This document shows, piece after piece, positions 1 through 64,000 of a DNA stretch of 64,000 bases. The notes beneath the pieces were generated by a model. That model saw only the letters and a list, made by a program, of their open reading frames with translations, ran no database searches and was not told the DNA's origin. The first letter of the stretch is position 1, and every line of letters starts with the position of its first letter. Origin of the DNA: Gimesia fumaroli (GTDB taxonomy: Bacteria; Planctomycetota; Planctomycetia; Planctomycetales; Planctomycetaceae); assembly GCF_007754425.1 (NCBI RefSeq), contig NZ_CP037452.1, positions 7,357,164-7,421,163 of the forward strand. Reading direction: 5' to 3'. The position numbers and the translations under genes are program-made.

Positions 1-1173
1 ACTTTCCATCAGCGGAACGTGCTTATAAGCGGCCGCATGAAACAGAATATCAGGCTGATATTCGCTCATGACCGCCCTGATCCGTTTGGAGTCGTTGATA
101 TCGGCAATGACCACATCAAATCGCCCATGATATCCGAGTTTGACTAATTCCCGTTCGAGATAAAACTGGCTGTTTTCAGAACGATCTACGAGGATTAAAC
201 GTTTTGGCGAAAACTGTAACAACTGACGACAGATTTCCGAGCCGATACTTCCCGCACTACCGGTTACCATCAGCACACGGTCATCCATCCAGTCACGAAT
301 ATTCTGCATATCCAGTTCAACGGGCTCCCTGCCTAACAAGTCTTCAATGCAAACCGGACGGGGTTTCATCTCAACTTTGCCGGACAAGAGTTGTTGATAA
401 CTGGGCAGCACCTGGACCTGAATCTGCGCGGAATTGCCAGCTTCCACAAGCTGACGTATGGTCTTGCCTGGAATTTCATCGGCAGGCAATAAAATATCTG
501 AAACAGCATACCGCTGTGCCAGCGAACACATTTCCTCCAAGGATCCCAAAACGGGGATTCCATTGATGCGTGTTCCCAGACGATTGGGATGATCATCCAG
601 AAAACCGACGACCTTCAAGCATGAATTCTTATTTCGCTCAATGATGCGAAGTAAAGCCGCTCCCGACTCGTTTGCTCCGACGATGAAGGTGGGCTTCCAG
701 TCGTTCTGCTGCCGCAGGATACGTCCGCTATCCTGAACGATGCGAATTCCAGCACACACACCACAGACCGCCAGTATGGTGGAACCCCAGTCAATCAGAA
801 AGACAGAACGGGGAATCATAATTCTGGTGTAAATTAAGTAATCGATTATCGCGAGGGCAGCTGAACTCAAGGTGACCGCCTTCGCCAGATTGAGTAAATC
901 GAGGACAGTAATATAGCGACTACGGATTTTATAAACGCCGCTCCACCAGAAGGTCAGCGTTTTCAAGCCAACGGCCCAAAGTACCGTCGAGCGGAACATA
1001 CGAAAGCCATTTTCTCCCAGTACGCCGTCTACATTGAAAGAACCTTCGAAGCGCAGCCAGAACGAGAGGTAATAAATTGCGCAAAAGATCGGCAAAAATA
1101 CGACCATCCAAAAAAGTTGGCGGCGCGTTACACTCGATTGCAGTAACCAATTTGATTTTGGTTTGGAGTCCAA
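1..1173 (-). CDS. CapD/FlaA1-like polysaccharide biosynthesis protein (partial, 3' end outside window)
   Basis: Integral-membrane nucleoside-diphosphate-sugar dehydratase/epimerase of the CapD/WbpM/FlaA1 type, expected to modify a UDP-sugar for surface polysaccharide. About 391 codons are present and the frame is open at base 1. The N-terminal part has several hydrophobic segments (for example FWMVVFLPIFCAIYYLSFW), followed by a Rossmann-like region containing FIVGANESGAALLRII, and then the catalytic short-chain-dehydrogenase domain with the NAD loop VTGSAGSIGSEI near residue 300. The family signature HAAAYKHVPLME lies at the window edge. Start: a TTG at 1173-1171 is preceded by AGGAG with six-base spacing, and an in-frame stop lies at 1185-1183. 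The next ATG, at 1107, would cut into the first membrane helix. The family call is firm; the exact substrate cannot be read. Confidence 0.9.
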   Translation of the reverse strand, partial: MDSKPKSNWLLQSSVTRRQLFWMVVFLPIFCAIYYLSFWLRFEGSFNVDGVLGENGFRMFRSTVLWAVGLKTLTFWWSGVYKIRSRYITVLDLLNLAKAVTLSSAALAIIDYLIYTRIMIPRSVFLIDWGSTILAVCGVCAGIRIVQDSGRILRQQNDWKPTFIVGANESGAALLRIIERNKNSCLKVVGFLDDHPNRLGTRINGIPVLGSLEEMCSLAQRYAVSDILLPADEIPGKTIRQLVEAGNSAQIQVQVLPSYQQLLSGKVEMKPRPVCIEDLLGREPVELDMQNIRDWMDDRVLMVTGSAGSIGSEICRQLLQFSPKRLILVDRSENSQFYLERELVKLGYHGRFDVVIADINDSKRIRAVMSEYQPDILFHAAAYKHVPLMES

Positions 1174-1545
1174 CCTTAGCTCCTAATGTCTTAAGTCCCG
1201 ATCCAAGAACTAGCTGGACCAGAAAGTATATACAAAACTACACCCTTCTCCTGAGATGGTTCGGAGCAGGACCGGGTTAATACCAATTTTCAGTAATTTG
1301 CGTCAACATCAAAATTCTTAAGAACTGCCCAGCAAATACCTTGTCTTCTTAATAAACTGAAATCCCTCTTTCAGGGACTGAAATGACTCACTAGTGAAAG
1401 CGACCCCAAAGCAAAACAGGGAATGAGTCTGAATTGCAGTCGCAGTTAAACATGGGGACTGGTCGCTTTTCCGATTTTGGTTGATTATGATAGTACATAG
1501 TCAAAGCTGTTTTCTGACTCAACTAGATAAACTGTAAGGTATAAC
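1174..1545. other. Divergent intergenic region with a long-range inverted repeat
   Basis: This spacer separates the leftward CapD-like gene from rightward pabA and must hold both promoters. AAAGCGACC at 1397-1405 is complementary to GGTCGCTTT at 1461-1469, with the second arm followed by another T. The 55-base interval could form the body of a small RNA or a leader structure. A smaller CCCT-CTTTC-AGGG hairpin lies near 1363-1375. No protein-coding potential was recognised. Confidence 0.35.
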
Positions 1546-2151
1546 GTGATTTTCGTTCTCGATAACTATGACTCATTTACCTATAACCTTGTGCAAAGGT
1601 TTGGGGAAATCGATCCCAGCCTGGACATTCAGGTCGTCCGAAATAATCAGACGTCCATCGAAGAAATAGAGCAGAGTGCTCCCGAAAAAATCATCATTTC
1701 TCCGGGCCCCTGTACTCCCGGAGAAGCGGGGCTTTCTAAGGGGATTATTGAATATTTTGCCGGGAAAATTCCCATTTTGGGTGTTTGCCTGGGTCACCAG
1801 TGCATTGCCGAGGTCTTTGGAGCCAAAGTTGTTCGTGCCAATCGGCTGATGCACGGCAAAGTATCGCTGGTACACCATGATGGGAGGGGCGTGTTTCAAA
1901 ATATTCGCTCTCCTTTTCAGGCGACCCGCTATCACAGCCTGATTGTACCAGAAGAAACCTGCCCGGAAGAACTTGAGGTCTGTGCCTGGGTGGAAGAAGC
2001 TGGCCATCCCAAAGAAGTAATGGGGCTCCGGCATCGAACGCATTCTGTGCATGGCGTCCAGTTTCACCCGGAAAGTTTTCTCACGCTGGAGGGTGTGACG
2101 CTGCTGAAAAACTTCCTTGCACTTCCTGCAGAAGAACTCACCACTGCCTGA
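1546..2151 (+). CDS. pabA: Aminodeoxychorismate/anthranilate synthase glutamine amidotransferase subunit
   Basis: Class I glutamine amidotransferase that releases ammonia from glutamine for the partner chorismate-using subunit in folate (PabB) or tryptophan (TrpE) synthesis. The 201-residue length is normal for PabA/TrpG. It opens with FVLDNYDSFTYNLVQ, has the oxyanion-loop motif SPGPCTPGEAG, the nucleophile Cys81 in GVCLGHQ, and the His-Glu pair in VQFHPES near residue 174. The GTG start at 1546 has TAAGG upstream. moeA follows after 24 bases, so the two are probably cotranscribed. No partner subunit lies nearby, and the sequence alone does not separate PabA from TrpG; one subunit often serves both pathways. 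Confidence 0.9.
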   Translation: MIFVLDNYDSFTYNLVQRFGEIDPSLDIQVVRNNQTSIEEIEQSAPEKIIISPGPCTPGEAGLSKGIIEYFAGKIPILGVCLGHQCIAEVFGAKVVRANRLMHGKVSLVHHDGRGVFQNIRSPFQATRYHSLIVPEETCPEELEVCAWVEEAGHPKEVMGLRHRTHSVHGVQFHPESFLTLEGVTLLKNFLALPAEELTTA

Positions 2152-2175
2152 ACGAAAAAGAGAGAAAGCCCCAGC

Positions 2176-3390
2176 ATGCTGACGGTTCAAGAAGCCTTTC
2201 AATTGATCCTGGATACGGTGAAACCGGCTGCCCCTGTGCAATGTTCGCTGTTTGAAGCCACTCATTGTGTCCTGGCGGAAGGAACGGTTAGTGACTTGAA
2301 CGTTCCCCCATTCGATAAAGCGCTGATGGATGGTTTCGCCGTCAGTAGCAGCGATTTACCTGAAGGAAAAGCAACACTCAACATCTTAGAAACAATATTC
2401 GCCGGCTCGGTTCCCACACATTCCCTACAGGTCGGCCAGACTTCACAGATCATGACGGGAGCCCCCTTACCTGAAGGAGCCGATGCTGTTGTGCAGATTG
2501 AACACTGCCAGATCAACGAAGAACAGCAGACTGTTCAGATCGAAACGTCCCCCGTGGCTCCTGGCAAGAATATGCTTCACCGGGCCTCCGTCCTCGAAAT
2601 CGGAGCCCCTGTGATTGAAGCAGGCACACTACTGCGACCACAGGAAATCGGTGCTCTCGCAGAAACGGGCAGTCCCCGCGTTTCCGTCCGCTGCCCCCCC
2701 CGAATTTCTATTCTGGCAACCGGCGATGAACTCGTCCCGCCTGAAGAAACGCCGCGCGCAGGGCAAATCCGAAATTCCAATGAAGTCATGTTAAATTCGC
2801 AAATTCTGCAATCGCATGCACGACCGGTCCCATTGGGAATTGCCCGCGATGAACGAACGGATTTAAGCAAAAAGATTCAAGCAGGCTTAAAAAACGATTT
2901 CCTGCTTCTTTCAGGGGGTGTTTCAGCGGGAACGTTAGATCTGGTTCCTTCAGAGCTGGAAGCCGCCGGCGTGAAACAGGTCTTTCATAAAGTGAATCTG
3001 AAGCCGGGAAAACCGCTCTGGTTTGGTATCCTGGAACGGGAAGAGCAAAGTCCCTGTTATATTTTTGGATTACCGGGAAACCCTGTCAGCAGCATGGTTT
3101 GCTTTGATTTATTTGTCCGAACAGCAATCCGGCAATTCATGGGCTTTCCCTCGCCGAAACCAGCCCCGATTCAGGCCCGTCTGGGTGCCGATTTCCACTC
3201 TCGGGGAGATCGGCCTACGTATCATCTGGCTCAGGTGGAATGGGAGTCTGGTGAGGCTGTCGTTACTCCTTTGAAAACAATGGGTTCGGCTGATCTGCGT
3301 TCCACGGTGACAGCCAACGGCGTCGCTTTGTTTCCGACTGGAAATCAGCTTTATCAGTCAGGCCTTAAAGTTGATACTTTTTTATGGTAG
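2176..3390 (+). CDS. moeA: Molybdopterin molybdenumtransferase
   Basis: MoeA inserts molybdate into adenylylated molybdopterin, the last step of molybdenum cofactor synthesis, in the cytoplasm. The 404-residue protein has the usual order: an N-terminal MoeA region with PPFDKALMDGFAV, the nucleotide/cofactor-binding core with ILATGDELVPP and LLSGGVSAGTLDLV, the GLPGNPVSSMVCF motif, and a C-terminal beta domain. The ATG lies 24 bases behind pabA with GAGAAAG upstream. No other cofactor genes (moaA, moaC, mobA) are in the window. The frame is intact and the length is typical. Confidence 0.95.
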   Translation: MLTVQEAFQLILDTVKPAAPVQCSLFEATHCVLAEGTVSDLNVPPFDKALMDGFAVSSSDLPEGKATLNILETIFAGSVPTHSLQVGQTSQIMTGAPLPEGADAVVQIEHCQINEEQQTVQIETSPVAPGKNMLHRASVLEIGAPVIEAGTLLRPQEIGALAETGSPRVSVRCPPRISILATGDELVPPEETPRAGQIRNSNEVMLNSQILQSHARPVPLGIARDERTDLSKKIQAGLKNDFLLLSGGVSAGTLDLVPSELEAAGVKQVFHKVNLKPGKPLWFGILEREEQSPCYIFGLPGNPVSSMVCFDLFVRTAIRQFMGFPSPKPAPIQARLGADFHSRGDRPTYHLAQVEWESGEAVVTPLKTMGSADLRSTVTANGVALFPTGNQLYQSGLKVDTFLW

Positions 3391-3612
3391 CTGCGACAGT
3401 TTCTGCCAGAATTGATCTACTCTCAATTCCCGGTTTTCTGTAAAAACCACCTTGATCAGACATAAAATGAGGTCATTCTCCCAGTTTGCCCCCATTCAGG
3501 ATCGTGGAATTGACGTAAGAAAGAGGAACAGTTCAGCTGAAACAGGATGTTTCACTCGTCACAGGTTCTCTTAAAACTTCCCATTTGAGATCGGATTCCA
3601 AGGACGGAAATC

Positions 3613-5508
3613 ATGACCTTTACTTCAACGACTATTGAAAATTCTTCCTCTGATCAACCAACGATGGAACTGGATCCTGTGTCTGAAAACGCGCCCTTGA
3701 AAAATGAGTTACCGAATGACCAGCCGCTAGGCCAGGACATTCAGAATATCATTAACACCGCGCGAACATCGCCAGCACCGGCACTGGGCGCCTGGTTGAT
3801 GTCAGGACTCACTGCCGTGCTGATGTGGGCCAGTTTTACTCCCCTCGATTTTGGTCCGCTGGGATGGGTTTGTCTGATTCCGCTGTTACTGCTGGTCAGA
3901 ATTCCTCGCAAGACGCGGTTGATGTATACCGCCATTTATTGTTCTGGTTTCCTGTTTACTCTATCCTCTTTTCAATGGATGAGGCTCGGCGATCCCTCGA
4001 TGTATGTTGCCTGGGTCGCACTGGCGATTTACGTCGCCTGTTATTTTCCGCTGTTTGTTTTACTCACACGAACCGCCGTCCATCGATTTCATGTTCCTCT
4101 CCCCGCTGCGGCACCGCTCATGTGGGTTGGTCTGGAATACATGCGTGCTTACCTGCTGACCGGCTTTTCCTGGTATTACATCGGACATACGCAATATCGC
4201 TGGATTGAGTTGATTCAGATCAGTGATATTACAGGCGCTTACGGCGTCAGCTTTCTGGTGGTGATGCTGGCTGCCTGCTTTGCCGACCTGCTACCGGCTT
4301 CGATCATGAAACGTTTTAAACTGCTACCGGTAAATCAATCGCCGGAAGAACAACAGCTGGATCAGATCGGCTTGAAACAAATCGTTCAGACTGCCGTTTG
4401 CTTAAGTCTGTTTTTTGCAGTTCTCGGCTATGGATATGTCCGGCGTTCCCAGGCTGCATTTGAGGAGGGGCCTCGTACGGCTTTGATTCAGGGCAATTTT
4501 CCGACTTCCGTAAAACATGATCCTAACGCCTGGCGGTCGATGTACTTGAAGCATCAGATCCTGATGGGCGCAGCGGTTCGCTATCAACCTGATTTGATTA
4601 TCTGGCCGGAAACCATGTTTCGCTGGCCTCTCATTGAATCGAATGGAAAAACCAATCAGGAACTGCAAACGATTGCACCAGAAGTCCCTCTGGATAAATG
4701 GAACGAACCGTCTGTACGAAAAGCGCTCAGCAACATGAGTAAGGAAGCCAACGCGGCTCTGGTCATTGGTCTGGATACGATCGCAGCGGGTGACACGAAA
4801 GTCGACCACTTTAACTCGGCCGTGTTTGTTCGCCCTGATTATGGCATAGTTTCACGCTATGATAAAATTCACCGCGTGCCCTTCGGCGAATACCTCCCCC
4901 TAAGAGACACGCTTCCGTTTTTACAGTACTTCACACCCTATGGTGCTGCGTTCGGGATTGAGCCTGGTAAATCAGCAGCGAATTTTGAATTTCAAGACTG
5001 GAACTTTTCGCCGGTGATCTGTTTCGAGGATACCGTCCCTCACCTGGTTCGCTCGGTGGTGAATCAGTCGTCTGCTGCTGGTTCAACAGAAAAACCAATT
5101 GACTGTCTTGTCAATCTGACTAATGACGGCTGGTTTCATGGCTCAAGCGAACTGGATCAGCATCTGATTACCGCCGCCTTCCGCTGTGTCGAAAATCGAA
5201 CGCCCATGGTTCGAGCCGTGAATACCGGCATCTCAGCAGTGATTGACGGCGACGGCATGATCGTCGAGCCAGACGTCTTCATAGACGGCGATAACAAAGG
5301 CCGCACTTCGTTCGTCAATCCCAAGACAGGTCGCTGGAACAAATCGATGAATGCCGTCGTTATCGATACGATCCCGCTGGATAACAGAACCAGCCTGTAT
5401 ACCAAATATGGCGACTGGTTTGCGGGAACCTGCTGTTTCTTTACTTTATTTGTCTTCTTTATGGCACTATTGACCTTCAAGCGAACTCCAGCGCCTGTGA
5501 AGTCGTAA
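3613..5508 (+). CDS. lnt: Apolipoprotein N-acyltransferase
   Basis: Lnt adds the third acyl chain to the N-terminal cysteine of lipoproteins in the inner membrane, supporting a diderm envelope. The 631-residue protein has an N-terminal cytosolic stretch of about 60 residues, a bundle of membrane helices (about residues 60-280, with ASFTPLDFGPLGWV typical of the family), and a periplasmic nitrilase-like domain. The Glu-Lys-Cys triad appears as WPETMFRWP near residue 333, YDKIHRVPFGEYLPL near 418, and VICFEDT near 470. A final helix closes the C-terminus. AAGGA precedes the ATG. It is followed by a clear terminator. The 60-residue N-terminal extension is longer than in E. coli Lnt. Confidence 0.93.
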   Translation: MTFTSTTIENSSSDQPTMELDPVSENAPLKNELPNDQPLGQDIQNIINTARTSPAPALGAWLMSGLTAVLMWASFTPLDFGPLGWVCLIPLLLLVRIPRKTRLMYTAIYCSGFLFTLSSFQWMRLGDPSMYVAWVALAIYVACYFPLFVLLTRTAVHRFHVPLPAAAPLMWVGLEYMRAYLLTGFSWYYIGHTQYRWIELIQISDITGAYGVSFLVVMLAACFADLLPASIMKRFKLLPVNQSPEEQQLDQIGLKQIVQTAVCLSLFFAVLGYGYVRRSQAAFEEGPRTALIQGNFPTSVKHDPNAWRSMYLKHQILMGAAVRYQPDLIIWPETMFRWPLIESNGKTNQELQTIAPEVPLDKWNEPSVRKALSNMSKEANAALVIGLDTIAAGDTKVDHFNSAVFVRPDYGIVSRYDKIHRVPFGEYLPLRDTLPFLQYFTPYGAAFGIEPGKSAANFEFQDWNFSPVICFEDTVPHLVRSVVNQSSAAGSTEKPIDCLVNLTNDGWFHGSSELDQHLITAAFRCVENRTPMVRAVNTGISAVIDGDGMIVEPDVFIDGDNKGRTSFVNPKTGRWNKSMNAVVIDTIPLDNRTSLYTKYGDWFAGTCCFFTLFVFFMALLTFKRTPAPVKS

Positions 5509-5638
5509 TTCAGATGGATTCTGAACCACTTTGCTCAGAGAGCCGCTGATCGTACGTTTTCTGCATGAAATATAAGGCGAAAATAATGACACGCTGGTCA
5601 TGATTGTGCCCCCGCTCCCTGCAGGCTTCTTCCCGATT

Positions 5639-5670
5639 CTGGCTGATTGCGTCAGCCAGCCTGTTTTTAT
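5639..5670 (+). terminator. Rho-independent terminator after lnt
   Basis: CTGGCTGA (5639-5646) pairs with TCAGCCAG (5652-5659) around a five-base loop and is followed by CCTGTTTTTATT. It lies about 130 bases beyond the lnt stop. Confidence 0.75.
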
Positions 5671-5829
5671 TGACGTTTGTCAAATTTTAATAAACTCGAT
5701 AGAAACAATAGATTTGCGTGTGCTCCACCTCTACGGCTAAAATAGAGAGAGTCGCGTAGATTTTGTCTTTACGCAGAGAACACCGAACACAAATTTAATA
5801 TTCAATCTGACGAAGATCGTTTCATCAAA

Positions 5830-7368
5830 ATGGCAGTGGATAGTTGGTACTATAAACAAGTAGACGAGACCTGTGGGCCGATATCATTTGAAGAATTGTT
5901 TGCCATGGCGCATCAAGGCAAATTAACGCCTCAAATGGAAATCAGAAATGGCGAGACCGGAAACTGGTTTCCGGCAGAGGATATTGGAGGGCTGTTTGAT
6001 TCAGAGTCAGACAGTGCTTCCGCTGGTGACATGCCTTCGCTCGACGAGTTTTCAATCGTCGATTCTTCGTTCGGCGTTGAATCTCAGGAAAACCTGCCTT
6101 CACTGGATGGGTTCTCGATTATAGAAGAAGAAGACAAGCTCTCTTCGGAACTGGAATCCCAGTTGCCCCGCTTTGCGACACTCGAAGCAGTCAGAAGCAA
6201 GCACCAGAAGATACAGTGGTTTTGTCGCATTCTGAACCAGGAACTGGGACCGATGTCGGCTGATGACCTGATGCAACTGCTACTCGATGGTGAGTTGGCG
6301 CCAAACGATGAAGTGAAATCGTCTGCAGAACCAGAGTGGGTTCCCGCGCGAACCGTCGTCTTCCTGAGTTCCGCTGGCGGCAGCCTGGATCTGTTGGACG
6401 CCGAAGACGAGGAAGCCGCGAACGTCATTCCCGCATCAGCAGCCGCGGTGGTTTCGGAACCGAATGAGGAAGCCCCAGCTGAAGAACCTTCCGTTGAAGA
6501 GACTCCGGCTGAACCAGCAGAGGAACCGGCGGCGGTCGAACCTGCCAAACCTCCGATTCTGAAAGTACGCTCAAAACAAAAATGGTTCTGCAAGCTGGGC
6601 GGCATGGGCTATGGTCCCATTGAAGCGCACAAAATCAAAATGTGGGCCGAACAGGAACGTGTAGAACCGACCGATTTACTAAAATTGGGCCGCAAGGGGG
6701 AATGGTTTGAAGCCTGGCAAATCGAAGCACTGCAATTAAACAAACCGGTAGAAAAGCCAGCCGACGACGAATCTGCCGCGGCGGAAGAAACAGCGAATAC
6801 AGAAGAAAGCAAACCCACTACAGAGCCAGCCAATACTGCAGCAACACCCACACCTGCCGCCGCGATCCCTGCGCAGCCAGCAGCCTCACCAGTCACGGCT
6901 GCTCCCGCTGCTCCCCGTCCCAAACCAAAAATCAAAGTTGCGCGATCCAACCCATTCGAGGCTTTAGGACCTCTCATGGAGCCTAAAATTTTAGGTGGCG
7001 CCGCCGCGGTCATTGCATTAGTGGCAATTTTTTACTTTGTCCCGCTAGGCGATTTATTTGCCCCTGGTGGGCGTGAGGAATTGGAAAAATTTCAAGCCGT
7101 GCATCAGGAATTTTTAGCATTGCAGAAAAAACAGGCCAGTGATGCAGAGTGGACCAGTTTTCAGAACAAAACGCAATCCGAGCTGGCCCCGATCATCGAA
7201 GGTCTGGAATCGAATGCGAGTTCCGACCGCCCTCACCTGCAACACTTATTGTGGGCGGGTCGAGACTATTTAGAACCGATGCTGAAAAACGCACGCACCG
7301 AAAGCAACCGCGACCAGGAAAAGTTTGAAACACACCTTAGTGAAGCGGAGCGGATTATCTCCAAGTGA
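5830..7368 (+). CDS. Triple GYF_2-domain membrane protein
   Basis: A 512-residue protein with three copies of the GYF_2-like fold common in planctomycetes: residues about 5-55 (WYYKQVDETCGPISFEELF), 128-185 (WFCRILNQELGPMSADDLM) and 250-305 (WFCKLGGMGYGPIEAHKIK). Acidic and Ala/Pro/Glu-rich linkers separate them. One hydrophobic helix (GGAAAVIALVAIFYFVPLG) lies near residues 391-410, followed by a charged C-terminal domain of about 95 residues. The arrangement suggests a single-pass protein with a cytosolic GYF part that binds peptides or serves as a scaffold, and an extracytoplasmic C-terminal domain; this role is inferred. The next gene is a partial duplicate of the helix plus C-terminal domain. 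Confidence 0.75.
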   Translation: MAVDSWYYKQVDETCGPISFEELFAMAHQGKLTPQMEIRNGETGNWFPAEDIGGLFDSESDSASAGDMPSLDEFSIVDSSFGVESQENLPSLDGFSIIEEEDKLSSELESQLPRFATLEAVRSKHQKIQWFCRILNQELGPMSADDLMQLLLDGELAPNDEVKSSAEPEWVPARTVVFLSSAGGSLDLLDAEDEEAANVIPASAAAVVSEPNEEAPAEEPSVEETPAEPAEEPAAVEPAKPPILKVRSKQKWFCKLGGMGYGPIEAHKIKMWAEQERVEPTDLLKLGRKGEWFEAWQIEALQLNKPVEKPADDESAAAEETANTEESKPTTEPANTAATPTPAAAIPAQPAASPVTAAPAAPRPKPKIKVARSNPFEALGPLMEPKILGGAAAVIALVAIFYFVPLGDLFAPGGREELEKFQAVHQEFLALQKKQASDAEWTSFQNKTQSELAPIIEGLESNASSDRPHLQHLLWAGRDYLEPMLKNARTESNRDQEKFETHLSEAERIISK

Positions 7369-7859
7369 TTCTACTTGAAGCAAATATTTTCGGTTGTACG
7401 AAAATGGAAACCGGTATGGATCCTTCTATGAGCCTAGAGAATGTCCCTCGAAAAACCAGACGAATCCCCTATATCAAAATCTTCCTCGGGCTAGTCATGC
7501 TTGTGATTTATTTCACAATCGCCGCTCAAGGGCGAAATAGAGAGTTCAAAATCGTCCAGTCGACTCACCAGGAGTTTCTCACACTACAGCGAGAAGGAGC
7601 AAGTGCGAGCGAATGGGACCTCTTCAAGAAAAACACACACGCAAAAATTGATCCCCTTATTACGAACTTGGAGGAATTTGCAAGTTCCGACACCCCTCAA
7701 CTGCAACATATGCTATGGGCTTGTCGAGATTATCTGTATCCAATGCTGGAGAACGCACAAACAGAAAGAACCCCTGACCAGCATAAGTTTGAAAAGCATC
7801 TCGAAGCGGCAGAACAAATTATGAACAAGAATTGGATTTTGAAACTCTTTGGTGGGTAG
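7365..7859 (+). CDS. Single-pass membrane protein, paralogue of the C-terminal part of the preceding GYF protein
   Basis: A protein of up to 164 residues with no GYF domain. After a short basic N-terminus and one membrane helix (IKIFLGLVMLVIYFTIAA), it aligns closely with the C-terminal domain of its upstream neighbour: HQEFLTLQREGASASEW matches HQEFLALQKKQASDAEW, and QLQHMLWACRDYLYPMLENA matches HLQHLLWAGRDYLEPMLKNA. The GTG at 7365 overlaps the upstream stop (GTGA), consistent with translational coupling; an ATG at 7404 is the alternative start. Function unknown. It most likely arose by local duplication with loss of the GYF part. Confidence 0.75.
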   Translation: MILLEANIFGCTKMETGMDPSMSLENVPRKTRRIPYIKIFLGLVMLVIYFTIAAQGRNREFKIVQSTHQEFLTLQREGASASEWDLFKKNTHAKIDPLITNLEEFASSDTPQLQHMLWACRDYLYPMLENAQTERTPDQHKFEKHLEAAEQIMNKNWILKLFGG

Positions 7860-7871
7860 CACCTTATCCAA

Positions 7872-8327
7872 TCACACTTCCGGCTTCGGTGCCGGTGGTT
7901 TCACTTTCCACCAGACTGTCATCCTGAGCGGGGTTTTATCGTCGATCAAGATCCCCTCAACCTGAATAAACTGGTGCTTTTTCACGCGATAAATAAACGA
8001 GCGCGGGGCTTTCTGAATTTTGCCTTTGTTCGGTCCGGCTAACACTTTCAGATCATAGTAAGTAAAGAGTTTCGCATCGGACATGCGTTGTAAACGAAAT
8101 TTGGCCTCGTGGGCATGAATTACCTGTCCGCTGGCGTCATACACACGAAATTTCGAAACCTGCTCTGTGAGTTCCTGCTCGATTCGCAGTGGTGCCCCGT
8201 TGCTGTCCTTATCATTCCTGGTCCATTTTCCTTCCAGAATCTGATAGTCTTCCTCGGGCGCAGGCTCAGCTGAAAAAGCAGTCGTCCCGCAAAACAGAAT
8301 CGCAGCCAATAAAACAATGTGTTTCAT
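7872..8327 (-). CDS. Secreted small beta-rich protein of unknown function
   Basis: A 151-residue protein with a Sec signal peptide (MKHIVLLAAILFCGTTAFSA, cleavage expected before EPAPEED). The mature part starts YQILEGKWTRNDKD and alternates polar and hydrophobic residues, which suggests a lipocalin-like or TIGR03067-like beta barrel as seen in many planctomycete secreted proteins. That family assignment is an inference from the LEGKW opening and the small size. It converges on the preceding gene with only 12 bases between stops. An AAGGAG-type site lies just upstream of the ATG. Confidence 0.65.
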   Translation of the reverse strand: MKHIVLLAAILFCGTTAFSAEPAPEEDYQILEGKWTRNDKDSNGAPLRIEQELTEQVSKFRVYDASGQVIHAHEAKFRLQRMSDAKLFTYYDLKVLAGPNKGKIQKAPRSFIYRVKKHQFIQVEGILIDDKTPLRMTVWWKVKPPAPKPEV

Positions 8328-8386
8328 GATCTCCTTCCTTTATGTTCAAGATCCATCACTGAAAGAGGATGCCGTACTCTGCTGTT

Positions 8387-9574
8387 TTAATCTAACCGTT
8401 CAAAATGGAGAGGATGATCAGACTCCAGATCTGCGACGCGCATTGAAATCTTGCCGTCCAGAACATCGGTTAAAAGATCGCCACACACTTCGGCTCGCCA
8501 GCCCGACATCAGCCGCGGCTTATCTTCGCTCTGTTCTTTATAAACATGATATCGAACAAGGTGTCTTAAGTCGGCTGAAGTTCCGACCAGGGTTTGGGAC
8601 ACATTCATTTCAGCACAACGATTGGCCAGCGCGATGCCCAGCAACTTTCCAATAACCTGTTCATCCTGATTCTGCTGATTACTGGAGTTTTCCATCTGCT
8701 GCGGAAGTTGATCGTTGGGAATCTGTTGGGCCTTGGCGATCCGCTGGATCAGTTCGGGGGCCATCTTGAACATGTTTTTGCGATTGAGATCGCGGGTTGC
8801 CGTCAGATCTTGTGTGGTCTTTGGTTTCCGTCGTGCCAGTTCGATCAACAGGTCGTCACGCAATACGCGCCGCGCTGGTTGATTTTTCTCCTGAGCCACT
8901 TCGTCGCGCCAGGCAAATAATTCCCGCACAATCGCCAGTTCGCGTGGCTTCAGTTTATGCAATCCGGAAAGGCGTCGCCAGTTTTCACGATGAAATTCGG
9001 AATCAACTTCATCAATCATCCGCTGGAACTCTGCTTCGGCCCACTCAATCCGTCCCAGATCGGTCAGTTCTTTTTCCTGTATCTTCCAGATCTTCAAAAC
9101 ATATTTCACATCATCGAGTGCATACTTGATTTGCTGCTGAGTCAGCGGTCGACGTCGCCAGTCTGTGCGTGTCTCTTTACTGCCGGCCTTTTCACTCAGC
9201 ACGCGCGCCACCAGTGCCGTATAAGAGATGGGAAAACTGCGCGACCGCAGCCCCTCTGCCACCTGCAGATCAACGAGCTTCTGAGGTTTCTTGCCGGAAA
9301 AATGCCGACAAAAGCGGATCTCTTCTCGTCCGCCATGCACGACGACTGTTGTGGAATCGTTGGTCATGATCTCCCACCAGGGAGAAAGATCGTCCACCTC
9401 ATAGGGATCAACTGCGACAGACTGCCCATTCCAAGCGAACTGTAACAGCGAAAGTTCCGGACGATAGGTAAATTCCGAAACAAACTCCGTATCGAATGCA
9501 ACGATGCCCGCGTCTAAGATTTGATCACATAAGGCGATAAATTCAGACTGCTGAACAATGAGTGGGCTCGACAT
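8387..9574 (-). CDS. rnd: Ribonuclease D
   Basis: 3'-5' exoribonuclease of the DEDD family for tRNA and structured-RNA 3' trimming. From the ATG at 9574 the protein has 395 residues. Exonuclease motif I is FDTEFVSEFTY, motif III is YALDDVKYVL. Motif II reads VVHGGREEIRFC, where an Asp is expected at the second acidic position but Glu is seen. Helical HRDC-like regions follow (LRELAIVRELFAWRDEVA-like segment around residues 210-290 and a second near the C-terminus). An ATG 18 codons upstream gives a longer frame, but the protein opening MSSPLIVQQSEF at 9574, with AAGGA about 12 bases upstream, fits the family better. Confidence 0.88.
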   Translation of the reverse strand: MSSPLIVQQSEFIALCDQILDAGIVAFDTEFVSEFTYRPELSLLQFAWNGQSVAVDPYEVDDLSPWWEIMTNDSTTVVVHGGREEIRFCRHFSGKKPQKLVDLQVAEGLRSRSFPISYTALVARVLSEKAGSKETRTDWRRRPLTQQQIKYALDDVKYVLKIWKIQEKELTDLGRIEWAEAEFQRMIDEVDSEFHRENWRRLSGLHKLKPRELAIVRELFAWRDEVAQEKNQPARRVLRDDLLIELARRKPKTTQDLTATRDLNRKNMFKMAPELIQRIAKAQQIPNDQLPQQMENSSNQQNQDEQVIGKLLGIALANRCAEMNVSQTLVGTSADLRHLVRYHVYKEQSEDKPRLMSGWRAEVCGDLLTDVLDGKISMRVADLESDHPLHFERLD

Positions 9575-9917
9575 TCTTAAATAACTTCCTTTTCCCGGGC
9601 CAGGAATCACAGATCGTTCAACTGCCAATGACCTGTCGATTTTATTATGCTTAAATCCTAATGTTGTAGATATTTACTGATTTCGTCAATGAACTCAAGT
9701 GTTTTTTGTGCTCGTTGATCTGTTTACCCTGGTGCCAGAATTCCTGAAGATCCCTGAGAAAAAGCTCTGGAAGTCACTTGGATTCGTAAAAATCCGGTAA
9801 GTTCCACCGGCTCTGGTGACGATTCTGTTTATATCAGGAACAGGAATTCCTGACGTATCGGCAGAACCTGCCGATCATGAACTATGCTCTGAAACGACGC
9901 TCCAGGAGTGCATTATC
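9575..9917. other. Divergent intergenic region, rnd / MotB-like gene
   Basis: About 340 bases between two divergent genes, expected to hold both promoters. No RNA gene, repeat or convincing small gene was recognised in it. Confidence 0.4.
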
Positions 9918-10634
9918 ATGGAAGATGATGGCCCACCAGGAGTCCCGGAATGGGTTGTGACTTATGGCGACATGATGTCTCTCCTGCTCACGTTCTTTAT
10001 CATGCTGGTTTCCTTGAGTGAAATCGTCAATGATGAAAAATACCGGGCCATTCTGGAATCCATTCAAAGTTATACGGGATACCGTACCGGTCCGGTTTCG
10101 CCACCCGGTAAGTATTTCCCCATGAATTCGCTCGTAGAACAAATGAGTATGCTGGGAGCGTTCACAGACAGCCCGGATCGAGGACGAGGCGGGATTAAAA
10201 CGCGTTCCCTGGAAGGAGATGACGTCCGGGTTTACCGCACGCGGGAGGGAACTCCCGTACAAGTGGGTGAAGCCTTACACTACACCCAGACCGAGATTTC
10301 GCTGAATGAAGAGCGGATTAAAAAGCTCGATGAAATCATTCCTGAGCTGGCAGGAAAGCCGAACAAAATCGAATTACGGTCGCATACTTCGATTGAACCG
10401 CTACCTGCCAACTGCCCGATTAAGGACAAACTGGTTCTGACTTACGACCGGGGCCGCCACGTAATGAATTATCTGATCCAAAAAGGAATTGCTCCAAAAC
10501 GGATCCGAATCACAGCCGCCGCCGATTATGAACCACCGCCTCAAACCGGTGATGAAAAGTCGGAACAAATGGACCGGCTGGACGTTTTATTGCTGGATGC
10601 CTTCGTCACAGACTATGTTGGTCCCAGAAAATAA
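9918..10634 (+). CDS. MotB-like OmpA-domain protein
   Basis: A 238-residue protein with the MotB pattern: a short N-terminus, PEWVVTYGDMMSLLLTFFI followed by MLVSLSEI (the single membrane helix with the conserved proton-channel Asp), a linker, and a C-terminal OmpA-like peptidoglycan-binding domain (NKIELRSHTS, RGRHVMNYLIQKGIAPKRIR). Such proteins act as ion-driven stators or as cell-wall anchors. AGGAG at 9904-9908 places the start at the ATG 9918, not at earlier in-frame codons. No motA or other flagellar gene is in the window, so a flagellar role cannot be assumed. Confidence 0.82.
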   Translation: MEDDGPPGVPEWVVTYGDMMSLLLTFFIMLVSLSEIVNDEKYRAILESIQSYTGYRTGPVSPPGKYFPMNSLVEQMSMLGAFTDSPDRGRGGIKTRSLEGDDVRVYRTREGTPVQVGEALHYTQTEISLNEERIKKLDEIIPELAGKPNKIELRSHTSIEPLPANCPIKDKLVLTYDRGRHVMNYLIQKGIAPKRIRITAAADYEPPPQTGDEKSEQMDRLDVLLLDAFVTDYVGPRK

Positions 10635-10649
10635 ACCGCGGATGCTCGT

Positions 10650-10982
10650 TTAGTCGTCGGTCAATTCCGTCGCCAGCTGACGAAGATAACGAGTCGTAGG
10701 ATCCTGCATTTTCAAGATGTGCGGCGTTGAGGCTTCTTCGTGTGCCTCATCAATGCGACATGTGACGCCGGGAGCCAGTGGCACATACATCGACGAAACA
10801 CGAGTATTCATGCTGTTGTCTTTTGCTTCACGCATTTCCTGGTCCTTCATTCTCATTTCATCTAACACAATCGGATTCCATGTTTCTTTTCGCAGGTCTG
10901 CTGAAACATAATTAATCCGAGCCCAGCGTCTCATTCTGAATTCTGCTGCTAAAGAGGTTGCAGCGCTTGCCTCTCTTTTCAT
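10650..10982 (-). CDS. Small hypothetical protein
   Basis: A 110-residue frame, convergent with the MotB-like gene and starting at an ATG preceded by GAAGGG with nine-base spacing. The product is charged, with no signal peptide and no membrane segment, and I recognise no family. The good ribosome binding site and compact convergent placement favour a real gene, but the composition alone does not prove it. Confidence 0.45.
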   Translation of the reverse strand: MKREASAATSLAAEFRMRRWARINYVSADLRKETWNPIVLDEMRMKDQEMREAKDNSMNTRVSSMYVPLAPGVTCRIDEAHEEASTPHILKMQDPTTRYLRQLATELTDD

Positions 10983-11225
10983 GCTGTGATGCCCTTCACT
11001 GATGAATCTTCTTATATGCGACTACTACAGAAATCGTCTCTGGTCATACATCAGCCAAAATGAATTTATTTCTATGACCTGCTTTGAGTGAGATTTGACT
11101 CAAGATGCAGCTATTCCAGATACAACCCGAACAACATTACCCTTGAGAAAAATAGCTAAGACCACACCAACAGCCACACGCAGAGCAATCGACAAGACCA
11201 GCCTCAACCACCCCAACCGGCACAA

Positions 11226-11894
11226 TCAGCCCTCTTCTTCCTCATAATCCACAGAATCATCGTCCGGCACGCGATACCGCGAAAGCAATAGTCCCAAAAT
11301 ATCACGGGTTGACCTGGTGACGGTTTCTAACTGTTGGGACTGCGACTCATGCAGGAAGGTAAACGACAGGACGACGATCACAGCAGCGGTCAGTAAAATG
11401 GACGAGCGGACTTTCTGATTTTCACTCAGGACCCCCAGCATCGGCACATACCAGGACCGATTGGAAACAGGGATTTTCTTTCCGGGATCCCACTGTGGAA
11501 CGTCCAGCGCTAAATCGGGATCGACGGCAATTCTCTCTTCCCCCGGGCGCACTGCATCAAAATCAACACGCGCGACTTCCGAGCGGAATTCCGGATCGTG
11601 CTCTAAAGAATGGGCGATTTCCCGCAGATACTCAACCTGATTTTCCAGCGAAACCAGCTGGACCTGATTGGCAAGATACTCGTTTTTTAAATTCAAATAA
11701 GACAGATATCGCGGGGACAATACGACCGCAGCAAACAGGCTCGCTGCAATAAAAAGAAAGATCCAGAATGTAACGGAGATCATCCAGCCGAGACTGGATT
11801 CATCATTCTGATTCCGTGTGACAGACACAATATTCAAACCCGATCTGAATTGATTCAAGTACCGATGGGAAACTTCAACACGCTTCCCCTTCAA
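11226..11894 (-). CDS. DivIC/FtsL-like septum-associated membrane protein with an extra C-terminal helix
   Basis: About 222 residues. A membrane helix (ISVTFWIFLFIAASLFAAVVL) is followed directly by a coiled-coil stretch (LKNEYLANQVQLVSLENQVE) ending in an acidic region, the organisation of FtsL/DivIC/FtsB proteins. A second helix (SILLTAAVIVVLSFTFLH) and an acidic tail follow, which FtsB lacks. The gene lies downstream of eno on the same strand; eno-ftsB linkage is well known in other bacteria and supports the assignment. The start is uncertain: the longest frame begins at a TTG (11894), while an ATG at 11783 begins almost at the helix. Many planctomycetes lack FtsZ, so the role may differ from classical division. 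Confidence 0.6.
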   Translation of the reverse strand: MKGKRVEVSHRYLNQFRSGLNIVSVTRNQNDESSLGWMISVTFWIFLFIAASLFAAVVLSPRYLSYLNLKNEYLANQVQLVSLENQVEYLREIAHSLEHDPEFRSEVARVDFDAVRPGEERIAVDPDLALDVPQWDPGKKIPVSNRSWYVPMLGVLSENQKVRSSILLTAAVIVVLSFTFLHESQSQQLETVTRSTRDILGLLLSRYRVPDDDSVDYEEEEG

Positions 11895-11990
11895 TCAAAA
11901 TCGTCATTCCAATACAGGACTCTTCATCTCCTGGCAAACAGTAGCGATTACCCGCTTTATCACCAATGTACTGATTAGAAAACGGCGCAT

Positions 11991-12026
11991 GAAAAAACTC
12001 CCCTTCGATCTCTCAAAGGGGAGCTG
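11991..12026 (-). terminator. Rho-independent terminator of eno
   Basis: On the minus strand CTCCCCTT (12023-12016) pairs with AAGGGGAG (12005-11998), with a ten-base loop, followed by TTTTTT. It lies about 25 bases after the eno stop and separates eno from the DivIC-like gene. Confidence 0.85.
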
Positions 12027-12050
12027 ATTTTAGAATTCAAATTCGCCTGA

Positions 12051-13800
<1,750 letters not shown>

Positions 13801-14835
13801 ATGAGTTCAACTTCACCACAAACCAGCCAGCAAACGACAGGAAAATCGTACGCCCCTCTTGCTGTCGAGCCGATGGACCCCCAGCTGACAACCATTCAGC
13901 CAGGAGGCGGCATGATTATCAACCTGGAAATGTTCTGGGGGCGTTGGCGGCGGTTCTGGTTAAAAACGTTTCGACGTGGTTATGTCCAGAAAATGGAGAG
14001 CACGCGCAAAGGCGATTTTAACCCGTGCCCGCACGAGGTCCTCGATCCGCGTGATTTAAAGTATTACGAAAATCAGGGAGGCTACTACTGGGACGAACAA
14101 GATGATCCGTTTGCCTATCGCAACCGTCTGCCATTTGCTCGGGAAGGGTTGGCAGAACTGATTGTGCTCTCGACTCTGTTCTTCGGGGGCATGGCTCTAT
14201 TAGCAGGACTGATTCTGGCAACCAAGATCTCCGGAGTCGCAGCGATCATTGGCTGGCTGCTGGTCTTCACGCTCTTTTTATTCGGACTGGAAATCGTCTG
14301 GTTCTTTCGCAATCCCAGGCGTATGATTCCTGAAGGTGCAGGCGTGATCGTCTCCCCCGCCGACGGGACATTCGATACGATCGACGAAATCGAACACCAC
14401 GAATATATCGGCGGCCCTGCCATTGAAATTGGGATCTTTCTTTCCATCTTTAACGTACACATCAACCGCATGCCTGCTGCAGGCAAAATTATCAAACTCA
14501 CTTATCGCCCCGGTAAATGCCTGAACGCACTTCGTCCCGAGTCGACACGGGAAAATGAGCGATTGGAAATCTACCTGCAAACTCCCGAACCCACATTAAG
14601 ACCCATACTGGTGCAACAGATCACAGGTGCGATTGCCCGTCGGATCGTCTGTCGGTTGAAACCGGGAGATGAATTATCCAAAGGGGATCAGTTTGGTATG
14701 ATCAAACTGGGTTCGCGAACTGTGATCGTGTTTCCAAAAGAAGAAGGGCTGGAAATTCTGGCAAAACCAGGCGATAAACTGAAAGCCGGTTCAAGCATCC
14801 TGGCGAAATATGCATCGTCAGATAAAGCTGACTGA
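13801..14835 (+). CDS. psd: Phosphatidylserine decarboxylase
   Basis: Converts phosphatidylserine to phosphatidylethanolamine in the membrane using a self-made pyruvoyl group. The 344-residue protein has a polar N-terminal extension of about 115 residues, two hydrophobic segments (about 118-165, ending LEIVWFFRNPRRMIP), and the decarboxylase core with SPADGTFDTID, LSIFNVHINRMPAAGKI and the cleavage region KLGSRTVIVFP. The Gly-Ser-Arg form at the cleavage site matches the short, archaeal/rhizobial-type enzymes, not the LGST form of E. coli. pssA, the preceding step of the pathway, follows 19 bases downstream, so the pair forms a phospholipid operon. The long N-terminal extension is unusual for the short type. 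Confidence 0.9.
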   Translation: MSSTSPQTSQQTTGKSYAPLAVEPMDPQLTTIQPGGGMIINLEMFWGRWRRFWLKTFRRGYVQKMESTRKGDFNPCPHEVLDPRDLKYYENQGGYYWDEQDDPFAYRNRLPFAREGLAELIVLSTLFFGGMALLAGLILATKISGVAAIIGWLLVFTLFLFGLEIVWFFRNPRRMIPEGAGVIVSPADGTFDTIDEIEHHEYIGGPAIEIGIFLSIFNVHINRMPAAGKIIKLTYRPGKCLNALRPESTRENERLEIYLQTPEPTLRPILVQQITGAIARRIVCRLKPGDELSKGDQFGMIKLGSRTVIVFPKEEGLEILAKPGDKLKAGSSILAKYASSDKAD

Positions 14836-14854
14836 TTAACTGCTGAGGAAACTG

Positions 14855-15742
14855 ATGAAAAAGAAGCGTAAACTGATCGCCGTGCTCCCGACGTTATTAA
14901 CGTTAGGTAATGCCGCCTGCGGATTCGGCGCGATCACCTATGCCGCAAAAGTCGGTCCTGAATACCTCGGCCAGACTGCCAGCGGCGGGTTAACCCGGAT
15001 GCTGGGAACCTCACCCGGCCTCTTCAATTCGTTCGAAAACCAGCACCTGTTTATTGCCGCAGTCTTGATTTTCGTAGCCATGCTGTTTGACGCACTCGAC
15101 GGTAGCGCTGCCCGCTGGACCAATCAAACCAGTGAATTCGGCGCACAACTCGATAGTCTGTGCGATGCAATCAGCTTCGGCATTGCTCCCGCATTCCTGA
15201 TGCTGCAGATGATTCAATTTCGAACCGAAGTTTACCATCCCCGGCTCCTCTGGGTCATCGCTCTGCTATTCGCCGTCTGCACCATACTCCGACTGGCCCG
15301 ATTCAACGTGGAATCGGACGAGGATGACACGCATGAAGGCTTCAGCGGCCTCCCCTCACCGGCGGCAGCAGGCACGGTCGCATCCTTCCCGATCGCCATG
15401 CGTGGCCTGTATAAACTGGCGGACACCGAACCCGATTCCTTCACCCAGTCACTTGCACAATGGCTGATCCCGGCAGTAGAAATGGCACTCCCGCTGATCA
15501 CACTGGCCGTGGCTGCCCTGATGGTTTCACGAATTCGATATGCCCATGTTTTTAACCAGTTGTTCACCGGCCAACGCAGCCGCCGCCATGTGATTCAACT
15601 GGTATTCTCGATGGCTCTGATCTTTCTGGTCCGAGAACTGGCGATTCCGGTTTTATTCTGCTATTTCGCATTTTCGTCTCCAATTCGGGCTTTTTGGGAA
15701 GAAGTTCTCGCCGGGCGACTATACAAATCAAAAGAAATTTGA
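14855..15742 (+). CDS. pssA: CDP-diacylglycerol-serine O-phosphatidyltransferase
   Basis: Makes phosphatidylserine from CDP-diacylglycerol and serine, the substrate for Psd encoded just upstream. The 295-residue multi-pass membrane protein carries the CDP-alcohol phosphotransferase signature DALDGSAARW with the following G...D...D residues (EFGAQLDSLCDAISFG, residues about 90-110). The N-terminus is basic (MKKKRKLIAVLPTLLTLGN), as in the family. GAGGAAACTG precedes the ATG. ribE follows after 53 bases. Confidence 0.93.
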   Translation: MKKKRKLIAVLPTLLTLGNAACGFGAITYAAKVGPEYLGQTASGGLTRMLGTSPGLFNSFENQHLFIAAVLIFVAMLFDALDGSAARWTNQTSEFGAQLDSLCDAISFGIAPAFLMLQMIQFRTEVYHPRLLWVIALLFAVCTILRLARFNVESDEDDTHEGFSGLPSPAAAGTVASFPIAMRGLYKLADTEPDSFTQSLAQWLIPAVEMALPLITLAVAALMVSRIRYAHVFNQLFTGQRSRRHVIQLVFSMALIFLVRELAIPVLFCYFAFSSPIRAFWEEVLAGRLYKSKEI

Positions 15743-15795
15743 GAAACTGAGCGGTTTAACCCCCTGATAATCGAACCCTGAAGGTGCTGTCGCCG

Positions 15796-16413
15796 ATGTT
15801 TACGGGACTGGTCGAGGGCCGGGGTACCGTTCATCTTCTGGAACCGAACGGCTCTGCCATCGATTTAACGCTTGAGATTCCGGAACTCATAATCCATGAG
15901 GCCCACATCGGTGATAGTGTGGCCATCAATGGCTGCTGCCTGACGGTGATTGAAATTGATCGCCGTTTCCTGAAGTTTCAGGCTGGCGCAGAAACCCTGG
16001 CAAAAACCAATCTGGGACTGCTCTCCGTTGGTGATCTGGTCAACCTCGAACGGCCCCTGGCAGCCAACGGGCGACTGGGGGGGCACTTTGTTCAAGGTCA
16101 CGTCGATGGTGTTGGTTCGATCAAATCCATCGACCGGGATGGGGAATGGATCACAATGTGGTTCGAAATCCCACGGGAACTTGCCCTGCAGATGGTGCCT
16201 AAAGGATCGGTCACCATTGATGGAATCAGTCTGACGATTGTGGAATGCCAGCAAACCGCTTTCAGTATCGCGCTCATACCGCATACGCTGGAAGTCACCA
16301 CACTGGGGCAAAAGCAGGTTGGCAGCGTTGTGAATATCGAAACAGATATCCTCGGGAAGTACGTCCAAAAACTGATTCCCTTAACACTTGATGGTTTCAA
16401 TGAAAGACGATGA
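15796..16413 (+). CDS. ribE: Riboflavin synthase, alpha subunit
   Basis: Dismutates two 6,7-dimethyl-8-ribityllumazine molecules to riboflavin, the last step of the pathway. The 205-residue product starts MFTGLVEGRGTV, the family's typical opening, and has two lumazine-binding repeats, each with a version of GDSVAINGCCLTV (residues about 37-50) and KGSVTIDGISLTIV (about 135-150). GHFVQGHVDGVG marks the inter-repeat segment. The ATG at 15796 is chosen over the GTG at 15784 because of the conserved opening. The stop overlaps the start of rsmA by about 20 bases. Other rib genes are not in the window. Confidence 0.93.
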   Translation: MFTGLVEGRGTVHLLEPNGSAIDLTLEIPELIIHEAHIGDSVAINGCCLTVIEIDRRFLKFQAGAETLAKTNLGLLSVGDLVNLERPLAANGRLGGHFVQGHVDGVGSIKSIDRDGEWITMWFEIPRELALQMVPKGSVTIDGISLTIVECQQTAFSIALIPHTLEVTTLGQKQVGSVVNIETDILGKYVQKLIPLTLDGFNERR

Positions 16414-17320
16414 AAGGCAGACTCGATCTTATTTAATGCAGCTCTTCGAGCGGCATGGCTTTAACCCGCGCTCTGATCTGGGCCAAAACTTTCTGATCGA
16501 TCTGAATATCATCGAGTACGTCGTTCAACACGGCCATATTCAACCGCAGGACATCGTACTGGAGGTTGGTACGGGAACCGGCGGAATGACCACCTTCATG
16601 GCACAAAAAGCCCGGCACGTGGTTACGGTCGAATACGATCGCAACATGCACACACTGGCCAGTGAAGCCACTCAGCGCTATGACAATATCACACTGCTCA
16701 ATTGCGATGCCTTAAAAAATAAAAATCGCATGTCGCCCACGGTAATCAATGCGATTGAAGAGCAACTGGCAGCCAATCCCGGCAGTCAACTCAAACTGGT
16801 TGCCAATCTGCCTTACAACGTCGCCACACCGATTATTTCCAATATCGTTGCTTCTGACCTCCCCTGGAATCGCATGGTGGTCACAATTCAATATGAACTC
16901 GGTTTGAAGATGTCTTGCAAACCATCGACTTCCAATTACGGCGCGCTGTCGGTCTGGTTGCAGTCACAATGCTTTGTCAAACTTCTGAAAAAACTGGGGC
17001 CGACTGTTTTCTGGCCACGACCCAAAGTCGATTCTGCCATCGTACAACTGACGCCGAACCCGCCGCTCAAAAAACAGATCAAAGATCGTGTCTTCTTTCA
17101 GGATTTTCTGAGACGGATTTTTCAGCATCGGCGAAAATTGATGCGGAGCACTCTGGTGGGTATGTATAGCAAGCAGCTTTCCAAGTCGGCCGTCGATGAG
17201 ATTTTACTGACACACAACATCGATAAAGAAAAAATGCGGGCCGAAGAACTGACAGTGCCCGAAATGATTGCACTGGCCAATTCCTTTCAGGAACAGATCG
17301 CACAGCAAACAAGTATTTAA
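16391..17320 (+). CDS. rsmA: 16S rRNA (adenine1518-N6/adenine1519-N6)-dimethyltransferase
   Basis: Dimethylates two adjacent adenosines near the 3' end of 16S rRNA during 30S maturation. About 309 residues. It has SDLGQNFLIDLNII, the SAM-binding EVGTGTGGMTTF, and the catalytic ANLPYNVATPI motif; the C-terminal helical domain includes the FWPRPKVDSAIV element. The gene overlaps ribE; ATG codons at 16391 and 16400 are both possible starts, and no clear ribosome binding site decides between them, suggesting translational coupling. Confidence 0.93.
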   Translation: MVSMKDDERQTRSYLMQLFERHGFNPRSDLGQNFLIDLNIIEYVVQHGHIQPQDIVLEVGTGTGGMTTFMAQKARHVVTVEYDRNMHTLASEATQRYDNITLLNCDALKNKNRMSPTVINAIEEQLAANPGSQLKLVANLPYNVATPIISNIVASDLPWNRMVVTIQYELGLKMSCKPSTSNYGALSVWLQSQCFVKLLKKLGPTVFWPRPKVDSAIVQLTPNPPLKKQIKDRVFFQDFLRRIFQHRRKLMRSTLVGMYSKQLSKSAVDEILLTHNIDKEKMRAEELTVPEMIALANSFQEQIAQQTSI

Positions 17321-17434
17321 TCATTTGACCAGAGCCCCGACCAAAGGGTCAGAAACTGGTTTTACAAAAAATATTTTCCTATAAAATCAAACCATTATAG
17401 AAAATACATTAAAGAGACGCGAAGGAGAGGAACA

Positions 17435-18916
17435 ATGGAAGATCGAATTATCTGTCAGGGGATTACCTTCGATGACGTTTTGCTGCAACCTGCTTACAGT
17501 GAAGTGATGCCTTCCGAAGTCAGTGTAGCCACCCAACTCACGAAAAATATCCCTCTCAATGTTCCCATCATCAGCAGCCCCATGGACACCGTCACCGAAA
17601 GTGACATGGCCATTGGTATGGCCCAGGAAGGGGGCATCGGCGTCATTCACAAGAATATGACGCCGGAACAACAGTCAATGCAGGTCGACCTGGTAAAACG
17701 TAGCGAACACGGCGTGATTGTCGATCCGGTCACGCTCCCCCCCGAAGCCACAGTGGCAGAAGCTGCCGAAATCATGCAACGCAGAAATATTGGAGGGGTT
17801 CCCGTCACGAAAAATGGGAAACTTGCGGGAATTTTAACGAGCAGAGACTTACGATTTCTAGACTCCCCAGACACCTGTATTTCGGAAGTAATGACGAAAG
17901 ACAAGCTTGTAACGGCTACGGAAGATACAACACTTGAAGAAGCGCAACGGATATTATTGGAAAATAAGGTCGAGAAACTTCTGCTGGTTGACGAAAATTA
18001 TCAACTGAAGGGGCTCATTACGATTAAAGACATCGACAAGACGATGCAGTTCCCGCTGGCCTCAAAAGATTCACGAGGACGGCTGCGTGTGGGAGCTGCG
18101 GTGGGTGTACATGATTACGAACGAGCCGCTTTACTGATTGAGAAGGGCGTTGATCTCCTGGTTGTTGATAGTGCACATGGCCATTCCGGCAATGTTGTAC
18201 AGACCGTGAGAGAAATTAAAAGCCGATGGGACATCGATGTGGTTGCCGGTAATGTGGCGACAGAACAGGGTGCCCGTGACCTGGCAGATGCAGGTGCAGA
18301 TGCCGTCAAAGTCGGAATTGGTCCCGGATCAATCTGTACGACGCGAATTATCTCAGGTGTCGGTGTACCGCAATTAACGGCCATTTCTAATGCAGCGAAA
18401 GCATTGAAAGGGACTGGAATTCCGGTCATTGCTGATGGGGGAATTCGTTACAGTGGCGATATCGCCAAAGCACTGGCAGCCGGTGCTCATACGGTGATGT
18501 TAGGGGGTTTGCTCGCCGGTCTGGACGAAAGTCCGGGTGAGTTGATTTTGTATCAGGGTCGTAGCTTTAAGCGCTACCGTGGTATGGGATCGATGGGAGC
18601 AATGGTTAAAGGTAGTAGCGAACGCTACCGCCAAAGTTCAATCAGTCAAGATGGAAAGGACACTGCTAAAAAACTGGTACCTGAAGGAGTGGAAGGACGC
18701 GTGCCTTATAAAGGGCCACTGCAGAATTTACTCTATCAACTCGTAGGTGGACTACGGGCAGGCATGGGTTATTTAGGCGTCCAATCTATCGCGGAAATGC
18801 GAACAGAGGCCCGGTTTATTCAGGTTTCTGCAGCAACGGTTAGGGAGAACCATCCGCATGATATTTCAGTTACTCAGGAAGCACCAAATTACACAGCCGA
18901 ACATTCCATGGAATAG
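17435..18916 (+). CDS. guaB: Inosine-5'-monophosphate dehydrogenase
   Basis: Oxidises IMP to XMP, the committing step of GMP synthesis. The 493-residue protein has the normal layout: [15 protein letters not shown] at the N-terminus, a barrel interrupted by two CBS domains (about residues 95-205), and the catalytic loop [20 protein letters not shown] with the active-site Cys. The flap segment [11 protein letters not shown] is intact. A GGAGAGGA site precedes the ATG. The next gene overlaps its 3' end by 59 bases. Confidence 0.96.
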
Positions 18917-20078
18917 TCGTCGATTGCGATGGCTGTTGGCCGTCGCACTCACGCTGGGATCGAGCCCTTTCTCTGTCGCGGGTGAACCTGCTTCAACAGA
19001 CCCGTTTCTTTCGCAGTCTTCCGGGGCTGCACAAACCTGGGAAGAACTGAAAAGCCGTTCCCCGGAACAACGCTGGGAGTCTCTCTCGCGCGAAAGTAAA
19101 CGTGAACTGAAAAAACAGGAACGGAAAGAGCGTCGGGAACAACGCAAGTCGAATAAAAATTCCGACGCAGTCGAACTCGTCCCCGAGTTCCGTAAGATTC
19201 CGGATCATTTTTCCACGCCGACCGCGCCAACAAATCCCGGAAACTCACAACCGGTTCCGGCTCCCAATACAAATGTACCAGCAACCACTCTGGAACCAAT
19301 TGCAGAACCGTTCAAAACAATCGGTCTGGAAGAGAAACCAGCGGGAACCTCAAGTTCCACGACCAATCTCGAATTCAATACCACCACTCCGGCAAACGCC
19401 AGCGGCAGCACGAATCCGATTGTTCCCTTATACCCGAATGGAAATCCAAGCGGGTCCCGTTTCGTCAATTCACAAAAAACCTTTGAAAAGGATGCCGCCT
19501 CTCCCGGATATGACGATAGCAAATATGCGGGAGAAGATCTCGAAGACGAAACGCCGCACCTGTTGAAACGAATTGCCGGAATCAGCCCCTTCTTTGATTA
19601 CGAACCTGATCCGGACATTGCCAAAAATGAACCATGCCGAAACCTGTGTCCCCGACCAGATGGCAAACCATGTAAGCTTTCTGATGCAGAAGGCGGAATG
19701 GTCATGGAATGCCCGAAAGAATTTCAGTTGAGTCGCGAACCCTATGTCGGTCGTAACTTCACCGAAAGTATCTATACCTGGGAAGCCTCCAATATCAATT
19801 ACAATCCGCTCTATTTTGAAGACACGAACCTGGAGCGATACGGAAACTCGCGGCGAGACCTGGTACAACCTTTTGTCTCAATCGGACGCTTCACTGGCCA
19901 GTTACTTGCACTTCCTTATCAGATGAGCATCGATCCTGTGAAAAAACGGGTTTACCCTCTGGGCTACTACCGTCCAGGCGAATACACGCCTAAACGGATC
20001 AACGGAATTCCCTGGAATACAAAAGCGGCAGTTACCGAAGGACTTACAGCAACCGGCTTGATCTTCCTGCTGCCTTAA
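18858..20078 (+). CDS. Secreted protein of unknown function, overlapping guaB
   Basis: A 406-residue protein with a basic N-terminus and a hydrophobic signal segment ([19 protein letters not shown]). The next 170 residues are low-complexity: a basic coiled stretch ([18 protein letters not shown]) and a Pro/Thr/Asn-rich linker. The C-terminal 170 residues look folded, with a Cys-rich piece ([20 protein letters not shown]) and a Tyr-rich segment ([34 protein letters not shown]). I recognise no catalytic motif. The first plausible ATG lies inside guaB in another frame, so cotranscription is likely. It is followed by a strong terminator. Confidence 0.75.
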
Positions 20079-20134
20079 GCCAGTTCAAAACCATCTACGG
20101 TGGTTGCTCAGGCGATCGAAATTCGATATTCTCT

Positions 20135-20175
20135 AAACAGACTTTGCTCTACACGTGCAAAGTCTGTTTTTGTAT
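20135..20175 (+). terminator. Rho-independent terminator after the guaB-linked gene
   Basis: AAACAGACTTTGC (20135-20147) pairs perfectly with GCAAAGTCTGTTT (20157-20169) around a nine-base loop, and the right arm runs into TTTTTG. Confidence 0.88.
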
Positions 20176-20223
20176 TTGAATTCAAACTGAGATCCAGTGT
20201 TTAAGAGAGTCAACAACCCAGCC

Positions 20224-20628
20224 ATGTCGATCGACCCCCGTCAAAACGTATCATCTGCCTCACGTGAACTAGCCAACGATATTATCCAACGCGTTGCCAA
20301 ACTGGTTAGCGAAGCAGAGGCGGAAACAAAACCGCTGGAACTGGATCCTTATCGCGGTCAACTGTTCGAGTTGTTTGTCATGGCAGATGCGGCCGGCTTT
20401 GTTTCCGCCGACGCCGAAATTGATCTCACTGCCGACAACCTTTGTCGTGAACTGGCAAAACACTGGGATCTGGCCTCGGCGACTCAGGATGCGGTTGAGT
20501 CTCAGGCAAAGCTTCCACCGGAACAGTTAAGTAAGATGCGTATCCTCTGGTCCGTATTGCGGCTCTGGATGGAATGGGATTATGCCTGGAAACGTTGGGA
20601 AGAATTTCATCCCAGTGGAACCGCCTGA
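20224..20628 (+). CDS. Small hypothetical cytoplasmic protein
   Basis: A 135-residue protein from the ATG at 20224 (a GTG at 20197 would add nine residues). It has no signal peptide or membrane segment. The first half is amphipathic helix (ASRELANDIIQRVAKLVSEA) and the end is Trp-rich (RLWMEWDYAWKRWEEFHPSG). No family is recognised. It is bounded on both sides by terminators, so it is a single-gene transcript. Confidence 0.65.
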   Translation: MSIDPRQNVSSASRELANDIIQRVAKLVSEAEAETKPLELDPYRGQLFELFVMADAAGFVSADAEIDLTADNLCRELAKHWDLASATQDAVESQAKLPPEQLSKMRILWSVLRLWMEWDYAWKRWEEFHPSGTA

Positions 20629-20660
20629 CCCGCTAAGTTCACTGGCAGACTTCGTTCCAA

Positions 20661-20686
20661 AAATCGGTTAGCCCCGATTTGTTTTG
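20661..20686 (+). terminator. Probable terminator
   Basis: AAATCGG (20661-20667) pairs with CCGATTT (20674-20680), followed by GTTTTG, about 30 bases past the hypothetical gene's stop. Confidence 0.6.
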
Positions 20687-20710
20687 TCAAAAGTTCCACG
20701 ACCTTCCATT

Positions 20711-20733
20711 CACCGTTGGGCAAGCCAACGGTG
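20711..20733 (+). repeat. Hairpin repeat family B, copy 1
   Basis: CACCGTTGG, loop GCAAG, CCAACGGTG: a perfect nine-base stem followed by GCCACC. About 48 bases including its upstream flank (GTTCCACGACCTTCCATT) match the copy near 31.07 kb. Confidence 0.8.
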
Positions 20734-20748
20734 CCACCCGCTGGAAGC

Positions 20749-21870
20749 TTATAGCAAAACATCGTTCCAGAAAACAGACAGTCGTTCGCTGGCCTGTTCC
20801 TGCGTGAAGCATTCCAGCGCCCGCGCTCGTGCTGCAGTCGCGAGGTTACGACTGAACCCGGAATCCTTCAAAGCACGTCCGATCGCTGTTGCCAGTGCGC
20901 CGGAATCTCCCGGGGGAACCAGCAAAGCCGATTTTTCGTGTGTCACGATTTCTGCAGTCCCGCCGACATCCGTGGCCACGATTGGCAAACCGCTGGCAAT
21001 CGCTTCCAGCAGCACCCGCCCCAACGGTTCCTGTTTCGCAGGATGAACCAGCAGATCGGCTTCATTCATCAGCCATGCGATGTCTTCCCGGTAGCCCAAC
21101 CGATGCAGGCGGCCCTTCAATCTCGGTTGCTCAAACGCACTCGTGATCGCCCGGTCATAGTCAATACTTTCCTGCTTCTGCGAGTGCCGCTCTCCGACAA
21201 GTACAAAATGTGTGCTCTGATCTCCTTCTGCCGCCAGCAGCGCCGCTGCTTCCGCCAGGATATCCTGTCCTTTGCGCAGTCCGAGTTGGCCGATGGTTAA
21301 ACAGAGCCTGGCATCGTTGGAAAGCCCCAGTTCCTGTTTCAAAGCGCCTGTTGCCGGTCGTGGCTGAAAGCTTTCGACATCCACGCCGTTATAGCAGAAG
21401 GTCACTCGCTCTGCCGCCAGTCCCTGCGCGATATGAAATGTACGGGTGGCCTCGGAAACGGCAACCAAACGCTGGTTCTGGTTCAAATCCCGGATCGTAG
21501 TTTTGCTGAGTTTCATGATATCCCGCAAGTGCCCCGAGCAGGGAACCGGCCAACGCGGCGCCAGTGCGCCGGTCAAACGTGACATCGATAGACTGTTTGC
21601 ATGCAGTAAATCAAAGCCGCCCACCTGCAATGTAGGAAGCAACTGCGCTGCCACGTCTTCGCGCGACAAACGCTGCCCGGCTCTGTCGAGAAAGGAGACC
21701 GGGTGGCATTCGATGTTCTGTTCTGACAACTGGGCTGCCAACAGGCTCTCAGCCGGGCAGAAGGCAGTAAATTCAAACGATTGCCCGTGCAGCCGCGCGA
21801 GCACAGAGAGCATCGAATGCTCGCCCCCATTCAACGAGCCGAACTCAAACAAGAGGGCAATGCGTTTCAC
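20749..21870 (-). CDS. Glycosyltransferase, GT4-like
   Basis: A 373-residue GT-B fold glycosyltransferase. The N-terminal domain opens IALLFEFGSLNGGEHSMLS, the acceptor side; the C-terminal nucleotide-sugar domain has LTIGQLGLRKGQDILAEA and the signature EPLGRVLLEAIASGLPIVAT, with the EX7E glutamates. It probably transfers a hexose to a lipid or polysaccharide acceptor in the cytoplasm. The gene ends near hairpin repeat B copy 1, and the Tat-exported TIM-barrel gene lies two bases upstream, so both are likely on one transcript. The specific sugar cannot be inferred. Confidence 0.85.
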   Translation of the reverse strand: MKRIALLFEFGSLNGGEHSMLSVLARLHGQSFEFTAFCPAESLLAAQLSEQNIECHPVSFLDRAGQRLSREDVAAQLLPTLQVGGFDLLHANSLSMSRLTGALAPRWPVPCSGHLRDIMKLSKTTIRDLNQNQRLVAVSEATRTFHIAQGLAAERVTFCYNGVDVESFQPRPATGALKQELGLSNDARLCLTIGQLGLRKGQDILAEAAALLAAEGDQSTHFVLVGERHSQKQESIDYDRAITSAFEQPRLKGRLHRLGYREDIAWLMNEADLLVHPAKQEPLGRVLLEAIASGLPIVATDVGGTAEIVTHEKSALLVPPGDSGALATAIGRALKDSGFSRNLATAARARALECFTQEQASERLSVFWNDVLL

Positions 21871-21872
21871 GT

Positions 21873-22847
21873 TCAGTCAGCTTCAGCGGGTTGATCGAGT
21901 TTCGCTTTCAGCACCGCTTCTCTGGTTTTTCGCAAACCGGTTTGCGCCACAACCAGCGGATCCTGCTGCCAGTAGTCCCGGTTGAATAATTCCAGCGACA
22001 GCACTCCTCGGAAACCGGCCCGGTGAATCATACGGAAAATTTCCGACAGCGGCGCCACGCCATCGCCGGGATAAACACGATGCGAATCGTTAATCGTTTC
22101 GCGCGGCGGATCGGCGGGATAGTCATTCACATGGAAGACCTGAATCGCAGAACCGCTCAACAAACCGAGCCCTTCAAAATCAGAGCCCCCTTTATAAATG
22201 TGATACACGTCCGGCAGCAGACAAGCCTGGGGGTGACCACTTTCGATGGCAACAAACATCGATTCTCCCAGTCGGGAAAGCGATTTGGAAAAGCCCCAGA
22301 CTTCAACCTGCGGGGTCACTCCCATCTGATCGCCCAGCTCCAGCAAAGCCCGATAGCGTTTGGCTGCTTCGAACAGATTCAAATCGGTCTGATTGGTGGC
22401 TCCCGTCGGAGGGGCCGCAATCCGAATGCCGCCGATCTGGCGTAGCGTATCCATATCACGCCTGGCCTGTTCCAGTCCTTCTTTGCGTTTCGCGTCGTCA
22501 TCGACAATCCATTGCGCGAAACCGATGGCACTCTCGACGGTGAGACCGGCATCCTGAAGGCGTTTTTTGAGATCAGCCAGTGAACCACCGCCTTTGACGT
22601 AATCGTCGATGTCACGCATCCAGGGTTCGATTGAATCGTAGCCGGCTTTTGACGTCAGATCGATTTGCTCGACGATTCCCAGTTTCTGGCCGCGAATCGT
22701 GCTGGTATTGAAACAGTAGCCAAAAGGCTCAGCAGCAGTGCGTGTTGAGGAGGGAGCAGCGCTGGCCGAAGGAGATGCGGTAAAGCCGGCCGCCAGGGCA
22801 CCGCCTGTTGCAGCCAGCATTTCGCGCCGGTTAAGATTCGTTTGCAT
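21873..22847 (-). CDS. Tat-exported sugar phosphate isomerase/epimerase-like TIM-barrel protein
   Basis: A 324-residue protein beginning with a twin-arginine signal ([20 protein letters not shown]). The mature domain resembles the AP endonuclease 2/xylose isomerase-like barrel: [69 protein letters not shown] and [13 protein letters not shown]. His, Asp and Glu residues at barrel strand ends suggest a metal-dependent isomerase or epimerase. Exported versions are common in planctomycetes; the substrate is unknown. Its stop is two bases before the glycosyltransferase start. Confidence 0.82.
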
Positions 22848-22916
22848 GAAGATGATTCCGGTGGGATGAAGTATGGGTTTGTTACCCTTCTAAGCTACCG
22901 CAACCACAGACCATTT

Positions 22917-24413
22917 TCAACCTGTTCCCATTCCCCGATCAAAGGCTTCCAGATCCCGCTGAAACAGGCTCAGTACCTTATGCAGTGTTTCCCGGTTGAT
23001 TTTCCAGCTCGGATTGTCAACCGTATAGCGATTGCAATGATCGACTATCAAACGGTAAAGAAACTTAAACAAATGCCGTGGCACTCGTAACTGAGCGAAC
23101 TGTGAAATCAATTCCTGTTCAGAAATCTCATCATCGAACAGATCCTTGATCGAGTGGCCGGAGCCATGATCTTTGGAACACGCACGCACGCGATCACAGG
23201 CGACGTCGTACAGAGACTCACCCGTCCAGTCCAGCGAGGTGACCAGATTCTGCTTATCCAGCCGCGAACGTTCGTAGAATTCCTTCTCTTCCCGCTGCAG
23301 ATAATAGACCACATCGGAAGGCAGCAGCAGTTTGAACGCCACGCCCGGATGCTTTAATAATTTGTTATCGAACATCGGCCACAGCAGATCACGCATGCGC
23401 TCGGCAGAGCCGTTAACCAGATGCGGTTCATCCACGCGGTCTACCAGAATCACAATGTTCGTGAATCCCAGCTTCTTGAGGATCGTCTGGAATTTCGTCA
23501 GCAGCTCATAACGGTCATCACTGCGATCCCGACAGGGAATTGGCTGGCCTGCAAGTTCGCGACGTTCGATCCGCATCAGAATTTTTCTGAGCGCATTCGG
23601 CAGATGATCAAACACGCGCACTTCGCGGGTGACCCGCCACGCTTTCCACATCAGCGTTGTTTGCCGCCATAACCAGGGCGCCCAACCAGCAAACATGATC
23701 AGCCAGATCCACCACTGACGAAAATCTTTCCAGTCTCCCAGATAAAACACTAAACCGACGGTGACCATGGTCACCAAGAATCCCAGACCGCGTTCCCACT
23801 CGGTTTTCCAGTAGCCAAACTTCAATTTCTTGCGCAGTCGATTCCAGCGCAGGACCGCCGGCATATCGAGACTGTGATCATAAAACGCCGCCAGTAATAA
23901 CAGATCTCGCCTTTCCAGATGAGACAGGTTCGCAACTTGTGATTTGGAAACCGATCGAAAATTATTCTCTTCCGAATTATCTGGCTCGATGATCTGACCG
24001 ATCAGTTGAGTCACTCCCAGCGAAAGAATAGCGTCCATGTGATCCCAGAGCCGCCAATAGGAAAGCAGTCGCTCGGGACGCCGTTTGCGGCCCGAATACC
24101 GCTCGCGAAAACAGTCGAGAAAGGGATTGAAATTATCGTATTCAATGACGAACACGCGACTCTCGGGATGATTCGCGTTATGTTTTTGTAATTGTTCGTT
24201 CATCTGCATCCGGATTGCCGTTTTGCCGGCTCCCTTCTCGCCAAATACAACCGACGTTGAAGGATTGGCGGGATTGGAAAATATTTTATCCCACACCGGA
24301 TGATGTGTCCCGTTCAGGCAGAATTCCTTGAAAACGTGATCACTCTGGGCGTCTTCCTGCCCAAATGGATTTTCGGTAATCCCGTGATGATCTAAAAACT
24401 GTTGTACTTTCAT
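22917..24413 (-). CDS. Membrane-anchored P-loop ATPase (KAP/ExeA-like)
   Basis: A 498-residue protein with a Walker A motif (FGEKGAGKTAIRMQM, near residue 60), two adjacent membrane segments around residues 205-245 (FLVTMVTVGLVFYLGDW and WWIWLIMFAGWAPWLW) and a Walker B motif (NIVILVDRVDEPH) near residue 320. Membrane helices inserted inside a P-loop domain are typical of KAP ATPases; the N-terminal ENPFGQEDAQSDHVF resembles ExeA-type ATPases. The role is unknown. It starts with an ATG and stands alone, divergent from the CNNM-type gene. Confidence 0.75.
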   Translation of the reverse strand: MKVQQFLDHHGITENPFGQEDAQSDHVFKEFCLNGTHHPVWDKIFSNPANPSTSVVFGEKGAGKTAIRMQMNEQLQKHNANHPESRVFVIEYDNFNPFLDCFRERYSGRKRRPERLLSYWRLWDHMDAILSLGVTQLIGQIIEPDNSEENNFRSVSKSQVANLSHLERRDLLLLAAFYDHSLDMPAVLRWNRLRKKLKFGYWKTEWERGLGFLVTMVTVGLVFYLGDWKDFRQWWIWLIMFAGWAPWLWRQTTLMWKAWRVTREVRVFDHLPNALRKILMRIERRELAGQPIPCRDRSDDRYELLTKFQTILKKLGFTNIVILVDRVDEPHLVNGSAERMRDLLWPMFDNKLLKHPGVAFKLLLPSDVVYYLQREEKEFYERSRLDKQNLVTSLDWTGESLYDVACDRVRACSKDHGSGHSIKDLFDDEISEQELISQFAQLRVPRHLFKFLYRLIVDHCNRYTVDNPSWKINRETLHKVLSLFQRDLEAFDRGMGTG

Positions 24414-24644
24414 AATATCTTACTTATATGAAAAGAACTCGGTTAAACTCTTATTTTGAAGCGACTTAGACTGGTTATTCATATCACGCACCAGTCTGAA
24501 AATAGCACTGGCAGCATGCACAGATCAGAAATTGTCAAAATGAGAAATCTGGGTAACCAGACTGCCCTTAAAACATAGGTCATAGATCAGGAAAATGGTA
24601 GCCCTCAGATTAAGAGTGCCTGAAAATAGTGACTGATTTTCCTC

Positions 24645-25772
24645 TTGGAAATCGAGACACCACTTGCAAGTTCCTGCCTGTTTCAAGAGAATCCATCACC
24701 GATTGATGACGTATCCGCCGGGAAAGCGTCCTGTTTGTTTCTGCGAGAAAGGTTGAACTCAACGTTGAACTGGCTCCCCCTTATTGGTGCAGTGGCTCTG
24801 TTTGCTATTGGCCTGCGCCTCTCGGCCCTTTTCAGTGGTTCCGAAACAGGCTTCTACCGCGTCAGTTTTTTACGATTGAATATCGACGCGAATCATGGTG
24901 ACCAGGTTGCCAAACGGCTTTGCTGGTTTGCACAGAATCCCAGCTATTTTGTCGCCACCACACTCATCGGAAACAACCTGGCGAATGACCTGACTACGAT
25001 TGCCATTTCGATTGGCGTCGCCGAGTTGTTTCATCAGTCGGGTGGTTCTGCGGAAATCATCACGACGATCTTATTCACTCCGATCATTTTTATTTTCGGC
25101 GAACTCGTTCCCAAAAATCTCTATTATCGGGCGCCATCAATGCTACTGAAACGTTACTGTTTCTGGTTTGATCTGTTTTACCGTGCTTTCTGGATCATCA
25201 GCGTCCCCCTGGTCTCGATCACACGCTTGCTGGAACGTTTCTCTCCCGATCGTTCCAAACCCGCGCAGTTGGTGCTGGGACGCCAGAGACTGGCCAAAGT
25301 CCTGGAAGAAGGCCACCTTGAAGGACTGCTCAGCAATTCACAAAAACAACTCGTACGCGGAATGTTCAGCACGGCTGCGCAGTCCGTCCTCAAAGTCATG
25401 ATTCCCAAAGACAGAATCACGGGCGTCACGCGCACGACGGAAGCCGCTGAAATCATCGAGTTGGCGAAGCAGAACCAGCTGTCTTTTATCCCGATTCGCA
25501 ACCGGGAGAATCAGAGTGAATGGACGGCCTATATCAAACTGGTCGATCTGATTACCTCTCCTTCCCCCATCATCCCGGCTGTCTATAATATGCCGCAACT
25601 GCAAACTGATTTCAGTATGCTTGAATCACTCTACCTGTTGAGAAACTCCTCGTCCGCTTATGGAGCCGTCTATCAGAATGGCACACAGGTCGGCATTGTC
25701 AGCCAGCTGGATCTGGTGAACGCCCTTTGCGCTTCACAAGCCCCGTTGATGCTCAACCCTCGCACGATTTAA
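24645..25772 (+). CDS. CNNM/HlyC-CorC-type membrane protein
   Basis: A protein of up to 375 residues with the CNNM (DUF21) transmembrane domain: ALFSGSETGFYRVSFLRLN, ATTLIGNNLANDLTTIAIS, and FIFGELVPKNLYYRAPS, the family's conserved segments. A weaker CBS-like region follows (residues about 240-365, including VMIPKDRITGVTR). Relatives are implicated in magnesium or cobalt homeostasis. The start is unclear: the longest frame opens with a TTG (24645); a TTG at 24765 with GAGAAAGG 12 bases upstream would start near the first helix. Confidence 0.82.
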   Translation: MEIETPLASSCLFQENPSPIDDVSAGKASCLFLRERLNSTLNWLPLIGAVALFAIGLRLSALFSGSETGFYRVSFLRLNIDANHGDQVAKRLCWFAQNPSYFVATTLIGNNLANDLTTIAISIGVAELFHQSGGSAEIITTILFTPIIFIFGELVPKNLYYRAPSMLLKRYCFWFDLFYRAFWIISVPLVSITRLLERFSPDRSKPAQLVLGRQRLAKVLEEGHLEGLLSNSQKQLVRGMFSTAAQSVLKVMIPKDRITGVTRTTEAAEIIELAKQNQLSFIPIRNRENQSEWTAYIKLVDLITSPSPIIPAVYNMPQLQTDFSMLESLYLLRNSSSAYGAVYQNGTQVGIVSQLDLVNALCASQAPLMLNPRTI

Positions 25773-25988
25773 CCTCATCTTTGCCCGATTTTCGGCTGGA
25801 TTGCGGGATCAGACCGACCGACGTACAATCAACGCCCTGAAGAAGCTTGAGATTCTCACAGACACCGAAATCGTATGCCGCGTGCCTCAAAAAAGGCCTT
25901 TCTTCTGAACCCCTCTGCGTTTCCAGTGTCTGTTTTCAATAACGTTAGTATAGTCGTCTAAGTCAATTTTTGTTGAGCCGGAATTATC

Positions 25989-28034
25989 ATGACCCAACGT
26001 CGCATTTTAGTCACCGCAGCTTTGCCTTATGCCAACGGTGATATTCATATTGGCCATCTCGTGGAATACATCCAGACCGATATCTGGGTGCGGTTCCAGA
26101 AACTGCGCGGACACAATTGCCGTTTCTTCTGTGCCGACGATACGCATGGCACCGCGATTATGATCCGTGCCAAACAGGAAGGCCGCTCTGAAGAAGCTTT
26201 GATCGCGGATGTGCGTGAAAAACATATTGCCGACTTCACTGGCTTTAATATCGAATTCGATAATTACGGCAGCACCAACAGCGATCAGAACCGTAAAATC
26301 TGCCACGAGATCTGGGCGGCACTCCGCGAAGCGGGTCTGGTACATGAAAAAGAAGTGACCCAATTATTCGACGTGCAGGAAAACACATTCCTCGCCGATC
26401 GCTTTGTCAAAGGGACCTGCCCGAAATGTAAAGCCACCGATCAATACGGCGATAACTGCGACAAATGCGGCAGCACTTACACACCCGCCGACCTGATTGA
26501 TCCGGTCAGCACGCTCTCTAATTCCACGCCGGAAATTCGTACCGCCGATCATCTGTTTGTGCGCATCGAAGACCTGCATGAATTTCTGGATGAATGGACG
26601 CAGTCGGGCAAACATCTGCAATCGGAAGTCGCCAATTACCTCAAGGGGCACTTCCTGGGAGACCCGCTCCGCGACTGGGATATCTCGCGTCCCGCCCCCT
26701 ACTTCGGTTTTGAAATTCCCGACAGTCCCGGCAATTACTGGTATGTCTGGTTCGACGCACCGATCGGGTATATCGCATCGACACTCGAATGGTGTGAAAA
26801 GAACGGCGAAGACTTCGATCAGTGGTGGAAGAATGCAGATACCGAAGTCCATCACTTCATCGGCAAAGACATCACCTACTTCCACACACTATTCTGGCCT
26901 GCGATGCTCAAAACGGCCGGCTTTAATCTGCCCGAGAAGGTCCACATTCACGGCTTCCTGACGGTGGATGGTGAAAAGATGGCCAAAACCAAAGGGACCT
27001 TCGTCAAAGCAGCGACGTACCTGAATCACCTTGATCCCGCTTGCCTGCGATACTACTACGCGTCCAAACTGGGACCGAGACTGGATGACCTCGATCTGAA
27101 TCTGGATGAGTTCATTCAGAAAGTGAATTCGGATCTGGTCGGCAAAGTGGTCAACCTGGCCAGCCGCTCTGCTAAGTTTGTGGCCAAGACCGGTCTTTCC
27201 GATTCGTATCCCGAGGACGGAGGCCTGTTCGAATACGCGGCCAGCCGCAGTGAAACCATTGCCGCCGCTTACGAGAACTGTGATTATAATGGCGCCATGA
27301 GAGAAATTCTCGCGCTGGCCGACCGTGCCAATAAATATGTCGAAGATCAGAAACCGTGGGAACTGCGGAAAGACGAAAGCCGTCAGCAGGACCTGCAGGA
27401 TATCTGCACGATCTCACTGAATCTGTTTCGGCAGATTGTGATTTACTTAACTCCCGTCCTTCCCAAGTTGTCCGAACAGACGGGCGATCTGTTGAATGAT
27501 CCCATTACAAACTGGGATCAGGTGCAAAGCCCATTGACTGGCACAGCCGTCAATAAATTCCAACATTTATTTAAACGTATCGAAGAGAAACAGGTACAAG
27601 CCATGACCGATGAAGCAAAAGAAGACGTCGCAGCAGCCGAGAGTGAAGCAGCAGCCTCCCAATGGAACGACAGCAGCGATGCCCTCGAACAGGAGCCGAT
27701 GTCGGACGAATGCACGATCGACGATTTTGTCAAAGTCGACCTGCGTGTCGCCCGGATTGTCGAAGCGAATTCCGTTCCCGAAGCCAACAAGCTGCTGCAA
27801 CTGACGCTCAGTCTGGGGGGCGATGAACGTCGCAACGTGTTCGCCGGTATTAAAAGTGCCTACAACCCGGAAGAGCTGGTCGGCCGCTTGGTCATCTGCT
27901 GTGCGAACCTCAAGCCACGCAAAATGCGCTTCGGCACCAGCGAAGGTATGGTTCTCGCTTCAGGACCGGGTGGAAAGGACGTCTTTCTGCTCTCACCCGA
28001 TGAGGGTGCCGTACCCGGTCAACGTGTGCATTAA
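25989..28034 (+). CDS. metG: Methionyl-tRNA synthetase
   Basis: Charges tRNA-Met with methionine. The 681-residue protein has the HIGH motif in [15 protein letters not shown], a zinc knuckle ([18 protein letters not shown], about residues 139-156), [12 protein letters not shown], and the KMSKS element as KMAKTKG near residue 330. The C-terminal 110 residues form the EMAP-II/Trbp111-type tRNA-binding domain ([33 protein letters not shown]), attached by an acidic Ala-rich linker. Complete and in normal order. Confidence 0.97.
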
Positions 28035-28562
28035 AGACGTGTCTGAAGTCAGATCATATTGCAAGCCATCAGGGTTTTCTCTGGTGGCTTGCGGCATTAG
28101 AGGTATGTTCGACGACAAGCGAGCTCTGCCTAACCCGCCCCACCAGCACAGGCCGCAAACCTTCACTGACCCCGATCCCCTTAACAACAAACGCAGCCCG
28201 ATCCACCTCAAATAAGGGATTTCACTTAATTTCTTCAAAGCTCCTCAAGCGTAATCACTCCAATCATCCTATTCATTACAGAACAGCGCCTGAACTCTGA
28301 ATTCTACTAAAATTAAATTGACTCCCCTTTTAAAAAACATAGATTTTCGATGGCCAGTCAGTCGGCATCCCTTCTGATACAGGCTAATGCAATCTGGAAC
28401 TTGAGCAGTGATTTAAAATAACCAACATCACATGTTTTTATCCAGAAGCGCTTCGAGTTCTCATGCTTTCCCGAGGGGAAGAATAACGGGGGAACTTCTG
28501 GCATCACTTTCAAACAACAATAATGTGATAGGCACATTTGTAAAAAAACTCGGAGAAGGGCA
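28035..28562. other. Intergenic region after metG with a hairpin
   Basis: GCAAGCCA (28061-28068) pairs with TGGCTTGC (28085-28092), extended inward by TCAG/CTGG, 26 bases after the metG stop. There is no T-run, so it may be a processing or weak termination site. The remaining 470 bases, mostly AT-rich, show nothing else I recognise; the last bases hold the GAGAAGGG ribosome binding site of the pseudopilin. Confidence 0.45.
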
Positions 28563-29084
28563 ATGATTAAAACAACACAACAAAGAGGAAGACGTGCGGG
28601 TTTCACACTCGTCGAAGTCCTGATTGTAGTCGTGATTCTGGGGATTCTGGCTGCAACAGTATTACCACAATTTACATCCACCAATGACGACGCCAAAGAG
28701 TCTGTGCTCGTACAAGACCTGCAGACACTGCGTAGTCAGATTCAACTGTATAAGTTCCAGCACAACGGAAAATACCCTGCCGACGGTTCAACGAAAACCG
28801 ACGATTTCCGTGATGCGTTGTTGCTTTCCAGCGACAAAGATGGCACAACTGGTGCCGTGGGAACAAAAGCATTTGGTCCTTACCTGATTGGTAACATTCC
28901 TCCAAACCCTTACACGGGTGGTCGTGGAATTATGATCGTCGCTGATGTACCAGGTACAGATGCCGACGAAACTGCCAAAGATGGTGATGAAATTGTCGGC
29001 TGGATTTACAATCCTGCAACCGGCGAAATCAAAGGAAATAATGAAGGTACTGCCGCTGATGGCACAGACCTGGACAGCTTCTAG
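28563..29084 (+). CDS. GspG-like type II secretion pseudopilin
   Basis: A 173-residue protein with a type IV prepilin signal: a basic leader, cleavage expected in RAG/FTLVEVLIVVV with Glu at mature position 5, and a helix LVEVLIVVVILGILAATVLP. The C-terminal part (LRSQIQLYKFQHNGKYPADG; IPPNPYTGG) matches the major pseudopilin GspG. Such proteins form the pseudopilus of type II secretion systems. No other gsp gene is nearby; scattered, single pseudopilin genes are usual in planctomycetes. GAGAAGGG precedes the ATG and a strong terminator follows. Confidence 0.88.
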   Translation: MIKTTQQRGRRAGFTLVEVLIVVVILGILAATVLPQFTSTNDDAKESVLVQDLQTLRSQIQLYKFQHNGKYPADGSTKTDDFRDALLLSSDKDGTTGAVGTKAFGPYLIGNIPPNPYTGGRGIMIVADVPGTDADETAKDGDEIVGWIYNPATGEIKGNNEGTAADGTDLDSF

Positions 29085-29150
29085 AGAGCAGAAACGCCCG
29101 CTCTGAAATAACTGCGGACGGTTCTCAATAAAAAGAGTGAACTGAAAAGC

Positions 29151-29188
29151 CCCCTGATACGAACCTTCGTATCAGGGGTTCTTTTTTT
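29151..29188 (+). terminator. Rho-independent terminator after the pseudopilin gene
   Basis: CCCCTGATACG (29151-29161) pairs with CGTATCAGGGG (29168-29178), followed by TTCTTTTTTT. Confidence 0.92.
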
Positions 29189-29317
29189 GAACTGTGAAAT
29201 AGAGTTGCTTTTCCGCGCCATTTGCTTTTAAGTATAATAGAAGCACCTGACAAACAGATCCTGCAGTATCACGCTCAGTCAGCGAGACTGACTGTGGATC
29301 CAGAAAGGCAATTTGAT

Positions 29318-30823
29318 ATGCAATTCATTAAGACCCCCGCCGCGTTCGTTCTGACTCTGTTATTCACGACTGCCTTGTGCTCTGCAGAAAAGACAGATCA
29401 GAAACCGTCTCCAGAACGCCCCAACATCCTGGTAGTCCTCTGCGATGATCTGGGTTATGGCGATCTTGCCTGTTATGGTCACCCGATTATCAAAAGCCCT
29501 CAAATCGACCGCTTTGCACAAGAAGGGCTGAAGCTGACCAGCTGTTATGCCGCCCATCCGAACTGTTCGCCTTCGCGCACTGGCCTGATGACGGGCCGCA
29601 CTCCGTTCCGCGTCGGCGTCTTCAACTGGATTCCCATGCATTCCCCAATGCACGTTCGCAAACGGGAAATCACCATCGCGACATTATTGCGACAAGCCGG
29701 CTATTCCACCTGTCACGCCGGCAAATGGCATCTCAACGGCAAGTTTAATATGGTCGGTCAACCTCAACCTTCCGATCACGGATTTGACCACTGGTTTTCC
29801 ACTCAGAACAATGCCCTGCCGACTCACGAAAACCCGTTCAATTTTGTCAGAAACGGAAAACCCGTTGGTCCGCAGGAAGGCTACGCGGCCCAACTTGTCG
29901 CTGATGAAGCCGAAAACTGGCTCGCCAATCTGCGTGATAAAGAAAAACCGTTCTTCATGTTTGTCTGTTTTCACGAACCACACGAACCGATCGCCAGTGC
30001 AGAACGATTCCGCAAACGATATACCGCGCCCGAAGGCTCCACCCTGCCCGCACATCACGGCAATGTGACTCAGATGGATGACGCGTTTGGCCGCATCCTG
30101 AAAACACTCGAAGAGCAAAAACTTCGTAACAACACTCTGATCATCTTCACCAGCGATAACGGCCCGGCGATTACCAGACGCCATCCACACGGTTCGTCCG
30201 GCCCGCTCCGCAACAAAAAAGGGGCCACCTATGAAGGCGGCATTCGTGTCCCCGGAATTGTGCAGTGGCCTGAGCATGTCAAACCGGGCACTACCAGCGA
30301 TGTCCCCGTCTCGGGCGTTGATATCCTGCCGACGCTGTGTGCAGCCGCAAACATTCCCGTTCCCACAGACCGCGTCCTGGATGGCACGAACATTCTACCG
30401 CTCCTGAAAGGGGAGCCGCTCAAACGCACAAAACCCCTGTACTGGCAATTCAATCGGGCACGCAACGAACCCAAAGTCGCTATCCGCGATGGAGAATGGA
30501 AATTGCTGGCACGCCTTGATATCCCTTCTCCCAAGCCTTCAGGCAGCATTACCGCACAGGAACTCATCGATCTGAAACGAGCCAAACTCACCGGCTTTGA
30601 ACTATATCACATTCAGAATGATATCGCCGAAACCACCGATCGCTCGGAGAGTGAACGAGAGATCTTCGAAAAAATGAAACAACAGATGCAGGACATTTAC
30701 GAAGAAGTCCAAGCGGAAGCACCGCTCTGGCCTGCCTGGGAACGGTCCAACTACGAGGGGAAAATCATCTCCGAATATTACCGCATGCAGGCGGCCCAAA
30801 AGAGACAGAAACAACAACCGTGA
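29318..30823 (+). CDS. Secreted type I sulfatase
   Basis: An arylsulfatase-family hydrolase, 501 residues from the ATG at 29318, with a Sec signal peptide (TPAAFVLTLLFTTALCSA). The metal site is present in NILVVLCDDLGYGDLACYG, the formylglycine motif as NCSPSRTGLMTGR, then HAGKWHLNG and the FTSDNGP metal-ligand segment. The Cys is converted to formylglycine by a maturase not in this window. It acts in the periplasm on sulfated polysaccharides, a typical marine planctomycete trait. An earlier in-frame codon at 29222 would add 32 residues before the signal peptide; AAAGG upstream of 29318 favours the shorter form. Confidence 0.92.
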   Translation: MQFIKTPAAFVLTLLFTTALCSAEKTDQKPSPERPNILVVLCDDLGYGDLACYGHPIIKSPQIDRFAQEGLKLTSCYAAHPNCSPSRTGLMTGRTPFRVGVFNWIPMHSPMHVRKREITIATLLRQAGYSTCHAGKWHLNGKFNMVGQPQPSDHGFDHWFSTQNNALPTHENPFNFVRNGKPVGPQEGYAAQLVADEAENWLANLRDKEKPFFMFVCFHEPHEPIASAERFRKRYTAPEGSTLPAHHGNVTQMDDAFGRILKTLEEQKLRNNTLIIFTSDNGPAITRRHPHGSSGPLRNKKGATYEGGIRVPGIVQWPEHVKPGTTSDVPVSGVDILPTLCAAANIPVPTDRVLDGTNILPLLKGEPLKRTKPLYWQFNRARNEPKVAIRDGEWKLLARLDIPSPKPSGSITAQELIDLKRAKLTGFELYHIQNDIAETTDRSESEREIFEKMKQQMQDIYEEVQAEAPLWPAWERSNYEGKIISEYYRMQAAQKRQKQQP

Positions 30824-30867
30824 AGCCGCGTGTCGGTTTTAGAACAGACGAACCAACCCCAGCGTAG

Positions 30868-30889
30868 GGGCTGACCCATGTGTCAGCCC
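30868..30889 (+). repeat. Hairpin repeat family A, copy 1
   Basis: GGGCTGAC, loop CCATGT, GTCAGCCC: a perfect eight-base stem preceded by GCGTAG. It lies in the spacer between convergent sulfatase and DUF1549 genes. Confidence 0.75.
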
Positions 30890-30980
30890 GCAGGGTTCGC
30901 ATTGAAGACATCGCCCGCATGCGCACGATCAGGCCGGTTTCATTCGATCGGTTTTTAACAGTCCGAACATCGCCAGGCGG

Positions 30981-30998
30981 GGCGACGTATGGGTCGCC
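30981..30998 (+). repeat. Hairpin repeat family A, copy 2
   Basis: GGCGAC, loop GTATGG, GTCGCC, followed by TCCTACC. The upstream CCAGGCGG matches the copy at 55.30 kb. Confidence 0.75.
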
Positions 30999-31067
30999 TC
31001 CTACCCGACTATGACAGGGCCTACCCCCTGAATGGTTTGATTGATAACAGTTCCAAGACCTCCCATT

Positions 31068-31090
31068 CACCTTTGGACAAGCCAACAGTG
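31068..31090 (+). repeat. Hairpin repeat family B, copy 2 (degenerate)
   Basis: CACCTTTGG, loop ACAAG, CCAACAGTG, with two stem mismatches, followed by CCACC. The flank GTTCCAAGACCTCCCATT aligns with copy 1 at 20.7 kb. Confidence 0.7.
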
Positions 31091-31121
31091 CCACCTGAAA
31101 CTATGATCCAATCAGAGCGAC

Positions 31122-33623
31122 TTAGTGATTAAACAGGAACTCGCGGCTGTTGCTGATCGCCCACATCACATCCTGGTAGCCTTCCCGCTTATCTTTCGAA
31201 CTCTTGACGATCTGGTCGCAGTTTGCCAGTTCCTCTTTCGTGGGATACCTGCTGAAAGCCGCCAGATACATTTCGGTAAAGACGTCATGATCGGGCGTTT
31301 TTGCTTTCAGTAACTCTTCAATCCGCCCGTTTTTGGTGGATAACTTCGTGTTGATCAGTTTTCCGTTCGCCACCTGCAGCACCTGTGCCAGATTCGGCTG
31401 ACTGGTGCGCTCACACTCACAGGTAATGACGCGTTTCGGCCGTCCCAGTGTATCCAGGAAATACGAAGTATAGTTAGGGTCAGGCAGTTCAATCGCCCGC
31501 GTTCCCTGAGGCACACCACGGAACCGTTCCTGGGCACCCGTGATATCGTCGATCGCATCCAGCATCACTTCTGCCGGCAGCCGCTTCACGTTGTAGTGCG
31601 TATAGAAACGGGTTTTCGCGACATTTTCCGGTATTGGCTCCGAAGACAACTGATAGGCTCGCGAGTTCATAATCACCCGCATCAATTCTTTCAGGTTATA
31701 CCCCGATTCTACAAAGTGATCGGCGAGCGCTTCCAGTAGTTCCGGATTCGAAGCCGGGTTCGTTTCCCGCATGTCATCAATGGGCTCAATAAATCCGGAA
31801 CCCATATAGTAAGACCAGAAGCGGTTCACCATGTTTTTTGAAAACAGACGATTGTCGGGCGCTGTAATCCAGCGTGCCAGGGGACGCCTGAAATCACGAT
31901 AAGATGTCACGTCGATTGGCTCACCCATTAACGGAGTTGGCTCCATCGTTTTCCGCGTCCGCGGATGACGAATCGAACCGCTGCCTTTCACTTTGATCAC
32001 CGTGTCTGCCCCCAATGCACCGAAATCGACACTGGCTTTATTGCCCACGCGCGTGAAGAACGCAGCCAGACTGTAATAGTCTTTCTGGCTGTAAACCTCA
32101 AACGGATGATGGTGACACTTCGCACATTGCAGGCGCACTCCCAGGAAAATCTGCGATGTTGCTTCCGCGAGATCTTCCGGCTTGGTCGCAATTTTGAAAT
32201 AGTTGGCAGGTCCGTTCTCATATATCGAACCTTGTGCCGTAATGATCTCGGTCACGAAATCATTCACCGGCTTGTTCTCACGCAGGGACTGGCGAATCCA
32301 GTTTGAAAACGCCCACATGCCGCCATCACCAACTTTGTTCCGGTTAATTCGCAGCAAATCGCCCCACTTCATTCCCCAGTAAGCACTCCACGATTCAACA
32401 TACACATCACGCGCCGGATCACCGGTCAGGCCCAATAGTTCGTCAACCAACTGACGCCGTTTATCGGGCGCTTTAGAGGCCAGAAAGTCTTTAACCTTTT
32501 CGGGTGTCGGCAAGGTGCCAATCGTGTCCAGAAAAACGCGGCGGATAAAGACTTCGTCTGAACAGAGCGAAGACGGCTCAACGCCAAGTTCTTCGAATCG
32601 TCTTTTAATATGCTCATCAATAAAATTATTCGGCTTGAATTCAGCCAGATTGACTTTTGATTTGTAAGGTGAAACCACGGTCGAAATTTTCGCCTGACCC
32701 ATATACCGCACCATGATCGCGGTTTGTCCCGGCCCCTGAATTTCGACTTTCCCCCGCGGCGTAACAGTCGCAATGTTTTCAATCAGGCTGTCATACTGCG
32801 CCCGCGCGGTCACATCCTGTTTGGAGCCATCACTATACTCGGCAATCACCCGCAGCTGCTGGATGTCTCCTTTTTTGTAGCGTCGCGACATGGGAGTCAG
32901 TTCCATACCAACCACCGTCGGCTCTTTGCTGTCAATTTCTGTCACCGCTTCAGAAATCCAGGTCTGCATGATCCGATACTCATACGAATCTTTCGCAAAT
33001 CGTCTTCCGCCACCATGGGCGACTGCCATCGACGCTTTCTGTAGAATCAGACTCTTCTCAGGCTGCAAAATGGAAATTCGGCGCTGCCGGTCATCGCGGG
33101 CAATCTCGGGATAATCCTGTTCGGGAGCATAACCAAAGAGCGATAACTTGAAGCCCCCTTTTCCGAACTGAGACGCATGACAGCCTCCCAGACTGCAGCC
33201 CCCTTTATTCAAAACAGGAACCACGTCTTTGATAAAGCTGGCATTCTTTCCATTTGGAGTTGGTTTCACCGTTACAGAAATTTCTCGCTGCTTACCGGCA
33301 TGTTCCACCTGAATTTTTCCGTCGCCAAAACCAAGTGGACGCACCAGACCTTCGGAATTCACTTCCAGAATTTTTGGAGACAAACTGGTATAGCGGACTT
33401 CATGCGTCAGATCGCCGACAATTTTTCCGTCCTGCAACACGGGCACTTGAACCTGGAAATAATCCAACAGGCCGGTCAACGTCGTTTTTTCCGGCGAGAT
33501 CTGAAACGCGGGCTCAGCTGCCTGACCGACGTTAAGCAGGAACGAACAGGCTGCAAACGCAACAACAACCAGCATCCGATTCAACAAGTGATTTCTCTTC
33601 AAGTGAGTCTTCCAGTTCTTCAT
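31122..33623 (-). CDS. DUF1549/DUF1553 (PSCyt2/PSD1) secreted protein with N-terminal Ig-like domain
   Basis: An 833-residue exported protein characteristic of planctomycetes. After a signal peptide (MLVVVAFAACSFLLNVGQAA) comes a BIG_2-like beta domain (to about residue 120), a short cytochrome-like segment (GGCSLGGCHASQFGKGGFK), a second beta region, then DUF1549 with GVRLQCAKCHHHPFE (a CxxCH haem-type site) and DUF1553 (NRFWSYYMGSGFIEPIDDMR; ANGKLINTKLS). The biochemical role is unproven; haem-type motifs suggest redox. It is divergent from the DUF1501 gene, the usual partner. The ATG lies next to AAGAGAG-type sequence. Confidence 0.88.
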   Translation of the reverse strand: MKNWKTHLKRNHLLNRMLVVVAFAACSFLLNVGQAAEPAFQISPEKTTLTGLLDYFQVQVPVLQDGKIVGDLTHEVRYTSLSPKILEVNSEGLVRPLGFGDGKIQVEHAGKQREISVTVKPTPNGKNASFIKDVVPVLNKGGCSLGGCHASQFGKGGFKLSLFGYAPEQDYPEIARDDRQRRISILQPEKSLILQKASMAVAHGGGRRFAKDSYEYRIMQTWISEAVTEIDSKEPTVVGMELTPMSRRYKKGDIQQLRVIAEYSDGSKQDVTARAQYDSLIENIATVTPRGKVEIQGPGQTAIMVRYMGQAKISTVVSPYKSKVNLAEFKPNNFIDEHIKRRFEELGVEPSSLCSDEVFIRRVFLDTIGTLPTPEKVKDFLASKAPDKRRQLVDELLGLTGDPARDVYVESWSAYWGMKWGDLLRINRNKVGDGGMWAFSNWIRQSLRENKPVNDFVTEIITAQGSIYENGPANYFKIATKPEDLAEATSQIFLGVRLQCAKCHHHPFEVYSQKDYYSLAAFFTRVGNKASVDFGALGADTVIKVKGSGSIRHPRTRKTMEPTPLMGEPIDVTSYRDFRRPLARWITAPDNRLFSKNMVNRFWSYYMGSGFIEPIDDMRETNPASNPELLEALADHFVESGYNLKELMRVIMNSRAYQLSSEPIPENVAKTRFYTHYNVKRLPAEVMLDAIDDITGAQERFRGVPQGTRAIELPDPNYTSYFLDTLGRPKRVITCECERTSQPNLAQVLQVANGKLINTKLSTKNGRIEELLKAKTPDHDVFTEMYLAAFSRYPTKEELANCDQIVKSSKDKREGYQDVMWAISNSREFLFNH

Positions 33624-34152
33624 GAGATTAACTCTCTTTATATTTGCAGTTTACTATTAGAAAACATCGCATACAGGGAATGCTTCTAACAGGAACATGT
33701 ATGACATCTCAAAGTCAGCGCCATGCAAGAGGCGAGGTTGGCAGGTCGGGTGCAGGATCAGGTGGGAATTCAATGGCCTAACATAAAGGACCATTTATAC
33801 TTAAATATACTAAAAAACAAAACAAAAGCAAAAAAAACCTCTGTTTTTTAGTAATCTTTTTTAATGGGGCAGGGCAAGACGATCAGATAGCACTTATACA
33901 CTAATCGGACGCAGAACTCGTCTGCTCCTCTTATTTTACCGCTATATTTTAATGCGATCAAGGAATGATTTTTTTGAAAGCCAGATTCCTTCTTATTAAT
34001 TTCCTGCATTGAGACCGATTTTATATTTGCCTACCTTACATAAACGGTTACAATTATGTTAGTTATCTTTCCAAAATGTTAACGACATAACAATAGTCCC
34101 TCCAAATATATTCCCGCCAAGACACGGGTCCTGCCACATTAAGGAGTTTCTG
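33624..34152. other. Divergent promoter region of the DUF1549 / DUF1501 genes
   Basis: About 530 AT-rich bases, with A-runs near 33810-33840, between divergent genes. It must hold both promoters. No repeat or RNA gene was recognised. AAGGAG just before 34153 is the DUF1501 ribosome binding site. Confidence 0.45.
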
Positions 34153-35499
34153 ATGCTGAAGCTGTTCCCACAAAAAGTTTCCAATTGTGAGACCGGTAGC
34201 CGACGCCAATTTCTTTTAGAAGTTGGTGCACTCAGCGCATTTGGAATCACCCTCGATTCGATGATGCGAGGTCAGGCTCATGCTTCCAACAGCGAGTCTG
34301 GTGCGCTGGCAGATCCATCCAACGATACGAACTGCATTCTGATCTGGACACGTGGTGGAACGAGCCATCACGACACCTTCGATCCCAAACCAAATGCTTC
34401 GGCTGATGTACGTGGCGATTTTTCAGCCATCAGTACCGCGCTGCCCGGTTATCAGTTTTCTGACCAACTGCCGCTGTTTGCAAAACATGCCAACGAGTTT
34501 ACCATCATGCGGAACCTGAACCCGCAAAACGGTTCACACTCCACCGCTGATGCATTCATGCTCTCGGGTCACAAATTCAATCCGTCGGTCACTTACCCAT
34601 GCTATGGTGCTGTGATCGCGAAGACCAAAGGTTTCAAAACCAACATTCCGCCGCACATTCAAATCGGTACCAACGTAGACCGACGCTTTAATGGCGGGCT
34701 GGGCGGTTACCTGGGACTGCAATACAACCCATTCGAAATTCCCGGCGATCCAAATGCGAAAAACTTCACCGTGCGTGATATCTCTCCACCATCGGGGATT
34801 TCTATCGATCGCATGAAACGACGCCAACAGGCACTTCAGGCCATCGATACACTGCAACGACAGGCCGACCAAAATCAAAATGCCTTTGAAGCATCCGATG
34901 CCCATTATAAAAACGCCTTCAGCATGATCACTTCGGCTGATACTCAAAAGGCCTTCGATCTGTCCGAAGAATCCAACAAAACCCGCGACGATTACGGACG
35001 TCACTACCTGGGACAAAGCTGTCTGCTGGCCCGCCGGCTGATTGAATCCGGCTCACGCTTTGTCACTGTCAGCAGTGGTGGCTGGGATACCCACACCAAT
35101 AACTTCAAATCATTGAAAAAATCATTGCCCCCCTTCGACAGGGCTCTGACTTCACTGGTCCTCGATTTGAAACAGCGAGGCATGCTGGATAACACACTGG
35201 TCGTCTGGCTGACCGACTTCGGCCGGACTCCTGTCATCAACTCGGCTGCCGGTCGCGACCACTGGGCTACCGCTTCTACCATGATGATGATCGGTGCTGG
35301 TACTCCTGCAGGACAGATTGTCGGCGCCACCGATGACATCGGTTCACGTCCGGTTGGAAAAGAGTATTACCCTGCCGATGTAGCGGCTTCCATTTATACC
35401 AAACTGGGAGTGAACCTGGACCATTACTTCATCTCTCCCGAAGATGGACGTCCTCTGATTGTCAATGAAGGACAACCCATTCCGGAACTGATGGGTTAG
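34153..35499 (+). CDS. DUF1501 (sulfatase-fold) Tat-exported protein
   Basis: A 448-residue protein with a twin-arginine signal (GSRRQFLLEVGALSAFG). The body is DUF1501, an alkaline-phosphatase-superfamily fold: ILIWTRGGTSHHDTFDPKP, MRNLNPQNGSHSTADAFM, VSSGGWDTHTNNF, VVWLTDFGRTPVINSAAG and RDHWATASTMMMIGAG, with His, Asp and Thr residues suited to metal binding. It pairs with the divergent DUF1549/DUF1553 gene and the downstream PPC protein, a recurrent planctomycete gene set of unknown function. AAGGAG seven bases upstream fixes the ATG. Confidence 0.93.
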   Translation: MLKLFPQKVSNCETGSRRQFLLEVGALSAFGITLDSMMRGQAHASNSESGALADPSNDTNCILIWTRGGTSHHDTFDPKPNASADVRGDFSAISTALPGYQFSDQLPLFAKHANEFTIMRNLNPQNGSHSTADAFMLSGHKFNPSVTYPCYGAVIAKTKGFKTNIPPHIQIGTNVDRRFNGGLGGYLGLQYNPFEIPGDPNAKNFTVRDISPPSGISIDRMKRRQQALQAIDTLQRQADQNQNAFEASDAHYKNAFSMITSADTQKAFDLSEESNKTRDDYGRHYLGQSCLLARRLIESGSRFVTVSSGGWDTHTNNFKSLKKSLPPFDRALTSLVLDLKQRGMLDNTLVVWLTDFGRTPVINSAAGRDHWATASTMMMIGAGTPAGQIVGATDDIGSRPVGKEYYPADVAASIYTKLGVNLDHYFISPEDGRPLIVNEGQPIPELMG

Positions 35500-35530
35500 G
35501 GTTCATACACAAACTCCTTATTCATACACC

Positions 35531-35568
35531 GCGGTGCCCCTCTGGACGTCATGCCCAAAGGGGCATCG
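35531..35568 (+). other. Intercistronic hairpin
   Basis: GCGGTGCCCC...TGG pairs with CCAAAGGGGCATCGC between the DUF1501 and PPC genes. No real T-run follows, so partial termination or mRNA processing is more likely than full termination. Confidence 0.5.
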
Positions 35569-35609
35569 CTTTATCAGGCACTCAACTTGATCACATTCAG
35601 GACAAACCG

Positions 35610-37793
35610 ATGCGCTGCTTAGCTTATTCATTACTGACCCTCAGCCTGTTCTTCGCAACATCTTCCCGGTCGAATGCCGCCGATGCAAAGAAAACACCGC
35701 CGCCGTCAAAAATCGGTTTTCGGCAACTGGTCACGTTTAAACCGGCTGCCGTTCAACAGGGGGATAAGCGAACCATCCAACTCCACAGCAGCTACACTCT
35801 GGATGGAACGCATTCGGTCTTCTTTGATCAGCCCGGCATCAATATGAAGTTCACGGAGCCTAAGCCGAAAGCAGCGCCCCGACGCGGCCGTGGATCGGTA
35901 GGGACTCCGTTTGCCTTTGAAATCGACGTACCTAAAGATCAACCCACACGCATTTATGAGTGCCGCGTCGCCACAGATCAGGCCGTCTCCAGTGTCTCCC
36001 ATTTACTGGTCACTCCCTACCCTGTGATCGAAGAAGTCGAAAAGAAAGACAACAACAGCTTCGACACCGCTCAGCCGGTCACTGTTCCATCCACGGTCTG
36101 CGGCATCTGTGAAAAATCAGAAGACCTGGACTGCTTTAAATTCACCGGCAAAAAAGGGCAGGAAATCACACTGCAGGTTTATGCCCAACGCGTCACTGAA
36201 GCCATTCATACCATGCAGACCTCCAATGTCTATCTGATGGATTCCATTCTGACTCTGTATGGACCACAGAAACAGATCATCGCGCAGAACGATAACTTCG
36301 TCAAATCCGACTCACTGATCACGTTCAAATTACCCGCCGATGGTGAATACGTATTTGAAATCCGGGATGCCCGTTATGTCGGTACCGGAAAGTATGCCTA
36401 CTGCATCGAAGTCAGCGATACTCCTTTTGTCTATCACACCATGCCTCTGGCGGTTCAGAAAGGTAAAACCGCTGAAGTCGCTTTACAGGGACACGCCTTG
36501 AAAGGTCAGACCAAAGCCACGCTGTCTGCTGCCAACGCTAAAGAAACCGGTTGGGCTCAGCGCACCTTGAAAACCTCTGCCGGTCAGACCAACGCTGTCT
36601 GGACCCTGGTCAGCGACAATCCCCAGGTGACAGCACCCGGCACGAACATCTCAACCAAGACCGCCTTCCCGCTGACTCTGCCCGTTGGCGTCAGTGCCCA
36701 GCTCGGTGAACCCGAACAGACTCATTACTACTCGTTCAAAACCAAAAAAGATCAATACTACTTCTTCCAATTGATGTCTAACCGTATTGAACTCCCACTC
36801 GACTGTGTCATGCAAATTTACGACGACAAAGGTAAAGCACAGCGGATCTATGTCAACGGCGGGGCAAATACCGAAGCCGACGACGGACTGAAGACAAAAG
36901 ACGCGGAGTTCTATTTTAAAGCACCTGCCGACGCCGAGTATTTCGTCACAGTTCGCGACTTGCACGATCGTGGTGGCCCGCGGTTTACTTACCACCTCTC
37001 CGCACAGCTCAGTGGACCGGAATTTGAAGTCCACGGGGAATACTACTATGCACAGATCGCTCCGGGAACCAACATGCTCTGGTTTGCCAAAGTGAAACGT
37101 TTGAATGGCTTCGATGGCCCGATTGAAATGAACATCGAAGGACTTCCCAAAGGGGTCACCTTAGAACCAGTCACACTGCCTCCCGGCGTGAATGATTGCG
37201 GCCTGATTTTGAAAGCCGCCAAAGATGCGCCGATCAACGCCTCACTCGTCAAAATTACGGGGAAAGCAAAAGTCCCCGGCCCTGACGGTAAAGAACGTGA
37301 AATCGTGCGGGAAGGCAATATCACCTGTGAAATCCAATCCCGGGGCGGCGGGCAGGCACGCTGGCCGATTCACACATCGATTGTGGGCGTCACCAAGCCA
37401 CTCGACCTGCTGGAAGTCACCGCGACTCCCAGTGAAATCGTTTTGAAACCCGGCGAATCGGCGGAGATCAAAGTCAAAATCAAACGCAGCGAAGTTTATA
37501 AAGATCCGGTCACACTCGCGACTTCCTTTATGTACTTCAATTCGAAATTTGGAGAACAGCTGCCCCCCGGTGTGACACTCTCTAAGAAAAGCAAAACCCG
37601 TCTGGCCGGCGATACGCTGGAAGGCACACTGATCATTGAAGCATCGGAAAAAGCAAAGCCCATCAAACGCTTCCCGTTCGCTGCCATGGCACGCGTCGGA
37701 ATCACATTCTCGATTACGACCAACTATGCATCGAACGTGCTTTATCTGACGATCACCGATTCTGAAGGAAAAGACAAACTGGCTAAAAAATAG
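35610..37793 (+). CDS. Secreted PPC-domain protein
   Basis: A 727-residue exported protein (signal LAYSLLTLSLFFATSSRSNA). It has at least two prepeptidase C-terminal-like beta domains: about residues 145-270 (DLDCFKFTGKKGQEITLQV; ADGEYVFEIRDARY) and 350-475 (EQTHYYSFKTKKDQYYFFQL; DAEYFVTVRDLHD), then Ig-like domains (GPIEMNIEGLPKGVTLEPVT). No catalytic domain is visible. It belongs to the DUF1549/DUF1501 set by position and is probably a surface or periplasmic binding partner (inference). Confidence 0.85.
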   Translation: MRCLAYSLLTLSLFFATSSRSNAADAKKTPPPSKIGFRQLVTFKPAAVQQGDKRTIQLHSSYTLDGTHSVFFDQPGINMKFTEPKPKAAPRRGRGSVGTPFAFEIDVPKDQPTRIYECRVATDQAVSSVSHLLVTPYPVIEEVEKKDNNSFDTAQPVTVPSTVCGICEKSEDLDCFKFTGKKGQEITLQVYAQRVTEAIHTMQTSNVYLMDSILTLYGPQKQIIAQNDNFVKSDSLITFKLPADGEYVFEIRDARYVGTGKYAYCIEVSDTPFVYHTMPLAVQKGKTAEVALQGHALKGQTKATLSAANAKETGWAQRTLKTSAGQTNAVWTLVSDNPQVTAPGTNISTKTAFPLTLPVGVSAQLGEPEQTHYYSFKTKKDQYYFFQLMSNRIELPLDCVMQIYDDKGKAQRIYVNGGANTEADDGLKTKDAEFYFKAPADAEYFVTVRDLHDRGGPRFTYHLSAQLSGPEFEVHGEYYYAQIAPGTNMLWFAKVKRLNGFDGPIEMNIEGLPKGVTLEPVTLPPGVNDCGLILKAAKDAPINASLVKITGKAKVPGPDGKEREIVREGNITCEIQSRGGGQARWPIHTSIVGVTKPLDLLEVTATPSEIVLKPGESAEIKVKIKRSEVYKDPVTLATSFMYFNSKFGEQLPPGVTLSKKSKTRLAGDTLEGTLIIEASEKAKPIKRFPFAAMARVGITFSITTNYASNVLYLTITDSEGKDKLAKK

Positions 37794-37862
37794 GGATCGA
37801 CTTCTGCTCCTCTCCCCCCTATTCTGGAAGTATCCGGTTCACTTCTGCGCAGAAAGTTTAAC

Positions 37863-39089
37863 ATGGTGTGGAGAGAGTTGAAAACAAAGTCAGTACTGTC
37901 CTGCATTTGGCGTGCGCTGACTGTTTCTCTCCTCTGCCTTTGTTTCCCACAAGTAAGTTGCCTGACATACGCGCAAGATTCCACAAAATTAGACTCAACC
38001 GCAAAACCAGAACAGCAGCTCTACGAATTCACTTTCATCGACGCACAACAACAGACGCAGACGATTCAGGCCACTCAAGTGCTTGAAGCCCAGGATGGGG
38101 GCGTGGTGATGCTGACCCGCGACGGTCGCTTACTGACGGCGACACCGGAACAGCTCAAACACAAAAAACAGCTCGGTCAACCGTTTACCCCGCTCACGCA
38201 TGAGGAACTCGAACAGCAACTGAAGTCGGAATTCGGCCCTGATTTCACAATCACGCATACCAAGCATTTCACCATCTGCAGCCAGGCCGGGAAACGTTAT
38301 TCGAAATGGTGCAGTTATCTGTTCGAACGCTTATATAACGTGCTCCACAATTACTGGAACAGCAAAGAACAACCGCTGCACGATCCCGAAGTCCCTCTCA
38401 TCGCCGTCATCTTTAAAGACCGCGCCAACTTCGAACAATACGCCAGCCAGATTCTCGGTGCAGGTACATCCGCCACGCACGGCTTCTATTCGATTCAGTC
38501 AAACCGAATGGTGCTTTACGATTTAACAGCTGCCCCCAATGAACGCCCCGCCTTTACCGACGCCGACATCTTGAGAAAACTACGGAAGTCGCCGTTCAAC
38601 ATGGCGACCATCATTCATGAATGCACGCATCAGATTGCCTTCAATATCGGCCTGCATACCCGCTTCGCCGATAATCCACTCTGGCTCACCGAAGGCATGG
38701 CCACCTATTTTGAAACACCCGATCTGCGCAGTAAAACGGGCTGGCGTACCGTGGGCAAACCGAATCCCTGGCGACTCACTCAGTTCCAAAACTACGCCCG
38801 CTCCCGCAGGCCCGCCGATTCTCTGCAAACGCTGATTGCCTCCGATGAACGATTTCAGAATGCAGAAACGGTTCTCGACACCTACGCAGAAGCGTGGGCG
38901 TTTTCCTACTTCCTGATCAAAACCAAACGCAGGCTGTACGAAGAGTATCTGCATCGGATCGCCGCCAGAAAACCGCTCATCTGGTCCACTCCTGAAGAAC
39001 GCCTCAAAGAATTTCGATCGGTGTTCGGCGCTGATCTCCGACGCCTCGATCAGCAATTTCTCAAATACATGCGACAAATCAGCCGCTAA
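37863..39089 (+). CDS. DUF1570-like secreted zinc-peptidase-fold protein
   Basis: A 408-residue exported protein with an N-terminal hydrophobic signal (TVSLLCLCFPQVSCLTYA). A small beta domain (about residues 50-100; FTFIDAQQQTQTIQA) precedes a gluzincin-like region: MATIIHECTHQIAFNIG holds HExxH (His-Glu-Cys-Thr-His), and WLTEGMATYFE provides the downstream glutamate. This is the arrangement of DUF1570 proteins of planctomycetes. Activity is expected but untested; the substrate is unknown. It follows the PPC gene by 69 bases on the same strand. Confidence 0.82.
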   Translation: MVWRELKTKSVLSCIWRALTVSLLCLCFPQVSCLTYAQDSTKLDSTAKPEQQLYEFTFIDAQQQTQTIQATQVLEAQDGGVVMLTRDGRLLTATPEQLKHKKQLGQPFTPLTHEELEQQLKSEFGPDFTITHTKHFTICSQAGKRYSKWCSYLFERLYNVLHNYWNSKEQPLHDPEVPLIAVIFKDRANFEQYASQILGAGTSATHGFYSIQSNRMVLYDLTAAPNERPAFTDADILRKLRKSPFNMATIIHECTHQIAFNIGLHTRFADNPLWLTEGMATYFETPDLRSKTGWRTVGKPNPWRLTQFQNYARSRRPADSLQTLIASDERFQNAETVLDTYAEAWAFSYFLIKTKRRLYEEYLHRIAARKPLIWSTPEERLKEFRSVFGADLRRLDQQFLKYMRQISR

Positions 39090-39237
39090 TCACGCTTTTT
39101 CTCTTTGCATCATTCCCGTTTCCCAGTATCGTTGCGCATACGCGGCTTGAACGGAGCGGCGTATTTTTGGCACATTTTCTGCGGCAATTTCAAACCGGTT
39201 CGCGCGTCATCGCACTCAGCATATAAGGGCTCCCTCC

Positions 39238-40431
39238 ATGTCGACTCCCCTGCAACCTTCCGATGAACAAGCCAAGGTGATCACTGGCTGCTTAATGCTG
39301 CTCTCCATCATCGCGCTCGCATTTGTGTTTTATATCACGAAAGCGGTGCTGATACCGTTTATCATTGCCATTTTTATCGTCACCATTTTTACCCCTTTGG
39401 TCGACTTACTTGTCTTGAAATGGAAGCTGCCGCACATCATCGCGATTTCTGCCACGCTGTTGCTGGTTCTCTCCATCGGCTTTCTCATTTGCCTGACCTT
39501 GATTTATTCGACCCAACAAGTGATCGCTAAAGCGGAAACCCAATACAGCGAAAAGCTGGGAATTTTTATTCAGTCGATGTTCGAAACGGTCAAAGAAGTT
39601 GAGAGTCCGCAGCAGAAAACAGACACCGAAGCCATCGAATCCGCCGCGCCGGAAATTAGCACGCCCCAAACTCAAACAGCTCCCGCTCCTGACACACAAC
39701 CTGTAGAAGCCCAAAAACCGGAAACAGGCTGGTTTGGAAAAATGGGAATTAACCTGAATGTCCTGCAGGACCAGATCACGGACTACATGAAAAACGCACT
39801 CCGAATCATCGCCATCGGTACGATGCAGACTGCCTTGAACTTTACCACGACTTCTTTTTTCGTCGCGATCTTTGTGATTTTTCTCCTCGCAGGACGAAAT
39901 CCCGAGGCGGTCGTCCAGAATGTGATTTACCGGGAAATCGAACAGAAAATCCGCAGCTACATTTCCACCAAACTGATCATCTCGCTGATCACCAGTGTCC
40001 TGGTGGGAGTCACGCTCTCGCTGTTCGGCCTGGAACTCGCACTGGTCTTCGCGATCCTGACCTTTCTGCTGAATTTCATTCCTTCGATCGGTTCGATCAT
40101 CGCCACCCTGCTGCCGATTCCCGTCGCCTTCGCTCAATTCTCGGACAGCCCCTGGACGATCGCCGCCGTCATCCTGATTCCGGGCGGCATTCAGATGATT
40201 ATCGGAAACGCCATCGAACCCAAAATCATGGGTGAAGGTCTGCAGCTGCATCCGGTGACCGTGCTCTTGGCACTTTCGTTCTGGACGCTGCTCTGGGGAC
40301 CGATTGGCGCGATCCTGGCTGTTCCCATTACCGCCGCGATCCGGATTGTGCTCATGCGATTTGAATCGGGACAAACCGCCGGGAATTTGCTGGCAGGCAT
40401 CCTGCCCGGGGAATCGACGTCGGTCGCATAA
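39238..40431 (+). CDS. AI-2E family permease
   Basis: A 397-residue membrane protein of the AI-2E/PerM transporter family. Two N-terminal helices (VLIPFIIAIFIVTIFTPLV, ISATLLLVLSIGFLICL), a long soluble insert rich in Thr/Pro/Ala/Glu (about residues 120-165), and a cluster of C-terminal helices with the conserved segments FLLNFIPSIGSIIATLLPIP, GNAIEPKIMGEGLQLHPVTV and WGPIGAILAVPI. Family members export small molecules or ions; the name does not establish autoinducer transport. The stop lies 18 bases from the 3' end of the convergent group II intron. Confidence 0.9.
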   Translation: MSTPLQPSDEQAKVITGCLMLLSIIALAFVFYITKAVLIPFIIAIFIVTIFTPLVDLLVLKWKLPHIIAISATLLLVLSIGFLICLTLIYSTQQVIAKAETQYSEKLGIFIQSMFETVKEVESPQQKTDTEAIESAAPEISTPQTQTAPAPDTQPVEAQKPETGWFGKMGINLNVLQDQITDYMKNALRIIAIGTMQTALNFTTTSFFVAIFVIFLLAGRNPEAVVQNVIYREIEQKIRSYISTKLIISLITSVLVGVTLSLFGLELALVFAILTFLLNFIPSIGSIIATLLPIPVAFAQFSDSPWTIAAVILIPGGIQMIIGNAIEPKIMGEGLQLHPVTVLLALSFWTLLWGPIGAILAVPITAAIRIVLMRFESGQTAGNLLAGILPGESTSVA

Positions 40432-40492
40432 TCAATAAAAAACCAAAGATAGGGGTAGGAAGGACCGGTTGCTTCCGGTCCCCCCTCCCTCC

Positions 40493-40525
40493 GAACCGGA
40501 CGTGCGGTTCTCCCGCATCCGGCTC
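40493..40525 (-). ncRNA. Group II intron domain V
   Basis: The 33-base hairpin starts GAGCCGGATGCGGG, has a GAGAA-type terminal loop and ends CGCACGTCCGGTTC. It shows the AGC catalytic triad and the two-base bulge of domain V. The AGC triad is unlike the CGC of classical group IIC introns. Confidence 0.9.
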
Positions 40526-40539
40526 TCCGGTTGGTAGTT

Positions 40540-41892
40540 TTACCTCTGCGAGGATTGACTGGCCAGAACATGGGATTGTTTCAAGGAGAACAGTCCCTGT
40601 TCGGCAAAATAAGCATTGGGCCAGCGTAAATGATCGTGTCCTCGTCCGCGACCTTTGCCTTTACGACGTTTCCGAAGTATACTTCGCAGACGCATGCGAA
40701 CCCACTGATCCAGGATGGTATACGTGGAAGGCTGGCAGTGTTGAAAATAATTGAACCAGCCACGTAGCGTCGGGTTGAGCTGTGCAATGATGCATTGAAG
40801 GCTATGCCCGTTCGTCCGCCTCGTCTTCTGCCGAATGGAGTCTTTGAATTTCTGGAGACTTTTCTTTCGAGGGAAGCGATAACGCCCCTGGAAAGTGTAA
40901 CCCAGAAAATCGAAGCTCCCCTCGGCCATGTCGACGATGTGAGTCTTGTCCGGATGCAGCGTCAGGCCGGCTTCCGCCGTCCACTGCCGCACCATCTCCA
41001 AAGCTCGCTCGGCGTCTTCCCGAGTTCGACACAAAATCACGAAGTCGTCTGCGTAACGGACCATCTCAATTCCGGCTCCCGCCATCAAATGGTCGAGGGG
41101 ATCGAGATAGATGTTGCTGAGCAACGGGCTGATCACCGCTCCCTGGGGGCTCCCACGATCGGGAGTCCATTCGGCAAGGTCATCTAGAATCTGTTGACGC
41201 AGAAACATCTCGATCAGCGTCAGCACCTGGCCGTCGCTGATTTTCTCCCGGACCCGATTCATCAACTTATCGTGGGGAATTGTGTCGAAATAGCTCTTCA
41301 AATCTGCATCCACCACATATGTGTAACCGCTTTCGAGCAGCGTATCGACACGCTGTAGCGCATCCTTACAGCCGCGCCCGGGACGGAAACCATAGCTTTG
41401 CTCGGCGAAATCCCGTTCGAAGATTGGTTCCAGCACTTGGCGTAATGCGGTCTGCACCACCCGATCCCGAGCTGTGGGAATCTCCAGAGGACGCAGTTCC
41501 CTGCTCCCCGGCTTGGGAATCCACTGTCGCCGGATTGCCTGCGGTTGGTAGTTTCCTTCCCGCAGTTGTTGCGACAGCTTTCTCAGGTTCGGGATCAATC
41601 GCTCGGCGAAGCGTTCGCAGCTGACGTGATCCACACCAGCTGCACCGCCGTTGGCGGCTACTCTACGAAACGCCTGATACAAATTTCGATCACGATCGAC
41701 TTTATCGATCAGACTGAACCATTGGCCTCCTTTCACCCCCGTTTCGAGGGCCGTCAACATGCGGTCTGTCCAGACACATGGTTCTACCCAGTCCCAGCGG
41801 GACGAAGCTTCTCCGACTTGTTTAGCCGCAAACGGCACTCGCGTCGGTTTTTGTTCCCTGTTTCGGTTCATTCCACATCTACCTTCCTGCAT
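40540..41892 (-). CDS. ltrA: Group II intron reverse transcriptase/maturase
   Basis: A 450-residue intron-encoded protein. The reverse transcriptase fingers/palm contain RQWIPKPGSRELRPLEIPT, SYGFRPGRGCKDALQRV, DADLKSYFDTIPHDKLM, GSPQGAVISPLLSNIYLDPL and the catalytic VRYADDFVILCRT (YADD). Domain X (thumb/maturase) follows, with LRGWFNYFQHCQPSTY and a C-terminal RWPNAYFAEQGLFSL segment. No HNH endonuclease domain is present, so mobility would depend on target-primed synthesis without second-strand cleavage. It lies wholly inside the intron RNA. The true start may be the second ATG (MNRNREQKPTR), seven codons in. Confidence 0.95.
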   Translation of the reverse strand: MQEGRCGMNRNREQKPTRVPFAAKQVGEASSRWDWVEPCVWTDRMLTALETGVKGGQWFSLIDKVDRDRNLYQAFRRVAANGGAAGVDHVSCERFAERLIPNLRKLSQQLREGNYQPQAIRRQWIPKPGSRELRPLEIPTARDRVVQTALRQVLEPIFERDFAEQSYGFRPGRGCKDALQRVDTLLESGYTYVVDADLKSYFDTIPHDKLMNRVREKISDGQVLTLIEMFLRQQILDDLAEWTPDRGSPQGAVISPLLSNIYLDPLDHLMAGAGIEMVRYADDFVILCRTREDAERALEMVRQWTAEAGLTLHPDKTHIVDMAEGSFDFLGYTFQGRYRFPRKKSLQKFKDSIRQKTRRTNGHSLQCIIAQLNPTLRGWFNYFQHCQPSTYTILDQWVRMRLRSILRKRRKGKGRGRGHDHLRWPNAYFAEQGLFSLKQSHVLASQSSQR

Positions 41893-42384
41893 CCCTTTGC
41901 TCCACGGGCGTTACCCCGCTTCTTCGCTAATATGGATGCTCTGACTCCTACCCAACTGGCTCTTCGTACCGGTCGGCTCCAGAGAATCCGGAATCCGGCA
42001 CATGAACGCCATCCTTAAGATCGGGCAGGTCTCCCTGCTTCATCACATCAAACCTTCAGACCATTCCGTCTCCAACCACCCCTCGTTGCCCCCGGGACCG
42101 ACCTGGTTTTGAACCACGGGGCTGACCGTCGCGGAACCGCTGGCAGCGGTCCCGCACCCACTCGGCAGAGTTTCGCACGACGTCACTTGGGCTTCGCCAT
42201 TCCCTAGCTGGCTCACCACAACGAAAAGCCGAATCGAGTTCGTTATCCTACGGACTAGTCGTTCACATCCGGTTGCTCTCCACCTCCTCTCACGAGAACG
42301 CAGTTACCTTCTGTTACGAAGTTCAGGTCAAACTTCGGCAAGGACTTTCACTTCGCTGATTCAATGCGCTTGCAGGCGCACTAG

Positions 42385-42407
42385 GGGCGGAACCCATGTG
42401 TCCGCCC
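42385..42407 (-). repeat. Hairpin repeat family A, copy 3 (intron insertion site)
   Basis: On the minus strand GGGCGGA pairs with TCCGCCC around a nine-base loop containing ACATGG. The group II intron begins three bases past the stem. The original unit probably ran on into CTTTGGTTTTTT, which now lies beyond the intron. Confidence 0.85.
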
Positions 42408-42494
42408 GCCTGGTGATGTGCAATCTCAATTCAGACTTCGAATGGAACCGGAGAAAAGTTCCGAACAGCAACACTCAAACCACGTCGACTCCGC

Positions 42495-42516
42495 GGGTAG
42501 ACACATGGGTCTACCC
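42495..42516 (+). repeat. Hairpin repeat family A, copy 4
   Basis: GGGTAGAC, loop ACATGG, GTCTACCC, followed by CTAC. The stem is a perfect eight bases with arm sequences different from the other copies. Confidence 0.8.
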
Positions 42517-42551
42517 CTACACGACCTCAAGCAACGCTGAGAACGAGTGCA

Positions 42552-44000
42552 TCACTCCAGCATCAAATTATTCGTCGCCGCTGTTCCCGGATCGATTTCC
42601 ACTGCCCCGGAAACGAGATTATCGGTCACCTGATTCTGCTGCCCGCCGGTGACGCGAATAGCAAAGTCTCCGACCGCTTCGGTGATCAGGCAATCGGAAA
42701 TGCGGGACTGTCTGACGTTCTTCAGCAGGATACCGCCGTGCTCGCACTCGCGAATGGAGCAGTTCGTAATATTCATCCGCTCGCAATTCTCCACAATCAG
42801 GCCGGCAGGAACTTCCAGCGTGGACTTGATATTCAACGCGTTAAGCGTGCAGTCCTGGCAGTCTTTAAAGACGTTCGCGTTTTTCGTGGGGGCCCGATAG
42901 TCAGGGTTGCGATCCAGCAGATTCGCCCCCAGCACGATGTATGAAGAATCTTCGACGAGCAGATTATGTTCGTATGCCTGCCACAGGGTATTGCCGGTGA
43001 TGGTGATCCCGCGGGCGTGCTTGAGATGAATATTGACGGCAACATCACTCATCGAATTGTCGGCGATCGCAAAGTTCCCGACCTTCCGTGGGTCCTGGGG
43101 GCCGTTACCGATAAACCGTACGTTGGCCGCATCGGGCGCGTTATTGGTATGTTGAATGGTGCAACCAAAGATCGCCCCTTCGCGTAGCGAGCCTTTGGAA
43201 ATATCAAACAGAATATTCGCGGTCGGGAGAGTCTCTTCGCCCATGTTGCCTTCAATGTCGCAGTTGCCGATCTGAATATTGCGGATTTCACTTTCACGAA
43301 CGACGATGCCCCCCTGCTTGTTGTAGCTGATGTGCGAATCGGAAATATTGACCTGATGCAGGTTCAACCGATCCAGATAAATGCCGACCCCTTCATTCTG
43401 ATACAGATGACAGTCATCAATGGCCACATTCCGGTTGCGTTCAAAGAGGTGAATCCCATGCAGGGCGTTACGCACCACCAGCCGCGTAATTGTCATCTGC
43501 ATCGTTTTGGTGGCGGTGATCCCAATGGCTTCGGGATGTTTGCCGACGATTTCGATGCCGTCGACCATCGGCGTCCGTTCTTTTTCCCAGACAACCGGCT
43601 GAACCGTTTTGGGACTGGCGGTTCCGTTATGCGTACCGATAAAATGAAACGCCGGTCCCGCGCCTTCCATTAGAATCGTCGCGGTTCCATCTCCGGAAAC
43701 GGAAGTCGGGCCGACCTTCGTTAAGTCAATCACAATCGGTTTAGTGAAGCGATAGCGGCCTCGCGGAAACCGCAGCGAACCAACGGATGCATCGACCATT
43801 TTTTGAATCGCCGCCGTGTCATCGGTTTTGCCATCCCCGGTGGCTCCATAATCCAGCACCGTCTTGCCCCCAGTGGAACGACCGCCTGGTTGCGTTTGTT
43901 CCTGACTCAACAGGCGATGAGAATCGGCGGGAGAAAACAGATAAAGAACGACCGTTGCCAGAGTGACAAAACAAACGGTGGACAGGATTCTCGCTTTCAT
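42552..44000 (-). CDS. Exported right-handed beta-helix protein (pectate-lyase-like)
   Basis: A 482-residue protein with a hydrophobic N-terminal anchor or signal (VCFVTLATVVLYLFSPADS). The opening VLDYGATGDGKTDDTAAIQK is the pectate-lyase/glycosyl-hydrolase-28 superfamily hallmark, and the body shows repeated beta-helix coils (VRNALHGIHLFERNRNVAI; ISYNKQGGIVVRESEIRNI). It probably binds or cleaves acidic polysaccharide outside the cytoplasm; no specific catalytic residues can be assigned. AAGG eight bases before the ATG at 44000 supports that start over the longer frame from 44066. Hairpin A copies 3 and 4 lie just downstream. Confidence 0.82.
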   Translation of the reverse strand: MKARILSTVCFVTLATVVLYLFSPADSHRLLSQEQTQPGGRSTGGKTVLDYGATGDGKTDDTAAIQKMVDASVGSLRFPRGRYRFTKPIVIDLTKVGPTSVSGDGTATILMEGAGPAFHFIGTHNGTASPKTVQPVVWEKERTPMVDGIEIVGKHPEAIGITATKTMQMTITRLVVRNALHGIHLFERNRNVAIDDCHLYQNEGVGIYLDRLNLHQVNISDSHISYNKQGGIVVRESEIRNIQIGNCDIEGNMGEETLPTANILFDISKGSLREGAIFGCTIQHTNNAPDAANVRFIGNGPQDPRKVGNFAIADNSMSDVAVNIHLKHARGITITGNTLWQAYEHNLLVEDSSYIVLGANLLDRNPDYRAPTKNANVFKDCQDCTLNALNIKSTLEVPAGLIVENCERMNITNCSIRECEHGGILLKNVRQSRISDCLITEAVGDFAIRVTGGQQNQVTDNLVSGAVEIDPGTAATNNLMLE

Positions 44001-44171
44001 GGGGATGACCTTACAATGCTGGAGTTGTTTCAGGCAGGAAATTGAAGGCCCCATTGGCAAGTTCAATAATTAACGAACTTTAAAAAGGGCTCCCTGAGTC
44101 TACGCAAGTCGCGAGAGAGGATCAACCGTGGTGCGTGAGAAAATGCCGCCGTCATTCCGCGGACAGATACT

Positions 44172-45329
44172 TCAGGTCTGATGATAAACGGGCCGCGGCT
44201 CGTCACCGGCGATGATTTTGAGATAGCTCTGATAACGCTGGCGGGAAATGAAATCGTTGGCGACGGCCCGTTTGACGCCGCAATCGGCTTCGTGCGTATG
44301 AGAACAATCGGGGAAACGACACTGCGGAACGAACGCATGAAATTCGCGGAAGAAACCTTCAACCTCTTCCGGAATGACATCCCATAATTCCAGCTGGCGA
44401 ATGCCCGGCGTATCGACCACCCAGCCCCCACTGGCGATTTCCAAGAGGACCGCCGAACGCGTTGTATGCCGCCCCTTGCGATTCTCCTGACTGATCTCGG
44501 CCGTCTCGAGAGACAACCGACTGTCAATCTGATTCAGTAATGACGACTTGCCCACGCCACTCTGACCGGAAAAAACGGTCTGCTTTTCTTTGAGCAGGGA
44601 TCGCAGTCGTCCGATGCCTGTGCCATCAACGACGCTTGTTAATACAATGTCATAACCCATCTGGGCATATACACCGATCAACGGTTGAAACTCAACCGGA
44701 TCCACCAGGTCGATTTTATTGATGCAGATAATGGAATGGATATTTCCCTTTTCCGAACTGATCAAAAACCGATCGATGAGCGAAGGCTTGAGCGGCGGAT
44801 CATCTGCGGAGACGACAATCACGGCCTGGTCGATATTACTCACCAGAATATGTTCGCGACGCTTACTGCCTCGTGAAAGATAAGAGCGCCGCGGCTCCAC
44901 GCGTTCGATGACGGCCTGATTTTCATCCCCATCCGGTCTGATCAGAACATGATCGCCGGCAACAACGGCGTTGCGGTCATCGCGGGCCATTGTGCGAACC
45001 AGCCGACGCACCGTGCAATCAAACCGATGCCCGTCTTCGGCCTGCACGACCGAGTTTAATCCCTGAGATCGAATCACACGGCCTTTGAGACAGGTACTCT
45101 CGTCAATGTCGATGACGATTGCGGTTCCGTCTTTGGTCTCCTGCTCTACCCCCATTACGGTGCGGTGCCGCGTCAGATCTCCTTTGCCCGTCAAACGCTC
45201 GCTAGCATCCATGTATTGCGAATCGAGTTGCTCGTCCATCTGATGGCTGGAGAGCTTATTCTTCCGGACCTTTCTCTGGCGGTTTTTCTTAAATGCAACC
45301 CGGATTTTTTTTCCTTTTTTCTTTGCCAC
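44172..45329 (-). CDS. rsgA: Ribosome small subunit-dependent GTPase A
   Basis: A circularly permuted GTPase that assists late 30S assembly. The 385-residue protein has a basic N-terminal extension (KKKGKKIRVAFKKNRQRK), an OB-fold domain, then G4 (ICINKIDLVDP) ahead of G1 (FSGQSGVGKSSLLNQI) and G3 (VVDTPGIRQLEL), the permuted order. The C-terminal zinc site is CRFPDCSHTHEADC. The basic N-terminus is longer than in E. coli RsgA. The FHA gene lies 35 bases upstream on the same strand, suggesting one transcript. Confidence 0.95.
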   Translation of the reverse strand: MAKKKGKKIRVAFKKNRQRKVRKNKLSSHQMDEQLDSQYMDASERLTGKGDLTRHRTVMGVEQETKDGTAIVIDIDESTCLKGRVIRSQGLNSVVQAEDGHRFDCTVRRLVRTMARDDRNAVVAGDHVLIRPDGDENQAVIERVEPRRSYLSRGSKRREHILVSNIDQAVIVVSADDPPLKPSLIDRFLISSEKGNIHSIICINKIDLVDPVEFQPLIGVYAQMGYDIVLTSVVDGTGIGRLRSLLKEKQTVFSGQSGVGKSSLLNQIDSRLSLETAEISQENRKGRHTTRSAVLLEIASGGWVVDTPGIRQLELWDVIPEEVEGFFREFHAFVPQCRFPDCSHTHEADCGVKRAVANDFISRQRYQSYLKIIAGDEPRPVYHQT

Positions 45330-45363
45330 TACAATTCCGGTTCCATCACCGTCAGATCAAAAT

Positions 45364-45873
45364 TCATGCGGAAGTCTCCTCCTCGTCATCGTCCATATCA
45401 ATCAGAAATTTCATACCCAGTTCTTCATCGGTCATTGTCGATTCATCTTTGGGCAGAACAATTTCGTTGGGTTTCTTGGCAGGCGGTGCCATAGGACGGC
45501 TCGGACGTTTTTCCGGTCGAGTCAGCCCCGCTTTCTCCATCAGACTCATCTCAAATGGATTTTCGTCTTCCGGCGGCGGTTCATCGGATTGAGGAGTATA
45601 GTTAATTTCAAATTCGTGCTTGGCAATCGAAAGCTTGTCGCCGGGGAGGAGCCACTTCATATCACAGCGTTCGCCGTTGACCTTGATACCATTACGGCTG
45701 TTCATATCGCGTACGCGCCAGTAGCCGTTCAAAAACTCCAGCTGACAGTGATGTGACGAAATATTGGGGAATTTCAATGTAATGTCACATCGACTACGGC
45801 GGCCGATCAGCAATACCTCAGAAAGCAACGGGATCGGGTCGCCACCTCCACAAGGGTTTAATTCACCTAACAT
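45364..45873 (-). CDS. FHA-domain protein
   Basis: A 169-residue protein with a forkhead-associated domain at residues about 15-85: LLIGRRSRCDITL, ISSHHCQLEFLNGYWRVRD and NSRNGIKVNGERC carry the conserved Gly-Arg, Ser-x-x-His and Asn-Gly residues that bind phosphothreonine. The C-terminal half is acidic and disordered. It is cytosolic and likely reads Ser/Thr kinase signalling, common in planctomycetes. It sits directly upstream of rsgA; no kinase gene is nearby. Confidence 0.92.
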   Translation of the reverse strand: MLGELNPCGGGDPIPLLSEVLLIGRRSRCDITLKFPNISSHHCQLEFLNGYWRVRDMNSRNGIKVNGERCDMKWLLPGDKLSIAKHEFEINYTPQSDEPPPEDENPFEMSLMEKAGLTRPEKRPSRPMAPPAKKPNEIVLPKDESTMTDEELGMKFLIDMDDDEEETSA

Positions 45874-46045
45874 TCTGAATTCCTGGTCTCTCTATTGTGT
45901 AATCTTGAGCGCAATTGCTTATTTCGCCCGCACCTTATTAATCTATACTGCTGGTCAGACATTATAAACCCTCTATATATAAAGAAAAGTCAGAATTTGG
46001 GGATAGTTCAAACAATCCCCTTACCCTATACTGGTCTGTTCAATA

Positions 46046-46425
<380 letters not shown>

Positions 46426-46693
46426 TTATTGTTTCTCCCTCTCCAGCCCCTTTTAATGTCATTTCGACTGCACTACAACCAGGAAACAGTTGTCATTTTG
46501 ATTGTAAATCATTCCATTCTATTGCATATTCGACAACACTTCAAATCATTTTCGCAACATTAGATATTTCGTATCCACTTATAAATCAATCACTTACAAA
46601 CATTCGTCCATTTTATGGCACGGCACGTGCTTTAAACCTCTTTCATCAACGACAAGTAAGCCACTTTTAAACAACATAACATTAAGGGAGATA

Positions 46694-47143
46694 ATGATGA
46701 AAAATTTCACACTCGCCATCGCAGCTTTGGCAGCCGTCACTTTGGTCAGCAGCACTTCATTTGCTGCTACCCCGTTCTGCGGCACCAGTGACTATAACAA
46801 CTCACGATACGAGTCACGTTATAAGTCACGATACAACGACCACACAGCCAGCAACTACAACCGGAAGTACAACGACTCGGTTTACAACAGCCGGAACTAT
46901 CTGAATAACAGCTATTTAAATAACAGCTATCGAACCACGCGACCTTACAACTCGCTGACGAATCGGCTCAATAGTCTCTACAGTAGCCCCTGGTCAAAGC
47001 CGCTGTTTACGGACTACACATACCGAGCGAGAACAAACTACAACTCGTTCTCGGCCAATTCAAATCGGTACAACTATGACCGCCACGATCGCCATGATCA
47101 TGACCACCATCACCACAACAATAACTGGCGTTACGATCGCTAG
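46694..47143 (+). CDS. Exported Tyr/Asn/Arg/His-rich low-complexity protein
   Basis: A 149-residue protein with a Sec signal (FTLAIAALAAVTLVSSTSFA). The mature region is dominated by Asn, Tyr, Ser and Arg in short repeats (SRYESRYKSRYND, YLNNSYLNNSYR) and ends with a His/Asp-rich tail (DRHDRHDHDHHHHNNN). The repeats and His tail suggest metal binding or surface adhesion, but this is not testable from sequence alone. AAGGGAG precedes tandem ATG codons (46694 and 46697). A strong terminator follows. No family is recognised. Confidence 0.7.
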   Translation: MMKNFTLAIAALAAVTLVSSTSFAATPFCGTSDYNNSRYESRYKSRYNDHTASNYNRKYNDSVYNSRNYLNNSYLNNSYRTTRPYNSLTNRLNSLYSSPWSKPLFTDYTYRARTNYNSFSANSNRYNYDRHDRHDHDHHHHNNNWRYDR

Positions 47144-47168
47144 GACGTAACCAAAAGGTAAACCAGCC

Positions 47169-47207
47169 AACCCCTGGTCGAGTCCCACTCGGCCAGGGGT
47201 TATTTTT
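47169..47207 (+). terminator. Rho-independent terminator
   Basis: AACCCCTGGTCGAGT (47169-47183) pairs with ACTCGGCCAGGGGTT (47187-47201) and is followed by ATTTTT. It ends the Tyr/Asn-rich protein gene. Confidence 0.85.
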
Positions 47208-47218
47208 GGTACGCGCAT

Positions 47219-47260
47219 GAAAAAAGGACTCAGAGCGGATTTGCTCTGAGTCCTTTTTTT
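47219..47260 (-). terminator. Bidirectional terminator next to tRNA-Leu
   Basis: GGACTCAGAGC (47226-47236) pairs with GCTCTGAGTCC (47243-47253), flanked by A-runs on the left and T-runs on the right. It lies five bases from the tRNA 3' end, so it ends the tRNA transcript on the minus strand and may also stop readthrough from the left. Confidence 0.88.
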
Positions 47261-47264
47261 ACAA

Positions 47265-47349
47265 TGCCCAAGAGAGGATTCGAACCTCCACGGGGTTTAC
47301 CCCCACTAGAACCTGAATCTAGCGCGTCTGCCAATTCCGCCACTTGGGC
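47265..47349 (-). tRNA. tRNA-Leu (anticodon CAG)
   Basis: An 85-base tRNA with a long variable arm. The acceptor GCCCAAG pairs with CTTGGGC, the anticodon loop TTCAGGT sits on the CTAGA/TCTAG stem, and the T arm contains GTTCGAATC. The discriminator is A and CCA is not encoded. Confidence 0.95.
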
Positions 47350-47626
47350 CTGGGCATTTATCGTATCCCCTTTTTAGATAAACCCTTACAACAATTCCAT
47401 TTAATGAAACTTGCGGGTTGTCACACTGAGAGGCGTGACGGGGAAGCAGGTATAGTAAAGACTTTGCGCCCCTTTTTCCAGTCACACATACGCGATTTTT
47501 CCCATATCACAGCTGAGGAATTCCCGAGCTGGTTCGGTTTAAAATTGCGGTTTTCCCTATCTGCGATACCTGATAAACTGTGCATTCCTCGCTTACCTCT
47601 CAATATTCACATCATCGAACAATCCC

Positions 47627-49054
47627 ATGCGGTCGATCCCGGGACTGTTACTGGTCCTTTTCCTCATGCTGACACCCGCTACGGGGTGGGCACAGGGCAA
47701 TCTGTTGCCAACCTCAGAGTCGACTGCTGCGCGCGTCAGAGTCAGCGATCCTGGTGAACCAGTTGATCCCTTTCTCACGATGCCCGACCAGCCGGCTGCC
47801 CAGATCGAGCCTGTCGCATACGATGAAAACGGCCTTCCCTTTGTTCCTCCTGCACCGGGAACGGAACCCTTTGACTCAACAGTCCAACCACTCCCGGAAT
47901 ACACTGAATTGACCAGTGGAGATGAAGCACGTTTTGCCAGCCAGTTTTCCACTGACTCCAGTCAATTTGATATCGGACTGAACCTCTACTCGGCGCCCCC
48001 CTTCGAAGGAGGGTTGATTGTCTTCGGCCCCAATGTCGCCATGAAGTTTGGCGGCTTTGTGAAAGCGGATTTCATTTATGATTTTAATCCCATTAATTCG
48101 ACGGATTCGTTTGTCACCACGAGCATCCCCGTCGATGCACCGCCCCGCACCAATGCGCGGTTTCATGCCCGGCAATCGCGGTTAAGCTTTGATACGCGCT
48201 GGTTATCCGACGATCGAATTATCCGCATCTATGTCGAAGGCGATTTTTTCAGCGAAGGAGATCGCTTTCGTCTCCGGCACGCCTTCGGTGAAAGCGGACA
48301 CCTGCTGGTGGGCCGAACCTGGACGACTTTCACCGATGTGGCAGCAGCGCCCGCGACACTCGACTTCGAAGGCTCGGTCTCGAACGTCAATCGCCGGACG
48401 GCACAGGCCCGCTGGACGCAAACCGTTTTCCATGACGACTTGAAACTGGCACTCGCCGTGGAAGACACCGATTTTATTATTGAAACACCTTTTGGCGTCA
48501 CCGGAGAGCCGCGCAAACCTTCACCCGACTTTGTGGGACACCTGCGGCTCGATCGGGAACGTGCCCAGTTTCAGGTCGCCAGTCTGTTTCGCGTGGTCGG
48601 TTTTCAGCCTACGGGAAAAAGTGTGATCACCAAATCGGCCTGGGGGCTCAATTTTACAGGAGTCATCCTCGCCACAGATAAGACCAAGGTCTATTCTCAA
48701 ATCGTCTTTGGTGAAGGGATCGGCAGCTATCGCGATCTTCCCGATGCCGCTCCAACCGCAGCCAACCAGAGCGGTCTCATGCCGCTCTTCGGCTGGATGG
48801 TCGGCGTGACTCATGACTGGAATGATTCTCTCAGTTCGAACTTTACCTACGCCGAGAACTCACTCGGCACCACCGCCTTTCAAAACCCCAATGACGTCGA
48901 AGCGACGACTTACCTGGCTGCTAATTTGATCTGGAGCCCGCTGGAACGGGTTAAGGTGGGGGTCGAGTATCTCTATGGAACACGGGAGAACGTCAACGGG
49001 GCGATGGGAGACGCACACCGGCTCCAAGCCTCTTTTATCTTCGATCTGCCGTGA
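47627..49054 (+). CDS. DcaP-like outer-membrane porin
   Basis: A 475-residue protein with a signal peptide (GLLLVLFLMLTPATGWA). After a Pro/Glu-rich segment of about 100 residues, it has KFGGFVKADFIYDFNP, RQSRLSFDTRW and IRIYVEGDFFSEGDRFRLRH, followed by alternating beta strands to a C-terminal aromatic-containing strand ending ASFIFDLP. This is the DcaP/porin-O-P type barrel, expected to be trimeric in the outer membrane and to take up small anions. This supports a diderm envelope. No TonB-type genes lie beside it. Confidence 0.88.
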   Translation: MRSIPGLLLVLFLMLTPATGWAQGNLLPTSESTAARVRVSDPGEPVDPFLTMPDQPAAQIEPVAYDENGLPFVPPAPGTEPFDSTVQPLPEYTELTSGDEARFASQFSTDSSQFDIGLNLYSAPPFEGGLIVFGPNVAMKFGGFVKADFIYDFNPINSTDSFVTTSIPVDAPPRTNARFHARQSRLSFDTRWLSDDRIIRIYVEGDFFSEGDRFRLRHAFGESGHLLVGRTWTTFTDVAAAPATLDFEGSVSNVNRRTAQARWTQTVFHDDLKLALAVEDTDFIIETPFGVTGEPRKPSPDFVGHLRLDRERAQFQVASLFRVVGFQPTGKSVITKSAWGLNFTGVILATDKTKVYSQIVFGEGIGSYRDLPDAAPTAANQSGLMPLFGWMVGVTHDWNDSLSSNFTYAENSLGTTAFQNPNDVEATTYLAANLIWSPLERVKVGVEYLYGTRENVNGAMGDAHRLQASFIFDLP

Positions 49055-49098
49055 GGCTCTGACCACGCTTATTTATCAAAAATCCCAAAGCTTGCTGA

Positions 49099-49812
49099 TT
49101 AGCGACGCTGCCAGACAAAATCTCGCACGATGAGTCGTTCGTTAAAGGTACCATCCCATTCAACCTTCAAGCCGGCTTTCTGTAACTCTTCACGAATGAT
49201 ATTCCCCACTTCCATACCCTTCGCCTCTTCTTCTTTCGGATCGACGGGCCCGAAGGCCAGATACAAACCATCCCCACCCACAACACGCTCCAGATCCTGA
49301 TTGTGATAGAAGCAGTATCCTACGATCGATGCAGGAGCGGGGTGTTCTTCATAGTCATAGCGGAAATTTTCGTACCCGTCACTCTGTGTATTACCTGAGT
49401 TTTGTTGTGCATTAATGCCCCGTTTGTTTAAAGCGTCAAACACCGAATCGAGACGGTCACAGTCGGTGACGGCAGGCCAGGTTTTCTTTTGTTCTTCCCA
49501 GGCCGCCAGTTGAGAGTCAATCGTCTTTGAGACCAATGACTCATCAATGTCTTCCTGTGCATAGATTTCTTCACAAATAATCCGCATCAGGTCTGACTTG
49601 TCATAAAAACCCGCGCGGACAAGCCAGTCGATTTCCTTCAGTATTTCCGCATCCAGTTTACTGTCCATACTAGTGGAATCCTTTTCTTTTAATTCCGGAA
49701 GTTTGAACAGACGCCTGTTTTCCGGCTCTGCTTTCACTGGAGGCTTCTCTTCCGGCGAATCGCAACCGGAGAACAAAACGCAAAACACAACTAACGACAA
49801 GAATGTTTTCAT
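49099..49812 (-). CDS. DUF6891-like lipoprotein
   Basis: A 237-residue lipoprotein: the signal ends in a lipobox (VVFCVLFSGC, Cys at residue 17). The mature protein has IDWLVRAGFYDKSDLMRII, WPAVTDCDRLDSVFDALNKR and GYCFYHNQDLERVVGGDGL, resembling DUF6891 proteins; that family name is my recollection of the motif pattern and should be searched. Function is unknown. Its ATG overlaps the stop of the upstream phosphatase gene by four bases, so they are translationally coupled. Confidence 0.7.
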   Translation of the reverse strand: MKTFLSLVVFCVLFSGCDSPEEKPPVKAEPENRRLFKLPELKEKDSTSMDSKLDAEILKEIDWLVRAGFYDKSDLMRIICEEIYAQEDIDESLVSKTIDSQLAAWEEQKKTWPAVTDCDRLDSVFDALNKRGINAQQNSGNTQSDGYENFRYDYEEHPAPASIVGYCFYHNQDLERVVGGDGLYLAFGPVDPKEEEAKGMEVGNIIREELQKAGLKVEWDGTFNERLIVRDFVWQRR

Positions 49813-50324
49813 GATAACGGCTCACTTCCGCGAATCTGGATTTCATGCTTCAAAATCCAATGATATTGCTCAGGGGTATCGGGAACTTCAATTCGCCTCT
49901 GCTTTGAAACCAGTTCGAATGCCTGTTCTGTATTTAATCCATGGTGCAATAACACTCCCGCGGCGACGATCCCCGCACGTCCAATGCCGGCCCGGCAATG
50001 CACAACGGTGGAAGCGCCCGCTTGGATACCTGAATACAGCGACTTCGTAAACTGAGAAAATTCGCTCACTGATGAAGGCAAACCGCGATCCGGAAGAGGC
50101 AATGACGAAAATTGCATGCCATGCTGTTCGGCCATTTCCCGTTCTTCCCCCAGGCCGACTTCGACCGCTTCCTCAGCTTCCAGCAGCGAAACAATGTGCG
50201 AGATTCCCCAGCGGGCGATACCGGCAAATTCGTCTTCGATCCATTCGCCTGAAACGGGTTTCGGCATCACTGACAGAGAACCGGCGCCGATGGGCTGGAT
50301 CAGATATATATTTGGTTGAATCAT
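49809..50324 (-). CDS. Dual-specificity protein phosphatase-like protein
   Basis: A 171-residue cysteine-based phosphatase. The P-loop is VVHCRAGIGRAG, fitting HCxxGxxR, and the general-acid loop is SLPLPDRGLPSS. The catalytic Cys is near residue 109. It probably removes phosphate from tyrosine or serine/threonine residues, or from a lipid. No Shine-Dalgarno is visible. It is coupled to the downstream DUF6891-like lipoprotein gene by a four-base overlap. Confidence 0.88.
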   Translation of the reverse strand: MIQPNIYLIQPIGAGSLSVMPKPVSGEWIEDEFAGIARWGISHIVSLLEAEEAVEVGLGEEREMAEQHGMQFSSLPLPDRGLPSSVSEFSQFTKSLYSGIQAGASTVVHCRAGIGRAGIVAAGVLLHHGLNTEQAFELVSKQRRIEVPDTPEQYHWILKHEIQIRGSEPLS

Positions 50325-50392
50325 GTTTTTTACTTTTTTCGTACTGAATGCGTCGGAGAGGACGGTGTGTTCTTTTCAAACAGCATTGAACC

Positions 50393-50881
50393 TTACAAAC
50401 CTCGATCTCGATTCATCCACTCTTTCTCATTCCAATAAACCGACTGTGCTCCGACATCAGCCACTTCGAATGAGGGTCGGTTACTTTGAATCAACGTGAT
50501 CCATCGCTTGCCTGCAAGCAGAAACTGATACGTCTGAATTGCCATGTAATCGAGAAATCGCTTTGCACTGTTCGCATTTTCCTGATACCAGTCATCGAAG
50601 TTCCTGACGACGACTAACACGTTCTCATTTTCCGAAACCATATCAAACAGACAGTCATGGAGTGCATCCCAGTTCCTGCCAAAGTAGTCCGGGAATTCAA
50701 AACCGGCGTGCACGTCACTATAGAAATTATCCGTCGAATACCAGGTCTTCGCATCAAAGCGATAGATTTTGTACTCCTGTTGCCCAAACCACTGTAGATG
50801 CTGTTCCAGTAAATCAAGTGAAAAGTATTTCGTGACCGGCCCACGCGCCAGTATCTGAAAATCAAGTTTATTGTCGTTCAT
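50393..50881 (-). CDS. Barstar-family protein
   Basis: A 162-residue protein from the ATG at 50881. The core (FEFPDYFGRNWDALHDCLFD; VVVRNFDDWYQ) matches barstar, the intracellular inhibitor of barnase-type ribonucleases. The longer frame from 50995 would overlap the neighbouring membrane-protein gene, so the shorter start is preferred. No barnase-like nuclease is nearby, so this may be an orphan immunity protein or a protein that regulates another RNase. It is the downstream member of a three-gene run with the small membrane protein and the 51.2-kb gene. Confidence 0.85.
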   Translation of the reverse strand: MNDNKLDFQILARGPVTKYFSLDLLEQHLQWFGQQEYKIYRFDAKTWYSTDNFYSDVHAGFEFPDYFGRNWDALHDCLFDMVSENENVLVVVRNFDDWYQENANSAKRFLDYMAIQTYQFLLAGKRWITLIQSNRPSFEVADVGAQSVYWNEKEWMNRDRGL

Positions 50882-50921
50882 CGAATCAACTCTGACTGAG
50901 AGATCAATACCGTGTTTGCTG

Positions 50922-51179
50922 CTACTCTCGTTTCTTTGAAAACAGATATTGCAGAAACGAAACAATGCCGGCGAAGCGGTAGCCGGGATCGACATATTTT
51001 TCGATCACATAAAATAGAAAATAATACAGCCGGGCCGAAGACCAGACTACCAGCAGGAGCAACACTACGACCAGCCAGGATCGCGTCTCATTGATAATCA
51101 ACCCTAGCGCAAACAACAGGATGACCAGAAACAGAAACCCTTTGAGGTAAATCAATCGTTTACTTTTGAGATCGGCCAT
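50922..51179 (-). CDS. Small two-helix membrane protein
   Basis: An 85-residue protein with two close hydrophobic helices (YLKGFLFLVILLFALGLII and SWLVVVLLLLVVWSSARL) and a basic C-terminus ending SKKRE. No family is recognised. It lies 40 bases upstream of the barstar start and 13 bases downstream of the next gene, consistent with one transcript. A pairing of membrane protein and barstar-like immunity could mean toxin defence, but this is inference. Confidence 0.6.
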   Translation of the reverse strand: MADLKSKRLIYLKGFLFLVILLFALGLIINETRSWLVVVLLLLVVWSSARLYYFLFYVIEKYVDPGYRFAGIVSFLQYLFSKKRE

Positions 51180-51191
51180 GTCTGTGCTTCA

Positions 51192-51794
51192 TCATCCAAC
51201 AGGAGGTTCCACAAAGGGCGTGCATTGTATGTTATCAAATTGCTGCAGGTGTTGTTCAATGATGGTGCAATCATTTTTGTCACGAAAGAAGAGATCCCAA
51301 TACGCGGCATCGACGTCCCGGCAGACCAAAACGACCTCGTCCGGGAGTGACCAGTCTGTGACATCACCGAACCACCAGTCATCTCTCCCTTTCGAATCGA
51401 GCGCATCAAGCCTGTCCAGTAATTCACGCGGCTTCTCTGACGACAGACTTTCGCAGGCAAAATAGCAATCCCAACACGCATCGACATGATCAATATAACG
51501 AGCGAACCAGCCCGGCTTCCCCACTCGGTAATCAGACTCATCATCCAGGAAATTTGCGTAATCAAGCGATTGTTTTTCAACCATCTCAGCAGAGGCATTT
51601 CCCAGATACAAAGGAAGTGTCACACCGGCACCGCCCAGATACCACCAGCAATCATCAAGCATTTGTTGAATCGGTTTGAGAATTTCTGATAATTCCCGAT
51701 CGCCTTCTACCCGTAGTCCATACATGGAATCGAATGACTCCTCGCCTCTTTGATCCAACAGCGACTTGATTAAGCCCTCATTCTCCTGCAGCAT
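51192..51794 (-). CDS. Acidic cytoplasmic protein of unknown function
   Basis: About 200 residues from the ATG at 51794 (an upstream TTG at 51830 would add 12). The protein is strongly acidic and Trp-rich (DDCWWYLGGAGVTLPLYLG; DHVDACWDCYFACESL; GRDDWWFGDVTDWSL). The composition recalls immunity proteins, but I recognise no family. It is followed by the small membrane protein and the barstar-like gene. Confidence 0.6.
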   Translation of the reverse strand: MLQENEGLIKSLLDQRGEESFDSMYGLRVEGDRELSEILKPIQQMLDDCWWYLGGAGVTLPLYLGNASAEMVEKQSLDYANFLDDESDYRVGKPGWFARYIDHVDACWDCYFACESLSSEKPRELLDRLDALDSKGRDDWWFGDVTDWSLPDEVVLVCRDVDAAYWDLFFRDKNDCTIIEQHLQQFDNIQCTPFVEPPVG

Positions 51795-51921
51795 CAAACA
51801 ATTTATTTCCACATAATAGCGTGAGCACAAGAGCAGATGAAAATAAGAGTGACAAACTTCTACAACACTCTTATACTAACTGTTAGTTCATTTCATTCCA
51901 GACGCAACTCCGAAAATTCCT

Positions 51922-53163
51922 ATGATTCTGTCGCACCGTGTTTTGATTATTTCGCTCCTGTGCACACTGGGATGTAGTTCTCAATCCCAGCCAACGGGAA
52001 CGGAGCAGGACCATGCTGAAACAGCGGCTGTTCCGGCTGTTTCTCAGAAAAACCCTTCCGTATCGTACGAGGAGATCCTATACGAGCTTGGGGCCTTTCC
52101 GGTCAGCAAACTGACGAAACGCTATTGGAATAACGGACATCCGGGGGAGGTTTTCAGTAAAGGGGAACGGGAAGACGTGAATGGCTGGCTGCCTCCCTTT
52201 TGGGTTCGTGGAAATAGTTATCTGACCAAATCAGAAAAAACGCGTTTTGGCATCCCCAAAGCGCCGCTCAGCTATGAACGCTATATCTCTTTTCTCGAGG
52301 TAGAAACGTACCAGCAAACGAAAGATCCACTGCTGTTTGCCATCATTGAATTTACGCTGGATGAACTACACTGGCGAAAAATCAAAATTAAAAATCCCGA
52401 GGACCTTCTCAAGGTCTATCATGCCAAAATGGGGCTGGATAATAAGGTTCTTTGGCTACTCAAAAGAAGGGAATTAATTGACGGTCCCATGGTCGCCAAC
52501 CTGTATCGGCAATACCAGGACCCGCTGTTGTTTCGTTTTCTGATTCCACCAGAGCCGGGACAGGATGATTACAAAGTATTTCTGGAGCAACTTCTGGCTG
52601 AGAAGCAACTCGACACCATGCAGCGTTTTGCTGTGTTTACCCAACTGTATCAGGCAGACAAACCCACGCATCTGGCGGGTTATAAAACGTTGATCTTCAA
52701 GAATGCTGCTCGACTTCCCGATCGGTTTGATCGCTATAATATGTACGCCGCACTCATCGGCATCGGAGACCCTGAATCCGTCAAGGCAGTCAATCATGCG
52801 TTACTGAATGATCCCACTGCACAGGTCAGAGAGTTTCTCTTACGTGAGCTTAAGCGACAAGATCAAGTCGTCGAATACATAGACACGATTCATCTCCTGT
52901 GTCTGGGAAGAGGCCAGAAATGTGTGAGAGAGTTCGTTCCCAATGGACCAGGGTATTATCGTGACGAGAATATCCTGGCAGATTCTTTGGAGACCTATCT
53001 CAACTGGGCAAAGCAGAAGCAAACCTTAAACCCAAAAACGAAACAAAAAATCCTGGCGTCGTTACAGGCGATCTCGAATGATGCCTCAAATTCATTCGAA
53101 CCACGTTCATACAAACCAGGAGAAGATCGATTTGAAGCAAATAAGCCGATACAAGACCAATAA
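51922..53163 (+). CDS. Lipoprotein of unknown function (paralogue 1)
   Basis: A 413-residue lipoprotein with a lipobox (LIISLLCTLGC, Cys at residue 18). The mature protein is largely alpha-helical and aligns closely with the gene at 53977: YEEILYELGAFPVSKLTKRY against YEAILYELGAFPVSRLAKGY, and IKNPEDLLKVYHAKMGLDNK against IKNPEDFLKVYHAKMGLDHQ. The C-terminal part resembles HEAT-like repeats. A toxin-antitoxin pair lies between the paralogues. Confidence 0.78.
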   Translation: MILSHRVLIISLLCTLGCSSQSQPTGTEQDHAETAAVPAVSQKNPSVSYEEILYELGAFPVSKLTKRYWNNGHPGEVFSKGEREDVNGWLPPFWVRGNSYLTKSEKTRFGIPKAPLSYERYISFLEVETYQQTKDPLLFAIIEFTLDELHWRKIKIKNPEDLLKVYHAKMGLDNKVLWLLKRRELIDGPMVANLYRQYQDPLLFRFLIPPEPGQDDYKVFLEQLLAEKQLDTMQRFAVFTQLYQADKPTHLAGYKTLIFKNAARLPDRFDRYNMYAALIGIGDPESVKAVNHALLNDPTAQVREFLLRELKRQDQVVEYIDTIHLLCLGRGQKCVREFVPNGPGYYRDENILADSLETYLNWAKQKQTLNPKTKQKILASLQAISNDASNSFEPRSYKPGEDRFEANKPIQDQ

Positions 53164-53215
53164 ACGACTTTCGGTGATCTTCCAAGAGAGAACCCGATTC
53201 CTGCTGATTCTTTTC

Positions 53216-53245
53216 GTGACAAATCCATCAGAATGCTGGTATAAT
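53216..53245 (+). promoter_or_regulatory. Probable sigma70-type promoter of the toxin-antitoxin pair
   Basis: GTGACA at 53216-53221 and TATAAT at 53240-53245 are 18 bases apart. The expected transcription start coincides with the antitoxin ATG at 53252, so the mRNA may be leaderless; no Shine-Dalgarno is visible. Confidence 0.55.
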
Positions 53246-53251
53246 CCAACC

Positions 53252-53500
53252 ATGATAAGACCACGACTCACTGAAGAACAACGTCAAGCCCTTGATCAAC
53301 ACCATGGACTAGTGGAAGTTGATGAAGAGGGGCGGAAGTACGTCCTGATGTCCCAGGAGGTGTATCGTGAGATCATGGGAATCGGGACAGAAGAGGAATT
53401 AGCAGCCTCTCTCAGTGCATTACAAGAAGGTCTTGCGGATATTGATGCAGGCCGCACACGTCCCTTCCGTGATGTACTGGCAGAACTCGAAGACGCATGA
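53252..53500 (+). CDS. Type II antitoxin-like protein
   Basis: An 82-residue protein (starts MIRPRLTEEQRQALDQHHGL). The central VEVDEEGRKYVLMSQEVYRE resembles the fold of small antitoxins, followed by an acidic tail (AGRTRPFRDVLAELEDA) that would wrap the toxin. The ATG at 53252 is preferred over an upstream frame that overlaps the paralogous lipoprotein gene. Its stop overlaps the toxin ATG (ATGA), the normal arrangement. The C-terminal acidic segment is typical of ParD/RelB-like partners. Confidence 0.72.
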   Translation: MIRPRLTEEQRQALDQHHGLVEVDEEGRKYVLMSQEVYREIMGIGTEEELAASLSALQEGLADIDAGRTRPFRDVLAELEDA

Positions 53501-53814
53501 CGTTTCGAGTCGAACTGTCACGGCGGGCAGAAACGGATATTAAAGGTATCTATCATTATATCCGCAAACGTGGCCCTGCTGATCCAAATACCTGGAAAGA
53601 CGGTTTAGAGCAGAAACTTTCCAATCTTGAGCGGTTTCCCGAAGCCTGCAGTCTTGCTCCCGAAAATGACTACACACAGCAGGAAATCCGTCAGGCACTT
53701 TATGGCTCCTTTCGGATCGTTTTTACCATTCGAGAGCAAAGTGTCTTTGTCATCAGCATTCGCCATGCAGCCCGTCGGTTTCTGCAGAACGACGAAATTG
53801 ACAAAATCAAATAA
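53497..53814 (+). CDS. RelE/ParE-superfamily toxin
   Basis: A 105-residue toxin: FRVELSRRAETDIKGIYHYI, then RQALYGSFRIVFTIREQSVF and VISIRHAARRFLQ, the RelE/ParE beta-sheet core with basic residues at the active face. It is predicted to cleave mRNA at the ribosome or inhibit gyrase; the family does not distinguish these. The gene follows the antitoxin by a four-base overlap. Confidence 0.88.
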   Translation: MTFRVELSRRAETDIKGIYHYIRKRGPADPNTWKDGLEQKLSNLERFPEACSLAPENDYTQQEIRQALYGSFRIVFTIREQSVFVISIRHAARRFLQNDEIDKIK

Positions 53815-53976
53815 CCTGTGCAGCGTCGTCAAATCACTTTTATATTCATATCAATGAATCTCTTACCGTAAAGCTCCAGCAAACAATCCGGGGTTCGCTG
53901 CCTGACATCTGATTGATATACTCCGCTCACCTACCAAGTATTTTTTTGACACCTTGAGCGTGAAAAGAGAATTCAA

Positions 53977-55137
53977 ATGCCGAAACGTGCCTGCTGTTAT
54001 CTGTGCCTGGTTTTGTGTTGTGTCAGTTTACACTTGGAGACTGTTTCTGCGGAAGAAACAAAACAGAAGCCTGCCGTTGACCAGAAAACAAACGCGCAAA
54101 CTTATGAAGCGATTCTCTATGAACTGGGAGCGTTTCCGGTAAGTCGGCTGGCGAAAGGGTATTGGGACAATGGACATCCAGGACAGTTTTACAAAAAAGG
54201 GAAACGGGAAGACGTTGCTGGTTGGATCCGCCCGTTCTGGACTCGCGCAGATCGCTATGACCTGCCTAAAAAACCGCTCAGCTATGAGCGATATGTCTCA
54301 CTCATGGATGTCGAGACTTACCAGAAGACGAAAGACCCGCTGTTATTCGCCATCATTCAGTTTACACTGGAAGAATTTCTGTACCGGGATCTCGAAATCA
54401 AAAACCCTGAGGACTTTCTCAAGGTGTATCACGCGAAAATGGGACTGGATCATCAGGTTCTGGTTCTCCTGAAACGGCGAGGTTTAACTGCTCAAGAAGT
54501 GACCCACTTGTATGAACGGCAAAAGGTTCCTCTGCTACTGCGTTGTCTGCCGCCGCCTGAGAAGGGGCAGGATGGTTACATCCTGTTTCTGGAGCAGATC
54601 TCGTCAGGCAGAACGCTGCAAGCTGGCTACCGTTTTGAAGCTTACAAGCTGCTCTATGAGTGGGATCAGGAAAAATATCTCACTGGCTACAAGGAGTTTC
54701 TGATCAAACATACTGAGCAGACGCCTGACGTGTTAGATCGTTGTTTCATGAACGAGGCCCTGCTGAAGCTGGGGGACGAAGACTGCTTTACCGTGGTGCG
54801 GCGCAGCCTGGTCACGGATCCGATTTATGATGTGCGCACATCGATCCTCAGGGATTTGAAAGAACTAGATCTACAGCACCTGTTTCTGGATCCGATTCAG
54901 GTGCTGGCCGAGGAGAAAGCCAAAGAGTGCCGTCGTGTCTGGTTTTATGGAAGCGGTCCGGGCATGCATGTGGGAGAGACCGAAATGTATCACATCCTGA
55001 AAGGACTACTGTTTGTGTCGAATAAGCGGGATCTCTCTGAAGAGACAGTGCAGAAAATTCAGCACGCCCGCGCGACCCTGGAGGCGAAGAAACAGGAGCG
55101 GCGGGATGCGTCGGGGCTCAGGGGATTAGACAGGTAG
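53977..55137 (+). CDS. Secreted protein of unknown function (paralogue 2)
   Basis: A 386-residue protein with a signal peptide (CYLCLVLCCVSLHLETVSA) and several Cys residues in it; unlike its paralogue it does not have a typical lipobox spacing. The mature sequence matches the gene at 51922 over most of its length (YDLPKKPLSYERYVSLMDVE; FTLEEFLYRDLEIKNPEDFL). The function is unknown. A tandem duplication followed by insertion of the TA pair is the simplest history. Confidence 0.75.
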   Translation: MPKRACCYLCLVLCCVSLHLETVSAEETKQKPAVDQKTNAQTYEAILYELGAFPVSRLAKGYWDNGHPGQFYKKGKREDVAGWIRPFWTRADRYDLPKKPLSYERYVSLMDVETYQKTKDPLLFAIIQFTLEEFLYRDLEIKNPEDFLKVYHAKMGLDHQVLVLLKRRGLTAQEVTHLYERQKVPLLLRCLPPPEKGQDGYILFLEQISSGRTLQAGYRFEAYKLLYEWDQEKYLTGYKEFLIKHTEQTPDVLDRCFMNEALLKLGDEDCFTVVRRSLVTDPIYDVRTSILRDLKELDLQHLFLDPIQVLAEEKAKECRRVWFYGSGPGMHVGETEMYHILKGLLFVSNKRDLSEETVQKIQHARATLEAKKQERRDASGLRGLDR

Positions 55138-55301
55138 GTGACTGAGGGATTGGCATGGATCACATTGTTTTCGTGGTGGTCCTGATTAAGTCAGATCTGG
55201 TTTGAGCCTCGCCCGGCGGTGCTGTTTCGGGTTGTTTTTTCACGTGCGAATGTTTTTTGTGTCCCATTTGTATGGCGATATCTGGTTGTATCTCTCCAGG
55301 C

Positions 55302-55323
55302 GGGGCGACACATAGGTCGCCCC
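55302..55323 (+). repeat. Hairpin repeat family A, copy 5
   Basis: GGGGCGAC, loop ACATAG, GTCGCCCC: perfect eight-base stem, with CCAGGC upstream as at copy 2. Confidence 0.8.
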
Positions 55324-55360
55324 TGACATTTTTATAGCTGGGTTTGCGTGAACTGCTTTG

Positions 55361-55384
55361 CACGGCCGGGCAAGCCGGGCCATG
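55361..55384 (+). repeat. Hairpin repeat family B, copy 3
   Basis: CCGG, loop GCAAG, CCGG with partly paired outer arms (CACGG / GCCATG), followed by GCACAC. The upstream GTGAACTGCTTTGCA resembles that of copy 4. Confidence 0.65.
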
Positions 55385-55452
55385 GCACACGATGTGTGTG
55401 TGATTGAACTGGCCCCATCAGTCGAGTTATCAACAATCACGCGCCGCAAGGA

Positions 55453-55475
55453 GGGCGGGCACATAGGCACCGCCC
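55453..55475 (+). repeat. Hairpin repeat family A, copy 6 (degenerate)
   Basis: GGGCGG and CCGCCC flank an eleven-base interval with ACATAGG, followed by CTATG. Confidence 0.6.
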
Positions 55476-55799
55476 CTATGTTGGGGTCGTCGGTTTTATG
55501 TAAGAGTTCGTGCGACTTTTCTGACAATTTCCTGCTTGCTGCACTCGGACCGGATGTGCAGCCGGGCCTACCCCCTGATAAATGGGCCTTGATTTCACCT
55601 GAGTGTTTCGAATGAAATCATGGATCGCTCATTTTCTGATGCTGCACAAAGTGAACCATTACTACTTTCAGTTCATCTCCGGGCTTACGTATCTATCCAG
55701 TACGATGGGACCGGTTGATGGGATTCTGGACCTTGCCTCCCACGGGAGGTATAGCGTTCGCACCTGTATTTGACAGTTGGGCCAGTGTGAATAGATTTG

Positions 55800-55822
55800 C
55801 AGCGTCGGACAAGCCGACGGTG
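55800..55822 (+). repeat. Hairpin repeat family B, copy 4
   Basis: CGTCGG, loop ACAAG, CCGACG, followed by GTGGCACAC; upstream GTGAATAGATTTGCA. Confidence 0.75.
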
Positions 55823-55881
55823 GCACACGCCAGAGTGATCAAGTGAGGTAAGCACAATAACAAACAAGCCCCACCATGTGC

Positions 55882-55905
55882 CACGGGCCGGCTTGTCCGG
55901 CCGTG
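55882..55905 (-). repeat. Hairpin repeat family B, copy 5 (inverted)
   Basis: On the minus strand CACGGCCGG, loop ACAAG, CCGGCCCGTG, followed by GCACATG: the longest covarying stem of the family. Confidence 0.75.
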
Positions 55906-56282
55906 CTGGTTTGCTTTGATCCTTTTCTTGAGTCTCAGAGAGTCACGAAATGAGAATTTGCTTGATGCGTAATCGCCTTATGAAACTCTTAAAATGCTCC
56001 TGCATACACCTGGGAACGTCTATGAATGTCACTCGAAGCGTCATGAAAACCGGTGGGTGTGTGAGCAGGTTTTTGGAAAATCGTGCTGAAACCAGCGGGT
56101 TTTATAGTGCTATTCTGGAAGTGGCTCGCGCTGTTCCAGTGCTCACTCGCGCGCCCGACGTTATCTCCGCATCATCGCGATCGGCGGGGTTGTCGTCCAG
56201 TCCTGTTTTTTCAGGTGTGAGTGTGCGCAGTATCGAACCACAACGTCAGCAGCCGCTGAAACTTAAGGCCATCCTTCAAAAC

Positions 56283-58178
56283 CTAGTTCGAGCCACCTGC
56301 AGCACTGGGAGCGACGGCAGGTCGCACTGTCGAAAGAGCCGGCAGTTGCTCTTCGAGGTGCCCTTTGGATTTGGACCAGACGAGCAGCCCTTCGACCATC
56401 ATCCAGACCTGGAGTGCAATCACGGCGATACCAAACAGGAACAGATGCTGTTTTTCCGGATTGAAGTACCAGCCGGTTTCGCCGTTGAACATGTTCCAGA
56501 GCATCGCCCAGGCGGGCATGATGAGCATGACGATCATGGGTACCAGAGCGAAGATGATCGGTTTGTTACGACGGCGGAGATAGAATACGATCACCATAAA
56601 CGCCAGGCCGGCGAGCAACTGGTTGGTGGCACCAAACAGAGGCCAGAGAATGAGGCCGCCACTCCCGGGGCCTGCAGTCGCATTCGCAGGCATCATCGCC
56701 ACCATGCCACCCAGGAAAACGGCGAGGCCTGTGGCTGCGTACTTGTTGGTGAGCGGCTTGATATGAATCGTCGCGGCCAGTTCCTGGATGACGTATCTCT
56801 GAAGCCGGGTTGCGGTATCGAGGGTGGTGGCGGCAAAACTGGCAACCAGAACGGCAATGATACTGATGCCCAGTTTCATGGGGATGCCGATAGAACCCAG
56901 GAAGTTGGCACCGCCGTGAATGAAGGCACCGATCTTGTCTTTCAGGCCAAATGCCCCCCAGCCTTTGCTGGCGTCATAACGGGTTTCCCAGGCAGCCATG
57001 CCAGCGAGTTGAGTGTCGGTTCCTGCTTCCATTGTTGGCTGATAACTATAGGCGGCTCCTTCACCGACGCGGGTGAAGTCTCCCATGCCGACGCCGGCAC
57101 AGCAGGCGAGAATCACGATGACGGCCAAGCCTCCTTCGAGAAGCATGGCGCCGTAACCCACGTACTGGGCATCGAGTTCGGATTCCACCTGTTTACTGCT
57201 GGTGCCGCTACTGACGAGACAGTGAAACCCACTGCACGCTCCACAGGCGATCGTGATAAACAGGAACGGCCAGATCGGCGGTGCGTCGGCGGGAATGTTG
57301 GTGGCGATGGCGGGGGCAGCGCCGACGAGGTCGGCCTGACCGGTAGCGCCGGCAAAGAGGGCACCGATGAGCAGGAGCCCCAACGCGAGTACCAGCTGAT
57401 GGCTGTTGATAAAATCGCGTGGCTGAAGCAGGAGCCAGACCGGCATAACAGAAGCGACGGCGCAGTAGGCCAGCAGGACGAAGGTCCAGAGAATCACAGC
57501 GTTAGGGAACGGTCCCGTGTTGGGGATGTTGAACAGTGTGGCGATATCGATGGGCCAATAATAGGCGCCCAGGTAGATCGAAGCGTAGACAATCGCGAGT
57601 GCGACCAGAGAGGGAACGAGCAGTGTAGCATTTTCTTTATAGACCATGATCCCGATGACCAGTGCGATGGGCATGGTGATCCAGACGGGGATCACCGTTT
57701 CCGGATAAAGGGAGAAGATGATCGCAATCACGAGGCCGAAGATGGCGAGCACCACGGTCAGGGCGAGTAACAGAATGAGCAGGAACAAGATACGCGTGCG
57801 GGGGGCGATGAGTCTGCCGGCGACTTCGCCGACGGTTTGTCCGCGATTGCGGAGCGATACAACAAGGGCTCCGAAGTCATGGACAGCGCCGATAAAAATC
57901 GAGCCGAACAAGACCCAGAGCAGTGCCGGCAGCCAACCCCAGAAGACGGCAATCGCCGGTCCGACGATGGGACCGGTGCCTGCGATACTGGTGAAGTGGT
58001 GTCCGAAGATAACACTTTTTTTCGTCGGCACAAAGTCAACATCGTCGCGGAGTTGTTTACTGGGAACTTCGGCGTCACCATCGACATTAAAGATTTTATT
58101 TGAAAGCCACTTTCCATAAGTGTGGTAGGCAATGATGTAACCTACAAAAGCTCCCGCAGCGATTAACAGTGTGGCCAT
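56283..58178 (-). CDS. cstA: Carbon starvation protein CstA
   Basis: A 631-residue multi-helix inner-membrane transporter of the CstA family; characterised members take up pyruvate or peptides under carbon limitation. It has the conserved HHFTSIAGTGPIVGPAIAVF and VHDFGALVVSLRNRGQTVGE early in the protein, and about 16 hydrophobic segments to the end. Length is close to the family norm. The gene is convergent with the repeat-rich 55-kb region and divergent from csrA. A 606-codon frame on the opposite strand across it is only a mirror of its codon bias. Confidence 0.93.
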   Translation of the reverse strand: MATLLIAAGAFVGYIIAYHTYGKWLSNKIFNVDGDAEVPSKQLRDDVDFVPTKKSVIFGHHFTSIAGTGPIVGPAIAVFWGWLPALLWVLFGSIFIGAVHDFGALVVSLRNRGQTVGEVAGRLIAPRTRILFLLILLLALTVVLAIFGLVIAIIFSLYPETVIPVWITMPIALVIGIMVYKENATLLVPSLVALAIVYASIYLGAYYWPIDIATLFNIPNTGPFPNAVILWTFVLLAYCAVASVMPVWLLLQPRDFINSHQLVLALGLLLIGALFAGATGQADLVGAAPAIATNIPADAPPIWPFLFITIACGACSGFHCLVSSGTSSKQVESELDAQYVGYGAMLLEGGLAVIVILACCAGVGMGDFTRVGEGAAYSYQPTMEAGTDTQLAGMAAWETRYDASKGWGAFGLKDKIGAFIHGGANFLGSIGIPMKLGISIIAVLVASFAATTLDTATRLQRYVIQELAATIHIKPLTNKYAATGLAVFLGGMVAMMPANATAGPGSGGLILWPLFGATNQLLAGLAFMVIVFYLRRRNKPIIFALVPMIVMLIMPAWAMLWNMFNGETGWYFNPEKQHLFLFGIAVIALQVWMMVEGLLVWSKSKGHLEEQLPALSTVRPAVAPSAAGGSN

Positions 58179-58539
58179 TCGTTTTCTACTCCAGCATTTT
58201 ACTTTGAACCAGTTTGACTGGCTGAGTTTTGATAATCCTGAATCGGATCGATTTCACTTCGTCTTACCGCGACTGACCTGGTTTGGATACGACAAATCCC
58301 CCATCCGAGGATACAATGCTGAAAACCAGAGCGCTACTTACAGATTATACATCTCCCCCTCAATTGGCAATTAAGTTGCCCCGATCTGACTGCTCACAAC
58401 ACGAAAAACTATACATTGAAACAGATTCCATTGCCTGGGATCGCCTCCCGCCGGCATAATCGACACACTCGACACACCCGGCAAAGCAGCATACACCTTC
58501 TCTTAATGTCGTTATTTAACCCATCTTAATGCTCATTTC

Positions 58540-58720
58540 GGAGGTTAAAAGGTCGATGTAGGTAGTACCCACGAGGAACTCATTAAAACGATGCAGGGAT
58601 GTGGGTCATTGCCGGTAAGAGAATCTTTGGAAGCTGTCGCAGCTGATCTCTGGTAAGGCTGAATACCAGAGCCGCCTCGGATCAAAGTCTCTCTTCTCCG
58701 GACTGATTTGTTTTACATAC
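58540..58720 (+). ncRNA. Candidate structured 5' leader of csrA
   Basis: Between divergent cstA and csrA. AGAGA (58618-58622) and TCTCT (58647-58651) enclose an inner AGCTG/CAGCT hairpin (58632-58644). The same CTCT bases (58648-58651) also start an eight-base stem, CTCTGGTA (58648-58655) with TACCAGAG (58664-58671). The two folds cannot coexist. TACCCAC near 58566 can also pair with GTGGGT near 58610. No known riboswitch class is recognised. Confidence 0.4.
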
Positions 58721-58833
58721 TTACGAAAAGACAACAGGTGACAAAACTTTAATTCAAATCGATAAGAGGTTTGTCGCCTCTTCAGATATCACCTCATTGG
58801 CCCAACATAAGATCTACGGAAGGAGTTATTACG

Positions 58834-59064
58834 ATGCTTGTATTGTCGAGACAACGCGACGAGAGCATCATCATCGGTGACAATATTGTCATTACTATTG
58901 TCGATATCCGGGGTGATAAAGTACGGTTAGGAATTCAGGCACCAACAGAAATTCCAGTACACCGTCAAGAAGTATACGATGCGATTCAACGTGAAAACGC
59001 GATGAAAGAATCAGAAGCGCGTCGTCCTTCGTCTCAATCGCCGTCCAAAAATGCCAGCGAGTGA
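58834..59064 (+). CDS. csrA: Carbon storage regulator CsrA
   Basis: A 77-residue RNA-binding regulator that binds GGA motifs in mRNA leaders. It begins [20 protein letters not shown] and continues [20 protein letters not shown], both hallmark segments; the polar C-terminal tail ([17 protein letters not shown]) is variable. AAGGAG about seven bases upstream sets the ATG at 58834, not at an earlier codon at 58771. A terminator follows. The leader upstream is structured. Confidence 0.95.
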
Positions 59065-59135
59065 ACTTCAATCACGAAGTCGTTCGATATACAGGACAAG
59101 GCCAGGTTTCAATTAACGAATAATTGAATGAGTCG

Positions 59136-59179
59136 CAGGGGGAAGTCTGATACGATGTCGGATTTCCCCCTGTTTTTAT
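59136..59179 (+). terminator. Rho-independent terminator of csrA
   Basis: CAGGGGGAAGTC (59136-59147) pairs with GATTTCCCCCTG (59161-59172), then TTTTTATT. It overlaps the end of the convergent methyltransferase gene. Confidence 0.9.
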
Positions 59180-59877
59180 TCTTCTGGCAGCATCGCCGCG
59201 ATCGTCCAGTGGCGATCCGAAGTGATTTGCGCGGTACTCGGCGGCAAGCCAGATGCTGTTAACAACACTTGCACTTCTTCTAAAGTCAAAGCTGCATGCA
59301 GTGAATCATGGAACATCTGCCGTTGATGCGGGTTTGCTTCGCCGGCGTATAATTCAACCAGCCGCTCCAACTCGGCAGAGGAGTCCGGCCTCAGAAGATC
59401 GCGCACCAAGAGAAAGCCTCCCGGCTTAATCACGCGCACGATTTCGTGAAACGCGCTCTCCGGTTCGGGCACATGGTGAATCAGACTGTTTGAGATTACG
59501 CCGTCAAAACAATGATCGGCACACGGCAGCTGCTTTGCATCAGCCCGCTCCAAAGTCACGAGATGCCTGAGCTGCGCCTGCTGCAAGTTCACTTCGGCCA
59601 CACGCAGCATTTCCGTTGCCAGATCAGTCGCTACAATTTTGAGTCGTTCATTCCGTTTACATAGCTCAATCGGAATCAATGCGGTGCCGGTTCCCAGATC
59701 GAGAATGGTCATGTCTTTAGAATCAGGATCACTACCGCCGTTTGCCTGCTGGGCGGCGATCAATTCCAGCACATCGTCTGCGAACAGCCGGTTGACGTCA
59801 CTATGATCCATGGAGTTGTAGTCGACCGCTTCTTCGCGTGTATCCATGACTTCGGGTTCCAGTTGACGCGGAATCAT
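59176..59877 (-). CDS. Class I SAM-dependent methyltransferase
   Basis: A 233-residue methyltransferase of the Methyltransf_11 type. Motif I is ILDLGTGTALIPIEL, motif II VATDLATEMLRVAE, motif III FDGVISNSLIHHVPEPESAF, and a later VIKPGGFLLVRDLLRPDS. The substrate is unknown. AAGGAAGCAAGC before the ATG at 59877 favours it over the ATG at 59895, which would place the ribosome binding site inside the coding region. It lies beyond the clpC terminator and is probably a separate transcript. Confidence 0.85.
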   Translation of the reverse strand: MIPRQLEPEVMDTREEAVDYNSMDHSDVNRLFADDVLELIAAQQANGGSDPDSKDMTILDLGTGTALIPIELCKRNERLKIVATDLATEMLRVAEVNLQQAQLRHLVTLERADAKQLPCADHCFDGVISNSLIHHVPEPESAFHEIVRVIKPGGFLLVRDLLRPDSSAELERLVELYAGEANPHQRQMFHDSLHAALTLEEVQVLLTASGLPPSTAQITSDRHWTIAAMLPEE

Positions 59878-59911
59878 GCTTGCTTCCTTTTCCAACAGAC
59901 TTGAATCAAAA

Positions 59912-59945
59912 AAAGAGCCCTCACATTGAATGATGAGGGCTCTTT
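59912..59945 (-). terminator. Terminator of clpC
   Basis: AAAGAGCCCTCA (59912-59923) pairs with TGAGGGCTCTTT (59934-59945); on the minus strand the stem is followed by a run of seven T. Confidence 0.9.
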
Positions 59946-59980
59946 GTCATTTATCTTATTTTGAACTTATCAGTCGAAGT

Positions 59981-62524
<2,544 letters not shown>

Positions 62525-63129
62525 AATTTGTTTCTCCTGTGGCCCTATATGATGTCGGGCACTTTTGGATGAACACTGCGATTCTGCTTTGAAACCGACT
62601 GCTTCAAACGCAGGAATCAATTCTCCCAAACTATTCTAAAAATGGAATCGTGTTTGATTTGTCTTAATTTATTTCAAAAATGCGATCTAAAGACCTGTAC
62701 ATCTTTAAACAACATTACAATTTGAAACGGAAATTGCTTCTTTTAGGAAAGGCTTCTACGAATAATACGTTACTCACCAAAAAACGTCGAGGAATTTCCC
62801 AAAACTACTACCAGATCATTAAAGGAAGTCACTGAAAAACCACAACTTACTAAAATATTCTACCCATTTTAACACTTCTGAATTCAGAACGACTCGTTGT
62901 TCGGGGCAGCACATTCCGATTCATACATGATCACATAAGGAATCACCACCCTGCCAACACTGCAAAATCAGCACAATCCGCAAAACCAGTCATTCTAATT
63001 CTAGTACCCACACCCCATTGTAGCAAGATTAGCCTTGAATCGGTTAACCTGTTTACTGCATGGTGTCCCTTAACGGACAAAGAATGTGTCCCACTACAAA
63101 TGATCGTTTCAAGAAAAAACTGAACCGTT
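62525..63129. other. Divergent region between clpC and the ThiE-fusion gene
   Basis: About 600 AT-rich bases between divergent genes, expected to contain both promoters. I saw no TPP riboswitch features (no ACCTGA / CTGAGA pair), no repeat of family A or B, and no convincing coding frame. Confidence 0.45.
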
Positions 63130-64000
63130 ATGCAACATTTACTGACTGCAGGAGCACAGCGTGCGTTGAAGCAGGCCGAGCGAATTGCGCAAAGTTCTGC
63201 AGCTCCCGAGCTGGATGCCTGCCATTTGCTGGCCGCACTTGCCTTTGAAGAATCACGGGCCGCCGAATTGTTATTGGCCCATCAAATTGAACTGGCAATG
63301 ATCCTGGAGCAGTTTCCGATTCAGCTGCCCGAGGAACCAGCCAATTCAGACTCAGATTCAACAAATGAACCACTTGAACTCTCTCAGGCGCTGTACCATT
63401 TTCCGGCACTGCGCGAAATCCTGAACCAGGCACTGGAACAGGTCAGCCGGTCAGATGTTCCCACCGAAATTGGAAGTGAGCACCTTTTATGGGGCTTATT
63501 GACGACTGCCGGCTCACACTCGGAATGGCTCCGCTCACAAGGGACACTGACAACAGCTGCATTCGAGCAGAACTTAATTCTCCAGCAACGTCAATCTGCA
63601 GAGCCAATCAACGTCGACTTCGCGTTTCGGGTCGTTCCCACGACAGCCAGCGATCAGACCAATACGTTCAGAACCATCGACGCGGCTGCCAACCGTCTGC
63701 GGGAAGGCTTGCGCGTGATTGAAGATTATCTCCGCTTTACCCTCGATGACGCACATCTGATGCAACTGTTAAAAAATACGCGACACCAGCTGGCAGAAGC
63801 GCTCAGATTTATCGGGCAAGATTCATTGATTGCCAGTCGCGACACTCTTCACGATGTCGGTACCAGCATCAGTACCACATCCGAATTCGAGCGGCAATCG
63901 ATGGAACATCTACTGCAGGCAAATTTGAAACGCGTGCAGGAAGCCACACGCACCCTGGAAGAGTTCGGCAAGCTGATTTCAGTAGAAGCAGCCGCACTAT
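63130..64000 (+). CDS. thiE: Clp-N-like domain fused to thiamine-phosphate synthase (partial, 3' end outside window)
   Basis: The frame starts at ATG 63130 (an in-frame stop lies nine bases upstream) and is still open at the window end, giving 290 codons. Residues about 1-150 resemble a Clp-N double repeat: ALKQAERIAQSSAAPELDAC, HLLAALAFEESRAAELLL, then ALREILNQALEQVSR and IGSEHLLWGLL. From about residue 185, TIDAAANRLREGLRVIEDYL, LMQLLKNTRHQLAEALRFIG, ASRDTLHDVGTSI and NLKRVQEATRTLEEFGKLIS match the N-terminal extension seen in some ThiE proteins. The catalytic barrel lies beyond the edge, so the ThiE call is partly an inference. Confidence 0.68.
   Translation, partial: MQHLLTAGAQRALKQAERIAQSSAAPELDACHLLAALAFEESRAAELLLAHQIELAMILEQFPIQLPEEPANSDSDSTNEPLELSQALYHFPALREILNQALEQVSRSDVPTEIGSEHLLWGLLTTAGSHSEWLRSQGTLTTAAFEQNLILQQRQSAEPINVDFAFRVVPTTASDQTNTFRTIDAAANRLREGLRVIEDYLRFTLDDAHLMQLLKNTRHQLAEALRFIGQDSLIASRDTLHDVGTSISTTSEFERQSMEHLLQANLKRVQEATRTLEEFGKLISVEAAAL

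What the first reader, a model, noticed from the sequence alone, without database searches (positions are those of the whole stretch)
30868..55475. Dispersed hairpin family A with covarying arms and a conserved ACATGG loop
Six copies (30868, 30981, 42385, 42495, 55302, 55453) share a loop of ACATGG or its variants and complement, while the arms differ but still pair: GGGCTGAC/GTCAGCCC, GGCGAC/GTCGCC, GGGCGGA/TCCGCCC, GGGTAGAC/GTCTACCC, GGGGCGAC/GTCGCCCC. Paired changes keep the stem, so selection seems to act on the fold, not on a fixed sequence. This could be a REP-type element, a terminator, or a structured RNA. It does not match a known family I can name.
Basis: seen in the sequence. Interest (0 to 1): 0.78.

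Follow-up and report, generated by a model that had tools for sequence, protein, structure and literature searches.

The report
REPIN repeats left by lost transposase
The repeated hairpins are copies of a small jumping-DNA element of a type already known in bacteria (REP/REPIN), here a genus-wide family in a planctomycete whose own genome seems to have lost the enzyme that moved them.

Summary
The hairpins are real and not chance. They are GTAG-footed REP sequences (GTAG-GGGNNGAC-CCATGT-GTCNNCCC), commonly paired head to head into ~138-bp REPINs. The genome has 63 pattern matches against 0 for the reversed control; a whole-element covariance model finds 98 places, 62 strong. The two N pairs covary between copies. 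A candidate cognate transposase, a RAYT resembling published TnpAREP subclass 2.4, sits between such REPs in four congeneric genomes but was not found in this one. Where one relative has REPIN-RAYT-REPIN, this genome has a single REPIN that looks like a chimera of the two, suggesting loss by recombination. At seven orthologous REPINs most stem changes are uncompensated and stems do not diverge significantly less than spacers and flanks: covariation seems to reflect what could be mobilised, not clear present-day selection on each copy. GTAG REPs, head-to-head heterodimers, RAYTs and REPs inside RAYT genes are in print (PMC3733652, PMC6006769). Verdict: a well-resolved new member of a known kind; terminator or structured RNA is not supported as the primary role.

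The parts
30864..31004 (-). REPIN 1, 141 bp: two inverted GTAG-REPs with an 89-bp spacer; A end at the right
   Evidence: G000 7388027-7388167, 108.3 bits; orthologue in G014 with both hairpins at 8 pairs
30864..30889 (+). B-end REP, GTAGGGGCTGAC-CCATGT-GTCAGCCC, perfect 8-bp stem
30979..31004 (-). A-end REP, GTAGGAGGCGAC-CCATAC-GTCGCCCC, worn copy; the G014 orthologue has a full stem and the loop CCATGT
42381..42520 (+). REPIN 2, 140 bp, A end at the left
   Evidence: G000 7399544-7399683, 130.3 bits
42381..42407 (+). A-end REP, GGGCGGA/TCCGCCC arms, foot CTAG
42495..42520 (-). B-end REP, GTAGGGGTAGAC-CCATGT-GTCTACCC, perfect
55302..55327 (-). single REP, perfect 8-bp stem, foot decayed to GTCA; followed by GCCTGGAGAG like an A end
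   Evidence: the model hit 55231-55327 is weak (56.1 bits)
55453..55479 (-). single decayed REP, same strand as the previous one, imperfect stem
   Evidence: (34.0 bits)

Best explanation
These are REPINs: non-autonomous elements of about 138 bp made of two inverted GTAG-footed REP hairpins, once copied by a dedicated HUH/Y1 transposase (RAYT, TnpAREP) that recognises folded single-stranded REP DNA (GTAG foot, intact stem, loop bases) and cuts and joins it. The two free stem pairs can change as long as both sides change, because the enzyme needs a stem and the loop but tolerates much of the stem sequence; arm variants therefore spread as sub-lineages. In this genome the cognate RAYT is gone, and at one place it seems to have been deleted by recombination between the REPINs on either side, leaving one chimeric REPIN. 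The remaining copies are orphans that sit between genes and may be slowly losing their stems. Shown: anatomy, copy number, covariation, intergenic bias, a RAYT between matching REPs in sister genomes, no match for it here, few compensated changes in place. Inferred: past mobilisation, recognition by this RAYT, loss by recombination, decay.
For: 63 vs 0 pattern sites; all 63 lie in a place found by the whole-element model and 54 in one of its 62 strong places. 98 distinct places with the model, 62 at 60 bits or more; 44 of the 62 show a recognisable hairpin at both ends. 22 whole pairs with two distinct ends. Covariation score 0.361 vs 0.101 in shuffles and at most 0.081 when slid. Pattern present in 15 of 16 other genomes of the genus and 0 of 8 of other genera of the family. 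RAYT genes between REPs of this class in G014 (two loci, one with a stop), G005 and G002, and between variant REPs in G013. HUH (MPNHxH) and the YIxxNP motif are kept in the 4 genus proteins aligned, and both His and Y, N, P of the latter are invariant in all 8 proteins. Own genome: no match at E<=0.01 with the protein; the profile finds only other RAYT classes, at E 1.2e-4 and weaker, and one frame with stops. Chimeric REPIN at the corresponding site: left 70 nt, 1 mismatch to G014 REPIN1 and 10 to REPIN2; right 43 nt, 7 to REPIN1, 2 to REPIN2, 4 to a third REPIN piece. 2 of 62 REPINs lie wholly in ORFs of at least 200 aa vs 66% of random stretches; 8 of 62 vs 78% for ORFs of at least 120 aa. 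Published assays: in two group-3 TnpAREP enzymes, stem mismatches, loop changes and GTAG changes reduce or abolish cleavage, while stem swaps had mild to moderate effects (PMC8266576, sections read; group 3 is a different subclass from the one proposed here).
Against: No transposition was observed. RAYT presence does not predict copy number in the genus: the two richest genomes (G000 with 63 sites, G012 with 58) lack it. Of 49 RAYT-holding loci scanned, of all RAYT classes, most had no REP of this class near. Only one near-empty site was found (299901 vs G014), and there the extra stretch is about 270 bp, larger than the REPIN. The chimera's B hairpin matches neither flanking REPIN and its loop is turned round. 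Insertion in G014 instead of loss here is not excluded. Decay here is only suggestive: with hairpins located separately in each genome, 95 of 112 pairs are Watson-Crick here and 100 of 112 in G014, 5 hairpins worse here, 0 better, 9 equal; the 91 vs 100 used G014's hairpins as reference and so favours G014. The genus RAYTs read YIxTNP, not the YIxNNP printed for subclass 2.4.
Confidence: 0.87

Rival explanations
1. The hairpins are kept by the host as RNA elements: transcription terminators or mRNA 3'-end stabilisers, so selection keeps the fold in each copy.
For: Stable stems and intergenic location; REPIN 1 lies between convergent ORFs; some B ends are followed by T-runs, 17 of 62 with at least 5 A in the 8 nt outside the foot on the REP strand. 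Stems diverge slightly less than spacers (6.8% vs 9.2%). REPs elsewhere have such secondary roles (background passages of PMC6006769).
Against: At 7 orthologous sites most stem changes are uncompensated and stems are not significantly slower than spacers plus flanks. The CTAC foot lies between stem and T-run. 17 of 62 is a minority.
Confidence: 0.07
2. Paired arm changes arise without any selection on the fold, by template switching inside an imperfect palindrome or by hairpin-to-hairpin conversion between copies.
For: One REPIN (G000 2958648-2958785) is a chimera whose B hairpin carries arms common elsewhere (GA) and has its loop turned round, as a flip or conversion would give. The arms of the A and B ends assort independently (same NN in 4 of 44, shuffle mean 5.5, P 0.31).
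Against: Only 1 of 112 pairs changed on both sides and stayed Watson-Crick at the 7 orthologous sites while 6 differ by a one-sided break, so in-place rewriting is not frequent there. GGG/CCC, GAC/GTC and the loop change little, which needs a constraint.
Confidence: 0.15
3. The orphan family is still mobile here, served in trans by one of the other RAYTs of this genome (194-aa or 232-aa class).
For: The genome is the richest of the 17 genus genomes in sites and has four Y1_Tnp matches, two of them over the REP_Tyr_transpos cut-off.
Against: Those genes are flanked by other repeats (CACTGTTGGC..GCCAACAGTG-like; AAAAAGGTGTCAGGAACC) and none has this REP within the 1.5 kb held on each side. At 7 orthologous REPINs 5 hairpins are worse here than in G014 and none better.
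Confidence: 0.08

Closest known systems
GTAG-tagged REPs and head-to-head REP dimers (Di Nocera, De Gregorio and Rocco 2013, PMC3733652)
   Same: GTAG foot, stem of 6-13 bp, complementary stem changes within families, HH dimers mostly 20-100 bp apart, heterodimers, RAYTs nearby; Planctomycetes are among their hosts and R. baltica is named (sections 5, 14, 16 and passages; that R. baltica is the planctomycete is recalled).
   Different: I could not see their Figure 1, so whether this very consensus is one of their 24 families is untested. Here the cognate RAYT was not found in the host genome.
TnpAREP subclass 2.4 REPtrons (PMC6006769)
   Same: Canonical long REPs with three G-C pairs at the stem foot; double-foot REPs (one seen in L016); NHxH and WQ motifs; REPs flanking the gene; REPs in frame between HuH and Y in RAYTs of other REP-bearing genomes.
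   Different: Genus RAYTs lack the internal REP (0 of 4) and read YIxTNP. Assignment here is by motifs and features, not by their tree.
REPINs/BIMEs of Pseudomonas and E. coli (recalled, and passages in PMC6006769)
   Same: Basic unit of two inverted REPs.
   Different: Here an 80-90-bp spacer in most of the 22 units, with two distinct ends (A GCCTGGyGA.., B GCggggTyGACGTG..); loop and REP class differ (comparison from recall).

Membership tests
GTAG REP superfamily | GTAG tetranucleotide at the 5' foot of the hairpin | tested here: met
   48 of 63 pattern sites have exact GTAG (counted from the list; the pattern itself contains GTAG and allows 3 mismatches, so this is biased upward)
GTAG REP superfamily | short palindrome with alternative complementary stem residues | tested here: met
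   8-bp stem; 7 of 16 pairs with changes on both sides in 22 elements
REPIN (head-to-head REP dimer) | two REPs inverted, GTAG outside, conserved spacer, many copies | tested here: met
   22 pairs of 134-155 bp; 62 places at 60 bits or more, 44 of them with a recognisable hairpin at both ends
REPIN/REPtron system | cognate RAYT gene flanked by the same REPs in the same genome | tested here: not met
   own genome: none found; met in sister genomes G014, G005 and G002, with variant REPs in G013
TnpAREP subclass 2.4 | NH[IFV]H, WQ and YIxNNP motifs | tested here: inconclusive
   NHFH or NHIH in 3 genus RAYTs and NHLH in one, WQ in all 4; YIxTNP in all 4; YIQNNP in L127 and YVQNNP in L203 among the others aligned
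TnpAREP subclass 2.4 | canonical long REP with 3 consecutive G-C pairs at the stem bottom; double-foot REPs | tested here: met
   GGG/CCC foot in the consensus; a double-foot copy in L016
TnpAREP subclass 2.4 | REPs inserted in frame inside the tnpAREP gene | tested here: inconclusive
   21 of 30 RAYTs (one per genome) of other REP-bearing genomes have REPs in the post-HUH linker; 0 of 4 genus RAYTs
TnpAREP (any) | cleavage of single-stranded REP by the protein | not testable with these tools
   needs a biochemical assay
Rfam families | match at gathering score | tested here: not met
   only RNase P, a group II intron match and a tRNA in the window
intrinsic terminator | GC stem directly followed by a T-run | tested here: not met
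   the CTAC foot lies between; A-rich outside the foot in 17 of 62 B ends and 8 of 62 A ends

The most novel reading that the evidence does not exclude
Arm diversity in REPs is made not only by old transposition but by whole-hairpin swapping or flipping between copies, so that the two free base pairs act as a rewritable tag while GTAG, outer stem and loop stay fixed. The flipped, swapped B hairpin in the chimeric REPIN left where a relative has its RAYT would be a captured case.
Probability: 0.15. Interest if true: 0.5.

Novelty: new member of a known kind. Interest (0 to 1): 0.3.

Why it matters
That allows a direct test of what happens to REP hairpins once the RAYT is lost. It also warns that covariation among repeat copies is not by itself proof of RNA function.

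Tried and rejected
Rfam gave no match for the hairpins. phmmer of the RAYT against PDB sequences gave 0 hits at E<=0.01. The idea that the two hairpins of one REPIN avoid having the same arms was tested and not supported: same NN in 4 of 44, shuffle mean 5.5, P 0.31; mean arm distance 3.45 vs 3.38 shuffled (18 of 62 elements left out because at least one end had no recognisable loop). In-frame REPs inside RAYT genes looked new, but PMC6006769 already reports them as a unique feature of subclass 2.4. RAYT of this clade (profile, E<=1e-10): 35 of 48 genomes that hold the exact REP vs 5 of 21 related genomes without a pattern hit, Fisher P 2e-4. The two sets differ in phylum and completeness and some REP hits lie in the RAYT gene itself, so this is only suggestive; G029 and G039, which had stray 3-mismatch hits, were left out of the 21. 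The pattern search in 40 genomes (own included) gave those strays (3 sites in 2 same-class genomes) and 1 control hit. Papers on this in Gimesia: searches 'gimesia'+'rep' (55 papers, 20 listed, none of the listed titles is about repeats) and 'gimesia'+transposase+repeats (1, unrelated). Other searches. R-scape was not available; the count of structure pairs was used instead.

The own-genome count of 98 places is after removing second-strand duplicates by hand from 143 rows (no overlaps left); the tool scored 150 of 1625 first-look candidates, so more may exist. Sequences were fetched for 70 of the 98; analyses used the 62 at 60 bits or more. Of these 62, 33 had a long match in the G014 stretches fetched; 6 were laid side by side for presence or absence and 11 for REPIN-to-REPIN comparison, of which 7 were kept. 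The 4 dropped (2895140, 2896710, 2940936, 2950524) had low REPIN identity or a missing part in G014; dropping them leans the sample to well-conserved copies. Confidence in the best explanation was lowered from 0.90 to 0.87 on checking, because the decay in this genome is weaker when hairpins are located separately in each genome.
Full report
What was seen. The six hairpins are in the sequence. Read on the strand that carries the foot, their consensus is GTAG, then a stem GGGNNGAC/GTCNNCCC around a loop CCATGT. Each folds better as DNA than nearly all of its shuffles. With a strict definition the window has 3 such hairpins against 0.12 expected; the three worn copies fall outside that definition.

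Genome-wide. The pattern GTAGGGGNNGACCCATGTGTCNNCCC, up to 3 mismatches, has 63 sites (25 forward, 38 reverse) in the 7.70-Mb genome and none for the same pattern read backwards. Many sites pair with an inverted partner so that both GTAGs face outwards, about 138 bp from end to end; 16 such pairs have both members in the list of 63. The two ends are not alike: one continues GCCTGGyGA.., the other GCggggTyGACGTG... A covariance model of 22 whole units finds 98 distinct places, 62 at 60 bits or more; all 63 pattern sites lie in one of the 98 and 54 in one of the 62; 44 of the 62 have a recognisable hairpin at both ends. Two of the window's three sites are whole REPINs (30864-31004 and 42381-42520). 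The third (55302 and 55453) holds two solitary REPs on one strand. All three lie between the ORFs of at least 120 aa in the mechanical list. Of the 62 elements, 2 lie wholly inside ORFs of at least 200 aa, against 66% of random stretches of the same loci; for ORFs of at least 120 aa it is 8 of 62 against 78%.

Covariation. In the 22 units, 93.4% of stem cells pair. Seven of 16 pairs show changes on both sides, and the covariation score is 0.361 against 0.101 in shuffles and at most 0.081 in slid controls. The change is concentrated in the two N pairs. The pattern leaves those four letters free, so their pairing is an unforced test. Of 141 exact-pattern sites in 120 public stretches from many phyla, 132 have both N pairs Watson-Crick. 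In the 80 stretches first listed, 88 of 93 do, against a mean of 37 and a maximum of 51 in 2000 shuffles. In the own genome both N pairs are Watson-Crick in 29 of 44 A ends and 37 of 44 B ends.

The enzyme. Four Y1_Tnp matches are in the own genome. Two genes (194 aa) pass the REP_Tyr_transpos cut-off and are flanked by a different repeat (CACTGTTGGC..GCCAACAGTG-like). A third (232 aa) is flanked by AAAAAGGTGTCAGGAACC repeats and its broken relative has one beside it. None has this REP within the 1.5 kb held on each side. In the genus, another RAYT lies between REPs or REPINs of this class: G014 2918702 (168 aa) and G014 3395964 (one stop), G005 C8 214755 (175 aa), and G002 2981650 (162 aa, next to a tandem array of four REPINs); in G013 3376854 (209-aa ORF from TTG) the flanking REPs are variants. 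Their proteins keep HUH (MPNHxH) and YIxxNP, whose Tyr and Asn I read as the active-site Y and N by comparison with the motif table of PMC6006769. The protein search finds it strongly in G014 (two), G013, G005 and G002 and in two pieces in G007, but not in the own genome nor in G012, which has 58 sites. The profile finds only other RAYT classes and one frame with stops in the own genome, at E 1.2e-4 and weaker. The REP is in 15 of 16 other genus genomes (the one without is 74% complete) and in none of 8 genomes of other genera of the family.

How it may have been lost. G014 has REPIN1-RAYT-REPIN2 plus a further REPIN piece where the own genome has one REPIN (2958648-2958785). The left 70 nt of that REPIN have 1 mismatch to G014's REPIN1 and 10 to REPIN2; the right 43 nt of spacer have 7 to REPIN1, 2 to REPIN2 and 4 to the third piece. 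A crossover between direct REPINs, deleting the RAYT, explains this best. Gain in G014 with later conversion is not excluded. The B hairpin of the chimera matches neither and its loop is turned round.

What keeps the fold. Seven REPINs are clearly orthologous between own genome and G014. Of 112 stem pairs, 98 are the same. Of the other 14, 6 are one-sided differences (Watson-Crick in G014, unpaired here), 1 is two-sided and Watson-Crick in both, 1 is two-sided and unpaired here, 1 is two-sided from wobble to unpaired, 1 is one-sided to wobble, 1 is unpaired in both, 1 is unpaired in G014 and paired here, and 2 have a gap. Divergence is 15 of 222 in stems, 6 of 84 in loops, 61 of 662 in spacers and 88 of 834 in flanks; stem against spacer plus flank gives P 0.14. 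Those counts use G014's hairpins as reference. With hairpins located separately, 95 of 112 pairs are Watson-Crick here and 100 in G014; 5 of 14 hairpins are worse here, none better. So the paired changes are mainly differences between element lineages, in-place upkeep is weak at best, and decay in this genome is suggestive only. This agrees with published assays in which group-3 TnpAREP enzymes need an unbroken stem, certain loop bases and GTAG, with mild to moderate effects of stem swaps (PMC8266576, sections 17 and 20).

Mobility. Orthologous intergenic regions differ in what they hold. Of six compared side by side, at 299901 the own genome has about 270 bp with a REPIN that G014 lacks; at 4943031 and 2891433 G014 has other sequence in place of the REPIN; at 45940 and 2900380 both hold a REPIN but a different or much diverged one; 4928987 did not align well across the element. 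These show turnover, not a clean single insertion.

Against what is known. PMC3733652 (abstract, sections 5, 14 and 16 and passages) describes GTAG REPs with complementary stem variants, head-to-head dimers mostly 20-100 bp apart, heterodimers with 'no obvious explanation', and Planctomycetes among the hosts. PMC6006769 (section 13 and passages) describes TnpAREP subclass 2.4: three G-C pairs at the foot, double-foot REPs, scatter over phyla, and REPs in frame inside the gene between HuH and Y. I met the last feature independently: of 30 RAYTs (one per genome) from REP-bearing genomes, 23 have a GTAG hairpin inside the gene and 21 in the post-HUH linker; 35 of 38 internal REPs lie there; the detector gave 0 hits in shuffled loci; 0 of 4 genus RAYTs have it. 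It is not new. I tested the heterodimer puzzle and found no avoidance of like arms.

Verdict. A new, genus-level member of a known kind, well resolved, in a genome where its enzyme was not found. Interest is modest. The sharpest open point is whether arms are rewritten by hairpin swapping.

Noticed in passing
L321/L143, L320/L127, L319/L148 and other RAYT loci L319-L348: REPs and whole REPINs lie in frame inside RAYT genes just after the HUH motif, encoding VGADPRVRP..GGHMGPPLQ-like linkers (21 of 30 genes). Already reported for subclass 2.4 in PMC6006769.
   Followed up: yes
L041 and L042 flanks; window about 31068-31100; downstream of several REPIN B ends: A second hairpin repeat, CACTGTTGGC..GCCAACAGTG(CCAC)-like, flanks both 194-aa RAYT genes and lies beside several REPINs: probably the REP of that other RAYT.
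   Followed up: partly
L039 about 1405-1440 and 2140-2170; L040 about 1910-1940: AAAAAGGTGTCAGGAACCTTAA-type repeats flank the 232-aa RAYT (inverted) and lie beside its broken relative.
   Followed up: no
window 42300-42380; L003; own 2950524: A stretch ending TCAATGCGCTTGCAGGCGCAC (or its complement) abuts REPINs at three places: another dispersed repeat or a shared target.
   Followed up: no
window 15759, 31020, 55566, 29151: (GGGCC)TACCCCCTGA-like short repeats, two of them near the REP sites, and a 12-bp palindrome CCCCTGATACGA..TCGTATCAGGGG at 29151.
   Followed up: no
L016 1551-1580: A double-foot REP, GTAGGGGCAGCCCTGTGTGGCTGCCCCTAC, right beside a REPIN.
   Followed up: no
window 46049-46426 (+), 40449-40527 (-), 47265-47349 (-): Rfam: RNase P class A RNA, a group II intron match and a tRNA.
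   Followed up: no
window 51922-53163 and 53977-55137: Neighbouring ORFs of 413 and 386 aa share repeats of 71-72% DNA identity (D1, D2): probably a tandem gene duplication.
   Followed up: no
G002 C1 2980987-2981618 (L103): Tandem array of four REPINs (arms TC/CT, about 164-bp period) next to the RAYT.
   Followed up: partly
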